IMG/VR virus record: IMGVR_UViG_3300044630_007023
Location: 1-46,270 of that record
Length of the DNA stretch: 46,270 nt
Source: a virus
Strand: one strand, 5' to 3'
How positions within the stretch are numbered: position 1 is the stretch's first letter; each line of letters begins with the position of its first letter. The notes beneath the pieces were generated by a model. It saw nothing but the letters and a program-made list of their open reading frames with translations, searched no databases and was not told the DNA's origin. Shown here in pieces: positions 1 through 46,270 of the stretch. Made by a program: the position numbers and the translations under genes.

Positions 1-2
1 TA

Positions 3-395
3 TTCGAGAATACTGATTTGGGTAAATTTGATTTGTATGAAGGTGCGATGGTACCATTAGATTTACCATTTACAGTGGATATGACAGAGGAAGAGATTCT
101 TGCTGAGGCAAAGTACCAAGGTAAGGAAGTTGAGCTCGGAAAACCCAAAAGAGGGGGTTCTAAAAAATTCTACGTTTATGTAAGAAAACCAGGTGGTGGT
201 GTTAAAAAGGTGTCATTTGGTGACACAACTGGTTTATCTGTTAAATTAAACAACCCAGAAGCCCGTAAATCATTTGCTAAAAGACACGATTGTGCAAATA
301 AAAAAGATAGAACTAAAGCGTCTTACTGGTCATGTAGATTACCTAGATACGCTAGTTTGCTTGGTTTAAAATCTAAGTTTGGTGGATACTGGTAA
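3..395 (+). CDS. Small basic phage protein, 5' end outside window (partial)
   Basis: The reading frame is open to the left edge of the window, so the true start is probably upstream; the only in-window candidates near the edge are weak (TTG at 18). The visible part is about 130 residues. It ends in a basic, cysteine-containing block (ARKSFAKRHDC, then KASYWSCRLPRYA) that I have seen at the end of many T4-like and marine phage proteins of unknown role; it resembles what is catalogued as DUF5872, but I hold that name loosely. The paired Cys/His residues could bind a metal or nucleic acid, which is inference. The next gene overlaps its last 17 bases, suggesting translational coupling. Coding is clear; function is unknown. 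Confidence 0.75.
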   Translation, partial: FENTDLGKFDLYEGAMVPLDLPFTVDMTEEEILAEAKYQGKEVELGKPKRGGSKKFYVYVRKPGGGVKKVSFGDTTGLSVKLNNPEARKSFAKRHDCANKKDRTKASYWSCRLPRYASLLGLKSKFGGYW

Positions 396-657
396 ACCGT
401 ATATTGATATTGAAATTGGTGATGGTTATGTAATAAGGGAGTTCGGGGAGAATATCGATCCGATTGAACTTATGTGGCATAGAGATAATGAGGATAGAAT
501 TGTTGAGGTTTTAAACCCAACTGATTGGTTTTTTCAATACGATGATCAATTACCAATACCACTAAAAGAAAATGTCTCACTAAAAATAGCGAGACATGAC
601 TGGCATAGAGTTATAAAAGGTACTGGTAACCTCAGGTTAAAGATAACTAAAAGTTAA
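379..657 (+). CDS. Hypothetical 92-residue phage protein
   Basis: I do not recognise this protein. It is read from a non-ATG codon (TTG at 379, or GTG at 382); the frame opens only at 370, so the start must lie close to here and overlaps the end of the preceding gene by about 17 bases. The sequence has mixed polar and hydrophobic composition, an acidic first half and a basic end (residues RLKITKS), with no signal peptide, membrane segment or obvious motif. It faces a convergent gene whose stop lies at 647, so the two coding ends overlap by 11 bases. The start choice is uncertain, but the amino-acid composition is typical of a real small phage protein. Confidence 0.6.
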   Translation: MVDTGKPYIDIEIGDGYVIREFGENIDPIELMWHRDNEDRIVEVLNPTDWFFQYDDQLPIPLKENVSLKIARHDWHRVIKGTGNLRLKITKS

Positions 658-1036
658 TTCTACAAGTACCGTAAACATTTTTAGAACCATCTTCTTCACC
701 TAAATCATCTAACCACTGAAGACTAGAGTTTGGTCCACCATAGAATATAAAGTTTGAGTTATCGTCCATAAATTTTTCTTCACCACCTTCTGGTACAATT
801 ATCTCAACACCCTGTAATTGTATGGGTTGGTCTTTTATTTCGTAATTTATTACGCCACCGTAACTAAAAACGTATAAAGGTTTATACTTAGCGAACCTTC
901 TAAATAACTCAATATTGATTTTCCTATCACACTTTATGTCCCTGCTAAAGGTGTAGCATAACATTTCAGCTGTGGCTCTATCAACTTTAAATTTATGTAC
1001 CGATAATATCTCAGCTAAGGGGTTTTCGTAAATCAT
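647..1036 (-). CDS. Hypothetical 129-residue protein downstream of dNMP kinase
   Basis: The product is unknown. It begins with ATG at 1036, inside the end of the upstream deoxynucleotide kinase gene (26-base overlap), so the two are almost certainly co-translated from one message. The protein is soluble, with no membrane segment. A central part rich in Tyr and Phe (YKPLYVFSYGGVINYEI) suggests a compact beta structure, followed by an acidic end. The stop at 647-649 (TAG) lies inside the convergent plus-strand gene. Coupling to the kinase makes a nucleotide-metabolism or early role possible, but that is only context. Confidence 0.65.
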   Translation of the reverse strand: MIYENPLAEILSVHKFKVDRATAEMLCYTFSRDIKCDRKINIELFRRFAKYKPLYVFSYGGVINYEIKDQPIQLQGVEIIVPEGGEEKFMDDNSNFIFYGGPNSSLQWLDDLGEEDGSKNVYGTCRINF

Positions 1037-1580
1037 TCACCAAATTATCTATCTTATCGTACAGATCATGTAAAGTACGATCGTTTATTATTTCGGTTGT
1101 AATACCAACAATAGAATCCATTTCTTTTTCAGATGCGTGCTCATCACCAGTACTTAGATTTGGTCTTTGCACTGACAATATTGTACCACCCATCTTTAAT
1201 ATCGCATCAACTTCATGTTGAAATCTAACATCGCAAATAACGACATCCAGATCCTTATTTTGGTTATACCATTGTTCAAAACGCTTAACCCAAAAACTTC
1301 TACCAAATACCTGTAATTCTGGTATATATTTCGGCATATCGTATTGAAAAACCTCAGTACCCATTATCTGTAGTACTAACCTTGGGGTTATTCCCCAGGT
1401 TGGGTCAATTTCATCTTTAGCGTCACCAAAAACTTGGTCTTCGGTGAAACCAAATAATTCCATGGCCCCACGTTTAATTGGGTTGGCGAAGCTATATTTT
1501 ACAAAATTTTTGTTAGCAACAAGGTAATCACCTGTGGTATCTTTACCCGAACGTTTTTTTCCTAGAACTCCTATTATCAT
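1011..1580 (-). CDS. Deoxynucleoside monophosphate kinase (T4 gp1-like)
   Basis: It should transfer phosphate from ATP to dNMPs (in T4, dTMP, dGMP and hydroxymethyl-dCMP), feeding dNTP synthesis for phage DNA replication in the cytoplasm. The P-loop is at the N-terminus (GKKRSGKDT, residues 7-15), as in the P-loop dNMP kinase family, and a DVRFQHEVDAI segment near residue 118 matches the conserved Asp-x-Arg-Phe region that follows the beta strand in phage dNMP kinases. Length (189 residues) is normal to slightly short for the family (T4 gp1 is longer). ATG at 1580 is the natural start because the P-loop begins only six residues later. A terminator hairpin lies upstream (1626-1643), so the gene probably has its own promoter in the 45-base gap. 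It overlaps the downstream unknown gene by 26 bases. Confidence 0.85.
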   Translation of the reverse strand: MIIGVLGKKRSGKDTTGDYLVANKNFVKYSFANPIKRGAMELFGFTEDQVFGDAKDEIDPTWGITPRLVLQIMGTEVFQYDMPKYIPELQVFGRSFWVKRFEQWYNQNKDLDVVICDVRFQHEVDAILKMGGTILSVQRPNLSTGDEHASEKEMDSIVGITTEIINDRTLHDLYDKIDNLVNDLRKPLS

Positions 1581-1625
1581 ATTAACTTATTTGTACAATA
1601 ATAGTAAAAACGTTTTAAAAAAACA

Positions 1626-1643
1626 AATCCCCTTTCGGGGATT
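1626..1643 (-). terminator. Rho-independent terminator after the split acidic-protein gene
   Basis: Inverted repeat AATCCCC-TTTC-GGGGATT, a seven-pair stem with a four-base loop. On the minus strand it follows the stop of the gene ending at 1647 and is followed by a T-rich tract (TTTGTTTTTTT), as expected for an intrinsic terminator. Confidence 0.75.
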
Positions 1644-1646
1644 TTA

Positions 1647-2132
1647 TTATCTTTTTAAAAATTCATCCATTACGGATTTTTGTATTCTTTTTAAATATTC
1701 ACTTGGTTGTTCCTGCATTGGCTCCTCTGGGGTTACGTCAACTGGAGTTTCCTCTGGAGCTGGCTCTGCGTCTGTTGTGTCTTCAGAGTCTTTGTTTTGA
1801 AGTTTACTCAACATATCTGCCATATCTTCTTCATTAACCTTTGTCATATCAATCGCAGATAGAATGGAGTTAACAACATATTTGTAATCCTTAGATTCTA
1901 ATTCTTGTGCACCATCCCTCATTTTTTGAGTCAACTTACCAGTTAATTTTTGAACCGTTTTTAAAATTGGCTCGTCTGGGTTTTCCTCACCTTCTGGTGC
2001 TTCCGCTGGAGCCTCTGCTGGGGTTTCCGCTGGTACATCACCAGTTGTATCAACACCCATATCATCTGGCATTTCAGCTGAAAAGTCTGTTGCTAGATCA
2101 GCTGGTTCTTCTGTTGCCGCTGGAGCCGCCAT
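1647..2132 (-). CDS. Acidic Pro/Ala-rich protein, probably the 3' part of a frameshifted gene
   Basis: From its first ATG this frame encodes 161 residues: an acidic Ala/Pro/Glu-rich linker, an ordered block (KLTGKLTQKMRDG, then KDYKYVVNSILSA, about residues 60-95), a second Glu/Pro linker, and a short helical tail (YLKRIQKSVMDEFLKR). The same frame stays open upstream of that ATG to 2255, through LTEQRYILKLKGAG, and meets the end of the next gene at a run of ten A. A -1 shift there gives one 312-residue protein. The order of folded blocks joined by acidic linkers looks like a phage structural or scaffold-associated protein. Function is unknown. The gene is terminated by the hairpin at 1626-1643. 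Confidence 0.7.
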   Translation of the reverse strand: MAAPAATEEPADLATDFSAEMPDDMGVDTTGDVPAETPAEAPAEAPEGEENPDEPILKTVQKLTGKLTQKMRDGAQELESKDYKYVVNSILSAIDMTKVNEEDMADMLSKLQNKDSEDTTDAEPAPEETPVDVTPEEPMQEQPSEYLKRIQKSVMDEFLKR

Positions 2133-2215
2133 ATCGTCACCTGTATTAACAGAAGAAGCTGGTTCCGTATTAGCAGAACCAGCTCCTTTTAATTTAAGAA
2201 TGTAACGTTGCTCAG

Positions 2216-2255
2216 TTAAGCTTTTTTTTTTAAAACATCGATGTTTTCTTTGTAG
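2216..2255 (-). other. A10 slippery run joining two overlapping frames
   Basis: On the coding strand the overlap reads GTTTTAAAAAAAAAAGCTTAA, here given at 2236-2216 with ten consecutive A at 2231-2222. The upstream frame stops six bases after the run; the downstream frame (-1 relative) is open from 2255 to 1647. A ribosome or polymerase slipping by -1 on the run would make a continuous 312-residue protein. The other explanation is a homopolymer sequencing error. Confidence 0.6.
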
Positions 2256-2584
2256 TCAACTGACTCGTTGATTTGTTTAAACATCATATTCAAATGCTTA
2301 AGAGCCTCAGCGTATGATCTATAAGAGTGTTCGTGTATGTTTTGTACACCAGACAAATACTCATAACCATTTTCAGTTTTTACTTTGATGTAAACATGTT
2401 TTTCCTCTTGTATGATACCGTATTCAGTACCGTTAGCTGCAACAGCTTCGTGTAAAACATTGGACAAGTGGCCAACTAATTGTTTATTTTCGTTGATTGC
2501 TTCTTTAGACACACCAGCGATTTCAAGAATTCTGGCTAATTTTTGGTCTACGTCTTGTATTTTTTCTGAACCTACTGGTCTCAT
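2216..2584 (-). CDS. Phage protein, 5' part of the probable frameshifted gene
   Basis: 122 residues, starting with ATG at 2584 and ending at a TAA just after a run of ten A (VLKKKA-stop). The body has a helical N-terminal part (KIQDVDQKLARILEIAGV) and a strand-rich part (EYGIIQEEKHVYIKVKT), then an amphipathic segment (EALKHLNMMFKQINESVDY). The C-terminal phrase ENIDVLKKK normally continues into further sequence in proteins of this style, and the downstream frame supplies exactly such a continuation. I infer that the real product is the fusion of this ORF with the one ending at 1647. A putative late-promoter motif (TATTTATA) lies about 30 bases upstream. Molecular function is unknown. Confidence 0.7.
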   Translation of the reverse strand: MRPVGSEKIQDVDQKLARILEIAGVSKEAINENKQLVGHLSNVLHEAVAANGTEYGIIQEEKHVYIKVKTENGYEYLSGVQNIHEHSYRSYAEALKHLNMMFKQINESVDYKENIDVLKKKA

Positions 2585-2615
2585 ATCTTTGTTTTTTTAA
2601 AATTCTTATTCTTCT

Positions 2616-2623
2616 TATAAATA
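2616..2623 (-). promoter_or_regulatory. Putative late promoter motif TATTTATA
   Basis: The coding strand reads TATATTTATAAG about 32 bases before the ATG at 2584. It is one of eight copies of TATTTAT(A/T) found just upstream of genes in both orientations in this window. Confidence 0.35.
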
Positions 2624-2643
2624 TACAGAGTTTTAGTAAAAAA

Positions 2644-3387
2644 TCAATACTGCTCGTTTTCTAAGGATAAAAACTCATCTTTTATGTCAATCCCAAGATC
2701 AGCTAATTCATCCATATACCCAGATCTTCTTAGGTATTTAAAAACTAGATTTTCTGTACTATATTCACCAGTTGCGTTTAAACCACTTTTTCTGTAAGCT
2801 CTTATCTTTTCTTTTAGTTTCTTTAGCTTAAGTAATTTAGCGTCTGGTTCTTCCTCTTTTTTAATGTCGCTTAGTTTTTTTACAAACTCCTTGACCTTTT
2901 TAATGATATCAGATTTATTAACAGGTGCTTTATCTTTACTAGGTTCTCTTCTCCATTTATTATAGAGTATGCTATATATTCCGTCAGAAGCGTCTAATTC
3001 TTCTTTAATGTCTTGGACGTATAATTCAACATCAAAACCCTTAACCTTTATATTATGTTTTAGATTATAAACTTCTTTTTTAGCCGTAAAAAACTCATCA
3101 ACTAGGTCAATATCTTCATTAACTTTTTCTTTGTCAATTACGATATGTAAATCCACATCCGAATATTCGGACCAATTATAATTAGCCAAACTACCAACAA
3201 ATAAGATATCCTCGATAACAAAAGTATCTATACCAAAACTTTCGATAAAGTCTTTGGCTATTGAGATAAGATGTTCTCTAACATCCTTATGTAGTTTGAT
3301 TGTCTTAAAGTTATCCGATGAAGCGTTATCCCATATATCTGAATATAGGGTTGCTCTAACAGTAAAACTTTTAATAATATTGTCCAT
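2644..3387 (-). CDS. Nucleotidyltransferase-domain protein (pol beta superfamily)
   Basis: 247 residues. Near residues 66-82 is the signature of the minimal nucleotidyltransferase fold: Gly-Ser followed by an Asp-x-Asp metal-binding pair (GSLANYNW, then SDVDLHIVID). A third acidic residue is probably in GFDVELYV about 45 residues later. This family transfers a nucleoside monophosphate to a protein, RNA or small molecule; which substrate applies here cannot be read from sequence. The second half is lysine-rich and helical (a long KK/EE-rich segment), unlike the short MNT antitoxins. It is preceded by a TATTTATT motif almost touching the start codon. There is no partner HEPN gene next to it. 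The family call is good; the role is unknown. Confidence 0.75.
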   Translation of the reverse strand: MDNIIKSFTVRATLYSDIWDNASSDNFKTIKLHKDVREHLISIAKDFIESFGIDTFVIEDILFVGSLANYNWSEYSDVDLHIVIDKEKVNEDIDLVDEFFTAKKEVYNLKHNIKVKGFDVELYVQDIKEELDASDGIYSILYNKWRREPSKDKAPVNKSDIIKKVKEFVKKLSDIKKEEEPDAKLLKLKKLKEKIRAYRKSGLNATGEYSTENLVFKYLRRSGYMDELADLGIDIKDEFLSLENEQY

Positions 3388-3390
3388 ATC

Positions 3391-3399
3391 TAATAAATA
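3391..3399 (-). promoter_or_regulatory. Putative late promoter motif TATTTATTA
   Basis: The coding strand reads GATATTTATTAGAT directly before the ATG at 3387, almost the same as the copy upstream of the prohead protease gene. Only about three bases separate it from the start codon, so if it works as a -10 element the message would be nearly leaderless, or a later start is used. Confidence 0.3.
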
Positions 3400-3423
3400 T
3401 CAGTATTTTAAATAAAAAACACT

Positions 3424-4086
3424 TTAAATTAGATAATCGTCCTCAAATTCTTCAGAAATATAATGTTCATCGGTTTTTTCAATCCAACCTGTTATAATAT
3501 ATTTGTACTGGCCGTCTTTAGGTGGGTTACCGCGATGTTTATGTGTCCATAAAGCTGGGGCAATAACTAATTTACCAGCTTCTGGCCTAACTTTAAGTGG
3601 ATTGAATTTAAATTCAGTTTCACCGCCATCAACATCATTAAGGTAATAAATAAAAAATAACTCTCTTTTACTCGTTATACCACCCTCGTTTTCATGGTGC
3701 CAAGCGTAATAACCTTGATCATCTATATATCTTTGCATCTGCATGTGTGGTTGCCCGTTATTAGAAGCCATATAACATGATTGGGCTGTTCTTACAGCTG
3801 AAGCTTTAGTACTAAATCCACCAGTTATTGTCATAAAACTGTTGTGTTCGATATAATCAACTAAATTACCTAATAAATTCTCTCTTAAATAATCATAGAT
3901 GTATAACCAATTTGGGTTATCCAAATTAAGGTGGATCATTAGATCTGTTGATGATTTTACTAGCTTATTAACACCAGCGCCGCTAATACCTTCCATCTGG
4001 TTATTTGATGTCTCAAATTCGTTTATAATAAGGTTACAAACTTCCTTAGAGATAGTATTTTCGTAAATTTTAATTAAATTATCCAT
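3424..4086 (-). CDS. 2-oxoglutarate/Fe(II)-dependent oxygenase (prolyl-4-hydroxylase-like)
   Basis: 220 residues with the double-stranded beta-helix oxygenase pattern. The iron site is seen as WHHENE near residue 130, a YYLNDVDGGETEF strand, then WTHKHRG near residue 182 (distal His) and KYIITGW (the basic residue that binds 2-oxoglutarate). The proximal motif is His-x-Glu rather than the commoner His-x-Asp, which occurs in this phage subfamily. It would hydroxylate a protein or small-molecule side chain using O2 and 2-oxoglutarate. It is the last gene of a four-gene overlapping operon (start shares one base with the upstream stop). The phage fibres here contain almost no proline, so prolyl hydroxylation of their repeats is unlikely; Lys, Asn, Asp or another target is possible. 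Confidence 0.85.
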   Translation of the reverse strand: MDNLIKIYENTISKEVCNLIINEFETSNNQMEGISGAGVNKLVKSSTDLMIHLNLDNPNWLYIYDYLRENLLGNLVDYIEHNSFMTITGGFSTKASAVRTAQSCYMASNNGQPHMQMQRYIDDQGYYAWHHENEGGITSKRELFFIYYLNDVDGGETEFKFNPLKVRPEAGKLVIAPALWTHKHRGNPPKDGQYKYIITGWIEKTDEHYISEEFEDDYLI

Positions 4087-4550
4087 TATAAATTTTTTGT
4101 ATAAATAATTTTAAATGTATCAACCCTATCGTTTAATCTTAGTGGTTTAACTTTAGTGTTAGTAAAATCACATAATTCAGAATTTTTAAAGAAAACGTAA
4201 ACATTGCAACCAAAATTTTCCGCTATCTGATTAGAGTAGTCTTTTACTTTTTTAACAAATTCTGAAAAATTATCACCCTCATTATTAAAAATTATAAGAA
4301 TATCATTTTTTTCCAACAAATTTTTATAAGTATACACAAGATTACCATCTTGCCAGAATTCTATTCTCCAGTCAGCTATATCAAGCATTGGGTAGGCACC
4401 CCAAGTACCACCATTTAAAGTCATTTCACCAAAAAACTCGCCGTTTTGGAACCACCTAACTAGATAATTTTGATCTCCGCGTATTGAGACTTTAGCCATA
4501 TCATGAAAAGTTATGTTGGCTCTTGAGTTATACCTTACTTCTACAAACAT
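4086..4550 (-). CDS. Unknown 154-residue protein resembling the front half of the window's TibC-like transferase
   Basis: I recognise no catalogued domain. By eye the central part (YLVRWFQNGE, then DWRIEFWQDGNLVYTYKN, then a strand-turn segment and CNVYVFFKN) lines up with residues of the TibC-like heptosyltransferase encoded at 30781-32016 (YRVVFMDN, then EWGVKVYDVESNELVFEHNYN, then CKVAVSTFHN), with the Trp, Asn, Tyr and Cys landmarks in step. It could therefore be a stand-alone N-terminal module of that fold, lacking the catalytic second half. The alignment is mine and unscored. It shares one base with both neighbouring genes, so it is translated together with the KTSC protein and the oxygenase. 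Confidence 0.65.
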   Translation of the reverse strand: MFVEVRYNSRANITFHDMAKVSIRGDQNYLVRWFQNGEFFGEMTLNGGTWGAYPMLDIADWRIEFWQDGNLVYTYKNLLEKNDILIIFNNEGDNFSEFVKKVKDYSNQIAENFGCNVYVFFKNSELCDFTNTKVKPLRLNDRVDTFKIIYTKNL

Positions 4551-4795
4551 TATAAAACTTTTTTATAATTATATTTTTTTGCGATATTAACATTAAAATA
4601 TTTACCCTGACTTTCAGCTAAATTAAGTTCTGCAAAAACTTCATGGGATACATCTTCGTATTGATAAACCATCCCATTATTAAAAGTTATTTCTAATATT
4701 TTAGTTGCTGTATTATATTTACCACCCTTAATATTGGAGCTAGTATATTCGGTAATAATCTCATTACCGAGGTATTTTTTACTTGTCACTGACAT
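4550..4795 (-). CDS. KTSC-domain protein
   Basis: 81 residues that fit the small KTSC domain (Pfam PF13619) almost end to end: SSNIKGGKYN at the front, then LEITFNNGMVYQYEDV, then a helix (AELNLAESQGKYF) and the closing IAKKYNYKKV. The family is widespread as short stand-alone proteins in phages and bacteria, and as an appendage of some lysyl-tRNA synthetases, from which the name comes; the biochemical function is not established. It overlaps its upstream neighbour by 17 bases and the next gene by one, so it belongs to a compact four-gene operon driven from the divergent promoter region at about 5040. Confidence 0.85.
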   Translation of the reverse strand: MSVTSKKYLGNEIITEYTSSNIKGGKYNTATKILEITFNNGMVYQYEDVSHEVFAELNLAESQGKYFNVNIAKKYNYKKVL

Positions 4796-5021
4796 ACGTT
4801 TCGATGTTGATTTTTCTTGTTGAACTTATTTTAACAAAATTTTTAACTAGCGATAGACTAATGACCTCACTAGTTGTTGCGATGTGGGCGTCATCACTGT
4901 TTTCATCCGAAATAGCTTTTTTAGTGGTGATTATCAAGTTATCCCCGCTTATTATTTGCCCCGAAGGCTCTTGGAACTCCTTAATGTTTCCGTCTTTGTA
5001 ATTAACAATTATTCTTTCCAT
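4779..5021 (-). CDS. Hypothetical 80-residue protein, first gene of the left operon
   Basis: The function is not recognised. It starts with ATG at 5021, the first ATG downstream of a good Bacteroidota-type promoter (TACTTTTG at 5045-5038 on the coding strand), which supports the start. The sequence looks like a small beta-rich protein: YKDGNIKEFQEPSGQI resembles the edge of a short barrel, with an acidic middle (ISDENSDDAHI) and a basic end. There is no membrane segment. It overlaps the KTSC gene by 17 bases. Being first behind a host-type promoter suggests early expression, which is inference. Confidence 0.65.
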   Translation of the reverse strand: MERIIVNYKDGNIKEFQEPSGQIISGDNLIITTKKAISDENSDDAHIATTSEVISLSLVKNFVKISSTRKINIETYVSDK

Positions 5022-5037
5022 AAATATTTATTTGTAA

Positions 5038-5068
5038 CAAAAGTAGGAAAAAATTTTGCTTATGTCAA
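5038..5068 (-). promoter_or_regulatory. Bacteroidota-type promoter for the left operon
   Basis: On the minus strand TACTTTTG (5045-5038) matches the -7 consensus TAnnTTTG, with TTG at 5068-5066 twenty bases upstream as the -33 element. The ATG of the first gene follows after 16 bases, which leaves a leader of roughly ten bases. Confidence 0.55.
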
Positions 5069-5085
5069 GATTATACCTATCTTTG
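5054..5085 (+). promoter_or_regulatory. Bacteroidota-type promoter for the clpC-like gene
   Basis: TTTTG at 5054-5058 and TATCTTTG at 5078-5085 match the -33 and -7 elements (TTTG, TAnnTTTG) with a 19-base spacer. The start codon at 5106 follows 20 bases after the -7 element. Its spacer contains the -33 element of the divergent promoter, so the two promoters overlap. Confidence 0.6.
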
Positions 5086-5105
5086 CACAAAAGATATATA
5101 CACGC

Positions 5106-7577
5106 ATGAAAGAAAGAATGACAAACGAATTGAGAAACGCATTTACAAAGGGACAAGCCGTTGCGTTAAAGTATAACGACTCAATGCTCAGGTTACAACA
5201 CGTTGTCTTTGGTATATTAACAACCGAAAACATGATATATGAGGTGGTTAAGAACAAAGTAATCGATTTTGACGTGATGGTTGAGGACCTCAATGATATT
5301 AATAAACGTTTATCAGATTCATCAAAAGATGGTGATAGCACAATATTACCGTTTGAATCTGATTTACAGGAGACGATCAAGGAGTGTATCTCCAGAAAAA
5401 AACAAACCAACTATATAACGGTTGAGTTATTTTTCTTGATCTTCATGGAAAAAGATAACGCAATAACTAAGTTGTTTAAAGATTACGGTCTAACAAAAAC
5501 TTTTATTGCTAAAAAAATTAAGCAATTATCAACACCTCAGGCGAGCACGTTTTCAAATGATGATGAGTTACCGAAAGATAAACCGAAGCTAGCAAACGAA
5601 AATATTAACCGAAACACCAAAACTCGAACACCGATGTTGGATAACTTCGGTCGAGATTTAACAGCACTATCTTTAGATGGTAAACTCGATCCAGTTATTG
5701 GTAGAACTGAGGAAGTTGAACGCGTATGTCAGATCCTAACACGTAGAAAAAAGAATAATCCGATATTAATTGGTGATCCAGGTGTTGGTAAAACAGCAAT
5801 AGCGGAAGGTTTGGCTATGAAAATTGCCACTGGTGAGTGTCCTAGACCACTACTTAATAAGCGTGTCGTTACATTAGATATGACATCCCTTGTTGCTGGT
5901 ACAAAGTATCGTGGACAATTCGAAGAGCGTATTAAAGCTATCGTTGATGAGGCAAAGGATAACCCAAATATTATTTTGTTTATTGATGAGATCCACACAA
6001 TTGTGGGTGCTGGTAACTCTTCTGGTTCTTTAGACGCCGCAAACGTATTTAAACCAGCTTTAGCTCGAGGTGAGCTGCAATGTATTGGTGCCACAACTCT
6101 TGATGAGTATCGTGAACATATTGAAAAGGATGGGGCTCTTGATAGACGATTCCAGAAAGTTATGGTTAACCCACCCCAACTGGCTGAAACCAAGCAGATA
6201 TTGATGAATATTAAGGAAAGATATGAAGATTTCCATAAAGTTACCTACACTGAAGGTGCCATCGATGAAATCATCTATCTTGCTGACAGATACATTACCA
6301 ATAGAGAGTTCCCCGATAAAGCCATTGATATTATGGATGAAGCTGGTTCTAGAACTCAAGTGGCCATTAAAGCACCACAGAAAATAAAGGACCTGGAGAT
6401 CAAATTAAAGGAAATAAAAGAACAAAAACAACTTGTTGTTAAGACACAGAATTTTGAACAAGCGGCTAGTTTGCGTGATCAAGAAAAGAAAATTTTGGTG
6501 GAGTTGGAAAAAGAAACAGCCACATGGAAACTTTCAATCAACGAGAAACGTAATATTGTAACAGAAGATATGATATCAGAAGTTGTTTCAATAATGACGG
6601 GTATCCCGATTAGTCGAGTATCTGAAAGCGAAATTGAAAGATTACTTTCAATGGATAAGGATTTAGCTAATTGTGTAATTGGCCAATCGGACGCGATAAG
6701 TAAAGTCGTATCTTCCATAAAGAGAAATCGAACTGGTATTAGAAAACAATCTAAACCAATCGGTTCATTCTTATTCATTGGACCAACGGGTGTTGGTAAA
6801 ACCGAATTGGCGAAGGCTTTATGTGAAAAGGTATTTGGATCTAAAGATTCCATGATTCGCGTTGATATGTCTGAATACTCTGAGAAATTTAATATCAGTA
6901 AGTTAATCGGAGCACCCCCAGGATACATTGGTTACAATGAAGGTGGTCAATTAACTGAGAAAGTTAAAAATAAGCCCTATTCACTCATATTATTTGATGA
7001 GATTGAAAAAGCTCACCCAGATGTATTCAACGTTATGCTTCAATTGCTAGACGAAGGGTTTTTAACTGACGCTAACGGTAGAAAAATTAATTTTAAAAAC
7101 ACCATTATAATAATGACCTCTAATATTGGTTTGAAAGAGGTTCAGGATTTTGGTACTAAAATTGGTTTTAATGATTCTGAAGGGGATAATTTAGCTAACT
7201 CTAAAGGTATTATTGAGAAAAATTTAAAGAAAACTTTTAAACCAGAGTTTATTAATAGGTTAGACGAAATCGTTTATTTTAATTATTTAAATGAAGAAGA
7301 TATCACAAAAATAATTGATTTACAATTAAAAGATTTCGAATCGCATTTAAAGAGTATTGGTTTTACCTTTAAAATTGATAAAAAATTAAAGGATTTTCTT
7401 CTTGAGCAGGGTTTTAACAAGATCTACGGGGCCAGAGAGATACAGAGAACAATACAAAAGTATGTTGAGGACCCGATTTCAGATGAGATGTTAAAAAAAC
7501 AATTACCGACAAGTGGTAAAATATCTCTAACCTACAACATCAAGACTTCAAAGGTTATTGTTAACATAATCGAATAA
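5106..7577 (+). CDS. clpC: ClpC-like AAA+ protein unfoldase
   Basis: A ring-forming ATPase that unfolds proteins and threads them into a protease or frees them. I start it at ATG 5106 (823 residues), where a Clp N-domain begins (FTKGQAVALKYNDSMLRLQHV); the frame runs open upstream to 4884, but that part is promoter DNA. Order: N-domain about 1-150; first AAA+ with Walker A GDPGVGKTA near 223 and Walker B FIDEIH near 290; a short UVR-like linker (NFEQAASLRDQEKK) near 450, which is typical of ClpC rather than the long coiled coil of ClpB; second AAA+ with GPTGVGKTE near 559 and LILFDEIEKA near 629. Near 686, FGTKIGFND matches the [I/L/V]-G-[F/L] loop that docks on ClpP, so it may borrow the host ClpP. 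It has a single-gene unit with a strong host-type promoter. Confidence 0.9.
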   Translation: MKERMTNELRNAFTKGQAVALKYNDSMLRLQHVVFGILTTENMIYEVVKNKVIDFDVMVEDLNDINKRLSDSSKDGDSTILPFESDLQETIKECISRKKQTNYITVELFFLIFMEKDNAITKLFKDYGLTKTFIAKKIKQLSTPQASTFSNDDELPKDKPKLANENINRNTKTRTPMLDNFGRDLTALSLDGKLDPVIGRTEEVERVCQILTRRKKNNPILIGDPGVGKTAIAEGLAMKIATGECPRPLLNKRVVTLDMTSLVAGTKYRGQFEERIKAIVDEAKDNPNIILFIDEIHTIVGAGNSSGSLDAANVFKPALARGELQCIGATTLDEYREHIEKDGALDRRFQKVMVNPPQLAETKQILMNIKERYEDFHKVTYTEGAIDEIIYLADRYITNREFPDKAIDIMDEAGSRTQVAIKAPQKIKDLEIKLKEIKEQKQLVVKTQNFEQAASLRDQEKKILVELEKETATWKLSINEKRNIVTEDMISEVVSIMTGIPISRVSESEIERLLSMDKDLANCVIGQSDAISKVVSSIKRNRTGIRKQSKPIGSFLFIGPTGVGKTELAKALCEKVFGSKDSMIRVDMSEYSEKFNISKLIGAPPGYIGYNEGGQLTEKVKNKPYSLILFDEIEKAHPDVFNVMLQLLDEGFLTDANGRKINFKNTIIIMTSNIGLKEVQDFGTKIGFNDSEGDNLANSKGIIEKNLKKTFKPEFINRLDEIVYFNYLNEEDITKIIDLQLKDFESHLKSIGFTFKIDKKLKDFLLEQGFNKIYGAREIQRTIQKYVEDPISDEMLKKQLPTSGKISLTYNIKTSKVIVNIIE

Positions 7578-7601
7578 AAAAAAACGAAAAAATATTATTG
7601 T

Positions 7602-7620
7602 TACTGTTGCCTTAACAGTA
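7602..7620 (+). terminator. Possible weak terminator hairpin after clpC
   Basis: Inverted repeat TACTGTT-GCCTT-AACAGTA, seven pairs with a five-base loop, in the 85-base gap between the clpC stop and the first fibre gene. The stem has few G-C pairs and no clean T-tract follows, so read-through or another role is possible. Confidence 0.4.
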
Positions 7621-7628
7621 TTTAATAC

Positions 7629-7636
7629 TATTTATA
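7629..7636 (+). promoter_or_regulatory. Putative late promoter motif TATTTATA
   Basis: CTATTTATATAGG lies 26 bases before the ATG of the first collagen-like fibre gene. It is one of eight TATTTAT(A/T) copies upstream of genes in the window. Confidence 0.4.
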
Positions 7637-7662
7637 TAGGTAGTTTAAACTTACTTATATAA

Positions 7663-10600
7663 ATGGCAACAGTAACAATTTATCTTAGAAATGATCTAGG
7701 AAGGGCGCTTTCCTACGCGGAGCTTGACGCTAACTTCAAGAATATTAAAGACACGATCGAAAATCTCGGTATCGATGATTTAACGGATGTGGTTATATTA
7801 AGTCCCCAGAATGGGGATATCCTTGTTTATGATACCACCATAAATCAGTGGGTAAATACACAAAATCTACAAGGTTCATATGTTTTAAACCAGTTAGCTG
7901 TAACTGGAATGACCCAAAATAATTCACCATCTTATTTCGTATCCTACGATGAGACAACAGGTGAGTTTGGTTTTAGTCCGATGCCTTTGGCGGGGACTTC
8001 AGGTTCATCTGGTGTTAGTGCCACGGGTGCTAACTACTATGGTTCATTCAGTGATTCAACAACACAAGTTGTTTCTGCGGCAAACACACCAACTGAGATT
8101 ACTTATAACACAACCGAAATTTCTAATCATATTAGTGTTGTAAACAATTCACAAATAAAATTTGATTATACTGGTGTATATGAGATAGGTTACTCTTTAC
8201 AAGTTGAAAAAACGCAAGGTGGTTCGGCAAATGATGTACATATTTTTCTTAGAAAAAATGGTACTGACATTGTTAGAACAGACTCAATTTTAGGTTTAAA
8301 CTCAAATTCAGTTAAACAATTACCATTTGTTTCGGTAATATTGGATTTAAACGCCAACGACTATATTGAGGTTTTATTCGCCTCTGCTTCCAATCACGTA
8401 CAAATAACAGCTGTTCCAGCTAGTGTATCACCGTTGGATCACCCAGCAGCCCCATCAATAATCGTTGTTGCCAAACAAATAGGTTTATTATTACAAGGTG
8501 ATTCTGGTCACTCAGGCTCTTCTGGGACTTCTGGATCTGCTGGTACAAGCGGTTCTACTGGTACTGATGGTACTTCAGGTTTAAGTGGTAGTAATGGTTC
8601 TTCAGGTATTTCAGGTTCATCTGGTGAAGATGGATCTTCAGGAACAAGTGGAGAAAGCGGTTCTAACGGGTCTTCGGGTATTTCAGGTTCATCTGGTCAA
8701 GATGGTTCTTCAGGTGTAAGTGGTTCTTCTGGTTCTGACGGTAGCTCAGGAACATCTGGTTCTTCAGGTATTGACGGTGCTAGTGGTATTTCAGGTATTT
8801 CAGGAACAAGCGGTTCTGATGGTATTTCTGGTACGTCAGGTCAATCAGGTTCTAATGGTTCATCTGGTGTAAGTGGTGAAAGTGGTTCTGATGGTTCTTC
8901 AGGTATAAGTGGTGTAAGCGGTTCCGATGGTTCTTCAGGAACTTCAGGTATAAGTGGGTCGGATGGATCTTCTGGAGTATCTGGTGCTTCAGGTTCTGAT
9001 GGTTCTTCAGGTATAAGTGGTGTAAGCGGTTCAGATGGTTCTTCAGGTATAAGTGGTTCTTCTGGTTCAGATGGTTCTTCAGGTATAAGTGGTTCTTCTG
9101 GTTCAAATGGTTTATCTGGTGCTTCAGGTTCTTCTGGATCTGATGGTTCTTCAGGTATAAGTGGTGAGTCAGGTACATCGGGTTCTTCTGGTAGTTCAGG
9201 GGAGTCTGGATCTGATGGTTCTTCAGGTATAAGTGGTGTAAGCGGTTCCGATGGTTCTTCAGGATCAAGCGGTCTAGATGGTGTTAACGGTGTTAGTGGG
9301 GTATCAGGATCATCGGGAACAAGTGGTTTCTCTGGTGTTGATGGTACCGCTGGTACAAGTGGTAATAGTGGTTCTGATGGTTCTTCAGGAACTTCAGGTA
9401 TAAGTGGGTCGGATGGGTCTTCGGGGCTATCTGGTTCTTCAGGTAGTGATGGATCTTCGGGGGTATCTGGGTCTTCAGGTTCCGATGGATCTTCTGGTAT
9501 TTCTGGGTCTTCAGGATCAGATGGTTCTTCTGGTTTAAGCGGATCTTCTGGTAGTAACGGTTCTTCAGGGACAAGTGGTTCTTCAGGTATTGATGGTGCT
9601 AGTGGTATTTCTGGCGTTTCAGGGACAAGTGGTTCTGATGGATCTTCAGGTGTTTCAGGTGAATCTGGGTCGGACGGATCTTCAGGAACAAGCGGTGAAT
9701 CTGGTTCTAATGGTTCATCAGGTGTTTCTGGTCAATCTGGATCAACTGGATCAAATGGTTCTTCTGGTAACAGTGGATCTTCTGGATCTGACGGTTCTTC
9801 TGGTAACAGTGGATCTTCTGGATCGAATGGTTCATCTGGAACAAGTGGCGAAAGCGGTTCAAATGGTAGTTCGGGTATTTCGGGTGAATCTGGATCCGAT
9901 GGTTCTTCAGGAACTTCAGGTATAAGTGGCTCAAATGGGTCGAGTGGTGAGTCTGGCCAATCAGGATCAGATGGTTCTTCAGGTATGAGTGGTTCATCTG
10001 GATCAAACGGTTCATCTGGCCAATCAGGATCGGATGGTTCTTCAGGTATGAGTGGTTCATCTGGATCAGATGGATCTTCAGGGCTTTCGGGTGTTAATGG
10101 TGTTAGTGGTGTATCGGGATCATCGGGAACAAGTGGTTTCTCTGGTGTTGACGGTACTGCTGGTACGTCTGGTTTAAGTGGTTCTGATGGTTCATCGGGT
10201 GTAAGCGGGTCATCAGGATCAGATGGTTCTTCTGGTTTAAGTGGATCTTCTGGATCTGCTGGTTCATCGGGTATTTCAGGTTCTTCAGGTAGTGATGGAT
10301 CTTCTGGGGTATCTGGTTCATCAGGATCTGACGGATCTGCTGGCCGATCAGGTTCTTCGGGATCAAATGGGTCTTCAGGTATTTCTGGATCATCTGGAAG
10401 CGATGGTTCTTCAGGTTTAAGTGGATTTAGCGGATCAGATGGTAGTTCAGGAACTTCTGGTTTAAGTGGATCAGATGGTAGTTCAGGTATTTCTGGTGTT
10501 TCTGGTTCTGACGGATCTTCGGGTACTTCTGGTACATCAGGTATTGATGGTGCTAGTGGTATTTCTGGTATTTCTGGAACAAGTGGATCGGATGGTTCTT

Positions 10601-13600
10601 CAGGTGTTTCGGGGTCGAATGGATCTTCGGGTGCTTCTGGATCCTCTGGATCTGATGGTTCTTCTGGTAACAGTGGATCTTCTGGATCGAATGGTTCATC
10701 AGGTATTTCGGGTTCATCAGGTAGTGATGGATCTTCAGGAACAAGTGGTGAAAGTGGTTCAAACGGTTCTAGTGGTATAAGTGGCATTTCAGGTAGTGAT
10801 GGATCTTCTGGAACAAGCGGCGAAAGCGGTTCAAATGGTTCTAGTGGTATAAGTGGTATTTCAGGTTCCGATGGGTCTTCAGGATCAAGCGGTGAATCTG
10901 GTTCTTCTGGATCAGATGGTTCTTCTGGTAACAGTGGATCTTCAGGTTCTAACGGTTCTTCTGGTACATCTGGGTCTTCAGGATCAAGCGGTGAGTCTGG
11001 TTCTAATGGTTCTTCAGGTATTTCAGGTGAATCTGGATCATCAGGTAGTGATGGTTCTTCAGGACTTTCGGGTGTTAACGGTGTTAGCGGCGTATCGGGA
11101 TCTTCAGGGACTTCAGGTTTCTCTGGTGTTGACGGTACTGCTGGTACAAGTGGATTGAGTGGTTCCGATGGTTCTTCAGGAACAAGCGGGTTATCTGGTT
11201 CATCTGGATCAGATGGTAGCTCAGGTTTAAGTGGTTCATCAGGTAGCGATGGATCTTCTGGGATATCTGGTTCTTCAGGATCAGACGGTTCTTCAGGAAC
11301 TTCAGGTATAAGTGGTGAAAGTGGTTCATCAGCAAGCTCTGGTTCTTCTGGATCAGACGGATCTTCTGGTACATCTGGTATTTCAGGTAGTGATGGTTCA
11401 AACGGTAGTTCGGGTATTTCTGGATCATCTGGGTCAAACGGTTCTTCAGGGACAAGTGGTTCTTCAGGTATTGATGGTGCTAGTGGTATTTCTGGTGTTT
11501 CAGGAACAAGTGGTTCTGATGGTTCTTCTGGAACAAGTGGCGAAAGCGGTATTTCGGGTTCATCAGGTAGTGATGGATCTTCAGGAACAAGTGGTGAAAG
11601 TGGCTCAAATGGTAGTTCAGGTTTGTCTGGTTCATCTGGTTCTGATGGTTCTTCAGGAACATCTGGTAATAGCGGATCTTCAGCATCTTCAGGAACAAGC
11701 GGTGAAAGCGGTTCAACAGGGTCAAACGGTTCTTCAGGTTTATCTGGTTCATCAGGTAGTGATGGGTCTTCAGGAACAAGCGGTGAAAGCGGATTCTCTG
11801 GTTCTTCAGCAAGTTCAGGTTCATCTGGTTCTGATGGTTCTTCAGGAACATCTGGATTTAGCGGCTCAGCGGGATCAGACGGTTCTTCTGGTACATCTGG
11901 ATTTAGTGGTACAGCTGGTTCATCAGCAAGCTCTGGTTCATCAGGATCTGATGGTTCTTCAGGAACAAGTGGATTGAGTGGTTCTTCAGCATCTTCGGGT
12001 TCTGATGGTTCTTCAGGAACTTCGGGTATAAGTGGCGAAAGCGGTTCATCAGCAAGCTCTGGTTCTTCTGGTAGTGATGGGTCTTCAGGAACATCTGGAT
12101 TTAGTGGTTCAGCTGGTTCATCAGCAAGTTCAGGTTCTTCAGGATCGGATGGTTCATCAGGTGTTTCTGGTCAATCTGGTTCTTCAGGTTCCGATGGTTC
12201 TTCAGGATCAAGCGGCTTGGATGGTGTTAATGGTGTGTCGGGAGTTTCAGGTTCTGACGGTACATCAGGTTTCTCTGGTGTTGATGGTACCGCTGGTACA
12301 AGTGGATTGAGCGGTTCATCTGGCTCTTCTGGATCGGATGGTTCTTCAGGGTCATCAGGTATTTCAGGTGAGTCTGGTTCTTCAGCAAGTTCAGGTTCTT
12401 CAGGTAGTGATGGATCTTCAGGTTTAAGTGGTTCTGCTGGTTCTTCAGCGTCTTCAGGATCTTCGGGTTCTGATGGTTCATCTGGAACAAGTGGATTGAG
12501 TGGGTCTTCAGCAACTTCTGGTACATCAGGTTCTTCAGCTAGTTCTGGATCGGATGGTAGTTCAGGTACAAGTGGTATCTCAGGTGAGTCTGGGTCTTCA
12601 GCGTCTTCTGGTTCATCAGGATCTGATGGTTCTTCAGGATTGAGTGGGTCTTCTGGTAGTTCAGCATCTTCAGGTTCATCTGGATCTGATGGTTCTTCAG
12701 GAACATCAGGTATAAGTGGTTCAGCTGGTTCATCGGCATCTTCAGGCGTAAGTGGTTCATCTGGATCTGATGGTAGTTCAGGTGTAAGCGGATCATCGGG
12801 TAGTGATGGTTCTTCAGGTACTTCTGGTACATCAGGTATTGATGGTGCCAGTGGTATAAGTGGTATTTCAGGAACAAGCGGTTCTGATGGTTCTTCTGGA
12901 ACAAGCGGTGAAAGCGGTAGTGATGGTTCTTCAGGCACAAGTGGTTTAAGTGGTTCTTCAGCATCTTCGGGTTCTGATGGTTCTTCAGGAACATCAGGAT
13001 TTAGTGGTTCATCAGCATCTTCTGGTTCTTCAGGTTTAAGTGGTTCATCGGGCAGTGATGGATCTTCAGGTACAAGTGGTGAAAGTGGATTTAGTGGTTC
13101 ATCAGCATCTTCTGGTTCTTCGGGGTCAGATGGTTCTTCAGGAACAAGTGGTATATCTGGATTCTCTGGTTCTTCAGCATCTTCTGGTTCTTCGGGGTCA
13201 GATGGTTCTTCAGGAACAAGTGGTGAAAGTGGATCTTCAGGTAGTGATGGTTCTTCAGGTATAAGTGGTTCTTCTGGTTCTTCAGCAAGTTCAGGTTCTT
13301 CAGGATCGGATGGTTCTTCAGGTACGTCTGGATTTAGTGGCTCTTCAGCAAGTTCAGGTACTTCTGGTTCATCAGCCTCTTCTGGTAGTGATGGGTCTTC
13401 AGGAACATCTGGTATTTCAGGTGAGTCTGGCTCTTCAGCATCTTCAGGATCAAGCGGTTCAGATGGTTCTTCGGGTACAAGCGGTGAAAGTGGTTTAAGT
13501 GGCTCTTCAGCATCTTCAGGATCAAGCGGTTCTGATGGTTCTTCGGGTATTTCTGGATCTTCAGCATCTTCAGGTTCATCAGGTAGTGATGGATCTTCTG

Positions 13601-16600
13601 GAACAAGTGGTAATAGTGGCTCTTCAGCATCTTCAGGAACATCAGGATTTAGTGGATCGGATGGTTCTTCTGGTACTTCTGGATTTAGCGGTAGTGATGG
13701 ATCAAACGGTTCTTCAGGTATAAGCGGTTCTTCTGGTTCTTCAGCATCTTCAGGTTCATCTGGATCTGACGGTTCTTCGGGAACTTCAGGTTTAAGTGGA
13801 TCATCAGCATCCTCAGGAACTTCAGGTTCTTCTGGTTCTGAGGGTTCTTCAGGAACTTCAGGTATAAGTGGTTTATCTGGTTCTTCAGCGTCATCTGGTT
13901 CATCAGGAAGCGATGGTTCTTCGGGAACAAGTGGCGAAAGTGGTTCATCTGCTTCTTCAGGTACATCTGGATCTAGTGGTTCAAGCGCATCTTCTGGTAT
14001 AAGCGGATCATCAGGTTCTGACGGTTCTTCAGGTATTAGCGGTTCATCTGGTTCCGATGGTTCTTCAGGATCAAGCGGTCTAGATGGTGTTAACGGTGTT
14101 AGTGGTGTTAGTGGTAGTGATGGTACATCAGGTTTCTCTGGTGTTGATGGTACTGCTGGTACGTCTGGTTTAAGTGGTTCTGATGGATCATCAGGTTCTT
14201 CTGGTTCAAGTGGATCGGACGGATCATCTGGATCTAGCGGATCATCAGGTTCTTCAGGAACAAGCGGATCGTCAGCATCTAGTGGTTCTTCAGCAACTTC
14301 TGGAACATCTGGTTCTTCAGGAACAAGCGGATCATCAGCAACTTCTGGTACATCAGGTTCTTCAGGAACAAGCGGATCATCTGCATCTAGTGGTTCTTCA
14401 GCAACTTCTGGTACATCAGGTTCTGCTGGTACATCAGGTTCTTCGGCATCTGCTGGAACAGCTGGATCATCTGGTACTTCAGGTTCTTCAGCAACTTCTG
14501 GTACATCAGGTTCTTCAGGAACAAGCGGATCATCTGCATCTGCTGGAACATCTGGTTCATCTGGAACAAGTGGTTCAACTGGTACATCAGGTTCTTCTGG
14601 TTTATCAAGTTCATCAGCGTTAAGCGGTACATCGGGTTCTTCAGGATCTTCGGGATCCGCTGGTACATCAGGTTTATCAGGGTTTGGTTGTTATACTTTA
14701 CCTTACATTTGGGGCTTTGATCCAGATGTACCTGCCAATGGTGAAATAATTAGCCAAAATGGTTCATTAGGTACTTTTGTAACTAGCTTTAAGATAAGTG
14801 ACATCGATGTTAATGGTATAGATCGTGATTTATTATTAGATGCGATTTCAGTTGGTTCTCAAATAACAATTAACGGTTATGTTTATACTGTATCATCTAA
14901 TGTAGATTCTGGAAGTTACCACACATTTAATGTGTCGTTTGTAGAGGGTCCTTTGGATGCATCACCAGCACCAGGAACACCTACAACATTATATTTCTGT
15001 GCAAGTTTAGGTAGCGGTTCTTCTGGTACTTCAGGTTCTTCTGGTACTTCAGGTACATCAGGAACATCAGGTTCTTCTGGTTTAAGTTCATCTTCAGGAA
15101 CAAGTGGTTCATCTGCAACTTCAGGAACATCGGGTTCATCTGGTAGCTCAGCAACTTCTGGTACATCAGGTTCATCAGGAACAAGCGGATCATCAGCAAC
15201 TTCTGGTACATCAGGTTCATCTGCAACTTCAGGGACAAGTGGTTCTTCAGGAACAAGTGGATCATCAGCATCATCTGGTACATCAGGTTCATCAGGTTCT
15301 AGTACAAGTTCTGGAACATCTGGTTCATCAGGAACAAGTGGTAGTACGGGTACAGCTGGTTCATCTGGTTTATCAAGTTCATCAGCATTGAGTGGTACAT
15401 CAGGTTCATCAGGTTCATCAGGTTCCGCTGGAACATCTGGTTTATCAGGCTTTGGTTGTTTCTCATTATCTTACATTTGGGGATTTGACCTAGACGTACC
15501 TGCCAATGGTGAAATAGTTAGCCAAAATGGTTCACTGGGTAGTTTTGTTACAAGTATTAAAGTAAGCGATATTGATGTTAATGGTATAAATCGTGACGCG
15601 ATATTAGACGCACTATCAATCGGATCTCAAATAACAATTAATGGTTATGTTTATACTGTATCATCTAATGTGGATTCTGGTAGTCATCATACATTTAACG
15701 TATCATATGTTTCAGGACCAGCAGACGCGTCACCAGCACCAGGAACACCTACAACATTAGAACTTTGTGTTTCTTTAGGTAGTGGTTCTTCTGGTTCGTC
15801 AGGTTCTTCTGGTACTTCAGGAACTTCTGGTTCGTCAGGTTCTTCTGGTACTTCGGGCGTAGCTGGTTTATCTGGTTTATCTAGATCTTCTGGTACATCA
15901 GGTTCTTCTGGAACTTCTGGTAGCTCAGGAACTTCTGGTAGCTCAGCATCTTCTGGAACTTCTGGTAGCTCTGGAACTTCTGGTAGCTCAGCATCTTCGG
16001 GAACATCAGCATCTTCAGGTACAAGCGGTTCTAGTGGGTCAACTGGTACAAACGGTACCGCTGGTCAATCAGCGCTTTCTAGATCTTCAGGAACTTCAGG
16101 TTCATCTGGAACATCTGGTACAACTGGTATTGATGGTGTTAGTGGTGTAAATGGTACTAGTGGTTTATCTGGTACATCTGGTTCAACTGGTACAAACGGT
16201 ACATCAGGGGTATCAGCATCTTCAGGAACAAGTGGTTCTTCAGGTTCTTCAGCATCTTCTGGAACTTCAGGGTTAAGCGGATCAAGTGGTTCTTCCGCTT
16301 CATCTGGTAGCACTGGTTCTGCTGGTACAAGTGGTAATTCATTATCTTCAGGAACTTCAGGTTCATCTGGAACAAGTGGTTCTTCAGCAACAAGTGGTAC
16401 ATCAGGTTCATCTGCTCTAAGCGCAAGCTCAGGGACATCTGGATCTAGTGGTTCAACTGGTACTAACGGTACGATTGGTTCTTCTTCATTAAGCGCATCT
16501 TCGGGTACATCTGGTTCTTCAGGAACAAGTGGTACAACAGGTTTAGCTGGTGATAATGGTGAAAGTAAGGTATCTGCTACCTCTGGTACAAGTGGTACTT

Positions 16601-18204
16601 CTGGCTCAACTGGCTCAACTGGTACAGCTGGTGCTGCTGGTAATAGCGGTTCTTCAGCAACTTCTGGTACATCGGGTTCAACAGGTACTTCAGGTAGTTC
16701 AGCATTAAGTGGTTCAGCGGGTTCTTCAGCATCTTCAGGGACATCAGGATCTTCGGGTTCTAATGGTACTTCTGGTGTTGCGGGTGCTTCTGGTGTTTCA
16801 GCTTCATCTGGTTCATCTGGATCATCTGGATCTAAAGGTACTTCTGGTACGAGTGGTGAATCTTCTTCATCAGGGTCTTCAGGAACAAGTGGATCGGCTG
16901 GTACATCAGGAACTTCAGGTTCATCTGCTTTATCTAGTTCTTCAGGTACATCTGGTTCTTCTGGATCAACAGGTTCTGCGGGTACAGCTGGTTCTTCAAA
17001 TGCTTCAGCTTCTTCAGGAACTTCTGGTACATCTGGTTCTACGGGTACATCTGGTTCTGCTGGTTCATCTTCATTAAGTGCGAGCTCAGGGACTTCAGGA
17101 ACATCAGGTTCTAGTGGTTCTTCTGGTACAGAGGGTTCTTCAGGAAGATCAGCGGCTTCAGGTTCTTCTGGAACATCTGGTTCATCTGGTAGCACTGGTT
17201 CTGCTGGTACTTCTGGCTCATCATTGTCTTCAGGTACAAGTGGTTCTGCTGGTACATCAGGTTCATCCGCCTCTTCAGGTACATCTGGATCTAGTGGTTT
17301 AGCTAGTTCTTCAGGTACATCTGGATCTAGTGGTTCAACTGGTACGGCTGGTACAATTGGTTCCTCTTCACTAAGCGCAAGCTCGGGTACAAGTGGTACA
17401 TCTGGTAGTACTGGTACAACTGGTATGGCTGGTGATAGTGGTCAAAGTAAAGTATCTGGTACATCTGGATCTAGTGGTACATCTGGTTCTACTGGTACTG
17501 CTGGTACAATCGGAGCATCTGCTTTAAGCGCATCTTCAGGTACATCTGGTTCATCAGGTACATCTGGATCTGGTGGTACTTATGGTGGTAGTTCATTATC
17601 TGGTTCATCAGGTACATCTGGATCTAGTGGTTCATCAGGTACATCTGGTATAAGTGGTAATGTTGGTACAAACGGTACTTACGTTAACGTTAATGTAACT
17701 GCACCAGTAACTGGTGGTGGTGCTTTATCATCTGATGTAACAGTCGGTCTTGATATTAACGGTGCGACACAAAACGGTGTATTTATTTGGGACGCAGCTA
17801 ATAATAGATTTGAAGTATTATCTGATTTCACATATAACTCAACATACAATGCGTTAGGATTGGGTATATACTCGATGATGTTGTCTGATAAAGGTTCGTC
17901 TAACTCGGGTGGTTTGGCACTTCTAAAGGCAATTGATAACAGTGGTAACAATATAATAGGTATGTTCGTTGATTACGTTATTGAAAACGTTAGTAGTGGT
18001 GGGTTTAGAGCTGGTACATTAAGATCAACACACACTGGTGGGGTAACGGCTTATGATGAAACTTCAACTGGTGATGTTGGTGGTACAACAAATGGTTTAA
18101 GATTATTAACAGATGTTTCTGGTACTGATTTTAGATTATTAGCTAACAATGCAGACTCATCCACATACAATATAACGTTTAGTATAAAATTAATCACAAA
18201 ATAA
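7663..18204 (+). CDS. Giant collagen-like tail fibre protein 1 (3513 residues)
   Basis: A probable virion fibre. Residues 1-107 hold a phage-fibre style attachment region (ALSYAELDANFKNI near 15-28, then LSPQNGDILVYD). Residues 123-275 form a C1q/TNF-like jelly-roll candidate (YYGSFSDST, later NDVHIFLRKNGTDIV). From 279 the protein is almost wholly Gly-X-Y triplets with Ser at Y: 279-2339, 2450-2595 and 2706 to about 3338. Two near-identical 110-residue domains with two Cys each interrupt it at 2340 and 2596. The C-terminal domain (about 3339-3513) is a non-repeat head, with no S74 signature. Proline is nearly absent from the repeats. The protein has a homologous leader (SPSYFVSYDETTGEF) to the next gene. 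No Shine-Dalgarno sequence is visible. It may bind the host surface or decorate the virion; the exact virion position is unknown. Confidence 0.9.
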   Translation: MATVTIYLRNDLGRALSYAELDANFKNIKDTIENLGIDDLTDVVILSPQNGDILVYDTTINQWVNTQNLQGSYVLNQLAVTGMTQNNSPSYFVSYDETTGEFGFSPMPLAGTSGSSGVSATGANYYGSFSDSTTQVVSAANTPTEITYNTTEISNHISVVNNSQIKFDYTGVYEIGYSLQVEKTQGGSANDVHIFLRKNGTDIVRTDSILGLNSNSVKQLPFVSVILDLNANDYIEVLFASASNHVQITAVPASVSPLDHPAAPSIIVVAKQIGLLLQGDSGHSGSSGTSGSAGTSGSTGTDGTSGLSGSNGSSGISGSSGEDGSSGTSGESGSNGSSGISGSSGQDGSSGVSGSSGSDGSSGTSGSSGIDGASGISGISGTSGSDGISGTSGQSGSNGSSGVSGESGSDGSSGISGVSGSDGSSGTSGISGSDGSSGVSGASGSDGSSGISGVSGSDGSSGISGSSGSDGSSGISGSSGSNGLSGASGSSGSDGSSGISGESGTSGSSGSSGESGSDGSSGISGVSGSDGSSGSSGLDGVNGVSGVSGSSGTSGFSGVDGTAGTSGNSGSDGSSGTSGISGSDGSSGLSGSSGSDGSSGVSGSSGSDGSSGISGSSGSDGSSGLSGSSGSNGSSGTSGSSGIDGASGISGVSGTSGSDGSSGVSGESGSDGSSGTSGESGSNGSSGVSGQSGSTGSNGSSGNSGSSGSDGSSGNSGSSGSNGSSGTSGESGSNGSSGISGESGSDGSSGTSGISGSNGSSGESGQSGSDGSSGMSGSSGSNGSSGQSGSDGSSGMSGSSGSDGSSGLSGVNGVSGVSGSSGTSGFSGVDGTAGTSGLSGSDGSSGVSGSSGSDGSSGLSGSSGSAGSSGISGSSGSDGSSGVSGSSGSDGSAGRSGSSGSNGSSGISGSSGSDGSSGLSGFSGSDGSSGTSGLSGSDGSSGISGVSGSDGSSGTSGTSGIDGASGISGISGTSGSDGSSGVSGSNGSSGASGSSGSDGSSGNSGSSGSNGSSGISGSSGSDGSSGTSGESGSNGSSGISGISGSDGSSGTSGESGSNGSSGISGISGSDGSSGSSGESGSSGSDGSSGNSGSSGSNGSSGTSGSSGSSGESGSNGSSGISGESGSSGSDGSSGLSGVNGVSGVSGSSGTSGFSGVDGTAGTSGLSGSDGSSGTSGLSGSSGSDGSSGLSGSSGSDGSSGISGSSGSDGSSGTSGISGESGSSASSGSSGSDGSSGTSGISGSDGSNGSSGISGSSGSNGSSGTSGSSGIDGASGISGVSGTSGSDGSSGTSGESGISGSSGSDGSSGTSGESGSNGSSGLSGSSGSDGSSGTSGNSGSSASSGTSGESGSTGSNGSSGLSGSSGSDGSSGTSGESGFSGSSASSGSSGSDGSSGTSGFSGSAGSDGSSGTSGFSGTAGSSASSGSSGSDGSSGTSGLSGSSASSGSDGSSGTSGISGESGSSASSGSSGSDGSSGTSGFSGSAGSSASSGSSGSDGSSGVSGQSGSSGSDGSSGSSGLDGVNGVSGVSGSDGTSGFSGVDGTAGTSGLSGSSGSSGSDGSSGSSGISGESGSSASSGSSGSDGSSGLSGSAGSSASSGSSGSDGSSGTSGLSGSSATSGTSGSSASSGSDGSSGTSGISGESGSSASSGSSGSDGSSGLSGSSGSSASSGSSGSDGSSGTSGISGSAGSSASSGVSGSSGSDGSSGVSGSSGSDGSSGTSGTSGIDGASGISGISGTSGSDGSSGTSGESGSDGSSGTSGLSGSSASSGSDGSSGTSGFSGSSASSGSSGLSGSSGSDGSSGTSGESGFSGSSASSGSSGSDGSSGTSGISGFSGSSASSGSSGSDGSSGTSGESGSSGSDGSSGISGSSGSSASSGSSGSDGSSGTSGFSGSSASSGTSGSSASSGSDGSSGTSGISGESGSSASSGSSGSDGSSGTSGESGLSGSSASSGSSGSDGSSGISGSSASSGSSGSDGSSGTSGNSGSSASSGTSGFSGSDGSSGTSGFSGSDGSNGSSGISGSSGSSASSGSSGSDGSSGTSGLSGSSASSGTSGSSGSEGSSGTSGISGLSGSSASSGSSGSDGSSGTSGESGSSASSGTSGSSGSSASSGISGSSGSDGSSGISGSSGSDGSSGSSGLDGVNGVSGVSGSDGTSGFSGVDGTAGTSGLSGSDGSSGSSGSSGSDGSSGSSGSSGSSGTSGSSASSGSSATSGTSGSSGTSGSSATSGTSGSSGTSGSSASSGSSATSGTSGSAGTSGSSASAGTAGSSGTSGSSATSGTSGSSGTSGSSASAGTSGSSGTSGSTGTSGSSGLSSSSALSGTSGSSGSSGSAGTSGLSGFGCYTLPYIWGFDPDVPANGEIISQNGSLGTFVTSFKISDIDVNGIDRDLLLDAISVGSQITINGYVYTVSSNVDSGSYHTFNVSFVEGPLDASPAPGTPTTLYFCASLGSGSSGTSGSSGTSGTSGTSGSSGLSSSSGTSGSSATSGTSGSSGSSATSGTSGSSGTSGSSATSGTSGSSATSGTSGSSGTSGSSASSGTSGSSGSSTSSGTSGSSGTSGSTGTAGSSGLSSSSALSGTSGSSGSSGSAGTSGLSGFGCFSLSYIWGFDLDVPANGEIVSQNGSLGSFVTSIKVSDIDVNGINRDAILDALSIGSQITINGYVYTVSSNVDSGSHHTFNVSYVSGPADASPAPGTPTTLELCVSLGSGSSGSSGSSGTSGTSGSSGSSGTSGVAGLSGLSRSSGTSGSSGTSGSSGTSGSSASSGTSGSSGTSGSSASSGTSASSGTSGSSGSTGTNGTAGQSALSRSSGTSGSSGTSGTTGIDGVSGVNGTSGLSGTSGSTGTNGTSGVSASSGTSGSSGSSASSGTSGLSGSSGSSASSGSTGSAGTSGNSLSSGTSGSSGTSGSSATSGTSGSSALSASSGTSGSSGSTGTNGTIGSSSLSASSGTSGSSGTSGTTGLAGDNGESKVSATSGTSGTSGSTGSTGTAGAAGNSGSSATSGTSGSTGTSGSSALSGSAGSSASSGTSGSSGSNGTSGVAGASGVSASSGSSGSSGSKGTSGTSGESSSSGSSGTSGSAGTSGTSGSSALSSSSGTSGSSGSTGSAGTAGSSNASASSGTSGTSGSTGTSGSAGSSSLSASSGTSGTSGSSGSSGTEGSSGRSAASGSSGTSGSSGSTGSAGTSGSSLSSGTSGSAGTSGSSASSGTSGSSGLASSSGTSGSSGSTGTAGTIGSSSLSASSGTSGTSGSTGTTGMAGDSGQSKVSGTSGSSGTSGSTGTAGTIGASALSASSGTSGSSGTSGSGGTYGGSSLSGSSGTSGSSGSSGTSGISGNVGTNGTYVNVNVTAPVTGGGALSSDVTVGLDINGATQNGVFIWDAANNRFEVLSDFTYNSTYNALGLGIYSMMLSDKGSSNSGGLALLKAIDNSGNNIIGMFVDYVIENVSSGGFRAGTLRSTHTGGVTAYDETSTGDVGGTTNGLRLLTDVSGTDFRLLANNADSSTYNITFSIKLITK
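8497..14679 (+). repeat. Gly-X-Ser collagen-like tract 1 of fibre 1
   Basis: About 2060 codons of G-X-Y triplets built mostly from GSDGSSG[TIVLN]SG[SEV]S blocks. It contains five copies of an IDGASGISG module (8767, 9586, 10540, 11467, 12835) and five of a VNGVSGVSG module (9280, 10090, 11071, 12223, 14086). Toward the right, triplets starting with Ala (ASS, ATS) in place of Gly become common. Confidence 0.95.
14680..15009 (+). repeat. 110-residue two-Cys domain, copy 1, inside fibre 1
   Basis: A non-collagen insert that begins GFGCYTLPYIWGFD and closes at TTLYFCASLG. It contains NGEIISQNGSLG and ITINGYVYTVSSNVDSG. The second copy lies exactly 768 bases downstream with the same length. The two Cys near the ends could pair across the domain or between chains. 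Confidence 0.85.
15010..15447 (+). repeat. Collagen-like tract 2 of fibre 1
   Basis: 146 codons between the two Cys domains, mostly GSSGTS and GSSATS triplets with no Asp. Ala replaces Gly in several triplets while the three-residue register is kept. Confidence 0.9.
15448..15777 (+). repeat. 110-residue two-Cys domain, copy 2, inside fibre 1
   Basis: Begins GFGCFSLSYIWGFD and ends TTLELCVSLG, so it is homologous over its full length to the copy at 14680 with scattered substitutions. The third-position changes show that the duplication is not brand new. Confidence 0.85.
15778..17676 (+). repeat. Collagen-like tract 3 of fibre 1
   Basis: About 630 codons of G-X-S triplets with frequent Gly to Ala, Arg or Leu replacements at the first position (for example GLSRSSGTS, GSSALSASS). 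It contains the module GTEGSSGRSAASG near 17130, which also recurs in fibre 2. Confidence 0.9.
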
Positions 18205-18238
18205 TCCATAATTATCGGAGTTTTTTAAGGAAAAAATA

Positions 18239-18246
18239 TATTTATA
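18239..18246 (+). promoter_or_regulatory. Putative late promoter motif TATTTATA
   Basis: ATATATTTATAGATAAG lies 26 bases before the ATG of fibre 2. An AAGGA sequence about seven bases before the start codon is one of the few Shine-Dalgarno-like sites in the window. Confidence 0.4.
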
Positions 18247-18272
18247 GATAAGTAATAATTTAAGGAAGCAAA

Positions 18273-21200
18273 ATGGCAAACGAACATATTATAAGAAGTG
18301 GTATTTTTGGAAAGAATGTTGATGAGAACACATCCCCATCGCATTACATTTCATTTGACCCAGCATCGGGGGAATTCACCTACACATCATTAACATCAGG
18401 AACATCGGGTACCGCGGGAACATCAGGGGTTTCTGGTATAAGTGGTACTTCGGGATCTTCCGCGTCTTCAGGGACATCTGGGACCACTGGTGGTAGTGGT
18501 TCAAGTAAAACAAGTGGCTCATCAGGTACAAGCGGTTCTTCAGGAACCGATGGTCAATCTGGGTTATCCAGATCTTCAGGTACATCTGGATCTTCTGGTA
18601 GCACAGGTACGGCTGGTACAATAGGTGCTTCAGCTTTAAGCGCATCTTCAGGAACAAGTGGTTCTAGTGGATCAACTGGTACGGCTGGTGCGTCAGGTGG
18701 TAGTAATTCTTCAGGAACATCTGGATCTTCAGGATCGACTGGTTCTGCTGGTACAGCTGGCTCTTCAAATGTGTCCGCTTCTTCAGGTACAAGTGGATCT
18801 TCAGGATCGACTGGTACATCTGGTTCTGCTGGTTTAAGTTCATCAAGTGGTTCTTCAGCAACTTCAGGTACATCAGGATCAACTGGTACATCTGGTTCTG
18901 CTGGTTTAGCTGGTAGCTCAGCATCTTCAGGAACAAGTGGTTCATCTGGTAGTACTGGTACAAGTGGTACAGCAGGTGCATCAGCGTTGTCTGGCTCAGC
19001 GGGTTCTTCCGCATCTTCAGGTTCTTCTGGTTCTTCAGGTACAGAAGGTTCTTCAGGTAGATCAGCCGCTTCAGGTTCTTCAGGAACTTCAGGTTCTTCA
19101 GGATCAACGGGTACAGCTGGTTCTTCTGGTTTGGCTAACTCATCGGGTTCTTCAGGTACATCTGGTAGTTCTGGTACAAGTGGTAGTGATGGTAATAGCG
19201 GATTGAGTAAATCTTCAGGAACGTCTGGATCAAGCGGTAGTACGGGTACAGCTGGTACAGATGGTCAATCTGGTTTATCTAGATCTTCAGGTACGTCTGG
19301 TTCTAGTGGATCAACTGGTACTTCAGGTTCATCGGCTTTAAGTGGTTCTGCGGGTAGTTCAGCAACTTCAGGTACAGCTGGTAGTTCAGGTTCTAATGGT
19401 TCTTCGGGTGCATCAGCATCTTCAGGTACATCGGGTTCATCTGGGTCTTCAGCATCTTCAGGTACATCAGGTTCAAGCGCATCTTCAGGAACAAGTGGTT
19501 CATCAGGTTTAAGTGCTAATTCTGGAAGCTCCGCAACTTCAGGTTCATCGGCTACTTCAGGTACAACTGGTACTTCAGGTAGATCAGGTGATTCGGCTTC
19601 AAGTGGATCTTCAGGTTCATCAGCAACTTCGGGTACTGCTGGTAGTTCAGGTTCTGCTGGTAGTACTGGTACTTCAGGTAGTTCAGGTTTAAGCGCATCT
19701 AGTGGTTCTTCAGCAACTTCAGGTACATCTGGTTCAACTGGTACAACTGGTACAAGCGGTAACGCTGGTGCTAGTGGTTTATCAAGATCTTCAGGTACAA
19801 GTGGATCTTCTGGATCTACTGGTACTTCAGGTACAGATGGTAATTCTGGATTGAGTAAATCTTCGGGAACTTCTGGTTCTTCAGGAACAAGTGGTTCTGC
19901 TGGTACAGATGGTCAATCGGGTTTATCAAGATCTTCAGGTACATCTGGGTCATCTGGAAGTACGGGTACAAATGGTACAAATGGTCAATCTGGTAATAGT
20001 AGTTCTTCTGCTACTTCAGGTACATCTGGTTCTAGCGGTTCATCGGGTACAGAGGGTAGTTCGGGTAGATCGGCAGCCTCTGGTTCATCAGCAACTTCAG
20101 GAACAAGTGGTTCTTCAGGTTCGGCTGGTTCATCAGGAACATCAGGTTCTTCGGGGTTAGCTGGCTCTTCAGCATCTTCAGGTACATCTGGTTCTGCTGG
20201 TTCTACTGGTACATCAGGCTCATCAGCTTTAAGTGGGGCCTCAGCATCTTCAGGTACAAGTGGTTCTAGTGGATCAACTGGTACAAATGGTACTTCAGGT
20301 AATAGTAATAGTTCAGGAACTTCAGGTTCTAGTGGGTCTTCAGCAACTTCTGGTACATCTGGTAGTTCTGGGTCTTCAGGTACAAGTGGTTCTAGTGCAA
20401 ATAGTGGATCAAGTGGATCGTCAGCGACTTCAGGTACGTCAGGTTCAACTGGTTCTAACGGTAGTTCAGGTGCTTCTGGTAATAGTGGTTCTTCAGCGAC
20501 AAGCGGAAGCTCAGCAACTTCAGGAACAAGTGGTTCTGCTGGTAGTTCAGCATTAAGTGGTTCTGCTGGTAGTTCAGGTACCTCAGCAACAAGCGGAACA
20601 GCTGGTAGCTCAGGTTTATCGGCTTCATCTGGTTCAAGTGCATCTTCTGGATCAACTGGTACTTCAGGTAGTTCAGGTTTAAGTTCATCAAGTGGTTCTT
20701 CAGCAACTTCGGGTACATCAGGATCAACTGGTTCTAATGGTACATCAGGTGTTGCTGGTAATAGTGGTTTGAGTAGAACAAGCGGAACTTCAGGTTCTTC
20801 GGGAACATCTGGGTCTGCTGGTACAGATGGTAACTCTGGGTTGAGTAAGTCTTCGGGAACATCTGGATCATCAGGTACTTCAGGTTCTGCTGGTACAGAT
20901 GGTCAATCTGGTTTATCAAGATCTTCAGGTACAAGTGGTTCTTCAGGATCGACTGGTACAAATGGTACTTCAGGTGCATCGGCATCCTCAGGTACATCTG
21001 GTTCGGCTGGTTCATCAGCAACAAGCGGAACTTCAGGTTCAGCGGGTAGTTCAGCAACTTCTGGTTCTTCAGGCGCGTCAGCATCTTCAGCAACCTCAGG
21101 AACTTCAGGTTCTTCAGGTTCTTCTGGTTCAGCTGGTTCTTCAGGGTTGAGTGCTTCTTCGGGTAGTTCGGCAACTTCTGGAACAGCTGGTTCAACTGGT

Positions 21201-24200
21201 ACGAATGGTTCTTCAGGTGCGTCAGCTTCTTCAGGAACATCGGCAAGCTCTGGTTCATCAGCATCTTCAGGTACATCTGGCTCTTCAGGTTTAAGTGCGG
21301 CTAGTGGTTCAAGTGGTTCTTCGGCGAGTTCAGGAACTTCTGGTTCAGCTGGTTCGAATGGTACGAGTGGTAATGCTGGTAATAGTGGTTTGAGTAGAAC
21401 AAGCGGAACTTCAGGTTCAGCTGGTTCATCAGGAACAGAAGGTTCATCAGGTAGATCTGCTGCTTCTGGTTCTTCAGGAACGAGCGGGTCAAGTGCATCT
21501 TCAGGTACATCTGGATCTTCGGGTTCAAGTGCATCTTCAGGTACATCTGGATCTTCTGGTGCTTCGGCTTCTTCAGCAACTTCAGGTACATCTGGGTCAT
21601 CCGCTTCTAGTGGCACTTCAGGTAGTGCTGGTAGTGCTGGTTTATCGGCTTCTTCAGGTAGTTCAGCAACTTCTGGAACTTCGGGATCAACTGGTACTTC
21701 GGGTAGTTCTGGGTTGAGTTCATCTTCAGGTTCTTCAGCAACAAGTGGAACATCAGGATCAACTGGTACGACTGGTACTTCAGGTGTAGCTGGTGGTTCT
21801 GGTTTATCTAGAACTTCAGGAACTTCTGGATCTAGCGGATCAACGGGTACAGCGGGTACAGATGGCCAATCTGGTTTATCTAGATCTTCAGGTACAAGTG
21901 GTTCTTCAGGATCAACTGGTTCTGCTGGTACCGATGGTAACTCTGGTTTAAGTAGATCTTCAGGGTCTTCTGGTACATCAGGTTCTTCTGGTAGTACTGG
22001 TACAAGTGGTTCTAGTGCAAATAGTGGTTCAAGTGGATCGGCTGGTACTTCAGCAACCTCAGGAACTTCAGGTTCTTCTGGTTCAAGTGCAAGTTCTGGT
22101 ACTGCTGGTTCTTCAGGTAATAGTAATAGTTCAGGAACTTCAGGTTCTTCAGGTAGCTCAGCAACGAGTGGTACAAGTGGGTCTAGTGGATCTAATGGTA
22201 CTTCAGGTTTGAGTGCAAATAGTGGTTCATCAGCAACAAGTGGAACTTCGGGTTCTGCTGGTAGTACTGGTTCTAACGGAACAAGTGGTAACTCTGGTAA
22301 TAGTGGTTCTTCAGCAACAAGTGGAACTTCGGGTTCTGCTGGTAGTACTGGTACTTCGGGTAGTTCTGGGTTGAGTTCATCTTCAGGTTCTTCAGCAACA
22401 AGTGGAACATCAGGATCAACTGGTTCTAACGGTACAGCTGGGGCTGCTGGTAATAGTGGTTTATCAGCAACTTCAGGTACATCTGGTTCTAGTGGATCAA
22501 CGGGTTCAACTGGTACTTCAGGTGTGGCTGGTGGTTCTGGTTTATCAAGAACTTCTGGAACATCAGGTTCTTCAGGAACTTCTGGTTCTAATGGTACCGA
22601 TGGTAATAGTGGATTATCTAGAACTTCAGGTACAAGTGGTTCATCTGGTTCTGCTGGTACTGATGGTAACTCTGGTTTGAGCAGATCTTCAGGAACTTCA
22701 GGAACCTCTGGGTCTTCAGGATCAACAGGTACAAGCGGTTCTAGTGCAAATAGTGGATCATCAGCTTCTTCTGGTAGTTCAGCAACTTCAGGAACCTCAG
22801 GATCTTCTGGTTTAAGTTCATCAAGTGGTTCTGCTGGCTCTTCAGGTAGTTCGGCAACTTCTGGTACTTCAGGTTCATCAGCTTCTTCAGGTACATCTGG
22901 CTCTTCAGGTGCGTCAGCATCTTCAGCAACTTCAGGTACATCTGGTTCATCTGGTTCTTCAGGAACAAGTGGTTCATCAGGTTTGAGTGCAAATAGTGGT
23001 TCAGCTGGTTCTTCAGCAACTTCAGGTACATCTGGTTCTACTGGTTCTAACGGTACATCTGGTTTATCAGGTAATAGTGGTTCGTCAGCATCTTCAGCAA
23101 CTTCTGGTACATCAGGATCAACTGGTTCTGCTGGTACTTCTGGTAATGCTGGTAATAGTGGATTATCTAGAACTTCAGGTACAAGTGGATCTTCTGGATC
23201 GACTGGTTCGGCTGGTACAGATGGTAATTCTGGATTGAGTAAATCTTCAGGAACTTCTGGATCAAGCGGATCAACTGGTACTTCAGGTACTGACGGTAAC
23301 TCTGGTTTATCAAAAACTTCAGGAACGTCTGGTTCTTCAGGTTCTTCAGGTACTGACGGTAATAGTGGTTTATCTAGATCTTCAGGAACGTCTGGTAGCT
23401 CAGGATCGACTGGTACTTCAGGGTCATCTGGTCTAAGCGGTTCTTCAGCATCCGCTGGAACATCTGGTTCTTCAGGATCAACTGGTTCTAATGGTTCTTC
23501 AGGTAACGCTGGTAATAGCGGTTCTTCAGCAACTTCAGGTACATCTGGTTCAACAGGTACAAACGGTACGAGTGGTAACGCTGGTAATAGTGGTATATCC
23601 TCTACTTCTGGAACTTCAGGTTCTTCTGGAACAAGTGGTTCTAAAGGTAGTGATGGTACTGCTGGTGTTAGTGGTGCTTCAGCATCTTCAGCAACTTCAG
23701 GTACATCTGGTTCAACAGGCTCTAACGGTACAAATGGCCAATCTGGTCTAAGTGGTTCTGCTGGTTCATCAGCTTCTTCGGGTAGTTCAGCAACTTCAGG
23801 AACTTCTGGTTCATCAGGTTTAAGCGCTAATTCTGGTTCTTCAGCAACTTCAGGTACATCAGGATCAACTGGTTCTAATGGTACATCGGGTGCTTCTGGT
23901 AATAGCGGTTCATCAGGTACTTCGGGATCAACTGGTTCTAACGGTACAAATGGTCAATCTGGTCTAAGTGGTTCTGCTGGTTCTTCAGCATCTTCAGGTA
24001 CTTCTGGTTCTGCTGGTTCTTCAGGAACAAGTGGTAACGCTGGTTTGAGTGGTTTGAGTAGAACAAGTGGAACATCAGGTTCAACTGGTACTTCTGGTTC
24101 TGATGGTAATAGTGGGTTGAGTAAGTCTTCGGGTACAAGTGGATCTTCTGGATCGACTGGTACTGATGGTAACTCTGGTTTAAGTAGATCTTCTGGTACA

Positions 24201-27200
24201 TCAGGTTCATCAGGATCAACTGGTTCTAATGGTACTTCAGGTAACGCTGGTAATAGCGGTTCTTCGGCAACTTCAGGTACATCTGGATCTGCTGGTTCAA
24301 CAGGTTCTAACGGTAGTTCAGGTGCATCTGGTAATAGTGGTTCTTCGGCAACTTCTGGCACATCTGGTTCTACGGGATCAAATGGTACAAATGGTCAGTC
24401 TGGTTTAAGTGGTTCTGCTGGTTCTTCAGCAACAAGTGGTACATCAGGTTCAACTGGTACAACTGGTACAAGCGGTAACGCTGGTTTAAGTGGTTTATCT
24501 AGAACTTCAGGAACTTCAGCTTCTAGTGGATCAACTGGTACTTCAGGTACTGACGGTAATAGTGGTTTAAGCAGATCTTCAGGAACATCAGGTTCTTCAG
24601 GGTCAACAGGTACCGCTGGTAGTGATGGTCAATCTGGTTTGAGTAGATCTTCAGGAACATCAGGTTCTTCAGGGTCAACAGGTACAAACGGTGTAGCGGG
24701 TGTTAGCGGTCTATCTACTACATCAGGTTCTTCTGGATCTTCTGGTACATCGGGTTCTAAAGGTAGTGATGGTACCGCTGGTGTTAGTGGCGCGTCAGCC
24801 TCTTCAGCAACAAGCGGTACATCTGGTTCAACAGGCTCTAATGGTTCAGCGGGTCTTGCAGGTAATAGTGGTTCTTCAGCATCTTCTGGTACATCAGGAT
24901 CAACAGGGTCAACTGGTACTTCAGGTGTAGCTGGTGGCTCTGGTTTATCTAGAACTTCAGGTACAAGTGGTTCATCTGGTACGTCTGGTTCTAACGGTAC
25001 TGATGGTAATAGTGGGTTGAGTAAGTCTTCGGGTACAAGTGGATCTTCTGGATCGACTGGTACTGATGGTAATAGTGGTTTGAGTAGAACAAGTGGTACA
25101 TCAGGTTCATCTGGTTCTGCTGGTACTGATGGTAACTCTGGTTTGAGTAGATCTTCTGGTTCTTCAGGAACATCAGGTTCAAGTGGTTCTTCTGGTACAG
25201 AGGGTTCTTCAGGAAGATCAGCAGCTTCTGGTTCTTCAGCAACTTCAGGAACTTCTGGTTCTTCAGGATCAACTGGTTCTAACGGAACAAGCGGTAACGC
25301 TGGTAATAGTGGGTTATCTTCAACTTCAGGAACTTCTGGTTCTTCAGGATCAACTGGTTCTAATGGTACTTCAGGTAACGCTGGTAATAGCGGTTCTTCG
25401 GCAACAAGCGGAACTTCGGGTTCTGCTGGTTCTAACGGAACAAACGGTGTGGCTGGTAACGGTGGTTTATCCGCTTTAAGTGGTTCTTCAGGTTCTTCAG
25501 GTACAAATGGTTCTAACGGTGTTGCTGGTAATATAGGTGCTTCAGCCTTAAGTGGTTCTTCTGGTTCAACAGGTACTTCAGGTACAAGTGGTAATGCTGG
25601 TTTAAGTGGTTTGAGTAGAACAAGTGGTACATCAGGTTCAACGGGTACAAGTGGTACTGATGGTAATAGTGGTTTGAGTAGATCTTCTGGTTCTTCAGGA
25701 ACATCAGGTTCAAGTGGGTCATCAGGGTCTGAAGGTTCTTCAGGTAGATCAGCAGCTTCTGGTTCTTCAGGAACAAGCGGTTCTTCTGGGTCAGCTGGTT
25801 CTAACGGAACAAGCGGTAACTCTGGTAATAGTGGTTCTTCAGCAACTTCAGGTACATCTGGATCTACGGGTTCTAACGGTACAGCTGGTAACGCTGGTAA
25901 CTCAGGTTTAAGCGCTAATTCTGGATCTTCTGGATCGACTGGTACAAACGGTTCGAATGGTGTTGCAGGTAACAGCGGCGCGTCAGCATTAAGTGGATCT
26001 TCTGGATCAACTGGTACAACTGGTACTTCTGGTAACGCAGGTTTAAGTGGTTTATCTAGAACTTCAGGAACTTCAGGTTCTAGTGGTTCAACTGGTACAA
26101 ACGGTACGGACGGATCTTCGTCTTTGAGTAGAAGTTCAGGAACTTCAGGTTCATCAGGTTCAACGGGTTCTGCTGGTACTTCAGGTATGAGTATGGCTCC
26201 AGGTGCCTCAGGTGCTTCAGGTTCATCAGGTTCTTCAGGAACAGCTGGTTCTAATGGTGCGGCTGGCAACAATGGTGCGAGCGGTGCTTCAGGTTCATCA
26301 GGTTCAACGGGTTCTGCTGGTACTTCAGGTATGAGTATGGCTCCAGGTGCCTCAGGTGCTTCAGGTTCATCAGGTTCTTCAGGAACAGCTGGTTCTAATG
26401 GTAGTTCGGGTAACGCTGGTAACAGTGGTTTATCAGCGGTAAGCGGATCTTCAGGATCAACTGGTACAAATGGTTCTAATGGTGTTGCTGGTAATAATGG
26501 TGCTTCAGCGGTAAGCGGATCAAGTGGTAGTACGGGTTCTAATGGTACATCTGGTAATTCTGGTGTTGCTGGTAACTCAGGTTTATCAAGAACTTCGGGA
26601 ACCTCAGGTTCTTCAGGTTCTAACGGTTCTAACGGTATTGATGGTGCTTCGGCGTTATCAAGAACTTCAGGAACAAGTGGTTCATCTGGTTCTAACGGTG
26701 TTGCTGGTAACAGTGGTGCTTCGGCTAATTCAGGTTCATCTGGATCAACTGGTACCGCAGGTACAAGTGGTTTACCTGTACCTTCAGGAACATCAACAGT
26801 TTCAGGTTCTTCAGGTTCTTCAGGTACAAATGGTTCTAATGGTGTTGCTGGTAATATAGGTGCTTCAGCATTGTCAGGTTCTTCAGGGTCAACTGGTTCT
26901 AATGGTACTTCAGGTAACAACGGTAATAGCGGTAACTCTGGTGTATCAGGTATATCAGGTTCTTCGGGGTCAACTGGTACAAACGGTACAATTGGTATGA
27001 ATGGTAACGCTGGTGCTTCAGCATTAAGTGGTTCTTCAGGATCAACTGGTACAAATGGTAGTTCGGGTAACGCTGGTAACAGTGGTTTGAGTGCTAATTC
27101 AGGTTCTTCTGGATCAACTGGTACAACTGGTACTGGTGGTGTTGCTGGATTAAACGGTATAAGCGCAGCATCTGGTTCTTCAGGTTCATCGGGTACGGCT

Positions 27201-29321
27201 GGTTTAAGCGGTGGTAATGGTTCTAACGGTACTTCAGGTGTTAGTGGAAATAGTGGATCAACTGGTTCTAACGGAACAAGTGGTAACAACGGTAATAACG
27301 GTGCTAGTGGTGTAAGTGGTGTATCTGGTTCTAACGGATCTAACGGTACAAACGGTGTTGCTGGTAACAGTGGTAACAGTGGTTTGAGTGGTATATCGGG
27401 TTCTAATGGTTCTAACGGTACTAACGGTGTTAATGGTAACAACGGTGGAAGTGGTTTATCTGGTTTATCTGGGTCAAACGGATCTTCAGGGACAACTGGT
27501 ACTTCTGGTGTGGCTGGTGGTTCTGGTTTATCTAGAACTTCAGGTGTATCTGGTTCTTCAGGATCAACTGGTACTGATGGTACTTCAGGTGTTAATGGTG
27601 TATCTGGACCTTCAAGGGTATCTGGTACATCTGGTACGTCTGGATCTAACGGTACTTCAGGTAACAACGGTAATAACGGTAACAGTGGTTTAAGTGGTGT
27701 ATCTGGATCTAATGGTTCTAATGGAACAAATGGTGTTAATGGTAACAGCGGTAACTCTGGTTTGAGTGGTATATCAGGTTCTAACGGATCTAACGGTACT
27801 AACGGAAACAACGGTAATAATGGGGTTTCAGGTGCAAGTGGTGCTTCAGGTTCTTCAGGATCAACTGGTTCTGCTGGTACTTCAGGTATGAGTATGGCTC
27901 CAGGTGCCTCGGGTGCCTCTGGTTCTTCTGGATCAACTGGTACAAGTGGTACTAAGGGTAATGATGGTACATCAGGTTTAAGTGGTTCTAACGGATCTTC
28001 TGGTACGGCTGGTGTTTCAGGTAACAGTGGTGTTTCAGGGGTATCAGGTATATCTGGATCTAACGGTTCTAACGGTACAAACGGGGTTTCTGGTAACAGC
28101 GGTAACTCTGGTGTATCAGGTATATCTGGGTCTAACGGTTCAAATGGTACTTCAGGTAACAATGGTGTTGCTGGTAACAGCGGTTTAAGTAGAACAAGTG
28201 GTTCTTCTGGTTCTTCAGGTACAAGTGGTAACGATGGTGTTGGGGGTCTTAGTGCTTTAAGTAGAACAAGTGGTTCATCTGGTTCTTCTGGTACTAACGG
28301 TACAACTGGTAACTCTGGTATTTCAGCTGGTGCTGGTGCTACATTTGGTAGTGGTTCTTCAGGTTCTTCGGGGTCAACGGGTACTGCTGGTACAACTGGT
28401 GCATCTGGTATCTCTGGTTTAAGTGGTGTAAGTGGTCTATCTGGATCAACTGGATCTAACGGAACAAGTGGTAATAACGGTGTAAGTGGTGTGAGTGGGG
28501 TCTCAGGTTCTGCTGGTACAACAGGTACTGGTGGTGTGTCTGGTCTTTCTCGTACAGGTGGAACAAGTGGTTTATCAGCAACTTCAGGTACAAACGGTAC
28601 TTCTGGTGCGGGTACTTCGGGTGTTGGTCAAAACGGTACTTCTGGTGCTAACGGTACTAATGGTACATCAGGTGCGTCTGGTTTATCAAGAACATCTGGT
28701 ACTAACGGTTCGAGTGGAACAAGTGGTAACGCTGGTAATGCGGGTAACAGCGGTTTATCAAGAACATCTGGAACTTCTGGTTCTTCAGGTGCTAACGGTA
28801 CTAACGGTACAACTGGTGCATCTGGTACAAGCGGTCAATCTATTAACGGTACTTCAGGTATCAGTGGTGGATCGTTCACAAACCAACCTGACTTCTTAGT
28901 TAGAACAACTGGTACAGCAACGGTTCAAAGTGTAAGCTTCTTGAAAGCTGACATAACAAATACTAGACTTGGTATCAATAATAACTCACCTTCATACACG
29001 TTGGATGTTGGTGGTACTATCTACGCGTCTGGTGATGTTGTTGCATACTCTGATCAAAGAGTTAAAGATAATGTTGTGACAATTAGTGATGCCTTAAATA
29101 AAGTAAGAAGTATGAGAGGTGTTAACTATACAAGAAACGACATTGAAGACAAATCATTAAAAATGGGTGTTATCGCGCAAGAAGTTCAAAAAGTTGTTCC
29201 AGAGGTTATCACCATAAGAGAATCTGATGGACACTTAGCGGTTGCTTACGCAAACTTAGTCGGATTACTTATCGAAGCGATAAAAGATCTTGACAAAGAG
29301 ATCCAAGATTTAAAGAAATAA
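18273..29321 (+). CDS. Giant collagen-like tail fibre protein 2 with S74 self-cleaving chaperone (3682 residues)
   Basis: A second huge fibre directly after the first. The N-terminus is short (residues 1-42) and ends in SPSHYISFDPASGEF, homologous to the leader of fibre 1. Residues 43 to about 3530 are Gly-X-Y triplets (Y mostly Ser, X Ser/Thr/Asn/Ala/Leu), with recurrent triplets in which Arg or Lys replaces Gly (GLSRTS, GLSKSS). The C-terminus has a fibre-tip phrase (LGINNNSPSYTLDVGG) followed by a peptidase S74 intramolecular chaperone domain. The catalytic Ser-Lys dyad is visible as YSDQRVKDN, with Ser 3593 and Lys 3598 at the family's five-residue spacing. Self-cleavage before Ser 3593 would release about 90 residues after trimerisation. 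S74 domains are known from phage tailspikes and fibres, which supports a trimeric virion fibre. A terminator follows. Confidence 0.92.
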   Translation: MANEHIIRSGIFGKNVDENTSPSHYISFDPASGEFTYTSLTSGTSGTAGTSGVSGISGTSGSSASSGTSGTTGGSGSSKTSGSSGTSGSSGTDGQSGLSRSSGTSGSSGSTGTAGTIGASALSASSGTSGSSGSTGTAGASGGSNSSGTSGSSGSTGSAGTAGSSNVSASSGTSGSSGSTGTSGSAGLSSSSGSSATSGTSGSTGTSGSAGLAGSSASSGTSGSSGSTGTSGTAGASALSGSAGSSASSGSSGSSGTEGSSGRSAASGSSGTSGSSGSTGTAGSSGLANSSGSSGTSGSSGTSGSDGNSGLSKSSGTSGSSGSTGTAGTDGQSGLSRSSGTSGSSGSTGTSGSSALSGSAGSSATSGTAGSSGSNGSSGASASSGTSGSSGSSASSGTSGSSASSGTSGSSGLSANSGSSATSGSSATSGTTGTSGRSGDSASSGSSGSSATSGTAGSSGSAGSTGTSGSSGLSASSGSSATSGTSGSTGTTGTSGNAGASGLSRSSGTSGSSGSTGTSGTDGNSGLSKSSGTSGSSGTSGSAGTDGQSGLSRSSGTSGSSGSTGTNGTNGQSGNSSSSATSGTSGSSGSSGTEGSSGRSAASGSSATSGTSGSSGSAGSSGTSGSSGLAGSSASSGTSGSAGSTGTSGSSALSGASASSGTSGSSGSTGTNGTSGNSNSSGTSGSSGSSATSGTSGSSGSSGTSGSSANSGSSGSSATSGTSGSTGSNGSSGASGNSGSSATSGSSATSGTSGSAGSSALSGSAGSSGTSATSGTAGSSGLSASSGSSASSGSTGTSGSSGLSSSSGSSATSGTSGSTGSNGTSGVAGNSGLSRTSGTSGSSGTSGSAGTDGNSGLSKSSGTSGSSGTSGSAGTDGQSGLSRSSGTSGSSGSTGTNGTSGASASSGTSGSAGSSATSGTSGSAGSSATSGSSGASASSATSGTSGSSGSSGSAGSSGLSASSGSSATSGTAGSTGTNGSSGASASSGTSASSGSSASSGTSGSSGLSAASGSSGSSASSGTSGSAGSNGTSGNAGNSGLSRTSGTSGSAGSSGTEGSSGRSAASGSSGTSGSSASSGTSGSSGSSASSGTSGSSGASASSATSGTSGSSASSGTSGSAGSAGLSASSGSSATSGTSGSTGTSGSSGLSSSSGSSATSGTSGSTGTTGTSGVAGGSGLSRTSGTSGSSGSTGTAGTDGQSGLSRSSGTSGSSGSTGSAGTDGNSGLSRSSGSSGTSGSSGSTGTSGSSANSGSSGSAGTSATSGTSGSSGSSASSGTAGSSGNSNSSGTSGSSGSSATSGTSGSSGSNGTSGLSANSGSSATSGTSGSAGSTGSNGTSGNSGNSGSSATSGTSGSAGSTGTSGSSGLSSSSGSSATSGTSGSTGSNGTAGAAGNSGLSATSGTSGSSGSTGSTGTSGVAGGSGLSRTSGTSGSSGTSGSNGTDGNSGLSRTSGTSGSSGSAGTDGNSGLSRSSGTSGTSGSSGSTGTSGSSANSGSSASSGSSATSGTSGSSGLSSSSGSAGSSGSSATSGTSGSSASSGTSGSSGASASSATSGTSGSSGSSGTSGSSGLSANSGSAGSSATSGTSGSTGSNGTSGLSGNSGSSASSATSGTSGSTGSAGTSGNAGNSGLSRTSGTSGSSGSTGSAGTDGNSGLSKSSGTSGSSGSTGTSGTDGNSGLSKTSGTSGSSGSSGTDGNSGLSRSSGTSGSSGSTGTSGSSGLSGSSASAGTSGSSGSTGSNGSSGNAGNSGSSATSGTSGSTGTNGTSGNAGNSGISSTSGTSGSSGTSGSKGSDGTAGVSGASASSATSGTSGSTGSNGTNGQSGLSGSAGSSASSGSSATSGTSGSSGLSANSGSSATSGTSGSTGSNGTSGASGNSGSSGTSGSTGSNGTNGQSGLSGSAGSSASSGTSGSAGSSGTSGNAGLSGLSRTSGTSGSTGTSGSDGNSGLSKSSGTSGSSGSTGTDGNSGLSRSSGTSGSSGSTGSNGTSGNAGNSGSSATSGTSGSAGSTGSNGSSGASGNSGSSATSGTSGSTGSNGTNGQSGLSGSAGSSATSGTSGSTGTTGTSGNAGLSGLSRTSGTSASSGSTGTSGTDGNSGLSRSSGTSGSSGSTGTAGSDGQSGLSRSSGTSGSSGSTGTNGVAGVSGLSTTSGSSGSSGTSGSKGSDGTAGVSGASASSATSGTSGSTGSNGSAGLAGNSGSSASSGTSGSTGSTGTSGVAGGSGLSRTSGTSGSSGTSGSNGTDGNSGLSKSSGTSGSSGSTGTDGNSGLSRTSGTSGSSGSAGTDGNSGLSRSSGSSGTSGSSGSSGTEGSSGRSAASGSSATSGTSGSSGSTGSNGTSGNAGNSGLSSTSGTSGSSGSTGSNGTSGNAGNSGSSATSGTSGSAGSNGTNGVAGNGGLSALSGSSGSSGTNGSNGVAGNIGASALSGSSGSTGTSGTSGNAGLSGLSRTSGTSGSTGTSGTDGNSGLSRSSGSSGTSGSSGSSGSEGSSGRSAASGSSGTSGSSGSAGSNGTSGNSGNSGSSATSGTSGSTGSNGTAGNAGNSGLSANSGSSGSTGTNGSNGVAGNSGASALSGSSGSTGTTGTSGNAGLSGLSRTSGTSGSSGSTGTNGTDGSSSLSRSSGTSGSSGSTGSAGTSGMSMAPGASGASGSSGSSGTAGSNGAAGNNGASGASGSSGSTGSAGTSGMSMAPGASGASGSSGSSGTAGSNGSSGNAGNSGLSAVSGSSGSTGTNGSNGVAGNNGASAVSGSSGSTGSNGTSGNSGVAGNSGLSRTSGTSGSSGSNGSNGIDGASALSRTSGTSGSSGSNGVAGNSGASANSGSSGSTGTAGTSGLPVPSGTSTVSGSSGSSGTNGSNGVAGNIGASALSGSSGSTGSNGTSGNNGNSGNSGVSGISGSSGSTGTNGTIGMNGNAGASALSGSSGSTGTNGSSGNAGNSGLSANSGSSGSTGTTGTGGVAGLNGISAASGSSGSSGTAGLSGGNGSNGTSGVSGNSGSTGSNGTSGNNGNNGASGVSGVSGSNGSNGTNGVAGNSGNSGLSGISGSNGSNGTNGVNGNNGGSGLSGLSGSNGSSGTTGTSGVAGGSGLSRTSGVSGSSGSTGTDGTSGVNGVSGPSRVSGTSGTSGSNGTSGNNGNNGNSGLSGVSGSNGSNGTNGVNGNSGNSGLSGISGSNGSNGTNGNNGNNGVSGASGASGSSGSTGSAGTSGMSMAPGASGASGSSGSTGTSGTKGNDGTSGLSGSNGSSGTAGVSGNSGVSGVSGISGSNGSNGTNGVSGNSGNSGVSGISGSNGSNGTSGNNGVAGNSGLSRTSGSSGSSGTSGNDGVGGLSALSRTSGSSGSSGTNGTTGNSGISAGAGATFGSGSSGSSGSTGTAGTTGASGISGLSGVSGLSGSTGSNGTSGNNGVSGVSGVSGSAGTTGTGGVSGLSRTGGTSGLSATSGTNGTSGAGTSGVGQNGTSGANGTNGTSGASGLSRTSGTNGSSGTSGNAGNAGNSGLSRTSGTSGSSGANGTNGTTGASGTSGQSINGTSGISGGSFTNQPDFLVRTTGTATVQSVSFLKADITNTRLGINNNSPSYTLDVGGTIYASGDVVAYSDQRVKDNVVTISDALNKVRSMRGVNYTRNDIEDKSLKMGVIAQEVQKVVPEVITIRESDGHLAVAYANLVGLLIEAIKDLDKEIQDLKK
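18399..28863 (+). repeat. Collagen-like tract of fibre 2
   Basis: Roughly 3490 codons of Gly-X-Y triplets without a globular insert. Recurring modules include DGNSGLS[RK][ST]SGTSG (many copies), GTEGSSGRSAASG or a close variant (near 19040, 20050, 21430, 25200 and 25730) and GMSMAPGASGASG (26184, 26328, 27885). The last third is enriched in Asn (GSNGSNGTNG). Proline is almost absent. Confidence 0.95.
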
Positions 29322-29330
29322 TAAATAAGA

Positions 29331-29349
29331 AAGGGGCCTAAAGCCCCTT
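29331..29349. terminator. Bidirectional Rho-independent terminator between fibre 2 and the glycosylation operon
   Basis: AAGGGGC-CTAAA-GCCCCTT, seven pairs with a five-base loop. It is followed by TTTTTT on the plus strand and flanked by an A/T tract on the other, so it can end both the plus-strand fibre transcript and the minus-strand operon, which stops at 29352. Confidence 0.85.
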
Positions 29350-29351
29350 TT

Positions 29352-30185
29352 TTATTTTCTCAAACCGTTAAGAGATTTTAAAGCTCTTTCTCTAGCCTTT
29401 TCCTTATTGATTCTGACGTTTTCATCAACAAATGGATACTTTATATTACCCAGGGATGAAATCATCTCTAAAGCGATATTTCGGGCTTGTTGTGCGTAGC
29501 TAATACTAACATATTCTCTGGATGAGTGCATGTTGTAGTAGCCAACGGAGTAATTTATACAAGAAAAATCATAAAAAGCCCCTAAAATACTAACATCGGT
29601 ATATGGGTGTCTACCTAAAACGTAATCACCCATGTAATCCTCTAGTATTGGTTTTATCGTTTTATAGAAATCGCCATCTTCGTCAAATAACTTAACACCG
29701 TTACAATAATGAGTAACCCAGTCATTTTCTGGTGCATCGAATTGTAATGCGTAACCAACATCCTCAAAGAAAATTTCATCGGCTAGCGTTGAACCGAAAC
29801 AACCATACTCCTCAGATACGAAAAAAACCGCTTTTAAGACCTCTACGCGCTCAAGTAGCTCTAAACATACATAAACACCCGCCTTATTATCCCCACCGCA
29901 TCCAGTGGGTTTATTTGTGCCTTTTTCAACCGCATATATGATATCTTCTTCATCTGGGTGGTGTAAGATATCCATATCGACTATTCTATGCACAGAATCT
30001 GTATGTGCCACAACGCATGGATAATATTCAGCAACACCTTTTGTTACATAGATATTACCATGCTCATCTATAACATAATCTAAATTACATTCATTAAGAT
30101 ATTTTGTTATTTTCGCTATAAGATATTGCTCCTGTCCACAATAAGTTGGTGTTGAGAGGATATCTTTTAATTTTTCTTTACTCAT
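29352..30185 (-). CDS. M20/M42-type zinc metallopeptidase
   Basis: 277 residues with the two-metal aminopeptidase or deacylase pattern: AHTDSV (His 60, Asp 62), GCGGDNKAG with the bridging Asp near 99, SEEYG with the base and ligand Glu pair near 125, Asp in QFDAP near 149 and a late His in YNMHSSRE near 219. The relatives are peptidase T and di/tripeptide aminopeptidases; substrates could be peptides, or amide bonds in cell-wall or small molecules. It is shorter than the usual M20 enzyme (about 400 residues), apparently because the dimerisation lid domain is missing or reduced. It overlaps the glucosaminidase gene by eight bases and is last in the operon, immediately before the terminator. 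Why a phage would carry it is not clear; a wall-peptide role with the glucosaminidase is a guess. Confidence 0.8.
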   Translation of the reverse strand: MSKEKLKDILSTPTYCGQEQYLIAKITKYLNECNLDYVIDEHGNIYVTKGVAEYYPCVVAHTDSVHRIVDMDILHHPDEEDIIYAVEKGTNKPTGCGGDNKAGVYVCLELLERVEVLKAVFFVSEEYGCFGSTLADEIFFEDVGYALQFDAPENDWVTHYCNGVKLFDEDGDFYKTIKPILEDYMGDYVLGRHPYTDVSILGAFYDFSCINYSVGYYNMHSSREYVSISYAQQARNIALEMISSLGNIKYPFVDENVRINKEKARERALKSLNGLRK

Positions 30186-30747
30186 TAAAATATGATTTTA
30201 ATTTTTGTTTATCCACGATATTTTTAATTGTTTGTGCGTAATTGGGTGCTTCTGCGTAATGCGCTGAAAGAAACAAATAATATTTTTCTTCGGTATTAAT
30301 GTTATTTAAATAGGTTGATTGAAAAAAGCCCATATCAACTACACCGTCTTGCCACTTTTTATAGTAAGCAAAATTATTCTTTGACCCAGAGCATGTCGTC
30401 ATCCTACTTTTAGCTTCTCGCATACCAAACAGATTATTATTTGACTTGAATAGGTCGCTTCTACCTAAACCACTTTCAACAATAGCTTGCGCCATAACAA
30501 TATGTGGGAATTTTATCCCGTTATTTTTAAGTTCATCGACAAATTTATCTTTAGAAAACTTGTCTTTTTCTTTTTGCAGGTTTATTATACGGACCTTACT
30601 CTCTATCGTGTCTAGGGTGTCTGATTGAAAATACCTACCAATAAAAAAGGAACCAACCATTAGTAAAATGGTGGTTCCTAACGCTATTTTAACACTTAAT
30701 TTGTCTTTGACAAACTTTAGTTGATCGCTATCGTATCTGTAAAACAT
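30178..30747 (-). CDS. Membrane-anchored glucosaminidase (GH73-like peptidoglycan hydrolase)
   Basis: I start it at ATG 30747 (189 residues); a GTG two codons earlier is possible. It has a cytoplasmic lead (FYRYDSDQLK), one transmembrane helix at about residues 17-42 (KIALGTTILLMVGSFFIGRYF region), then a glucosaminidase domain: the catalytic Glu in AQAIVESGLGRSDLF near 89, NNLFGM, and a Tyr-rich KNNFAYYKKW block, then SAHYAEAPNYA. It should cut the N-acetylglucosaminyl bond of peptidoglycan from the periplasmic side of the inner membrane. The N-terminal helix is a signal anchor, so the enzyme could act in lysis or in remodelling the wall. A TATATTTG promoter-like site and a small hairpin lie just upstream. 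It overlaps the downstream peptidase gene by eight bases. Confidence 0.85.
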   Translation of the reverse strand: MFYRYDSDQLKFVKDKLSVKIALGTTILLMVGSFFIGRYFQSDTLDTIESKVRIINLQKEKDKFSKDKFVDELKNNGIKFPHIVMAQAIVESGLGRSDLFKSNNNLFGMREAKSRMTTCSGSKNNFAYYKKWQDGVVDMGFFQSTYLNNINTEEKYYLFLSAHYAEAPNYAQTIKNIVDKQKLKSYFNE

Positions 30748-30749
30748 TA

Positions 30750-30771
30750 CCACTACTTATTATTGTAGTGG
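30750..30771 (-). other. Small hairpin before the glucosaminidase start
   Basis: CCACTAC-8 bases-GTAGTGG, seven pairs, ending just three bases from the start codon at 30747. It sits between a TATATTTG promoter-like site and the start codon, so it would be in the leader and could hide the ribosome-binding region. Confidence 0.4.
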
Positions 30772-30779
30772 CAAATATA
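30772..30779 (-). promoter_or_regulatory. Possible internal promoter -7 element TATATTTG
   Basis: On the minus strand TATATTTG matches TAnnTTTG, directly after the stop of the heptosyltransferase gene and about 24 bases before the glucosaminidase start. No well-placed TTTG at -33 was found, so it is weak. Confidence 0.35.
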
Positions 30780-30780
30780 G

Positions 30781-32016
30781 TTAAAAATATTTACCAAAAA
30801 AACTTTTCTTCTCTTTTTTACCGATAATCGATTCAATACCATCAATAACCATGTCAGGTGTTATAGTTTTTGTACACTCAAAGTGTCTTGGTGTATCTTT
30901 ATGTTCTGGACACCATTCCCAATCACCTGGGTTTAACCAATGTCTATTGAAGCAACCGTTACAAGTTTTATCTGGTTCTGGTGTAAATATTCTAACACAG
31001 TCTTCAAATTCAGATAATGGGTAACTAAATCCTGAGATTAAAACAGTCGGCGTACCAATTGCCCATGACATCCAACTCAAACCACTACCCAAACCAATAA
31101 ACATTTCAGCGTTTTTGATGTCAATCATTCTATCAGTCAGCTCTATGTGACCACCAGTTTTATCAATCACACCCTTAAGTGTACCACCAAGTTTTGAGTC
31201 GTGCCAATTATCACCTAATTTTTCGGATGTAATCATTACAACTTTATATCCACGATCATTTAAGTAATCCACAACTGTTTGCCAACCACCTGGATAGTTC
31301 CAGTATTTAGCGTGTGCAGATGCATGTGGTGCGATAATAACATATTTATCATCAAATCTACTTGGTTCATTAGGGACGTCCATTTTAGGTTTAACCTCAG
31401 AATGTTCCAACCCTAAAATCACGCTACTAGTTTTTTGTAGTGGATGTTCTTTAAAATCAATCGGTATTCTGCTCTTAACAACCTCTTTATTGTCGTAAAA
31501 CCAACCAACTGTATACATCGCGTATAGATCTGGAACAGGTGTACCTGGTTTAATAAACTCTAATTCTGGGTACATAGCTTCGAACCACTCGTTATGGAAC
31601 GTTGAGACCGCAACCTTGCAATTATGTTTTTTTCTAAACTCTTCGGCGAATGGAAACCAAGCTAATGTGTCACCAACAGCGCTGCTATCTAAATGAATGT
31701 AAACTTTTTTACCAGTCGCATTGTAATTGTGCTCAAAAACTAATTCATTACTTTCAACATCATAAACCTTAACACCCCACTCAACAAAATATTGTATGGA
31801 GCTTTTGGTCCACATATTGTTTGTTATTTCGGTAATGTGGTGTATATCCCCAGTTTTGTTATCCATAAATACCACACGATATTTTTTAGATAAAGGGCCT
31901 TTTATTTCACAAAAAACCCCGTTAATAAAATGTACAATAAATGAGTTAGAGGGTTCTTTATAATCCCTAGATAAAATTTCAGTGTTATTGTATTCGTTAA
32001 TTAATGTTTCCTTCAT
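30781..32016 (-). CDS. TibC/BAHT-like protein O-heptosyltransferase
   Basis: 411 residues. The catalytic half resembles GT9 heptosyltransferases (YIHLDSSAVGDTLAWFP near 148, VIIAPHASAHAKYWNYPGG, MFIGLGSGLSWMSWAIGTP). The end carries a four-cysteine site (CNGC near 351-354, a Cys in EWCPEH near 368, another in HFECTK near 382), which in bacterial autotransporter heptosyltransferases such as TibC binds an iron ion. I place it in the autotransporter strand-loop-strand O-heptosyltransferase family, whose members attach heptose to Ser hydroxyls of repetitive adhesins. In this phage the obvious Ser-rich repetitive proteins are the two fibres. The N-terminal about 140 residues form a beta domain as in that family. 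The gene overlaps the carbamoyltransferase by 20 bases. Confidence 0.82.
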   Translation of the reverse strand: MKETLINEYNNTEILSRDYKEPSNSFIVHFINGVFCEIKGPLSKKYRVVFMDNKTGDIHHITEITNNMWTKSSIQYFVEWGVKVYDVESNELVFEHNYNATGKKVYIHLDSSAVGDTLAWFPFAEEFRKKHNCKVAVSTFHNEWFEAMYPELEFIKPGTPVPDLYAMYTVGWFYDNKEVVKSRIPIDFKEHPLQKTSSVILGLEHSEVKPKMDVPNEPSRFDDKYVIIAPHASAHAKYWNYPGGWQTVVDYLNDRGYKVVMITSEKLGDNWHDSKLGGTLKGVIDKTGGHIELTDRMIDIKNAEMFIGLGSGLSWMSWAIGTPTVLISGFSYPLSEFEDCVRIFTPEPDKTCNGCFNRHWLNPGDWEWCPEHKDTPRHFECTKTITPDMVIDGIESIIGKKEKKSFFGKYF

Positions 32017-33625
32017 ATTTCTTATATATAAAATTGTTTATTATCAATAGATCAACAACATCATTTTCTAGATGCGTAAACGCTTCGTTTGGGTGACAAA
32101 CAATTGGTTCCTCATGTACGTTAAATGATGTGTTCAATAAAACAGGTACACCCGTTATTTTATTATATTCGTCCAATATTTTATAAAATGTTGGATTTGA
32201 TTTTTGTGTAACTATTTGTATTCTAGCTGTTTTATCTTTAGGGTGCACAACCGTTGGTATTTTATCAGACCACTCTGGTCTTGTATCATACAACATGGTC
32301 ATAAATTGAGCTGTATAAGCTGATTTATCAACTTTAAAGATTGTATTCGCGTGTTCTTCCATAACAGCTGGTGCAAATGGCATAAAATCGTTTCTTTGCA
32401 ACTTGTTATTTATTTTATCGTATGTTTCTGGGTTGGTTACTTCGCCGATAATACTTCTATTACCAAGAGCCCTTGGTCCGTGTTCATATCTACCATTAAA
32501 TACACCGATAATCTTACCGCTAGCCAAGTATTTAGCCGCTTTTTCTGGGGTAAAAAGTTCCCTACTAAACTTATTAATATCCCAATATTGATCACCAACT
32601 TCATCATCAGTGTATGATGTACCCATAAAAACATCATTTAGTTTAAAAGGTTTGAATTCTGGGTTAAACATCTTGTGTACCATTAAAGCACAACCAAGAG
32701 CGCAACCTTCATCACCCATTGGGGGTGCAATAAAGGCTTCGTTAACCCAATATTGTTCATTAATTCGTTTATTTAATTTAACATTCGCAAAAACACCCCC
32801 AGCTAAAGCTATTTTTTTAACATTAGGGTATTGGTTATGTAAGTTCGTTAACAACTGAACAATTTTTTCTTCAAAAACTAATTGGCCGTTATACGCTAAA
32901 TCTTGTTTTGACCCAAGGTAAATTCTGGAACCAACCCTTTTATAATAAGAGGTGTAAAAATCCAAATAAACCTGCCCAAATAAAACACCTGAATCATCTT
33001 TATCAGTATGAATACCCTCTATTTTTATGGCATCGTTAAATGATTGGTACGCTATTAGTTCATGTTTACCGTGCCCAGCCATACCAACAACTTTACCCTC
33101 ATCTTTTAGTCGTCTAAAACCCAAGAATTCGGTTAACATCGCATAATAGTGACCAAATGATTTATTTTTAAGCCCAAGACCATCAATAAAGTTTAAATTA
33201 CCACCACTACCGATAAAATATTTTGCGCTATATTTACCACCACTAGCATCCATAGTTACGACCAGAGTATCTTCATCAAAACCACTTAAATAATAAGCTG
33301 TTGCGGCGTGAGAATCATGATGGTCAACAAAAATAAATTTATTTTCTGGAAAAGGTAAACCAGTTTCTAATGTATCCCATATTATTTTAACCTCGCTTTT
33401 GGGGTAATAACTAGTGACATAATCAATATCATTTATATTAAAACCTAATTTATCTGTGGCGTCTTTTAAACTCAAATACGGGGCTCTAAAAACGTCTGAA
33501 TAAAAATCTTTGTAAACTTTTATCCTGTTATGTCGTTCTTCCTCTAAAGAAAAAATAATCTTACCGTTATCGATTAAAGTGATACCGCAACAATGCTGAC
33601 CAGCTGATATCCCTAATATTTTCAT
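31997..33625 (-). CDS. NodU/TobZ-family O-carbamoyltransferase
   Basis: 542 residues, the usual length for the family. It makes carbamoyl-adenylate from carbamoyl phosphate and ATP and passes the carbamoyl group to a sugar or other hydroxyl. The N-terminal Kae1/ASKHA-like domain has the metal-binding HHDSHAA motif near 102 and MDASGGKYS; later ALAGGVFANVKLN, then the C-terminal YrdC-like half with GPRALGNRSI near 383 and NDFMPFAPAV, all strongly conserved in NodU, TobZ and related enzymes. It overlaps the GT4 gene by four bases (ATGA) and the heptosyltransferase by twenty, so it belongs to the sugar-modifying operon. Acceptor candidates are the sugars put on by its neighbours; phage carbamoyltransferases that modify DNA bases exist too, but no base-modification genes are seen here. 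Confidence 0.9.
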   Translation of the reverse strand: MKILGISAGQHCCGITLIDNGKIIFSLEEERHNRIKVYKDFYSDVFRAPYLSLKDATDKLGFNINDIDYVTSYYPKSEVKIIWDTLETGLPFPENKFIFVDHHDSHAATAYYLSGFDEDTLVVTMDASGGKYSAKYFIGSGGNLNFIDGLGLKNKSFGHYYAMLTEFLGFRRLKDEGKVVGMAGHGKHELIAYQSFNDAIKIEGIHTDKDDSGVLFGQVYLDFYTSYYKRVGSRIYLGSKQDLAYNGQLVFEEKIVQLLTNLHNQYPNVKKIALAGGVFANVKLNKRINEQYWVNEAFIAPPMGDEGCALGCALMVHKMFNPEFKPFKLNDVFMGTSYTDDEVGDQYWDINKFSRELFTPEKAAKYLASGKIIGVFNGRYEHGPRALGNRSIIGEVTNPETYDKINNKLQRNDFMPFAPAVMEEHANTIFKVDKSAYTAQFMTMLYDTRPEWSDKIPTVVHPKDKTARIQIVTQKSNPTFYKILDEYNKITGVPVLLNTSFNVHEEPIVCHPNEAFTHLENDVVDLLIINNFIYKKYEGNIN

Positions 33626-34569
33626 TTACTGTGTTCTTTAAATACCTCGGCTAATTCTACTGATCTATTATACCACGATAAACTTTCAGCATGGGCAATG
33701 GCTCTATTTCTATAGACTTCGTAATTATTTGTTATATCATCTAAACCACGTACTAAATCAACAACATTTCTAGGTGCTCTCCACATACCATTAAAATCGG
33801 TCTCCATTTCGATCCAACCATTTACAGGTAGACCACAAGCAGCCGCTTCTAATATAGTTAGATTCGGGTGACCAGCTTCTAGCTCTGAAGGGTGCATAAA
33901 AATCGTGTGTCTGTGATATAAATTAACCAACTCCTCTTGGTTGGGTTCCCATTCTATGTTTAGTTTAGGGTAACCAAAAACCCAAGGGTTCTCATTAAAG
34001 AAATTCTCATTGTTTCTTGGCCCAGCGATTGTTATAGGGAGATTTCTTGCCATAGCCGCTTTAATAGCAAATCCAAACCCTTTTCTATCATAACCATTCA
34101 TACCAGCCAAACCGTTATTAGCTAGACATAATAATCTATGCTCATTTGGTAATTTTTCAGCTGGTTTAAAGAAATCTGTATTCACACCATGTGAAAAATA
34201 TACAGCCTTTGGTGTGTTGAAATATGGTACCAAGAATTTACCAGGCATAAGCGATACCAATGAATTCTCAATAGCTTTTAAGTTTTCATTAAAAACGAAT
34301 GAGTTTTTACCGTAGTAAAAAGCGTGGTGATCGTGTAGTTGGTAAATATAGGGTATATTCCTTTCGTGAAGGAAATGACACAAATTGGCCATGTGTACGT
34401 GTACGATATCATATTCACCTGGTTGAATCTCGTTTGCGTACTTAATATCAACCTCGTGACCTAATAATCTTAAATTTTGTGTGAACTCCCACACGATTTT
34501 TTCAACAGCCCCCCAATTAGGTGGTGGAACTGGTATCCCGCATCCAGGATGTACTTGACATATTTTCAT
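33622..34569 (-). CDS. GT4-family glycosyltransferase
   Basis: 315 residues with a GT-B fold of the GT4 type. The N-terminus (HPGCGIPVPPPNWGAVEKIVWEF) has the Gly-rich acceptor loop typical of GT4. HGVNTDFFKP near 127 marks the start of the donor domain, and ELEAGHPNLTILEAAACG near 229-245 gives the family E-x7-E signature that holds the nucleotide sugar. It would transfer a sugar with retention from an NDP-sugar to a glycan or protein; donor and acceptor cannot be read. It is a little short for GT4 enzymes. The start is nine bases after the preceding gene's stop, and its end overlaps the carbamoyltransferase start by four bases. Confidence 0.88.
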   Translation of the reverse strand: MKICQVHPGCGIPVPPPNWGAVEKIVWEFTQNLRLLGHEVDIKYANEIQPGEYDIVHVHMANLCHFLHERNIPYIYQLHDHHAFYYGKNSFVFNENLKAIENSLVSLMPGKFLVPYFNTPKAVYFSHGVNTDFFKPAEKLPNEHRLLCLANNGLAGMNGYDRKGFGFAIKAAMARNLPITIAGPRNNENFFNENPWVFGYPKLNIEWEPNQEELVNLYHRHTIFMHPSELEAGHPNLTILEAAACGLPVNGWIEMETDFNGMWRAPRNVVDLVRGLDDITNNYEVYRNRAIAHAESLSWYNRSVELAEVFKEHSK

Positions 34570-34578
34570 AATGAATTT

Positions 34579-37329
34579 TTAATTTGCGAATATAGCCGCA
34601 ACATCGTTATCTTTATTTTTTTCTTTCTTATCAACAATAGAGTACCCAGGTAAATGTTTAGTATAGACTTTTGTTGCCATAGCCCCGTGTAATCCAGCTA
34701 CTTTAGTCATCCACAAATCAAACGCGTCCCATTTACAAGTCTCGAACTTTTCAACAAAAGTAGGTAATTTTTCTCTATTAATCAAGTAAGATTGTGCTGG
34801 AGCGAAGATACTTAAATTTAATAGCAAATCTTCTCTTTGACCCTCATATCTTTCAGCAACATAGTTACCAAAACCAACCATATCAACGTTTTCTTCTTTA
34901 GCCAATTGCGACCATCTGATTAAATTGTCGTATAATTCTTGGTACGGGCTGTCAATAATAACATCCCCCTCAAAAACAAGTACAAAATCATATTTATCAT
35001 TGTCTGGTAATGTGATACCATTTTTATGTGCCAAGAAACAACCATAATGACCTGGGGACAATTTAAAATATCCTGGTTCTGGTGCAACATCGTGTGGTCT
35101 ATTACAAGTTTCAACTGGTGGTAGATCTTTGTAGATTACGTTAACTTGCTCGTAATACTCAACGTTATCAAAATTACTAGCGAAGTCTTTTAATGAAAAA
35201 GCCGATCTAAGTTCTTTTTGATTCGTTGTTGGTTCTGTTACCAAATGAACAATTCTAATCTTAGGTTTACCATCATCTTTACCTTTTAATAGATCCACCG
35301 TATTAACATCACCGTTATATGTGAACATACCATTATTTGGTAATTTTGTTGTCAAATACTCATTATCAACCTCAATTGATTTGTATTCGATGAATTGTTG
35401 GGTGTCTTTATCGAAAGAAGAATACTCGATAAGATATTTAGCATCTTCATTTAGATCAAAATTAACAATTCGGTACCAAGCCCCTTTACCAGTAACAGTT
35501 AACTGCTCTTCGTGTAATAAAGAACCATTTTTGTTAATTTTTATATTAACAATTCGGCTATCTATTGAATTTGAAACCTGGAAATACGTTACAAATGTAT
35601 TTGGTATATTACTAGGTAGTAAAGTGAAATATTCTACTCTAGAGTAATCTCTATGGTGGAAATTAGTTGAAATTTCCGTTTTAAAAATTTCTTCACCCAC
35701 TAATTCAATCTCATTTAATTTATCTTTAAACGCGAAGTACATCAAGTTTTCGTACCCATTACTAAAAGAACCCCATTTATGTCTTAAATTCTCATAATCA
35801 TCAGCGTTAAAAATTGGTTTTACATTATTTAAGTAAAACTCTGGTTTAATACCCATAAAAAAGGTTGTGACTGAATGACCCTCAGCATTATTAGGCATAT
35901 CACCAAAGTAAGCTGATTTTTTATTCAAAACATTAGATACGTTATCTAGGTATGCGTCATTTTTTAACACATAATCATAGTTAAGGAAATAAATCTTCTC
36001 AAAACCTAACTCGTGTGCTAAAGCGGCACCATTATAGTAGTTTGTGTAGCAAGTTGGTCCGTGGTAAACATCGTTACCCTCACCTCTTAAGTTAACAAAA
36101 GCAAAGAAATCACCCTCACCGTATCTACTTTGGGAGTAGAATGTGTGTTTTGTTAAAATATTGTTTTTGTCATAAACACAATAATCAACTAAACCTTGTA
36201 AATCTGGTGAAATAGGTAAATGTGATGTTAAAATAACTTTTCTACCTGTTTTTTTTGCGGCTAAAATACATTCAACGGTGGTGTCAAAAGAACTTTTTGT
36301 TGTTGGGTAAGTCGATATGATAACAGCTTCGTTTGATCTGTTGATATCCAACGCTGTATTTACTTCATAACCCGATTCAAGTGTATTTTTAATTATTTCG
36401 CAGTTTTTATTAAAATCTGTGAAGTCCAAATAATTAACGTTATCAAATTTATCAAAATAATTTAAATAAACGTTTAAGTTGTAAATTAAAATAGGTAAAT
36501 TCCATGAAATTGCTTCACGAATAACCAAAGGCATTGTTTCTTTATCGTTATCTGTTCCCCTGGAAGTAAATAGGAATAAATCCATGGCCTGATAGAACCT
36601 ATCCACATCTTTTCTTTCACCATGCCAAACAACATTACTTGGTTTATCAACCATTAAAGGTTCCCAGTAATGGGCGAAGTTACCAGCTTGATTACCAACA
36701 GAATGGAAAACATATTCTGGTAAAGATTTAGCGTATTCAAAAAATTCTTTTTGGTTTTTTCTTGGTGTAAATAAACCTACGTGTAGAACGTGTTTCTTAC
36801 TAGGATCTAAGCCAAGATCTTTTAAAGCTTCTTCTCTATTAGGCCTTTGTTTGTATTCAATAGGGTACTCAACCAAAACTTTTGGGATATCGATTGATTC
36901 GTATTGTTTGATTTGCCAATTTGACACAAACATAAACTTATCTGGGAAAAATTTCTTTTGCGTTGCGTCATATGATGAATCGTGAGACGTTTCAACGATT
37001 ACATAACCCCTATCTTTTTTATAGAGTTCCTTTGCAACATCAAAATCCATAAAATACTCTGGAATTTCTTCTAAATGGACAATATCAGGAGAAATGTTAT
37101 TAATAATATTAATTAATTCCATTTTATTCTCCTCTAGAGTGAAGAATTTATCTCTAGCGACCATAGAAGTTATTTTATCTCGCTGTACGACAAGAACACC
37201 ACCAGTATGGTTTGACCATTCAACTACGTAGATATCAAAACTATCTCTAAGTAGTTCAATTTTTTTGGTTAGGTATTGTGGTAAGCCACCTGTTGATAAA
37301 TGCGGTGCTACATAAAGTAATTTTTTCAT
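34579..37329 (-). CDS. Multidomain glycosyltransferase: GT4-like, middle transferase-like and GT25-like domains
   Basis: 916 residues. Domain 1 (about 1-325) is GT4-like: APHLSTGGLPQYL at the front, HVGLFTPRKNQKEF, then ETMPLVIREAISWNLP in the donor half. Domain 2 (about 330-560) looks like a second transferase fold (AVIISTYPTTKSSFDTT, later YFLNYDYVLKND, EGHSVTTFFMGIKPEF). Residues 560-685 are beta-rich, perhaps carbohydrate-binding. Domain 3 (about 690-890) has the GT25 pattern: LSPGHYGCFLAHKNG, then VLVFEGDVII near 788 with the acidic sugar-nucleotide site, and DAFDLWMTKVAG. GT25 includes LPS galactosyltransferases and the collagen beta-galactosyltransferases. It is first in the modification operon, behind a TATATTTG promoter-like site and separated from the capsid gene by a terminator. 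One polypeptide may build a short glycan stepwise. Confidence 0.85.
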   Translation of the reverse strand: MKKLLYVAPHLSTGGLPQYLTKKIELLRDSFDIYVVEWSNHTGGVLVVQRDKITSMVARDKFFTLEENKMELINIINNISPDIVHLEEIPEYFMDFDVAKELYKKDRGYVIVETSHDSSYDATQKKFFPDKFMFVSNWQIKQYESIDIPKVLVEYPIEYKQRPNREEALKDLGLDPSKKHVLHVGLFTPRKNQKEFFEYAKSLPEYVFHSVGNQAGNFAHYWEPLMVDKPSNVVWHGERKDVDRFYQAMDLFLFTSRGTDNDKETMPLVIREAISWNLPILIYNLNVYLNYFDKFDNVNYLDFTDFNKNCEIIKNTLESGYEVNTALDINRSNEAVIISTYPTTKSSFDTTVECILAAKKTGRKVILTSHLPISPDLQGLVDYCVYDKNNILTKHTFYSQSRYGEGDFFAFVNLRGEGNDVYHGPTCYTNYYNGAALAHELGFEKIYFLNYDYVLKNDAYLDNVSNVLNKKSAYFGDMPNNAEGHSVTTFFMGIKPEFYLNNVKPIFNADDYENLRHKWGSFSNGYENLMYFAFKDKLNEIELVGEEIFKTEISTNFHHRDYSRVEYFTLLPSNIPNTFVTYFQVSNSIDSRIVNIKINKNGSLLHEEQLTVTGKGAWYRIVNFDLNEDAKYLIEYSSFDKDTQQFIEYKSIEVDNEYLTTKLPNNGMFTYNGDVNTVDLLKGKDDGKPKIRIVHLVTEPTTNQKELRSAFSLKDFASNFDNVEYYEQVNVIYKDLPPVETCNRPHDVAPEPGYFKLSPGHYGCFLAHKNGITLPDNDKYDFVLVFEGDVIIDSPYQELYDNLIRWSQLAKEENVDMVGFGNYVAERYEGQREDLLLNLSIFAPAQSYLINREKLPTFVEKFETCKWDAFDLWMTKVAGLHGAMATKVYTKHLPGYSIVDKKEKNKDNDVAAIFAN

Positions 37330-37349
37330 AAATCTTTTTCTTAACTATA

Positions 37350-37357
37350 CAAATATA
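37350..37357 (-). promoter_or_regulatory. Promoter -7 element TATATTTG of the glycosylation operon
   Basis: On the minus strand ACTATATTTG matches TAnnTTTG and ends 20 bases before the ATG at 37329, the same distance as at clpC. The nearest TTTG upstream is 23 bases away, longer than ideal. Confidence 0.45.
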
Positions 37358-37383
37358 GTAATAAAGGAAAGAAATATAAACAA

Positions 37384-37410
37384 AAAAGGGTGGAAAAAAT
37401 CCACCCTTTT
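37384..37410 (-). terminator. Strong terminator after the major capsid gene
   Basis: AAAAGGGTGGA-five A-TCCACCCTTTT, an eleven-pair stem. On the minus strand it follows the capsid stop at 37433 and is followed by T-rich sequence. It isolates the abundant head transcripts from the glycosylation operon. Confidence 0.85.
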
Positions 37411-37432
37411 CAGAATTAATGTAACCCTAAGA

Positions 37433-39016
37433 TTATCTTAAACCAGTGATACCGAAGCTAACGATATTTTTACACTTGATTACACCATAGAAACGGTTGT
37501 TAACCATTTTCTTAGCGTAACGAGTCATAATACCCTTAACTGGTGCAAAGGTGAATGGGTTGTACATTGTAGGAGTTAATTGCATTGGCACGTATGGTGC
37601 GTAGATGTAACCTGTATCCAACAAAGATGTACCTTTGTGACCCATCAAGATTGTATCAGCTGGGAAGTAAGGATCACGGTAAACTTGGTATCTTCCACCC
37701 AATGAACCGATTCTCTCGATACCCATGTTATATTTGTCTTGCTCAGGAGCAGCGTTAGATACGTGGAAGTATTCTAAGTCGTCCAAGATAGCAGAAACTT
37801 CAGCAGAAACTACGATCCAGTTAGCACCACCTCTTAAGGTAGCTTTGTGGATTTGTGCAGAAACTTGGTTGATCGCAGTGATCAAAGTTTGGTTCCATTC
37901 TTTTTGAGTATAGAAACCGTTTGTTGCAGATAAACCACCTGTGTTAACTCTTGAACCAGAGTAATCCCAAGTCATTCTCCATGCAGCACCTCTACGTAAG
38001 TCACGTAAAATTTCACGGTCAATCTCAGCAGCAACTTGCTCAGACAATAAAGCTGTCAATTCAGCTTCTGCATCAATGTTATGGAACGCTGATACGTCTT
38101 GAGCTAATTCTGGAGACCATTGAGCTCTTAACTTTCTTTCGATAACAGAAACTGTTACAGACTTAAGTTCGAAGCTAACTTCACCCATTTGATCATTGTA
38201 CTCTAAAGATTCGTATTCTTTAGCTGTTACTGTTAAACCAGTTAATGGTAAAGCTACAGTAGAACTGTTGTTAACAATAGCGATGTAAACAACACCTTGT
38301 GAATCCATGATTGAGTTACCATATTTTTGTGCTGGTAAATAGAAATCGAAATCAGCGTTAGCTGTAGCTGAAGTGATTGCCAAAGTAGACATAACTTCTT
38401 CAGCGTTTTCCCAGTTGCTAATAGTTGAAGCGAAGTCAACTTTAATGATTTCTGTTGATCCAGTTGGGATCGAAGTACCAGCTTTGGTTGCGTAACCACT
38501 TGCTGATGATGAGCTAAACTGATACAAAGTACTTGTATCTTTAGTACCTGTTAAAGTATCCGCAGCACCTTTAGATGTGTCATAAAGACCGTTTTCACCA
38601 TAGAACGCGTCATAAAGGTTAGGGCTAATCGTACTGTTAGGTGTTGGATCAATACCAGCGGCGCCTGAAGCAAATGCTGAATTTTCCAATTTAGGTACGA
38701 AGTAGAACAATTTACCGATAGGTAAGTTCAACGCTTGTACTGAAACGATTTCGTTAGCTAATAATTTAGAGAATACTCTTCTCACGATTGGGAATACCAC
38801 AGTTTCGAAAGAACCTTCGTTACCTAAAGCAACTGATTCATTAAGCATGTAAGATGCTTGGTTTTCGAATAATTGTGCGATATTCTCTTTTCTGTGACCA
38901 CCTAAGCCTTCTAAAAGACCTAAGCTGTCCCATCTGTTAATTACGTCAGTACGTACAGCTTTCAAGTGATTTAAGCTTACGTTACCAACTTTTCCTGATT
39001 CTAATAATGCTCCCAT
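37433..39016 (-). CDS. gp23: Major capsid protein (T4 gp23-like)
   Basis: 527 residues, the length of T4 gp23 (521). The N-terminal landmarks of the family are present: RWDSLGLLEGL at 28-38, a helical delta-region with NIAQLFENQASYML at 45-58, VFPIVRRVF at 74-82 and VSVQALNLPIGKLFYF at 91-106, the classic gp23 run. A C-terminal MTRYAKKMVNNRFYG segment matches the family end. The shell protein assembles as hexamers around the scaffold and is trimmed by the gp21 protease; the expected cleavage lies after a hydrophobic-x-Glu site near residue 60-65 (LNESVALGNE), by analogy. It follows the scaffold gene and is followed by a strong terminator. Confidence 0.95.
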   Translation of the reverse strand: MGALLESGKVGNVSLNHLKAVRTDVINRWDSLGLLEGLGGHRKENIAQLFENQASYMLNESVALGNEGSFETVVFPIVRRVFSKLLANEIVSVQALNLPIGKLFYFVPKLENSAFASGAAGIDPTPNSTISPNLYDAFYGENGLYDTSKGAADTLTGTKDTSTLYQFSSSSASGYATKAGTSIPTGSTEIIKVDFASTISNWENAEEVMSTLAITSATANADFDFYLPAQKYGNSIMDSQGVVYIAIVNNSSTVALPLTGLTVTAKEYESLEYNDQMGEVSFELKSVTVSVIERKLRAQWSPELAQDVSAFHNIDAEAELTALLSEQVAAEIDREILRDLRRGAAWRMTWDYSGSRVNTGGLSATNGFYTQKEWNQTLITAINQVSAQIHKATLRGGANWIVVSAEVSAILDDLEYFHVSNAAPEQDKYNMGIERIGSLGGRYQVYRDPYFPADTILMGHKGTSLLDTGYIYAPYVPMQLTPTMYNPFTFAPVKGIMTRYAKKMVNNRFYGVIKCKNIVSFGITGLR

Positions 39017-39060
39017 TTTAGTAATTTTTTTAAGTTTGTTTTATTAATTATTATTTAATT

Positions 39061-40299
39061 TTAGATTTTACCGATGATCTCACGAATTCTATCTAATTGT
39101 GGATTCGTATAAGCAGTTGATTCATTTAATTTTGATGAACCACTAGCTTTTGGAGTTTCCATAATTTTTTCTTCAACCATCTGTTTAGTTGCAGTTTTGT
39201 TCGAACTAAATTGTGACTGCATTGAATTAAAGATTTCTCTAGATTCGTTTAAGTTTTTAGCTCCATCGAATCTTTTAAGGATTTCTAATTTTTCATCCTT
39301 AGTTGTAGAGTTTTCAGTAATCAATTTAATCGCGTATGTTAAATTAGACGAAAACAAGGCAACCTCTTGTAACTGAGACTTAAGATTTTTAATAGCAGAT
39401 TTATAATCAGCTTCAGAACCTTTAAATTCTTCGGCTAAAGTTTTAAAACCTTCTAACTCTTTAGTCTTTTTATTATTTTCAGCCACTATTTCTTGGTATT
39501 TTTTTCTCATGACAACCAAGCTTTCATGTAACTCTTTTTCTTTTGAATTTTCGTTGGTCTCTGTAGCTTCTTCAGCAACAGCTTCTTCAACTTTTTCAGC
39601 CTCGTTAGTTTTTTCTTCCTTTTCAGTGGACATTTCTGCTAATGCAGCTGCGTCTTCTTCACTGATTTCGATTTCAAAAACAGGCTCTTCTTCTTTGATC
39701 ATTTCATCGGCAGTCTCTTCGAGTTTCTCAACAGCATCTTTAGTAGCCATAGGGTGTTCATCACCGTATTCATCTACTTTACCCTCTTCTTCGAGTTTCT
39801 CAACAGCATCTTTAGTAGCCATAGGGTGTTCATCACCGTATTCAGCTAAATCTTCTGCTGGTAACGTTTCTTCAGAACCTTCTTTAGATTCTTCGTCAGA
39901 AGATGGGTTAATGTTAATCTGTAAACCACCCTCAGGTGTTTGCACGATTTCGATTTCGTCAGCAGGTTCCATGAGTTCGAAATGTTTAATAACTTCCTCA
40001 TCCGATTTATCGGTTAAGTCGATAACTTCTTCACCTTCTTCACCAGAAAGATCAGTTGCGTCATCACCCATACCGCCATCGTTATTATCTGCTTGATCTA
40101 AATCACCAGGTAGTTCAGCACCTGGCATGTCATCTGTAGACTCTTCATCATCAATACCTTCTTGAAGGTTATTTTTGACAATTTCTTCTAGTTCCTCTTT
40201 AAGGGTACTCTTTAACGCATGGTTAGCATTTTTAGAGACAGCCTCTCTTAGTTCTTGAATTTCAGCGAGAGTCTCTGCTAAAATATTTGTTTTGCTCAT
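39061..40299 (-). CDS. gp22: Prohead core scaffold protein (T4 gp22-like)
   Basis: 412 residues, very acidic and largely helical, placed exactly where T4 has gene 22 (between protease and capsid genes). The N-terminus is a coiled-coil type helix (ILAETLAEIQELREAVSK), the middle is Glu/Asp-rich with a perfect tandem duplication of 24 residues (YGDEHPMATKDAVEKLEE twice), then a long charged coiled coil (VVMRKKYQEIVAENNKKTKEL) and the C-terminal part seen in phage scaffolds (EILKRFDGAKNLNESREIF, ending NPQLDRIREIIGKI). It would form the internal core on which the gp23-like shell assembles, and be degraded by the gp21-like protease. T4 gp22 is shorter (about 270 residues); the extra length is the acidic middle. 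The identification rests on position and composition. Confidence 0.8.
   Translation of the reverse strand: MSKTNILAETLAEIQELREAVSKNANHALKSTLKEELEEIVKNNLQEGIDDEESTDDMPGAELPGDLDQADNNDGGMGDDATDLSGEEGEEVIDLTDKSDEEVIKHFELMEPADEIEIVQTPEGGLQININPSSDEESKEGSEETLPAEDLAEYGDEHPMATKDAVEKLEEEGKVDEYGDEHPMATKDAVEKLEETADEMIKEEEPVFEIEISEEDAAALAEMSTEKEEKTNEAEKVEEAVAEEATETNENSKEKELHESLVVMRKKYQEIVAENNKKTKELEGFKTLAEEFKGSEADYKSAIKNLKSQLQEVALFSSNLTYAIKLITENSTTKDEKLEILKRFDGAKNLNESREIFNSMQSQFSSNKTATKQMVEEKIMETPKASGSSKLNESTAYTNPQLDRIREIIGKI
39716..39844 (-). repeat. Perfect 57-base tandem repeat inside the scaffold gene
   Basis: Two identical 57-base units at 39716-39772 and 39788-39844, offset by 72 bases (24 codons), which duplicate YGDEHPMATKDAVEKLEE. 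Perfect identity, including third positions, indicates a recent duplication. Confidence 0.85.
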
Positions 40300-40340
40300 G
40301 TTTTAATTTATTAAAAAATTATTATGATAGATTATCTTAG

Positions 40341-40349
40341 TAATAAATA
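40341..40349 (-). promoter_or_regulatory. Putative late promoter motif TATTTATTA
   Basis: The coding strand reads AGTATTTATTACTAAG about 41 bases before the scaffold ATG at 40299, just after the terminator of the preceding gene, so a promoter is needed here. Confidence 0.4.
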
Positions 40350-40415
40350 CTATCAAAAAAGCAAAAAGTCTAAAAAATAATAAAAAACCCCATAATTAAA
40401 GGTTATAACAAAAAA

Positions 40416-40440
40416 AAAGTCACCCATAAAGAGTGACTTT
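40416..40440 (-). terminator. Terminator after the DUF4494-like gene
   Basis: AAAGTCAC-nine-base loop-GTGACTTT, eight pairs. On the minus strand it comes after the stop at 40463 and is followed by a run of T. It separates this unit from the scaffold-capsid unit. Confidence 0.8.
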
Positions 40441-40462
40441 CGTATAATATTTTGTTATTTTT

Positions 40463-40702
40463 TTATTCAGCGTTGATATCAACTCCTTCAGGTACAATAA
40501 CCCTAACGAATCTTGATTCATCGATTTTTAAGATTCTGTATTCACCCATAACACCCTCTAAATCCTTGATTACAGAGGCTTCCGCATCTGTTACGGAAAT
40601 CGCTTTAGTTAAATAGTTCTCTTTAACTTTCTTAATTTTACCCGTTTGCTCGTCTTCAACAAGAAACTGAATTGTAACTGTGTACCAATAATATGTTTTC
40701 AT
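40463..40702 (-). CDS. DUF4494-like small protein
   Basis: 79 residues. The layout WYTVTIQFLVEDEQTGKI, KVKENYLTKAISVTDAEA, then VIKDLEGVMGEYRILKI resembles the DUF4494 family (a Trp-Tyr strand, a short Lys-Val-x-Glu-x-Tyr-Leu strand, a Thr-Glu-Ala-Glu-Ala helix and a final strand), known to me mainly from Bacteroidota genomes and their phages. Function is unestablished. It lies between the prohead protease and the scaffold, with its own terminator downstream, and is short, acidic and soluble. The family call is from memory of the pattern and not a search; the phage or host origin of the gene cannot be decided here. Confidence 0.7.
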   Translation of the reverse strand: MKTYYWYTVTIQFLVEDEQTGKIKKVKENYLTKAISVTDAEASVIKDLEGVMGEYRILKIDESRFVRVIVPEGVDINAE

Positions 40703-40756
40703 AAAAAAATTTTTTTAATTGCTACAATTCTAGGTATAATTAGGGTAAAAGTCAAA

Positions 40757-41503
40757 TTAAAACTTCAAAAATTTGTTTAACTTAGCAACTAAATCTTCTT
40801 TTGAATCGGTTCCGATGTATTTTTCACCAGTTGCGCGGTTAACACCTTTAGTCTCTTCGATCTCTTTAGGTTCGTTTAAAACTTCATCGTATTTATTAAA
40901 GTCGTTCGCATCTTTATAAAGATATGAGCCTGGTGTCGATGGTGATGAAACGATATCCCAACAAATTAATTCGAAATCGTCTTGTACAACATTCTTACCA
41001 TTAATCTTTTTAAGACTACCAACACCTCTAGATGAGATACCTAAAGTCATACCGTAACCTAGGTAATGGGCAACTAAATCACCATTACAAGATATAACAC
41101 CACTTCTTCTAAAACCTTCTGAAACTAATATCTCCAACTTACCGATAAGGACATTATCTTTCCAGAACATATCAACTATTCTATGTGGTGACCCACCTTT
41201 AAGTGATATAACCGATTCTTGTGGGTGATCCAATTCATGAAAGCTAGAGTTTCTAGCGATAACCTCTCTATATCTCTCAACTTCTCTTTTTAGGATATCT
41301 TCTGGGTAAACTCTACCGTTTCTGTTCTCAACACCATATTTTTGTAATGTGGCGTAATAATATATTGGACCTGATAAGTCTATGGCTCCGCTAAAATCTT
41401 CGTTTATAATCTGACTCTGTAAACCTTCAGATACAGACCCAGCATCACCCTCAACTAAAATACCAAAACCCTCTTCGTTTTCTTTTAAAATTTTTATCCC
41501 CAT
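40757..41503 (-). CDS. gp21: Prohead maturation protease (T4 gp21-like)
   Basis: 248 residues, near T4 gp21 (212). The herpesvirus-protease-like fold of this family is indicated by NRNGRVYP at 60-67, the catalytic His in FHELDHP (His 89 or His 93) and the catalytic Ser in GISSRG (Ser 157 or 158), with the closing ELICWDIVSSPSTPGS block found in phage prohead proteases. It cleaves the scaffold and the capsid N-termini after assembly and then itself. The start at 41503 is supported by a family-like N-terminus. A TATTTATTA motif lies about 17 bases upstream. The tail beyond residue 205 is charged and probably autocleaved. Confidence 0.92.
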   Translation of the reverse strand: MGIKILKENEEGFGILVEGDAGSVSEGLQSQIINEDFSGAIDLSGPIYYYATLQKYGVENRNGRVYPEDILKREVERYREVIARNSSFHELDHPQESVISLKGGSPHRIVDMFWKDNVLIGKLEILVSEGFRRSGVISCNGDLVAHYLGYGMTLGISSRGVGSLKKINGKNVVQDDFELICWDIVSSPSTPGSYLYKDANDFNKYDEVLNEPKEIEETKGVNRATGEKYIGTDSKEDLVAKLNKFLKF

Positions 41504-41520
41504 TGCTATATGAATATATC

Positions 41521-41529
41521 TAATAAATA
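41521..41529 (-). promoter_or_regulatory. Putative late promoter motif TATTTATTA
   Basis: The coding strand reads CTATATTTATTAGATATA, 17 bases before the prohead protease ATG. Its flanks match the copy at 3391-3399 over eleven bases (ATATTTATTAGAT-like). Confidence 0.45.
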
Positions 41530-41554
41530 TAGCGAAAACACGTTAAATACCATT

Positions 41555-42484
41555 TTAGTCATCAGAAAGATCAAATCCGATTCTCTCATCAGCTATTTTG
41601 GATTTTTTAAGTCTTTTAATCGTGTCGGTATAATCGTTCTTAAGAATGTATAAAGAAATAAAAGTTTCTTTAAGATGGGCCATTGTATATTTATCGGTAT
41701 CTTTTACTAGTTTATCGATATCGTATAGTTTCTTGTCCTCATCTGTTAGTATTGATTGGAAATATAATTTTCTATCCTCAGCATTAGGTTTTTCAATTTT
41801 ATATTTCTTATCAAATCTTGATGGTCTATCTTTAATCCTATCAGGTATCCTATCCAGATTATTGGTTGTTGCAACATAAACCACATTATCGATCGAATTT
41901 AAACCATCTAAGAAATTTAAAAACACTTCTTCACCGAATTTATCGATAACTAAATCCAAGTCCTCGATAATACATAGCAAAGGTCTTTCTTTTTCAACCT
42001 TCCTAACTAATTTGGCTAGCTCAACCCAGTTGAATGGGTTATCAAAGTATATTGAGATGCCGTCATATTTTTTAAGCTCGTCAACCAGCAAATGTATTAG
42101 TGATGTTTTACCACAACCAGGGTCTCCATATAATATTATACCGCGTTTAGGTGTTAGGTTATACGTTCTAAACCTTTCAATATTATCCCAGAATATTTTT
42201 AAATCTGATATGATCTGATTATGTGGTAAAGAAGGTAAATGAAAAAACTCATCACTTTTATAATTCAGCTTAGAGATACCAAAACCATTACCTTCATTAT
42301 ATATCATCGTATAAAGGCCAGATTCTACAGTAGCAACCGTCTTGAAATTAAAATAGAAATCAGTGTTGTTTATTGTATACCAAGATTCAATCGATGGTAG
42401 TATTCTCTGTAAATGATCATTCATGATCTCAATACCTTCCTCTAAAGGTATTTCTTCATATTCAAAGTCTTCGTGTTCTGGCAT
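41555..42484 (-). CDS. AAA ATPase (BCS1-like) in the head module
   Basis: 309 residues. The N-terminal about 100 residues are a specific domain, then one AAA+ module: Walker A GDPGCGKTS at 120-128, Walker B CIIEDLD at 171-177, sensor 1 ATTNNLDRIPDRI around 205-217, and an Arg-finger region RPSRFD near 220-225. The pattern RGIILYGDPGCGKTSL with FLNFLDGLNS is characteristic of the BCS1 type of AAA proteins. It probably remodels a protein complex. It sits between the portal and prohead protease genes, overlapping the upstream 148-residue gene by 23 bases, so a role in head assembly or DNA metabolism late in infection is possible. T4 has no counterpart in this position. Confidence 0.85.
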   Translation of the reverse strand: MPEHEDFEYEEIPLEEGIEIMNDHLQRILPSIESWYTINNTDFYFNFKTVATVESGLYTMIYNEGNGFGISKLNYKSDEFFHLPSLPHNQIISDLKIFWDNIERFRTYNLTPKRGIILYGDPGCGKTSLIHLLVDELKKYDGISIYFDNPFNWVELAKLVRKVEKERPLLCIIEDLDLVIDKFGEEVFLNFLDGLNSIDNVVYVATTNNLDRIPDRIKDRPSRFDKKYKIEKPNAEDRKLYFQSILTDEDKKLYDIDKLVKDTDKYTMAHLKETFISLYILKNDYTDTIKRLKKSKIADERIGFDLSDD

Positions 42485-42908
42485 TTGATTTTTTTGAAAA
42501 GTAACTTAATTTATTTTGTTCTAAGGATTCAATTATAAGATTAGATAACTCACGCATTTTTTTAAACATTAAAGGTGAATTAAATTTCATTTTTTGTTCG
42601 GGGTAAACAGTTAGCTCAATAAACATAAAGCTTTTTTTATCATCTGACATACCAGAAGCCCTTAGATCCAAATCAACGATAAAATTTTGTTTAAAATACG
42701 TTTTGTCAATTTTATCTTTTATATTAACTATTATTTGTTTACGCATTAGTCTTATGTATGAATCGTAGTTTTCTATATCCTTTGGTTGTACCCACGATTC
42801 CACATTTATGTAGACAGCGTTTAATTTTACGGCATCAATAGTACCGTATTTAACTCGAAATCTCTCGTCTGTGAAGAGTTTCTTTTCTTTTCCAAATTTG
42901 CATTGCAT
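42462..42908 (-). CDS. Hypothetical 148-residue protein, start possibly frameshifted
   Basis: The protein is not recognised by family. From ATG 42908 it reads MQCKFGKEKKLFTDERF, then KYGTIDAVKLNAVYINVESW, a likely beta-rich fold, then a helical C-terminus (KMRELSNLIIESLEQNKL) and a basic tail. Another ATG at 42921 in a different frame reads MTKANAMQIWKRKE; removing one A from the A-rich stretch that follows would join it to LFTDERF. That is a more protein-like start than the one in frame, so the beginning may be shifted. The end overlaps the AAA ATPase start by 23 bases, indicating coupling. It belongs to the late head region by position only. Confidence 0.65.
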   Translation of the reverse strand: MQCKFGKEKKLFTDERFRVKYGTIDAVKLNAVYINVESWVQPKDIENYDSYIRLMRKQIIVNIKDKIDKTYFKQNFIVDLDLRASGMSDDKKSFMFIELTVYPEQKMKFNSPLMFKKMRELSNLIIESLEQNKLSYFSKKSNARTRRL

Positions 42909-42989
42909 TTGCTTTAGTCATATTTTAAAATATATTTATTGTTAGGTGATAATAATAGTAAAAAAAAGTTACTAAAGCAAATTTTCAGA

Positions 42990-42997
42990 TATTTATA
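42990..42997 (+). promoter_or_regulatory. Putative late promoter motif TATTTATA
   Basis: CAGATATTTATATAAAA lies 32 bases before the ATG at 43030 on the plus strand. It is oriented with the only plus-strand gene in the head region. Confidence 0.4.
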
Positions 42998-43029
42998 TAA
43001 AAATAAAAACAAATCAAATAGCATTAATC

Positions 43030-43275
43030 ATGAAAAAATTTATTAACGACCTATTGTCAGGCCAAAGTGAGACATCTAGTAAAAGATTCGCAGCTTTATT
43101 TACACTAATGAATGTTATTATCCTAGCTTATGTTGCTACATTTAGAAGCCCAGAGGGTACACCAGAGTATATGTACGATGCGTTGTGCCTTATAGCTGGC
43201 GGCGGTTTAGGTTTAACAGTTATTGAGAAGATTTTCAGTAAAAAGGGTGGTTCTGATAACACACCTAAAGAATAA
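43030..43275 (+). CDS. Small two-TM membrane protein, holin-like candidate
   Basis: 81 residues with two hydrophobic segments at about 20-38 (FAALFTLMNVIILAYVATF) and 49-68 (YDALCLIAGGGLGLTVIEKI), a short polar loop with Pro-Glu-Gly between, a basic N-terminus and a charged C-terminal tail (FSKKGGSDNTPKE). Size and topology fit class II-type holins and other small phage inner-membrane proteins, and proteins of this pattern are common in Bacteroidota phages, but there is no direct holin signature. It is the only plus-strand gene in the head module, with its own TATTTATA motif and three hairpins after it. A glucosaminidase is encoded about 12 kb away, which fits a lysis pair; that is inference. 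Confidence 0.75.
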   Translation: MKKFINDLLSGQSETSSKRFAALFTLMNVIILAYVATFRSPEGTPEYMYDALCLIAGGGLGLTVIEKIFSKKGGSDNTPKE

Positions 43276-43281
43276 GATATT

Positions 43282-43294
43282 CCGCTATAAGCGG
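43282..43294 (+). terminator. First hairpin after the two-TM gene
   Basis: CCGCT-ATA-AGCGG directly after the stop at 43275, followed by TGTTTTAGG. It is short, with a three-base loop; a weak terminator. Confidence 0.45.
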
Positions 43295-43306
43295 TGTTTT
43301 AGGACC

Positions 43307-43322
43307 GTTCCAGTTATGGAAC
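43307..43322. terminator. Second hairpin in the convergent gap
   Basis: GTTCCA-GTTA-TGGAAC, six pairs, followed on the plus strand by a run of A. It may act with the next hairpin for the minus-strand transcript. Confidence 0.4.
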
Positions 43323-43326
43323 AAAA

Positions 43327-43353
43327 AAAGCCAGGATTCGCTACCCTGGCTTT
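43327..43353. terminator. Bidirectional terminator between two-TM gene and coiled-coil gene
   Basis: AAAGCCAGG-nine-base loop-CCTGGCTTT. On the plus strand ACTTTTTT follows, and on the minus strand a run of seven T follows, so it can stop both converging transcripts. Confidence 0.8.
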
Positions 43354-43373
43354 ACTTTTTTATGGAGATTCTT

Positions 43374-44087
43374 TTATTCGAAACTTTTTTTAAGATCAAT
43401 GATGTTATCAATTGTCTCTAGAGATGGTTTTTCGTTTTTCATCTCATTTAGTTTTGTTCTAACTTCTAATAGTTTTTTAACGATTATAATATCATCAGCA
43501 CCATTAATAGTTTCCTCAACAACATTTTGCGTACTCTCAATCAAATTGTTGTAATAGTTGTTAATAGCCGACTCATCATTTTCCGCAAACAAATTTAAAA
43601 CTTTAACTTGTTCTTCATTTAACTTAGATATCTTGTCAGTTAAACTATTGTTTATCTTTTCAATCGATTCGGTTAATGACTCAGCTGATTTTTCAGCTCT
43701 CGTCAAATGCTTGATAAGGTTTGTTTTATATTTAACTTTCTCAACCAAAGAAAGTTTTTTACCAAAAACGAGTTGGTCAATGCTTTCGTTAACAGTACCT
43801 TCAATCGATATCTCTTCCTCTGTTAAACCCTTAAGTTTATCAACATCAGAAAGGTTGAATGATCTTAAGTGGTTTATTGATTCTTCAACGAATTCCTTAG
43901 CAATTGATTCGTCTTCAAATCTCATGGTATTTAATAAATCATATACCTCGGTAAACTCTCTTAAGGTGTTATTTTCTTTTAAAACTTTAACATATTTGGC
44001 GAAGGATTCTTTAAAATCCTTTTCACCTTTATTCTGATAAGTCTTTTCTAAGTTTGAAAGTATGCTTTCTTTTAGTTGTCCAAACAT
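43374..44087 (-). CDS. Helical coiled-coil protein downstream of portal gene
   Basis: 237 residues, almost entirely predicted helix: charged heptad-like runs (ILSNLEKTYQNKGEKDFKESF at the front, ESLTESIEKINNSLTDKISKL in the middle, LLEVRTKLNEMKNEK near the end). There is no membrane segment, no cysteine and no catalytic motif. It lies directly after the portal gene, where T4 encodes the small prohead core proteins gp67 and gp68, and its acidic helical composition would fit an internal core or scaffold component. That assignment is from position and composition only. A TATTTATA motif lies 16 bases upstream and a bidirectional terminator lies downstream, so it has its own unit. Confidence 0.7.
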   Translation of the reverse strand: MFGQLKESILSNLEKTYQNKGEKDFKESFAKYVKVLKENNTLREFTEVYDLLNTMRFEDESIAKEFVEESINHLRSFNLSDVDKLKGLTEEEISIEGTVNESIDQLVFGKKLSLVEKVKYKTNLIKHLTRAEKSAESLTESIEKINNSLTDKISKLNEEQVKVLNLFAENDESAINNYYNNLIESTQNVVEETINGADDIIIVKKLLEVRTKLNEMKNEKPSLETIDNIIDLKKSFE

Positions 44088-44102
44088 TTTTTTAATTTTA
44101 AT

Positions 44103-44110
44103 TATAAATA
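44103..44110 (-). promoter_or_regulatory. Putative late promoter motif TATTTATA
   Basis: The coding strand reads ACTATTTATAATT, 15 bases before the ATG at 44087, in the short gap after the portal gene. Confidence 0.35.
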
Positions 44111-44116
44111 GTTTTA

Positions 44117-45946
44117 TTATAATAATTTATCAATTTCATCAATCGTTTTCTTAAGCGATTCATTTATTAATTTATTTTTAGCGTCTAATTTTTTTCTTGT
44201 TGTTTCCGCTAAAGGTTCTTCTGGAGTAGCTGGTTCAGCAGCAGCCGCCTCAGCGCCACCTTCGGCACCACCCTCAGCACCAGGTACTTCTAACGGTGCG
44301 GTAAAGTCGGTTCCAGCCGCGGTATCCATACCACCGCCCATGTCTCCACCACCGCCACCGCCGCCAGATGACATATCTGATGCAGGTGCGCTTCCATCAG
44401 CACCCAAGGTCATATTATTAGGGTCAATTTTATAAAGTTTGTAAATATCCCTGAATATACCAGTTTGTTTGATGGTCTCACCTAATGATTTAAGCTCTTC
44501 ACCACCAGCTTTTTCAACAGCTTGTCTTTGAATGTCGAGTTTAATTTCATCATCACTCATATTTAAGATTTCTTTCTTAGCATATGTCATAGAAACAGCA
44601 CCAAATCCATTACCAGCGTCTGAAACCGCATCACGATACAACTGAATTTTTTCTTTCCAGTTTTGTATTTTAAGCATTTCAGCTTGGGTAGATGGGCTAG
44701 TCAATGTTATTGTGAAATTTTCTAGATCATCCGTAAAACCTTTAGTATAAAGGTGGATAATAGCCATCTTATTTAATTCTTGAATTAAAGCTTTCTGTAC
44801 TCTGTGTACAGCTCTAGCGAAACGCACATCAAGAATAGCTAAGTTTTTACCGTCACCAGTAGCTTCTTCAAAACCTATAAAGGCTTTAGGAACTCTTAGC
44901 GCAGCTAACATTTTCTTTTGGATATACTCGATATCAGCAATCTCAGAAAGGTTCTGTGCACCAGGTAATGTCTCAATAGGCATTGCTAAACCTGGGTCTC
45001 TAACTGGGATAAAATAATCTTGGTCAACAGCTAAAGCATTATAGCGTGTATCTTGATTTCCGTTGTTTTTATCAACCATGTTAACTCTTTTAAAGTTATT
45101 GGCGATCTTATCAACGTATGCATCGACATCTTTATCATCCATATTACCAACAAAGACCTTATATACACGTCTTTCTGGTGCTCTAGTAACACGATATACC
45201 AACATCGCATCTTCCGACAACAACAACTGCTTCCAAATCCTTCTTACCTTCTCCAACATTGAGGTACCATAAGGTAATCTTCTATCATCACCAAGTAATC
45301 TAAAGTGAGAAATTTCGAATGAATTAAATTCAACGTTTTTATCATTCCAGAAAAACTTGATGTTTTGTTCTTTTTGTTGATCGTCTAAGCTAGTGATTTT
45401 TGAAAACCCTGGTTCAGATCTTGTCATTTCTATGTTAGGTAATTGCGTAACACCAACAATACCCTGGTTTGGTACTATTTTGTTATATATGAAATTATCA
45501 CCATATTTACAAACGTTTCTAGCCCATGAGGTTAGATTAGCGTTTATATCTAAAACGTTTTCAAATAAATGTGTTAACTCCTTTTTAATCCTACCGCTGT
45601 CAGAATATATCGTTAAAACTTTACCGCTTTCATTTGCTGTTGTAGCTTCTTCAGCAAAAATATCCAGAGCAACAGAAATTTCTGGTGTATACTCCATCGC
45701 TTCATAATCGTAATAAGAAGCAATCCTTGTTGGTTCATAATAAACCGCTTTTTGATAAAGCTCGTTATCGATCTTTTTCCATTGGTTCTGTAAGTAGAGG
45801 GTTTGTTGCGCCTCTAACTTTTTTTGATCTAAATCAGCACCACTAAGACCATCAAAAGAACTAGGATCGATGACATATTTGGGGCCATCTACCTCGTTAC
45901 CCAGAACTTTATTTAATTTTTGGTATATTGTTAATTTATTCGCCAT
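44117..45946 (-). CDS. gp20: Portal protein (T4 gp20-like)
   Basis: 609 residues (T4 gp20 is 524). Family features: an N-terminal YYDYEAMEYTPEISVALDIFA block, the stretch APERRVYKVFVGNM, DYFIPVRDPG followed by IETLPGAQNLSEIADIEYIQKKM, and a helical LRVPKAFIGFEEATG region, the core sequence of T4-type portals. The dodecameric portal sits at one capsid vertex, starts head assembly and is the channel for DNA packaging and for tail attachment. The extra length is a low-complexity C-terminal tail of Gly (about 525-540) and Ala/Glu/Pro, followed by a charged helix (AKNKLINESLKKTIDEIDKLL), absent from T4. It follows the small gene at 45952 by five bases. Confidence 0.95.
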   Translation of the reverse strand: MANKLTIYQKLNKVLGNEVDGPKYVIDPSSFDGLSGADLDQKKLEAQQTLYLQNQWKKIDNELYQKAVYYEPTRIASYYDYEAMEYTPEISVALDIFAEEATTANESGKVLTIYSDSGRIKKELTHLFENVLDINANLTSWARNVCKYGDNFIYNKIVPNQGIVGVTQLPNIEMTRSEPGFSKITSLDDQQKEQNIKFFWNDKNVEFNSFEISHFRLLGDDRRLPYGTSMLEKVRRIWKQLLLSEDAMLVYRVTRAPERRVYKVFVGNMDDKDVDAYVDKIANNFKRVNMVDKNNGNQDTRYNALAVDQDYFIPVRDPGLAMPIETLPGAQNLSEIADIEYIQKKMLAALRVPKAFIGFEEATGDGKNLAILDVRFARAVHRVQKALIQELNKMAIIHLYTKGFTDDLENFTITLTSPSTQAEMLKIQNWKEKIQLYRDAVSDAGNGFGAVSMTYAKKEILNMSDDEIKLDIQRQAVEKAGGEELKSLGETIKQTGIFRDIYKLYKIDPNNMTLGADGSAPASDMSSGGGGGGGDMGGGMDTAAGTDFTAPLEVPGAEGGAEGGAEAAAAEPATPEEPLAETTRKKLDAKNKLINESLKKTIDEIDKLL

Positions 45947-45951
45947 ATTTT

Positions 45952-46191
45952 TTAATTTACGTATTCACAGTCAACATAAGGTGGAAATTTATAGTTTTCG
46001 GTAACGCCATCCCAGTCTTTTTTTTGTACATATGTTGTTGTACCATCAGATTCTGGTGAGCACTTAATCGCATCAACATTTCTTTGTAGTGCTTTACCGT
46101 CTAATTTACCACTTTCCTTTTCTTTTGTTCTAATAATTGAAACCGAACCAGGTCCAGTGCTTCTTGCTTGTTTAATTAAGATATTTCCCAT
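45952..46191 (-). CDS. Hypothetical 79-residue protein upstream of portal
   Basis: It is not recognised. It starts with ATG at 46191 and ends five bases before the portal start, so the two are co-transcribed. The product is polar: a basic N-terminus (GNILIKQARSTG), a Lys/Glu-rich middle with SIIRTKEKESGK and two Cys (IKCSPE, VDCEY) with a Tyr/Pro-rich end. There is no membrane segment. T4 has the tail tube gene before the portal gene; this small protein is not that. It may be a small head or neck component, which is guesswork from position. Confidence 0.65.
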   Translation of the reverse strand: MGNILIKQARSTGPGSVSIIRTKEKESGKLDGKALQRNVDAIKCSPESDGTTTYVQKKDWDGVTENYKFPPYVDCEYVN

Positions 46192-46213
46192 TTTAAATTA
46201 GTTTAAAATTATT

Positions 46214-46270
46214 TTATTTTTTTTTACTCACCCCGAATAACCAACCGTATTCTTTAGTATTGGATAAATT
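46214..46270 (-). CDS. C-terminal end of a gene that continues beyond the window (partial)
   Basis: A frame is open from the right edge to TAA at 46214, reading NLSNTKEYGWLFGVSKKK. The residues look protein-like (Trp, Tyr and a Lys-rich end) and the stop lies 22 bases before the next gene's ATG, the usual spacing in this head cluster. Only 18 codons are visible, so the product cannot be named. Confidence 0.5.
   Translation of the reverse strand, partial: NLSNTKEYGWLFGVSKKK

Follow-up and report, generated by a model that had tools for sequence, protein, structure and literature searches.

The window analysed here, a 46,270-base IMG/VR virus record, is a fragment of a T4-like phage, and its two giant fibre genes probably encode long trimeric fibres with segmented, collagen-like stalks that would be O-glycosylated on serine. 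We place the probability of this reading at about 0.7; from the evidence below we infer the glycosylation and the triple helix, as well as the identity of the sugar and the presence of the proteins in virions. Genes for a T4-like portal, a head maturation protease and a major head protein are on the minus strand, all within 17 kb, and the plus strand carries a Clp-type ATPase gene together with the two fibre genes. The fibres are encoded among T4-like structural genes, as would be expected of long tail fibres. The named isolates with the closest relatives of the capsid protein infect Microcystis and Flavobacterium.

Fibre 1 is translated from an open frame of 3513 aa on the plus strand (7663..18204), as are all of the segments described for the two fibres. 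Its N-terminal region (7663..8016) begins 'RALSYAELDANF...' and continues with 'NNSPSYFVSYDETTGEFGF', a motif that reappears at the start of fibre 2; the PHROG matches of this region were weak and of unknown function. A predicted TNF/C1q-like jelly-roll domain (8017..8496) lies directly 5' of the first Gly-X-Y tract. This domain was modelled with AlphaFold2 from four sequences (pLDDT 69), and a Foldseek search of the PDB matched the model to 4-1BBL (E = 1.6e-6), BclA (2z5w/1wck), ExsF and C1q-like proteins. The TNF/C1q-like fold is trimeric in its relatives. The stalk consists of the Gly-X-Y tracts f1a (8497..14688, 2064 aa), f1b (15016..15456, 147 aa) and f1c (15784..17682, 633 aa), and is interrupted by two copies of an inserted non-collagen domain (14683..15015 and 15451..15783). 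The copies are ~110 residues each and 82% identical, and a profile search with them gave no confident family. Fibre 1 ends with a C-terminal domain (17683..18204). By eye and without an alignment, this domain resembles the terminal part of a collagen-like protein encoded by LR756501, a phage of 735 kb.

Fibre 2 is an open frame of 3682 aa (18273..29321). Nearly all of its stalk is formed by tract f2a (18399..28613, 3405 aa), in which a non-Gly triplet occurs every 7-8 triplets, followed by the short tract f2b (28626..28841, 72 aa). Pfam Collagen (PF01391) matched the start of fibre 2 with E = 1.4e-7 and 31.6 bits (cut-off 27.2). The C-terminus contains a Peptidase_S74 intramolecular chaperone of endosialidase (29049..29207; PF13884, E = 6.9e-15), and as a whole it matched the PHROG for the T4-type long tail fibre distal subunit (E = 1.8e-34). 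Both stalks are thus adjacent to a domain of a trimerising type, the TNF/C1q-like fold identified from the structural model and Foldseek in one case and the S74 chaperone in the other, and these predictions point to fibres 1 and 2 being trimeric.

The Gly-X-Y tracts were counted at 2844 residues in fibre 1 and 3477 in fibre 2, close to the values of about 2840 and 3490 given in the original prediction. That prediction had also described the repeats as almost devoid of proline and dominated by Ser at Y, and both features were borne out. Gly, Ser and Thr make up nearly the whole of the fibres. Proline accounts for 0 of 2844 tract residues in fibre 1 and 6 of 3477 in fibre 2, such that the tracts do not have the appreciable Pro or hydroxyproline content in X and Y that is usual, although not strictly defining, for collagen-like proteins. 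Ser occupies Y in about 70-78% of triplets in the main tracts (f1a 78%, f1c 76%, f2a 70%), with 92% in f1b and 63% in f2b, while Thr at Y amounts to 0.6% in f1a (Ser:Thr 535:4) and 8% in fibre 2. The window also encodes a 2OG-Fe(II) oxygenase (3424-4086); prolyl hydroxylation by this enzyme was ruled out as a means of stabilizing the stalks because there is almost no proline.

Each stalk had been envisaged as an uninterrupted rod of 0.8-1 µm. The sequence does not support this aspect of the prediction, as another residue stands in for Gly, in phase, at intervals of 7-8 triplets. Rod lengths calculated at 0.286 nm per residue, 813 nm for fibre 1 and 994 nm for fibre 2, are upper bounds because of this regular replacement. 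Gly is present in 94% of f1a triplets, 82% of those in f1b and f1c and 84% of those in fibre 2, as is expected of a collagen-like sequence. It is missing in phase from 6% of f1a triplets and from 16-18% of triplets in the other long tracts, where A, R, S, K or N takes its place. The longest perfect Gly-X-Y run comprises the first 945 residues (315 triplets) of f1a; breaks occur only after this run, as in-phase Ala residues, and in f1c they are spaced 7-8 triplets apart. For f2a, 72 of 176 break spacings were 7-8 triplets, compared to a mean of 18.4 and a maximum of 36 in 5000 permutations, which rules out random decay of Gly. When 15 relatives were pooled, 451 spacings of 7-8 triplets were found against 81 expected. 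The spacing in these relatives is mostly exactly 8 triplets, which defines a conserved module of 24 residues that includes a single non-Gly triplet. The aligned module starts with [A/N/R/K/Q/S]-[T/L/S]-Ser, Gly-Thr-Ser, Gly-Ser-Ser/Thr, Gly-Ser-Asn/Ser and Gly-Ser-Ser, and continues with Gly-x-Ala, Gly-Asn/Thr-Ser and Gly-Leu/Ala-Ser. The break residue varies by lineage and its position is constant; the Ser preceding the break triplet and the Ser inside it are nearly invariant. Given such regular non-Gly triplets, the fibre probably consists of short helices connected by joints and not of a single rigid rod.

A gene for a putative TibC/AAH-type protein O-glycosyltransferase of the BAHT family (30781..32016, minus strand) is located 2 kb from the fibre genes. 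The predicted protein scored 310.2 bits against the TIGR04414 equivalog of bacterial autotransporter heptosyltransferases (cut-off 200), enzymes that as dodecamers move heptose from ADP-heptose onto Ser, and aligned over its whole length to the TibC crystal structure 4rap (E = 1.2e-52). Catalytic D110 (D115 in the window enzyme) and sugar-binding residues K230, R286 and W305 of TibC are conserved, as are all four Fe-binding Cys residues (C339, C342, C358 and C370), while T226 is replaced by Ser and P300 by Gly. TibC modifies Ser, not Thr, in TibA, it also acts on isolated synthetic Ser/Gly-rich peptides, and Pro-300 is tied to its sugar stereoselectivity (PMC4358343). Two of the near relatives of the window enzyme came from contigs binned with Flavobacteriales.

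Three more sugar-related genes adjoin the transferase gene on the minus strand. These are predicted to encode a NodU-type carbamoyltransferase that may decorate a glycan (31997..33625; PF16861, E = 2.3e-59, with PF02543 and PHROG 1601), a GT4-type glycosyltransferase (33622..34569; PF00534, 27.0 bits, cut-off 26.4) and a two-domain glycosyltransferase (34579..37329) with a GT4 N-terminal half (PF00534, E = 5.7e-12) and a GT25-like C-terminal end. The match of this C-terminal piece to GT25 (PF01755, E = 0.0023) fell below the cut-off. We also looked for phage-encoded ADP-heptose synthesis, and no ADP-heptose synthase domain scored above the cut-off in any phage searched; the donor would therefore have to be host-derived or a different sugar.

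Association of the transferase with Ser-rich Gly-X-Y sequences was examined in 80 phage loci containing the enzyme, using for each count the subset with enough upstream flank. Among loci with at least 9 kb of upstream flank, Ser-rich, Pro-poor Gly-X-Y was found within 10 kb in 25 of 26, a count inflated by shared ancestry and drawn from records that are fragments; after clustering at 95% identity, 16 of 17 clusters had such a sequence. With at least 5 kb of flank, such a Ser-rich partner was present in 35 of 38 loci and, following a recheck of whole contigs, in 37 of 38 (likewise inflated by shared ancestry). Loci L072 and L039 were rejected as exceptions, as both were positive for Ser-rich Gly-X-Y on the whole contig. 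Two gene orders were observed: convergent in the near relatives of the window, and elsewhere with the Gly-X-Y gene upstream on the same strand. Subject to the same effect of ancestry, a set of 41 records (37 collected by their capsid gene and four GenBank phages) contained Gly-X-Ser tracts in 7 of 9 records with the enzyme and 4 of 32 without it (p = 0.0004). Three of the four enzyme-less records with these tracts have them at contig ends. As a control, the reversed DNA pattern for five Gly-X-Ser/Thr triplets gave 0 matches in the 41 records, indicating that the Gly-X-Ser tracts are not due to chance.

A blind sample was also analysed, in which contigs were drawn by DNA pattern regardless of the enzyme (34 Ser-rich and 36 Pro-rich). 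The enzyme was present in 8 of the 34 Ser-rich contigs versus 1 of the 36 Pro-rich contigs (p = 0.011). The lone enzyme-positive Pro-rich contig (G072) also has 367 Ser-rich pattern matches, and its reassignment changed these values to 9 of 35 Ser-rich and 0 of 35 Pro-rich-only contigs (p = 0.001). A post-hoc split by the X residue placed the enzyme with G-[S/T]-S in 9 of 23 contigs and with G-[other]-S in 0 of 12. Counting against the pairing, 26 of the 34 Ser-rich contigs, many of them fragmentary, did not contain the enzyme.

The enzyme was found in only four GenBank phage records. Fibres were inspected in Mel-JY01, LR756501 and LR756504; the fourth record, LR756503, has the same length and match as LR756501. 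Both Microcystis phage Mel-JY01 (PP395634), an isolate, and LR756501 contain the enzyme together with Gly-X-Ser/Thr fibres. The 636-kb record LR756504, whose enzyme scored 223 bits and sits on a long branch, contained no Gly-X-Y and no conspicuous Ser-rich tract when it was read piece by piece, and a hidden Ser-rich partner in this phage was accordingly rejected.

The transferase has similar neighbours in bacterial chromosomes. A gene for a small secreted protein that carries Gly-Thr-Ser-type repeats adjoins the enzyme gene in Methylobacter, Methylomicrobium and relatives. Across 237 genomes of one methanotroph family, TIGR04414 scores defined a phage-like subtype (303-327 bits) and a canonical subtype (654-663 bits). 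All eight genomes with the phage-like subtype had a Ser-rich neighbour within ~1.5 kb, seven being secreted proteins of the Gly-Thr-Ser type and one, in Methylomagnum, carrying a poly-Ser tract in a homologue (E = 1e-14) of the Gly-Thr-Ser protein. No Gly-X-Ser protein was found beside the canonical subtype (0 of 7, p = 0.0012), which is adjoined by an autotransporter-like repeat protein in at least five loci; an autotransporter passenger is not the genetic partner of the phage-like subtype. In the enzyme tree a long branch lies between the canonical sequences and those of phages and methanotrophs, with L417 as a weakly placed exception and with weak deep joins. The pairing of the enzyme with its neighbours across phages and methanotrophs suggests that Ser-linked sugars replace proline in Gly-X-Ser fibres. 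As poly-Ser takes the place of Gly-Thr-Ser in Methylomagnum, the partner need not be collagen-like; what the partners have in common is Ser, and this would also fit a mucin-like stalk.

From these data we propose that fibres 1 and 2 would serve a T4-like phage as long, trimeric fibres of the tail or for adhesion, with their Gly-X-Ser chains joined by the TNF/C1q-like domain preceding the fibre 1 stalk and by the C-terminal S74 domain of fibre 2. While the chains are still being made in the host cytoplasm, the phage TibC/AAH-type transferase would add a sugar to their Ser residues, mainly at the Y position, and the adjoining glycosyltransferases and NodU-type carbamoyltransferase may lengthen or decorate this Ser-linked sugar. 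Together with its hydration shell, the glycan would then stiffen and protect a proline-free chain in which 7-8 Gly-X-Y triplets are followed by one triplet with another residue at the Gly position. A collagen-like helix with joints at the breaks is favoured by the strictness of the Gly period, by indels that preserve the register and by the predicted trimerising domains. An argument against the triple helix is that Arg, Lys, Asn and Gln in phase at the Gly position would break it locally.

A stalk that is glycosylated and not triple-helical, i.e. a mucin-like bottle-brush held extended by dense Ser-O-sugars with Gly as a spacer, is unlikely in our judgement. The absence of Pro, the regular non-Gly triplets with their charged and amide residues, and the poly-Ser homologue of Methylomagnum, which leaves Ser and not Gly as the shared element, are all consistent with a bottle-brush, as is an AlphaFold2 prediction of five repeat modules, calculated for the monomer only, that gave no fold (pLDDT 35). 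However, such a structure has no need of a strict three-residue period, yet every triplet (100%) has its Gly along 1275 residues in LR756501 and in the 315-triplet run that opens the fibre 1 stalk, no indel disturbs the register (16 of 16 indels between fibre 1 and its near relative L170 are multiples of 3 residues), and the stalks are flanked by trimerising domains. We find it rather improbable that these are ordinary unglycosylated collagen-like fibres, with a transferase that targets lipopolysaccharide, the capsid or another virion protein and a genetic linkage that merely reflects shared ancestry. Precedents for such fibres are found in E. coli prophages, where EPclA was not glycosylated and still melted at 42 C (PMC3368898). 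Moreover, glycosyltransferases in the tail fibre region of pelagimyophages were proposed to act on lipopolysaccharide and interpreted as O-antigen modifiers (PMC7029224), and by the same token the glycosyltransferases near the fibres here might act on lipopolysaccharide instead. The three further sugar-related genes in the transferase block and the occurrence in LR756504 of the enzyme without Gly-X-Ser would fit as well. What this explanation does not account for is that the linkage recurs in two or more gene orders and extends to a Microcystis phage, a 735-kb phage and bacterial chromosomes, that the enzyme is absent from contigs with Pro-rich Gly-X-Y only, and that this enzyme family transfers sugar to protein Ser.

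Two other explanations concern the repeats themselves. Gly at every third residue is also compatible with a polyglycine-II-type bundle, in which the chain would turn back on itself after each 7-8 triplets and pack its polyproline-II helices into a compact or ladder-like array, not a single trimeric rod. Packing of this type is known in the snow-flea antifreeze protein and in phage S16 gp38, and a 24-residue module with one break could correspond to a helix and a turn. We regard this arrangement as very unlikely because the breaks keep phase and in many cases consist of no more than Ala, which signals a turn only weakly, and because the fibre 1 tract is unbroken over its first 945 residues; the monomer prediction, a weak test, also lacked a compact fold. 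Short reads assemble repetitive genes poorly, such that a repeat-expansion or assembly artefact without function has to be considered, although nothing computed here backs one and we find the notion scarcely credible. Comparable tracts are present in independent contigs, with 2517 aa of Gly-X-Y in L003 and 1701 residues, running up to the contig end, in the independently assembled 73-kb L170. Between identical 12-residue peptides, no more than 55-60% of codons are the same (41-44% expected with random synonymous choice), from which we conclude that the repeats are old and maintained at the protein level. The dN/dS ratio was 0.31 in the tract, where the alignment is uncertain, and 0.085 in the N-terminal domain, and values below 1 together with the codon diversity argue for selection on the protein.

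Glycosylated, segmented collagen-like stalks, the reading that we prefer, share features with several known systems. The phage transferase has in common with TibC/AAH (BAHT, TIGR04414) its whole-length homology, the catalytic Asp/Lys/Arg/Trp residues, the four Fe-binding Cys residues and a Ser-rich repeat partner. It differs in being encoded by phages, in having a Gly-X-Ser collagen-like fibre rather than an autotransporter as its partner, in the Gly at the position of Pro-300 and in belonging to a separate branch with some methanotroph enzymes; its function is predicted from sequence. EPclA-D of E. coli prophages also combine a Gly-X-Y stalk with trimerising domains, but their longest collagen domain has 322 residues (PMC3368898), whereas single tracts reach 2064 and 3405 residues here, and periodic breaks and a dedicated transferase were not described for them. 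BclA, a glycosylated collagen-like protein of the Bacillus exosporium (PMC8968730), resembles fibre 1 in that a collagen-like stalk adjoins a TNF/C1q-like domain. In fibre 1, by contrast, this domain is N-terminal to the stalk, Pro is absent, Y is Ser and the length is far greater; in collagen-like proteins of bacteria, Pro is common at X and Thr at Y (PMC8968730). Virion proteins of mycobacteriophages are glycosylated (Freeman et al. 2023, cited in PMC12619734 and PMC11256854). As far as these secondary accounts go, the sugars are on the C-termini of capsid and tail-tube subunits rather than on a collagen-like fibre, and BAHT is unmentioned. Our search of the open-access literature found no report of a TibC-type enzyme together with collagen-like or Gly-X-Ser proteins.

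In the cuticle collagen of a vent worm, Thr residues at Y are galactosylated by animal enzymes, and the glycan has been proposed as a stabilizing substitute for hydroxyproline. The original prediction invoked this collagen when it proposed, as an alternative to a non-collagen structure, that glycosylation stabilizes the stalks. Its glycosylation component has gained strong genomic support from a member of a Ser O-glycosyltransferase family that is encoded 2 kb away and linked to Ser-rich, Pro-free Gly-X-Y in phages as well as bacteria. The analogy itself is not the best fit, since the family modifies Ser rather than Thr in TibA and Y is Ser here, rarely Thr. The transferase of the window is of a bacterial type.

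It is possible, at somewhat less than an even chance, that the TibC-type subfamily of T4-like phages, huge phages and methanotrophs constitutes a dedicated Gly-X-Ser O-glycosylation system that makes a proline-free, sugar-stabilized rod of 24-residue modules with an obligatory non-Gly triplet, an architecture that would be new. If true, this would explain how very long collagen-like chains can be used without proline. It would also assign a protein target to phage glycosyltransferases of the tail fibre region, which are usually read as modifiers of DNA or O-antigen, and would extend the reach of the TibC/AAH family beyond autotransporters to collagen-like proteins. The methanotroph arrangement of one short enzyme and a (Gly-Thr-Ser)n substrate would provide a simple test system for glycan-stabilized collagen mimics, and the 24-residue module poses the structural question of what role a regular, in-phase non-Gly triplet plays in the fibre.

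The two giant Gly-X-Y (GXY) fibre genes of the window are preceded immediately, on the shared plus strand, by a gene for a Clp/ClpB-type ATPase (4884-7577), an assignment with scores under the family cut-offs. Its product may serve the fibres as a chaperone. Downstream, a peptidase-like gene (29352-30185, minus strand; PHROG 4191) and a glucosaminidase/endolysin gene (30178-30753, minus strand) separate the fibres from the glycosylation block. A domain of ~110 aa, which matches no family with confidence, is set into the fibre 1 stalk in two copies, at 14683-15015 and 15451-15783 (plus strand), representing a duplication. The window, whose fibres hold almost no proline, also encodes a 2OG-Fe(II) oxygenase (3424-4086, minus strand; PF13640).

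Fibre 2 is traversed by an antisense open frame of 1177 aa (24629-28162, minus strand). This frame is a by-product of repeat codon bias, and gene callers might pick it. In Microcystis phage Mel-JY01 (PP395634; L082), the Gly-X-Ser/Thr fibre frame at L082 2-3049 (plus strand) is without annotation in the record. A 'hypothetical protein' (739-2298, minus strand) is annotated antisense to it, and the N-terminal Ser/Thr tract of this fibre is bordered by short PPG-type stretches.

The 735-kb phage LR756501 encodes two collagen-like proteins, one of 2816 aa (12897-21344) and one of 1664 aa (29296-34287), both on the minus strand within L168, its 90001-140000 piece, with tracts of 100% Gly and no breaks; the five-triplet pattern has 1740 matches in this record. 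A 170-kb phage contig (L190, G072) combines the transferase, a Pro-rich GXY tract (945 aa) and long Ser-rich GXY tracts.

At the Methylomagnum locus (L415), the homologue of the secreted Gly-Thr-Ser protein (11545-11961, minus strand) carries a poly-Ser tract in place of Gly-Thr-Ser. The transferase is present in the 636-kb phage LR756504 (W03; L084, L463-L492), where GXY and conspicuous Ser-rich tracts are both absent; this enzyme may act on a different target.
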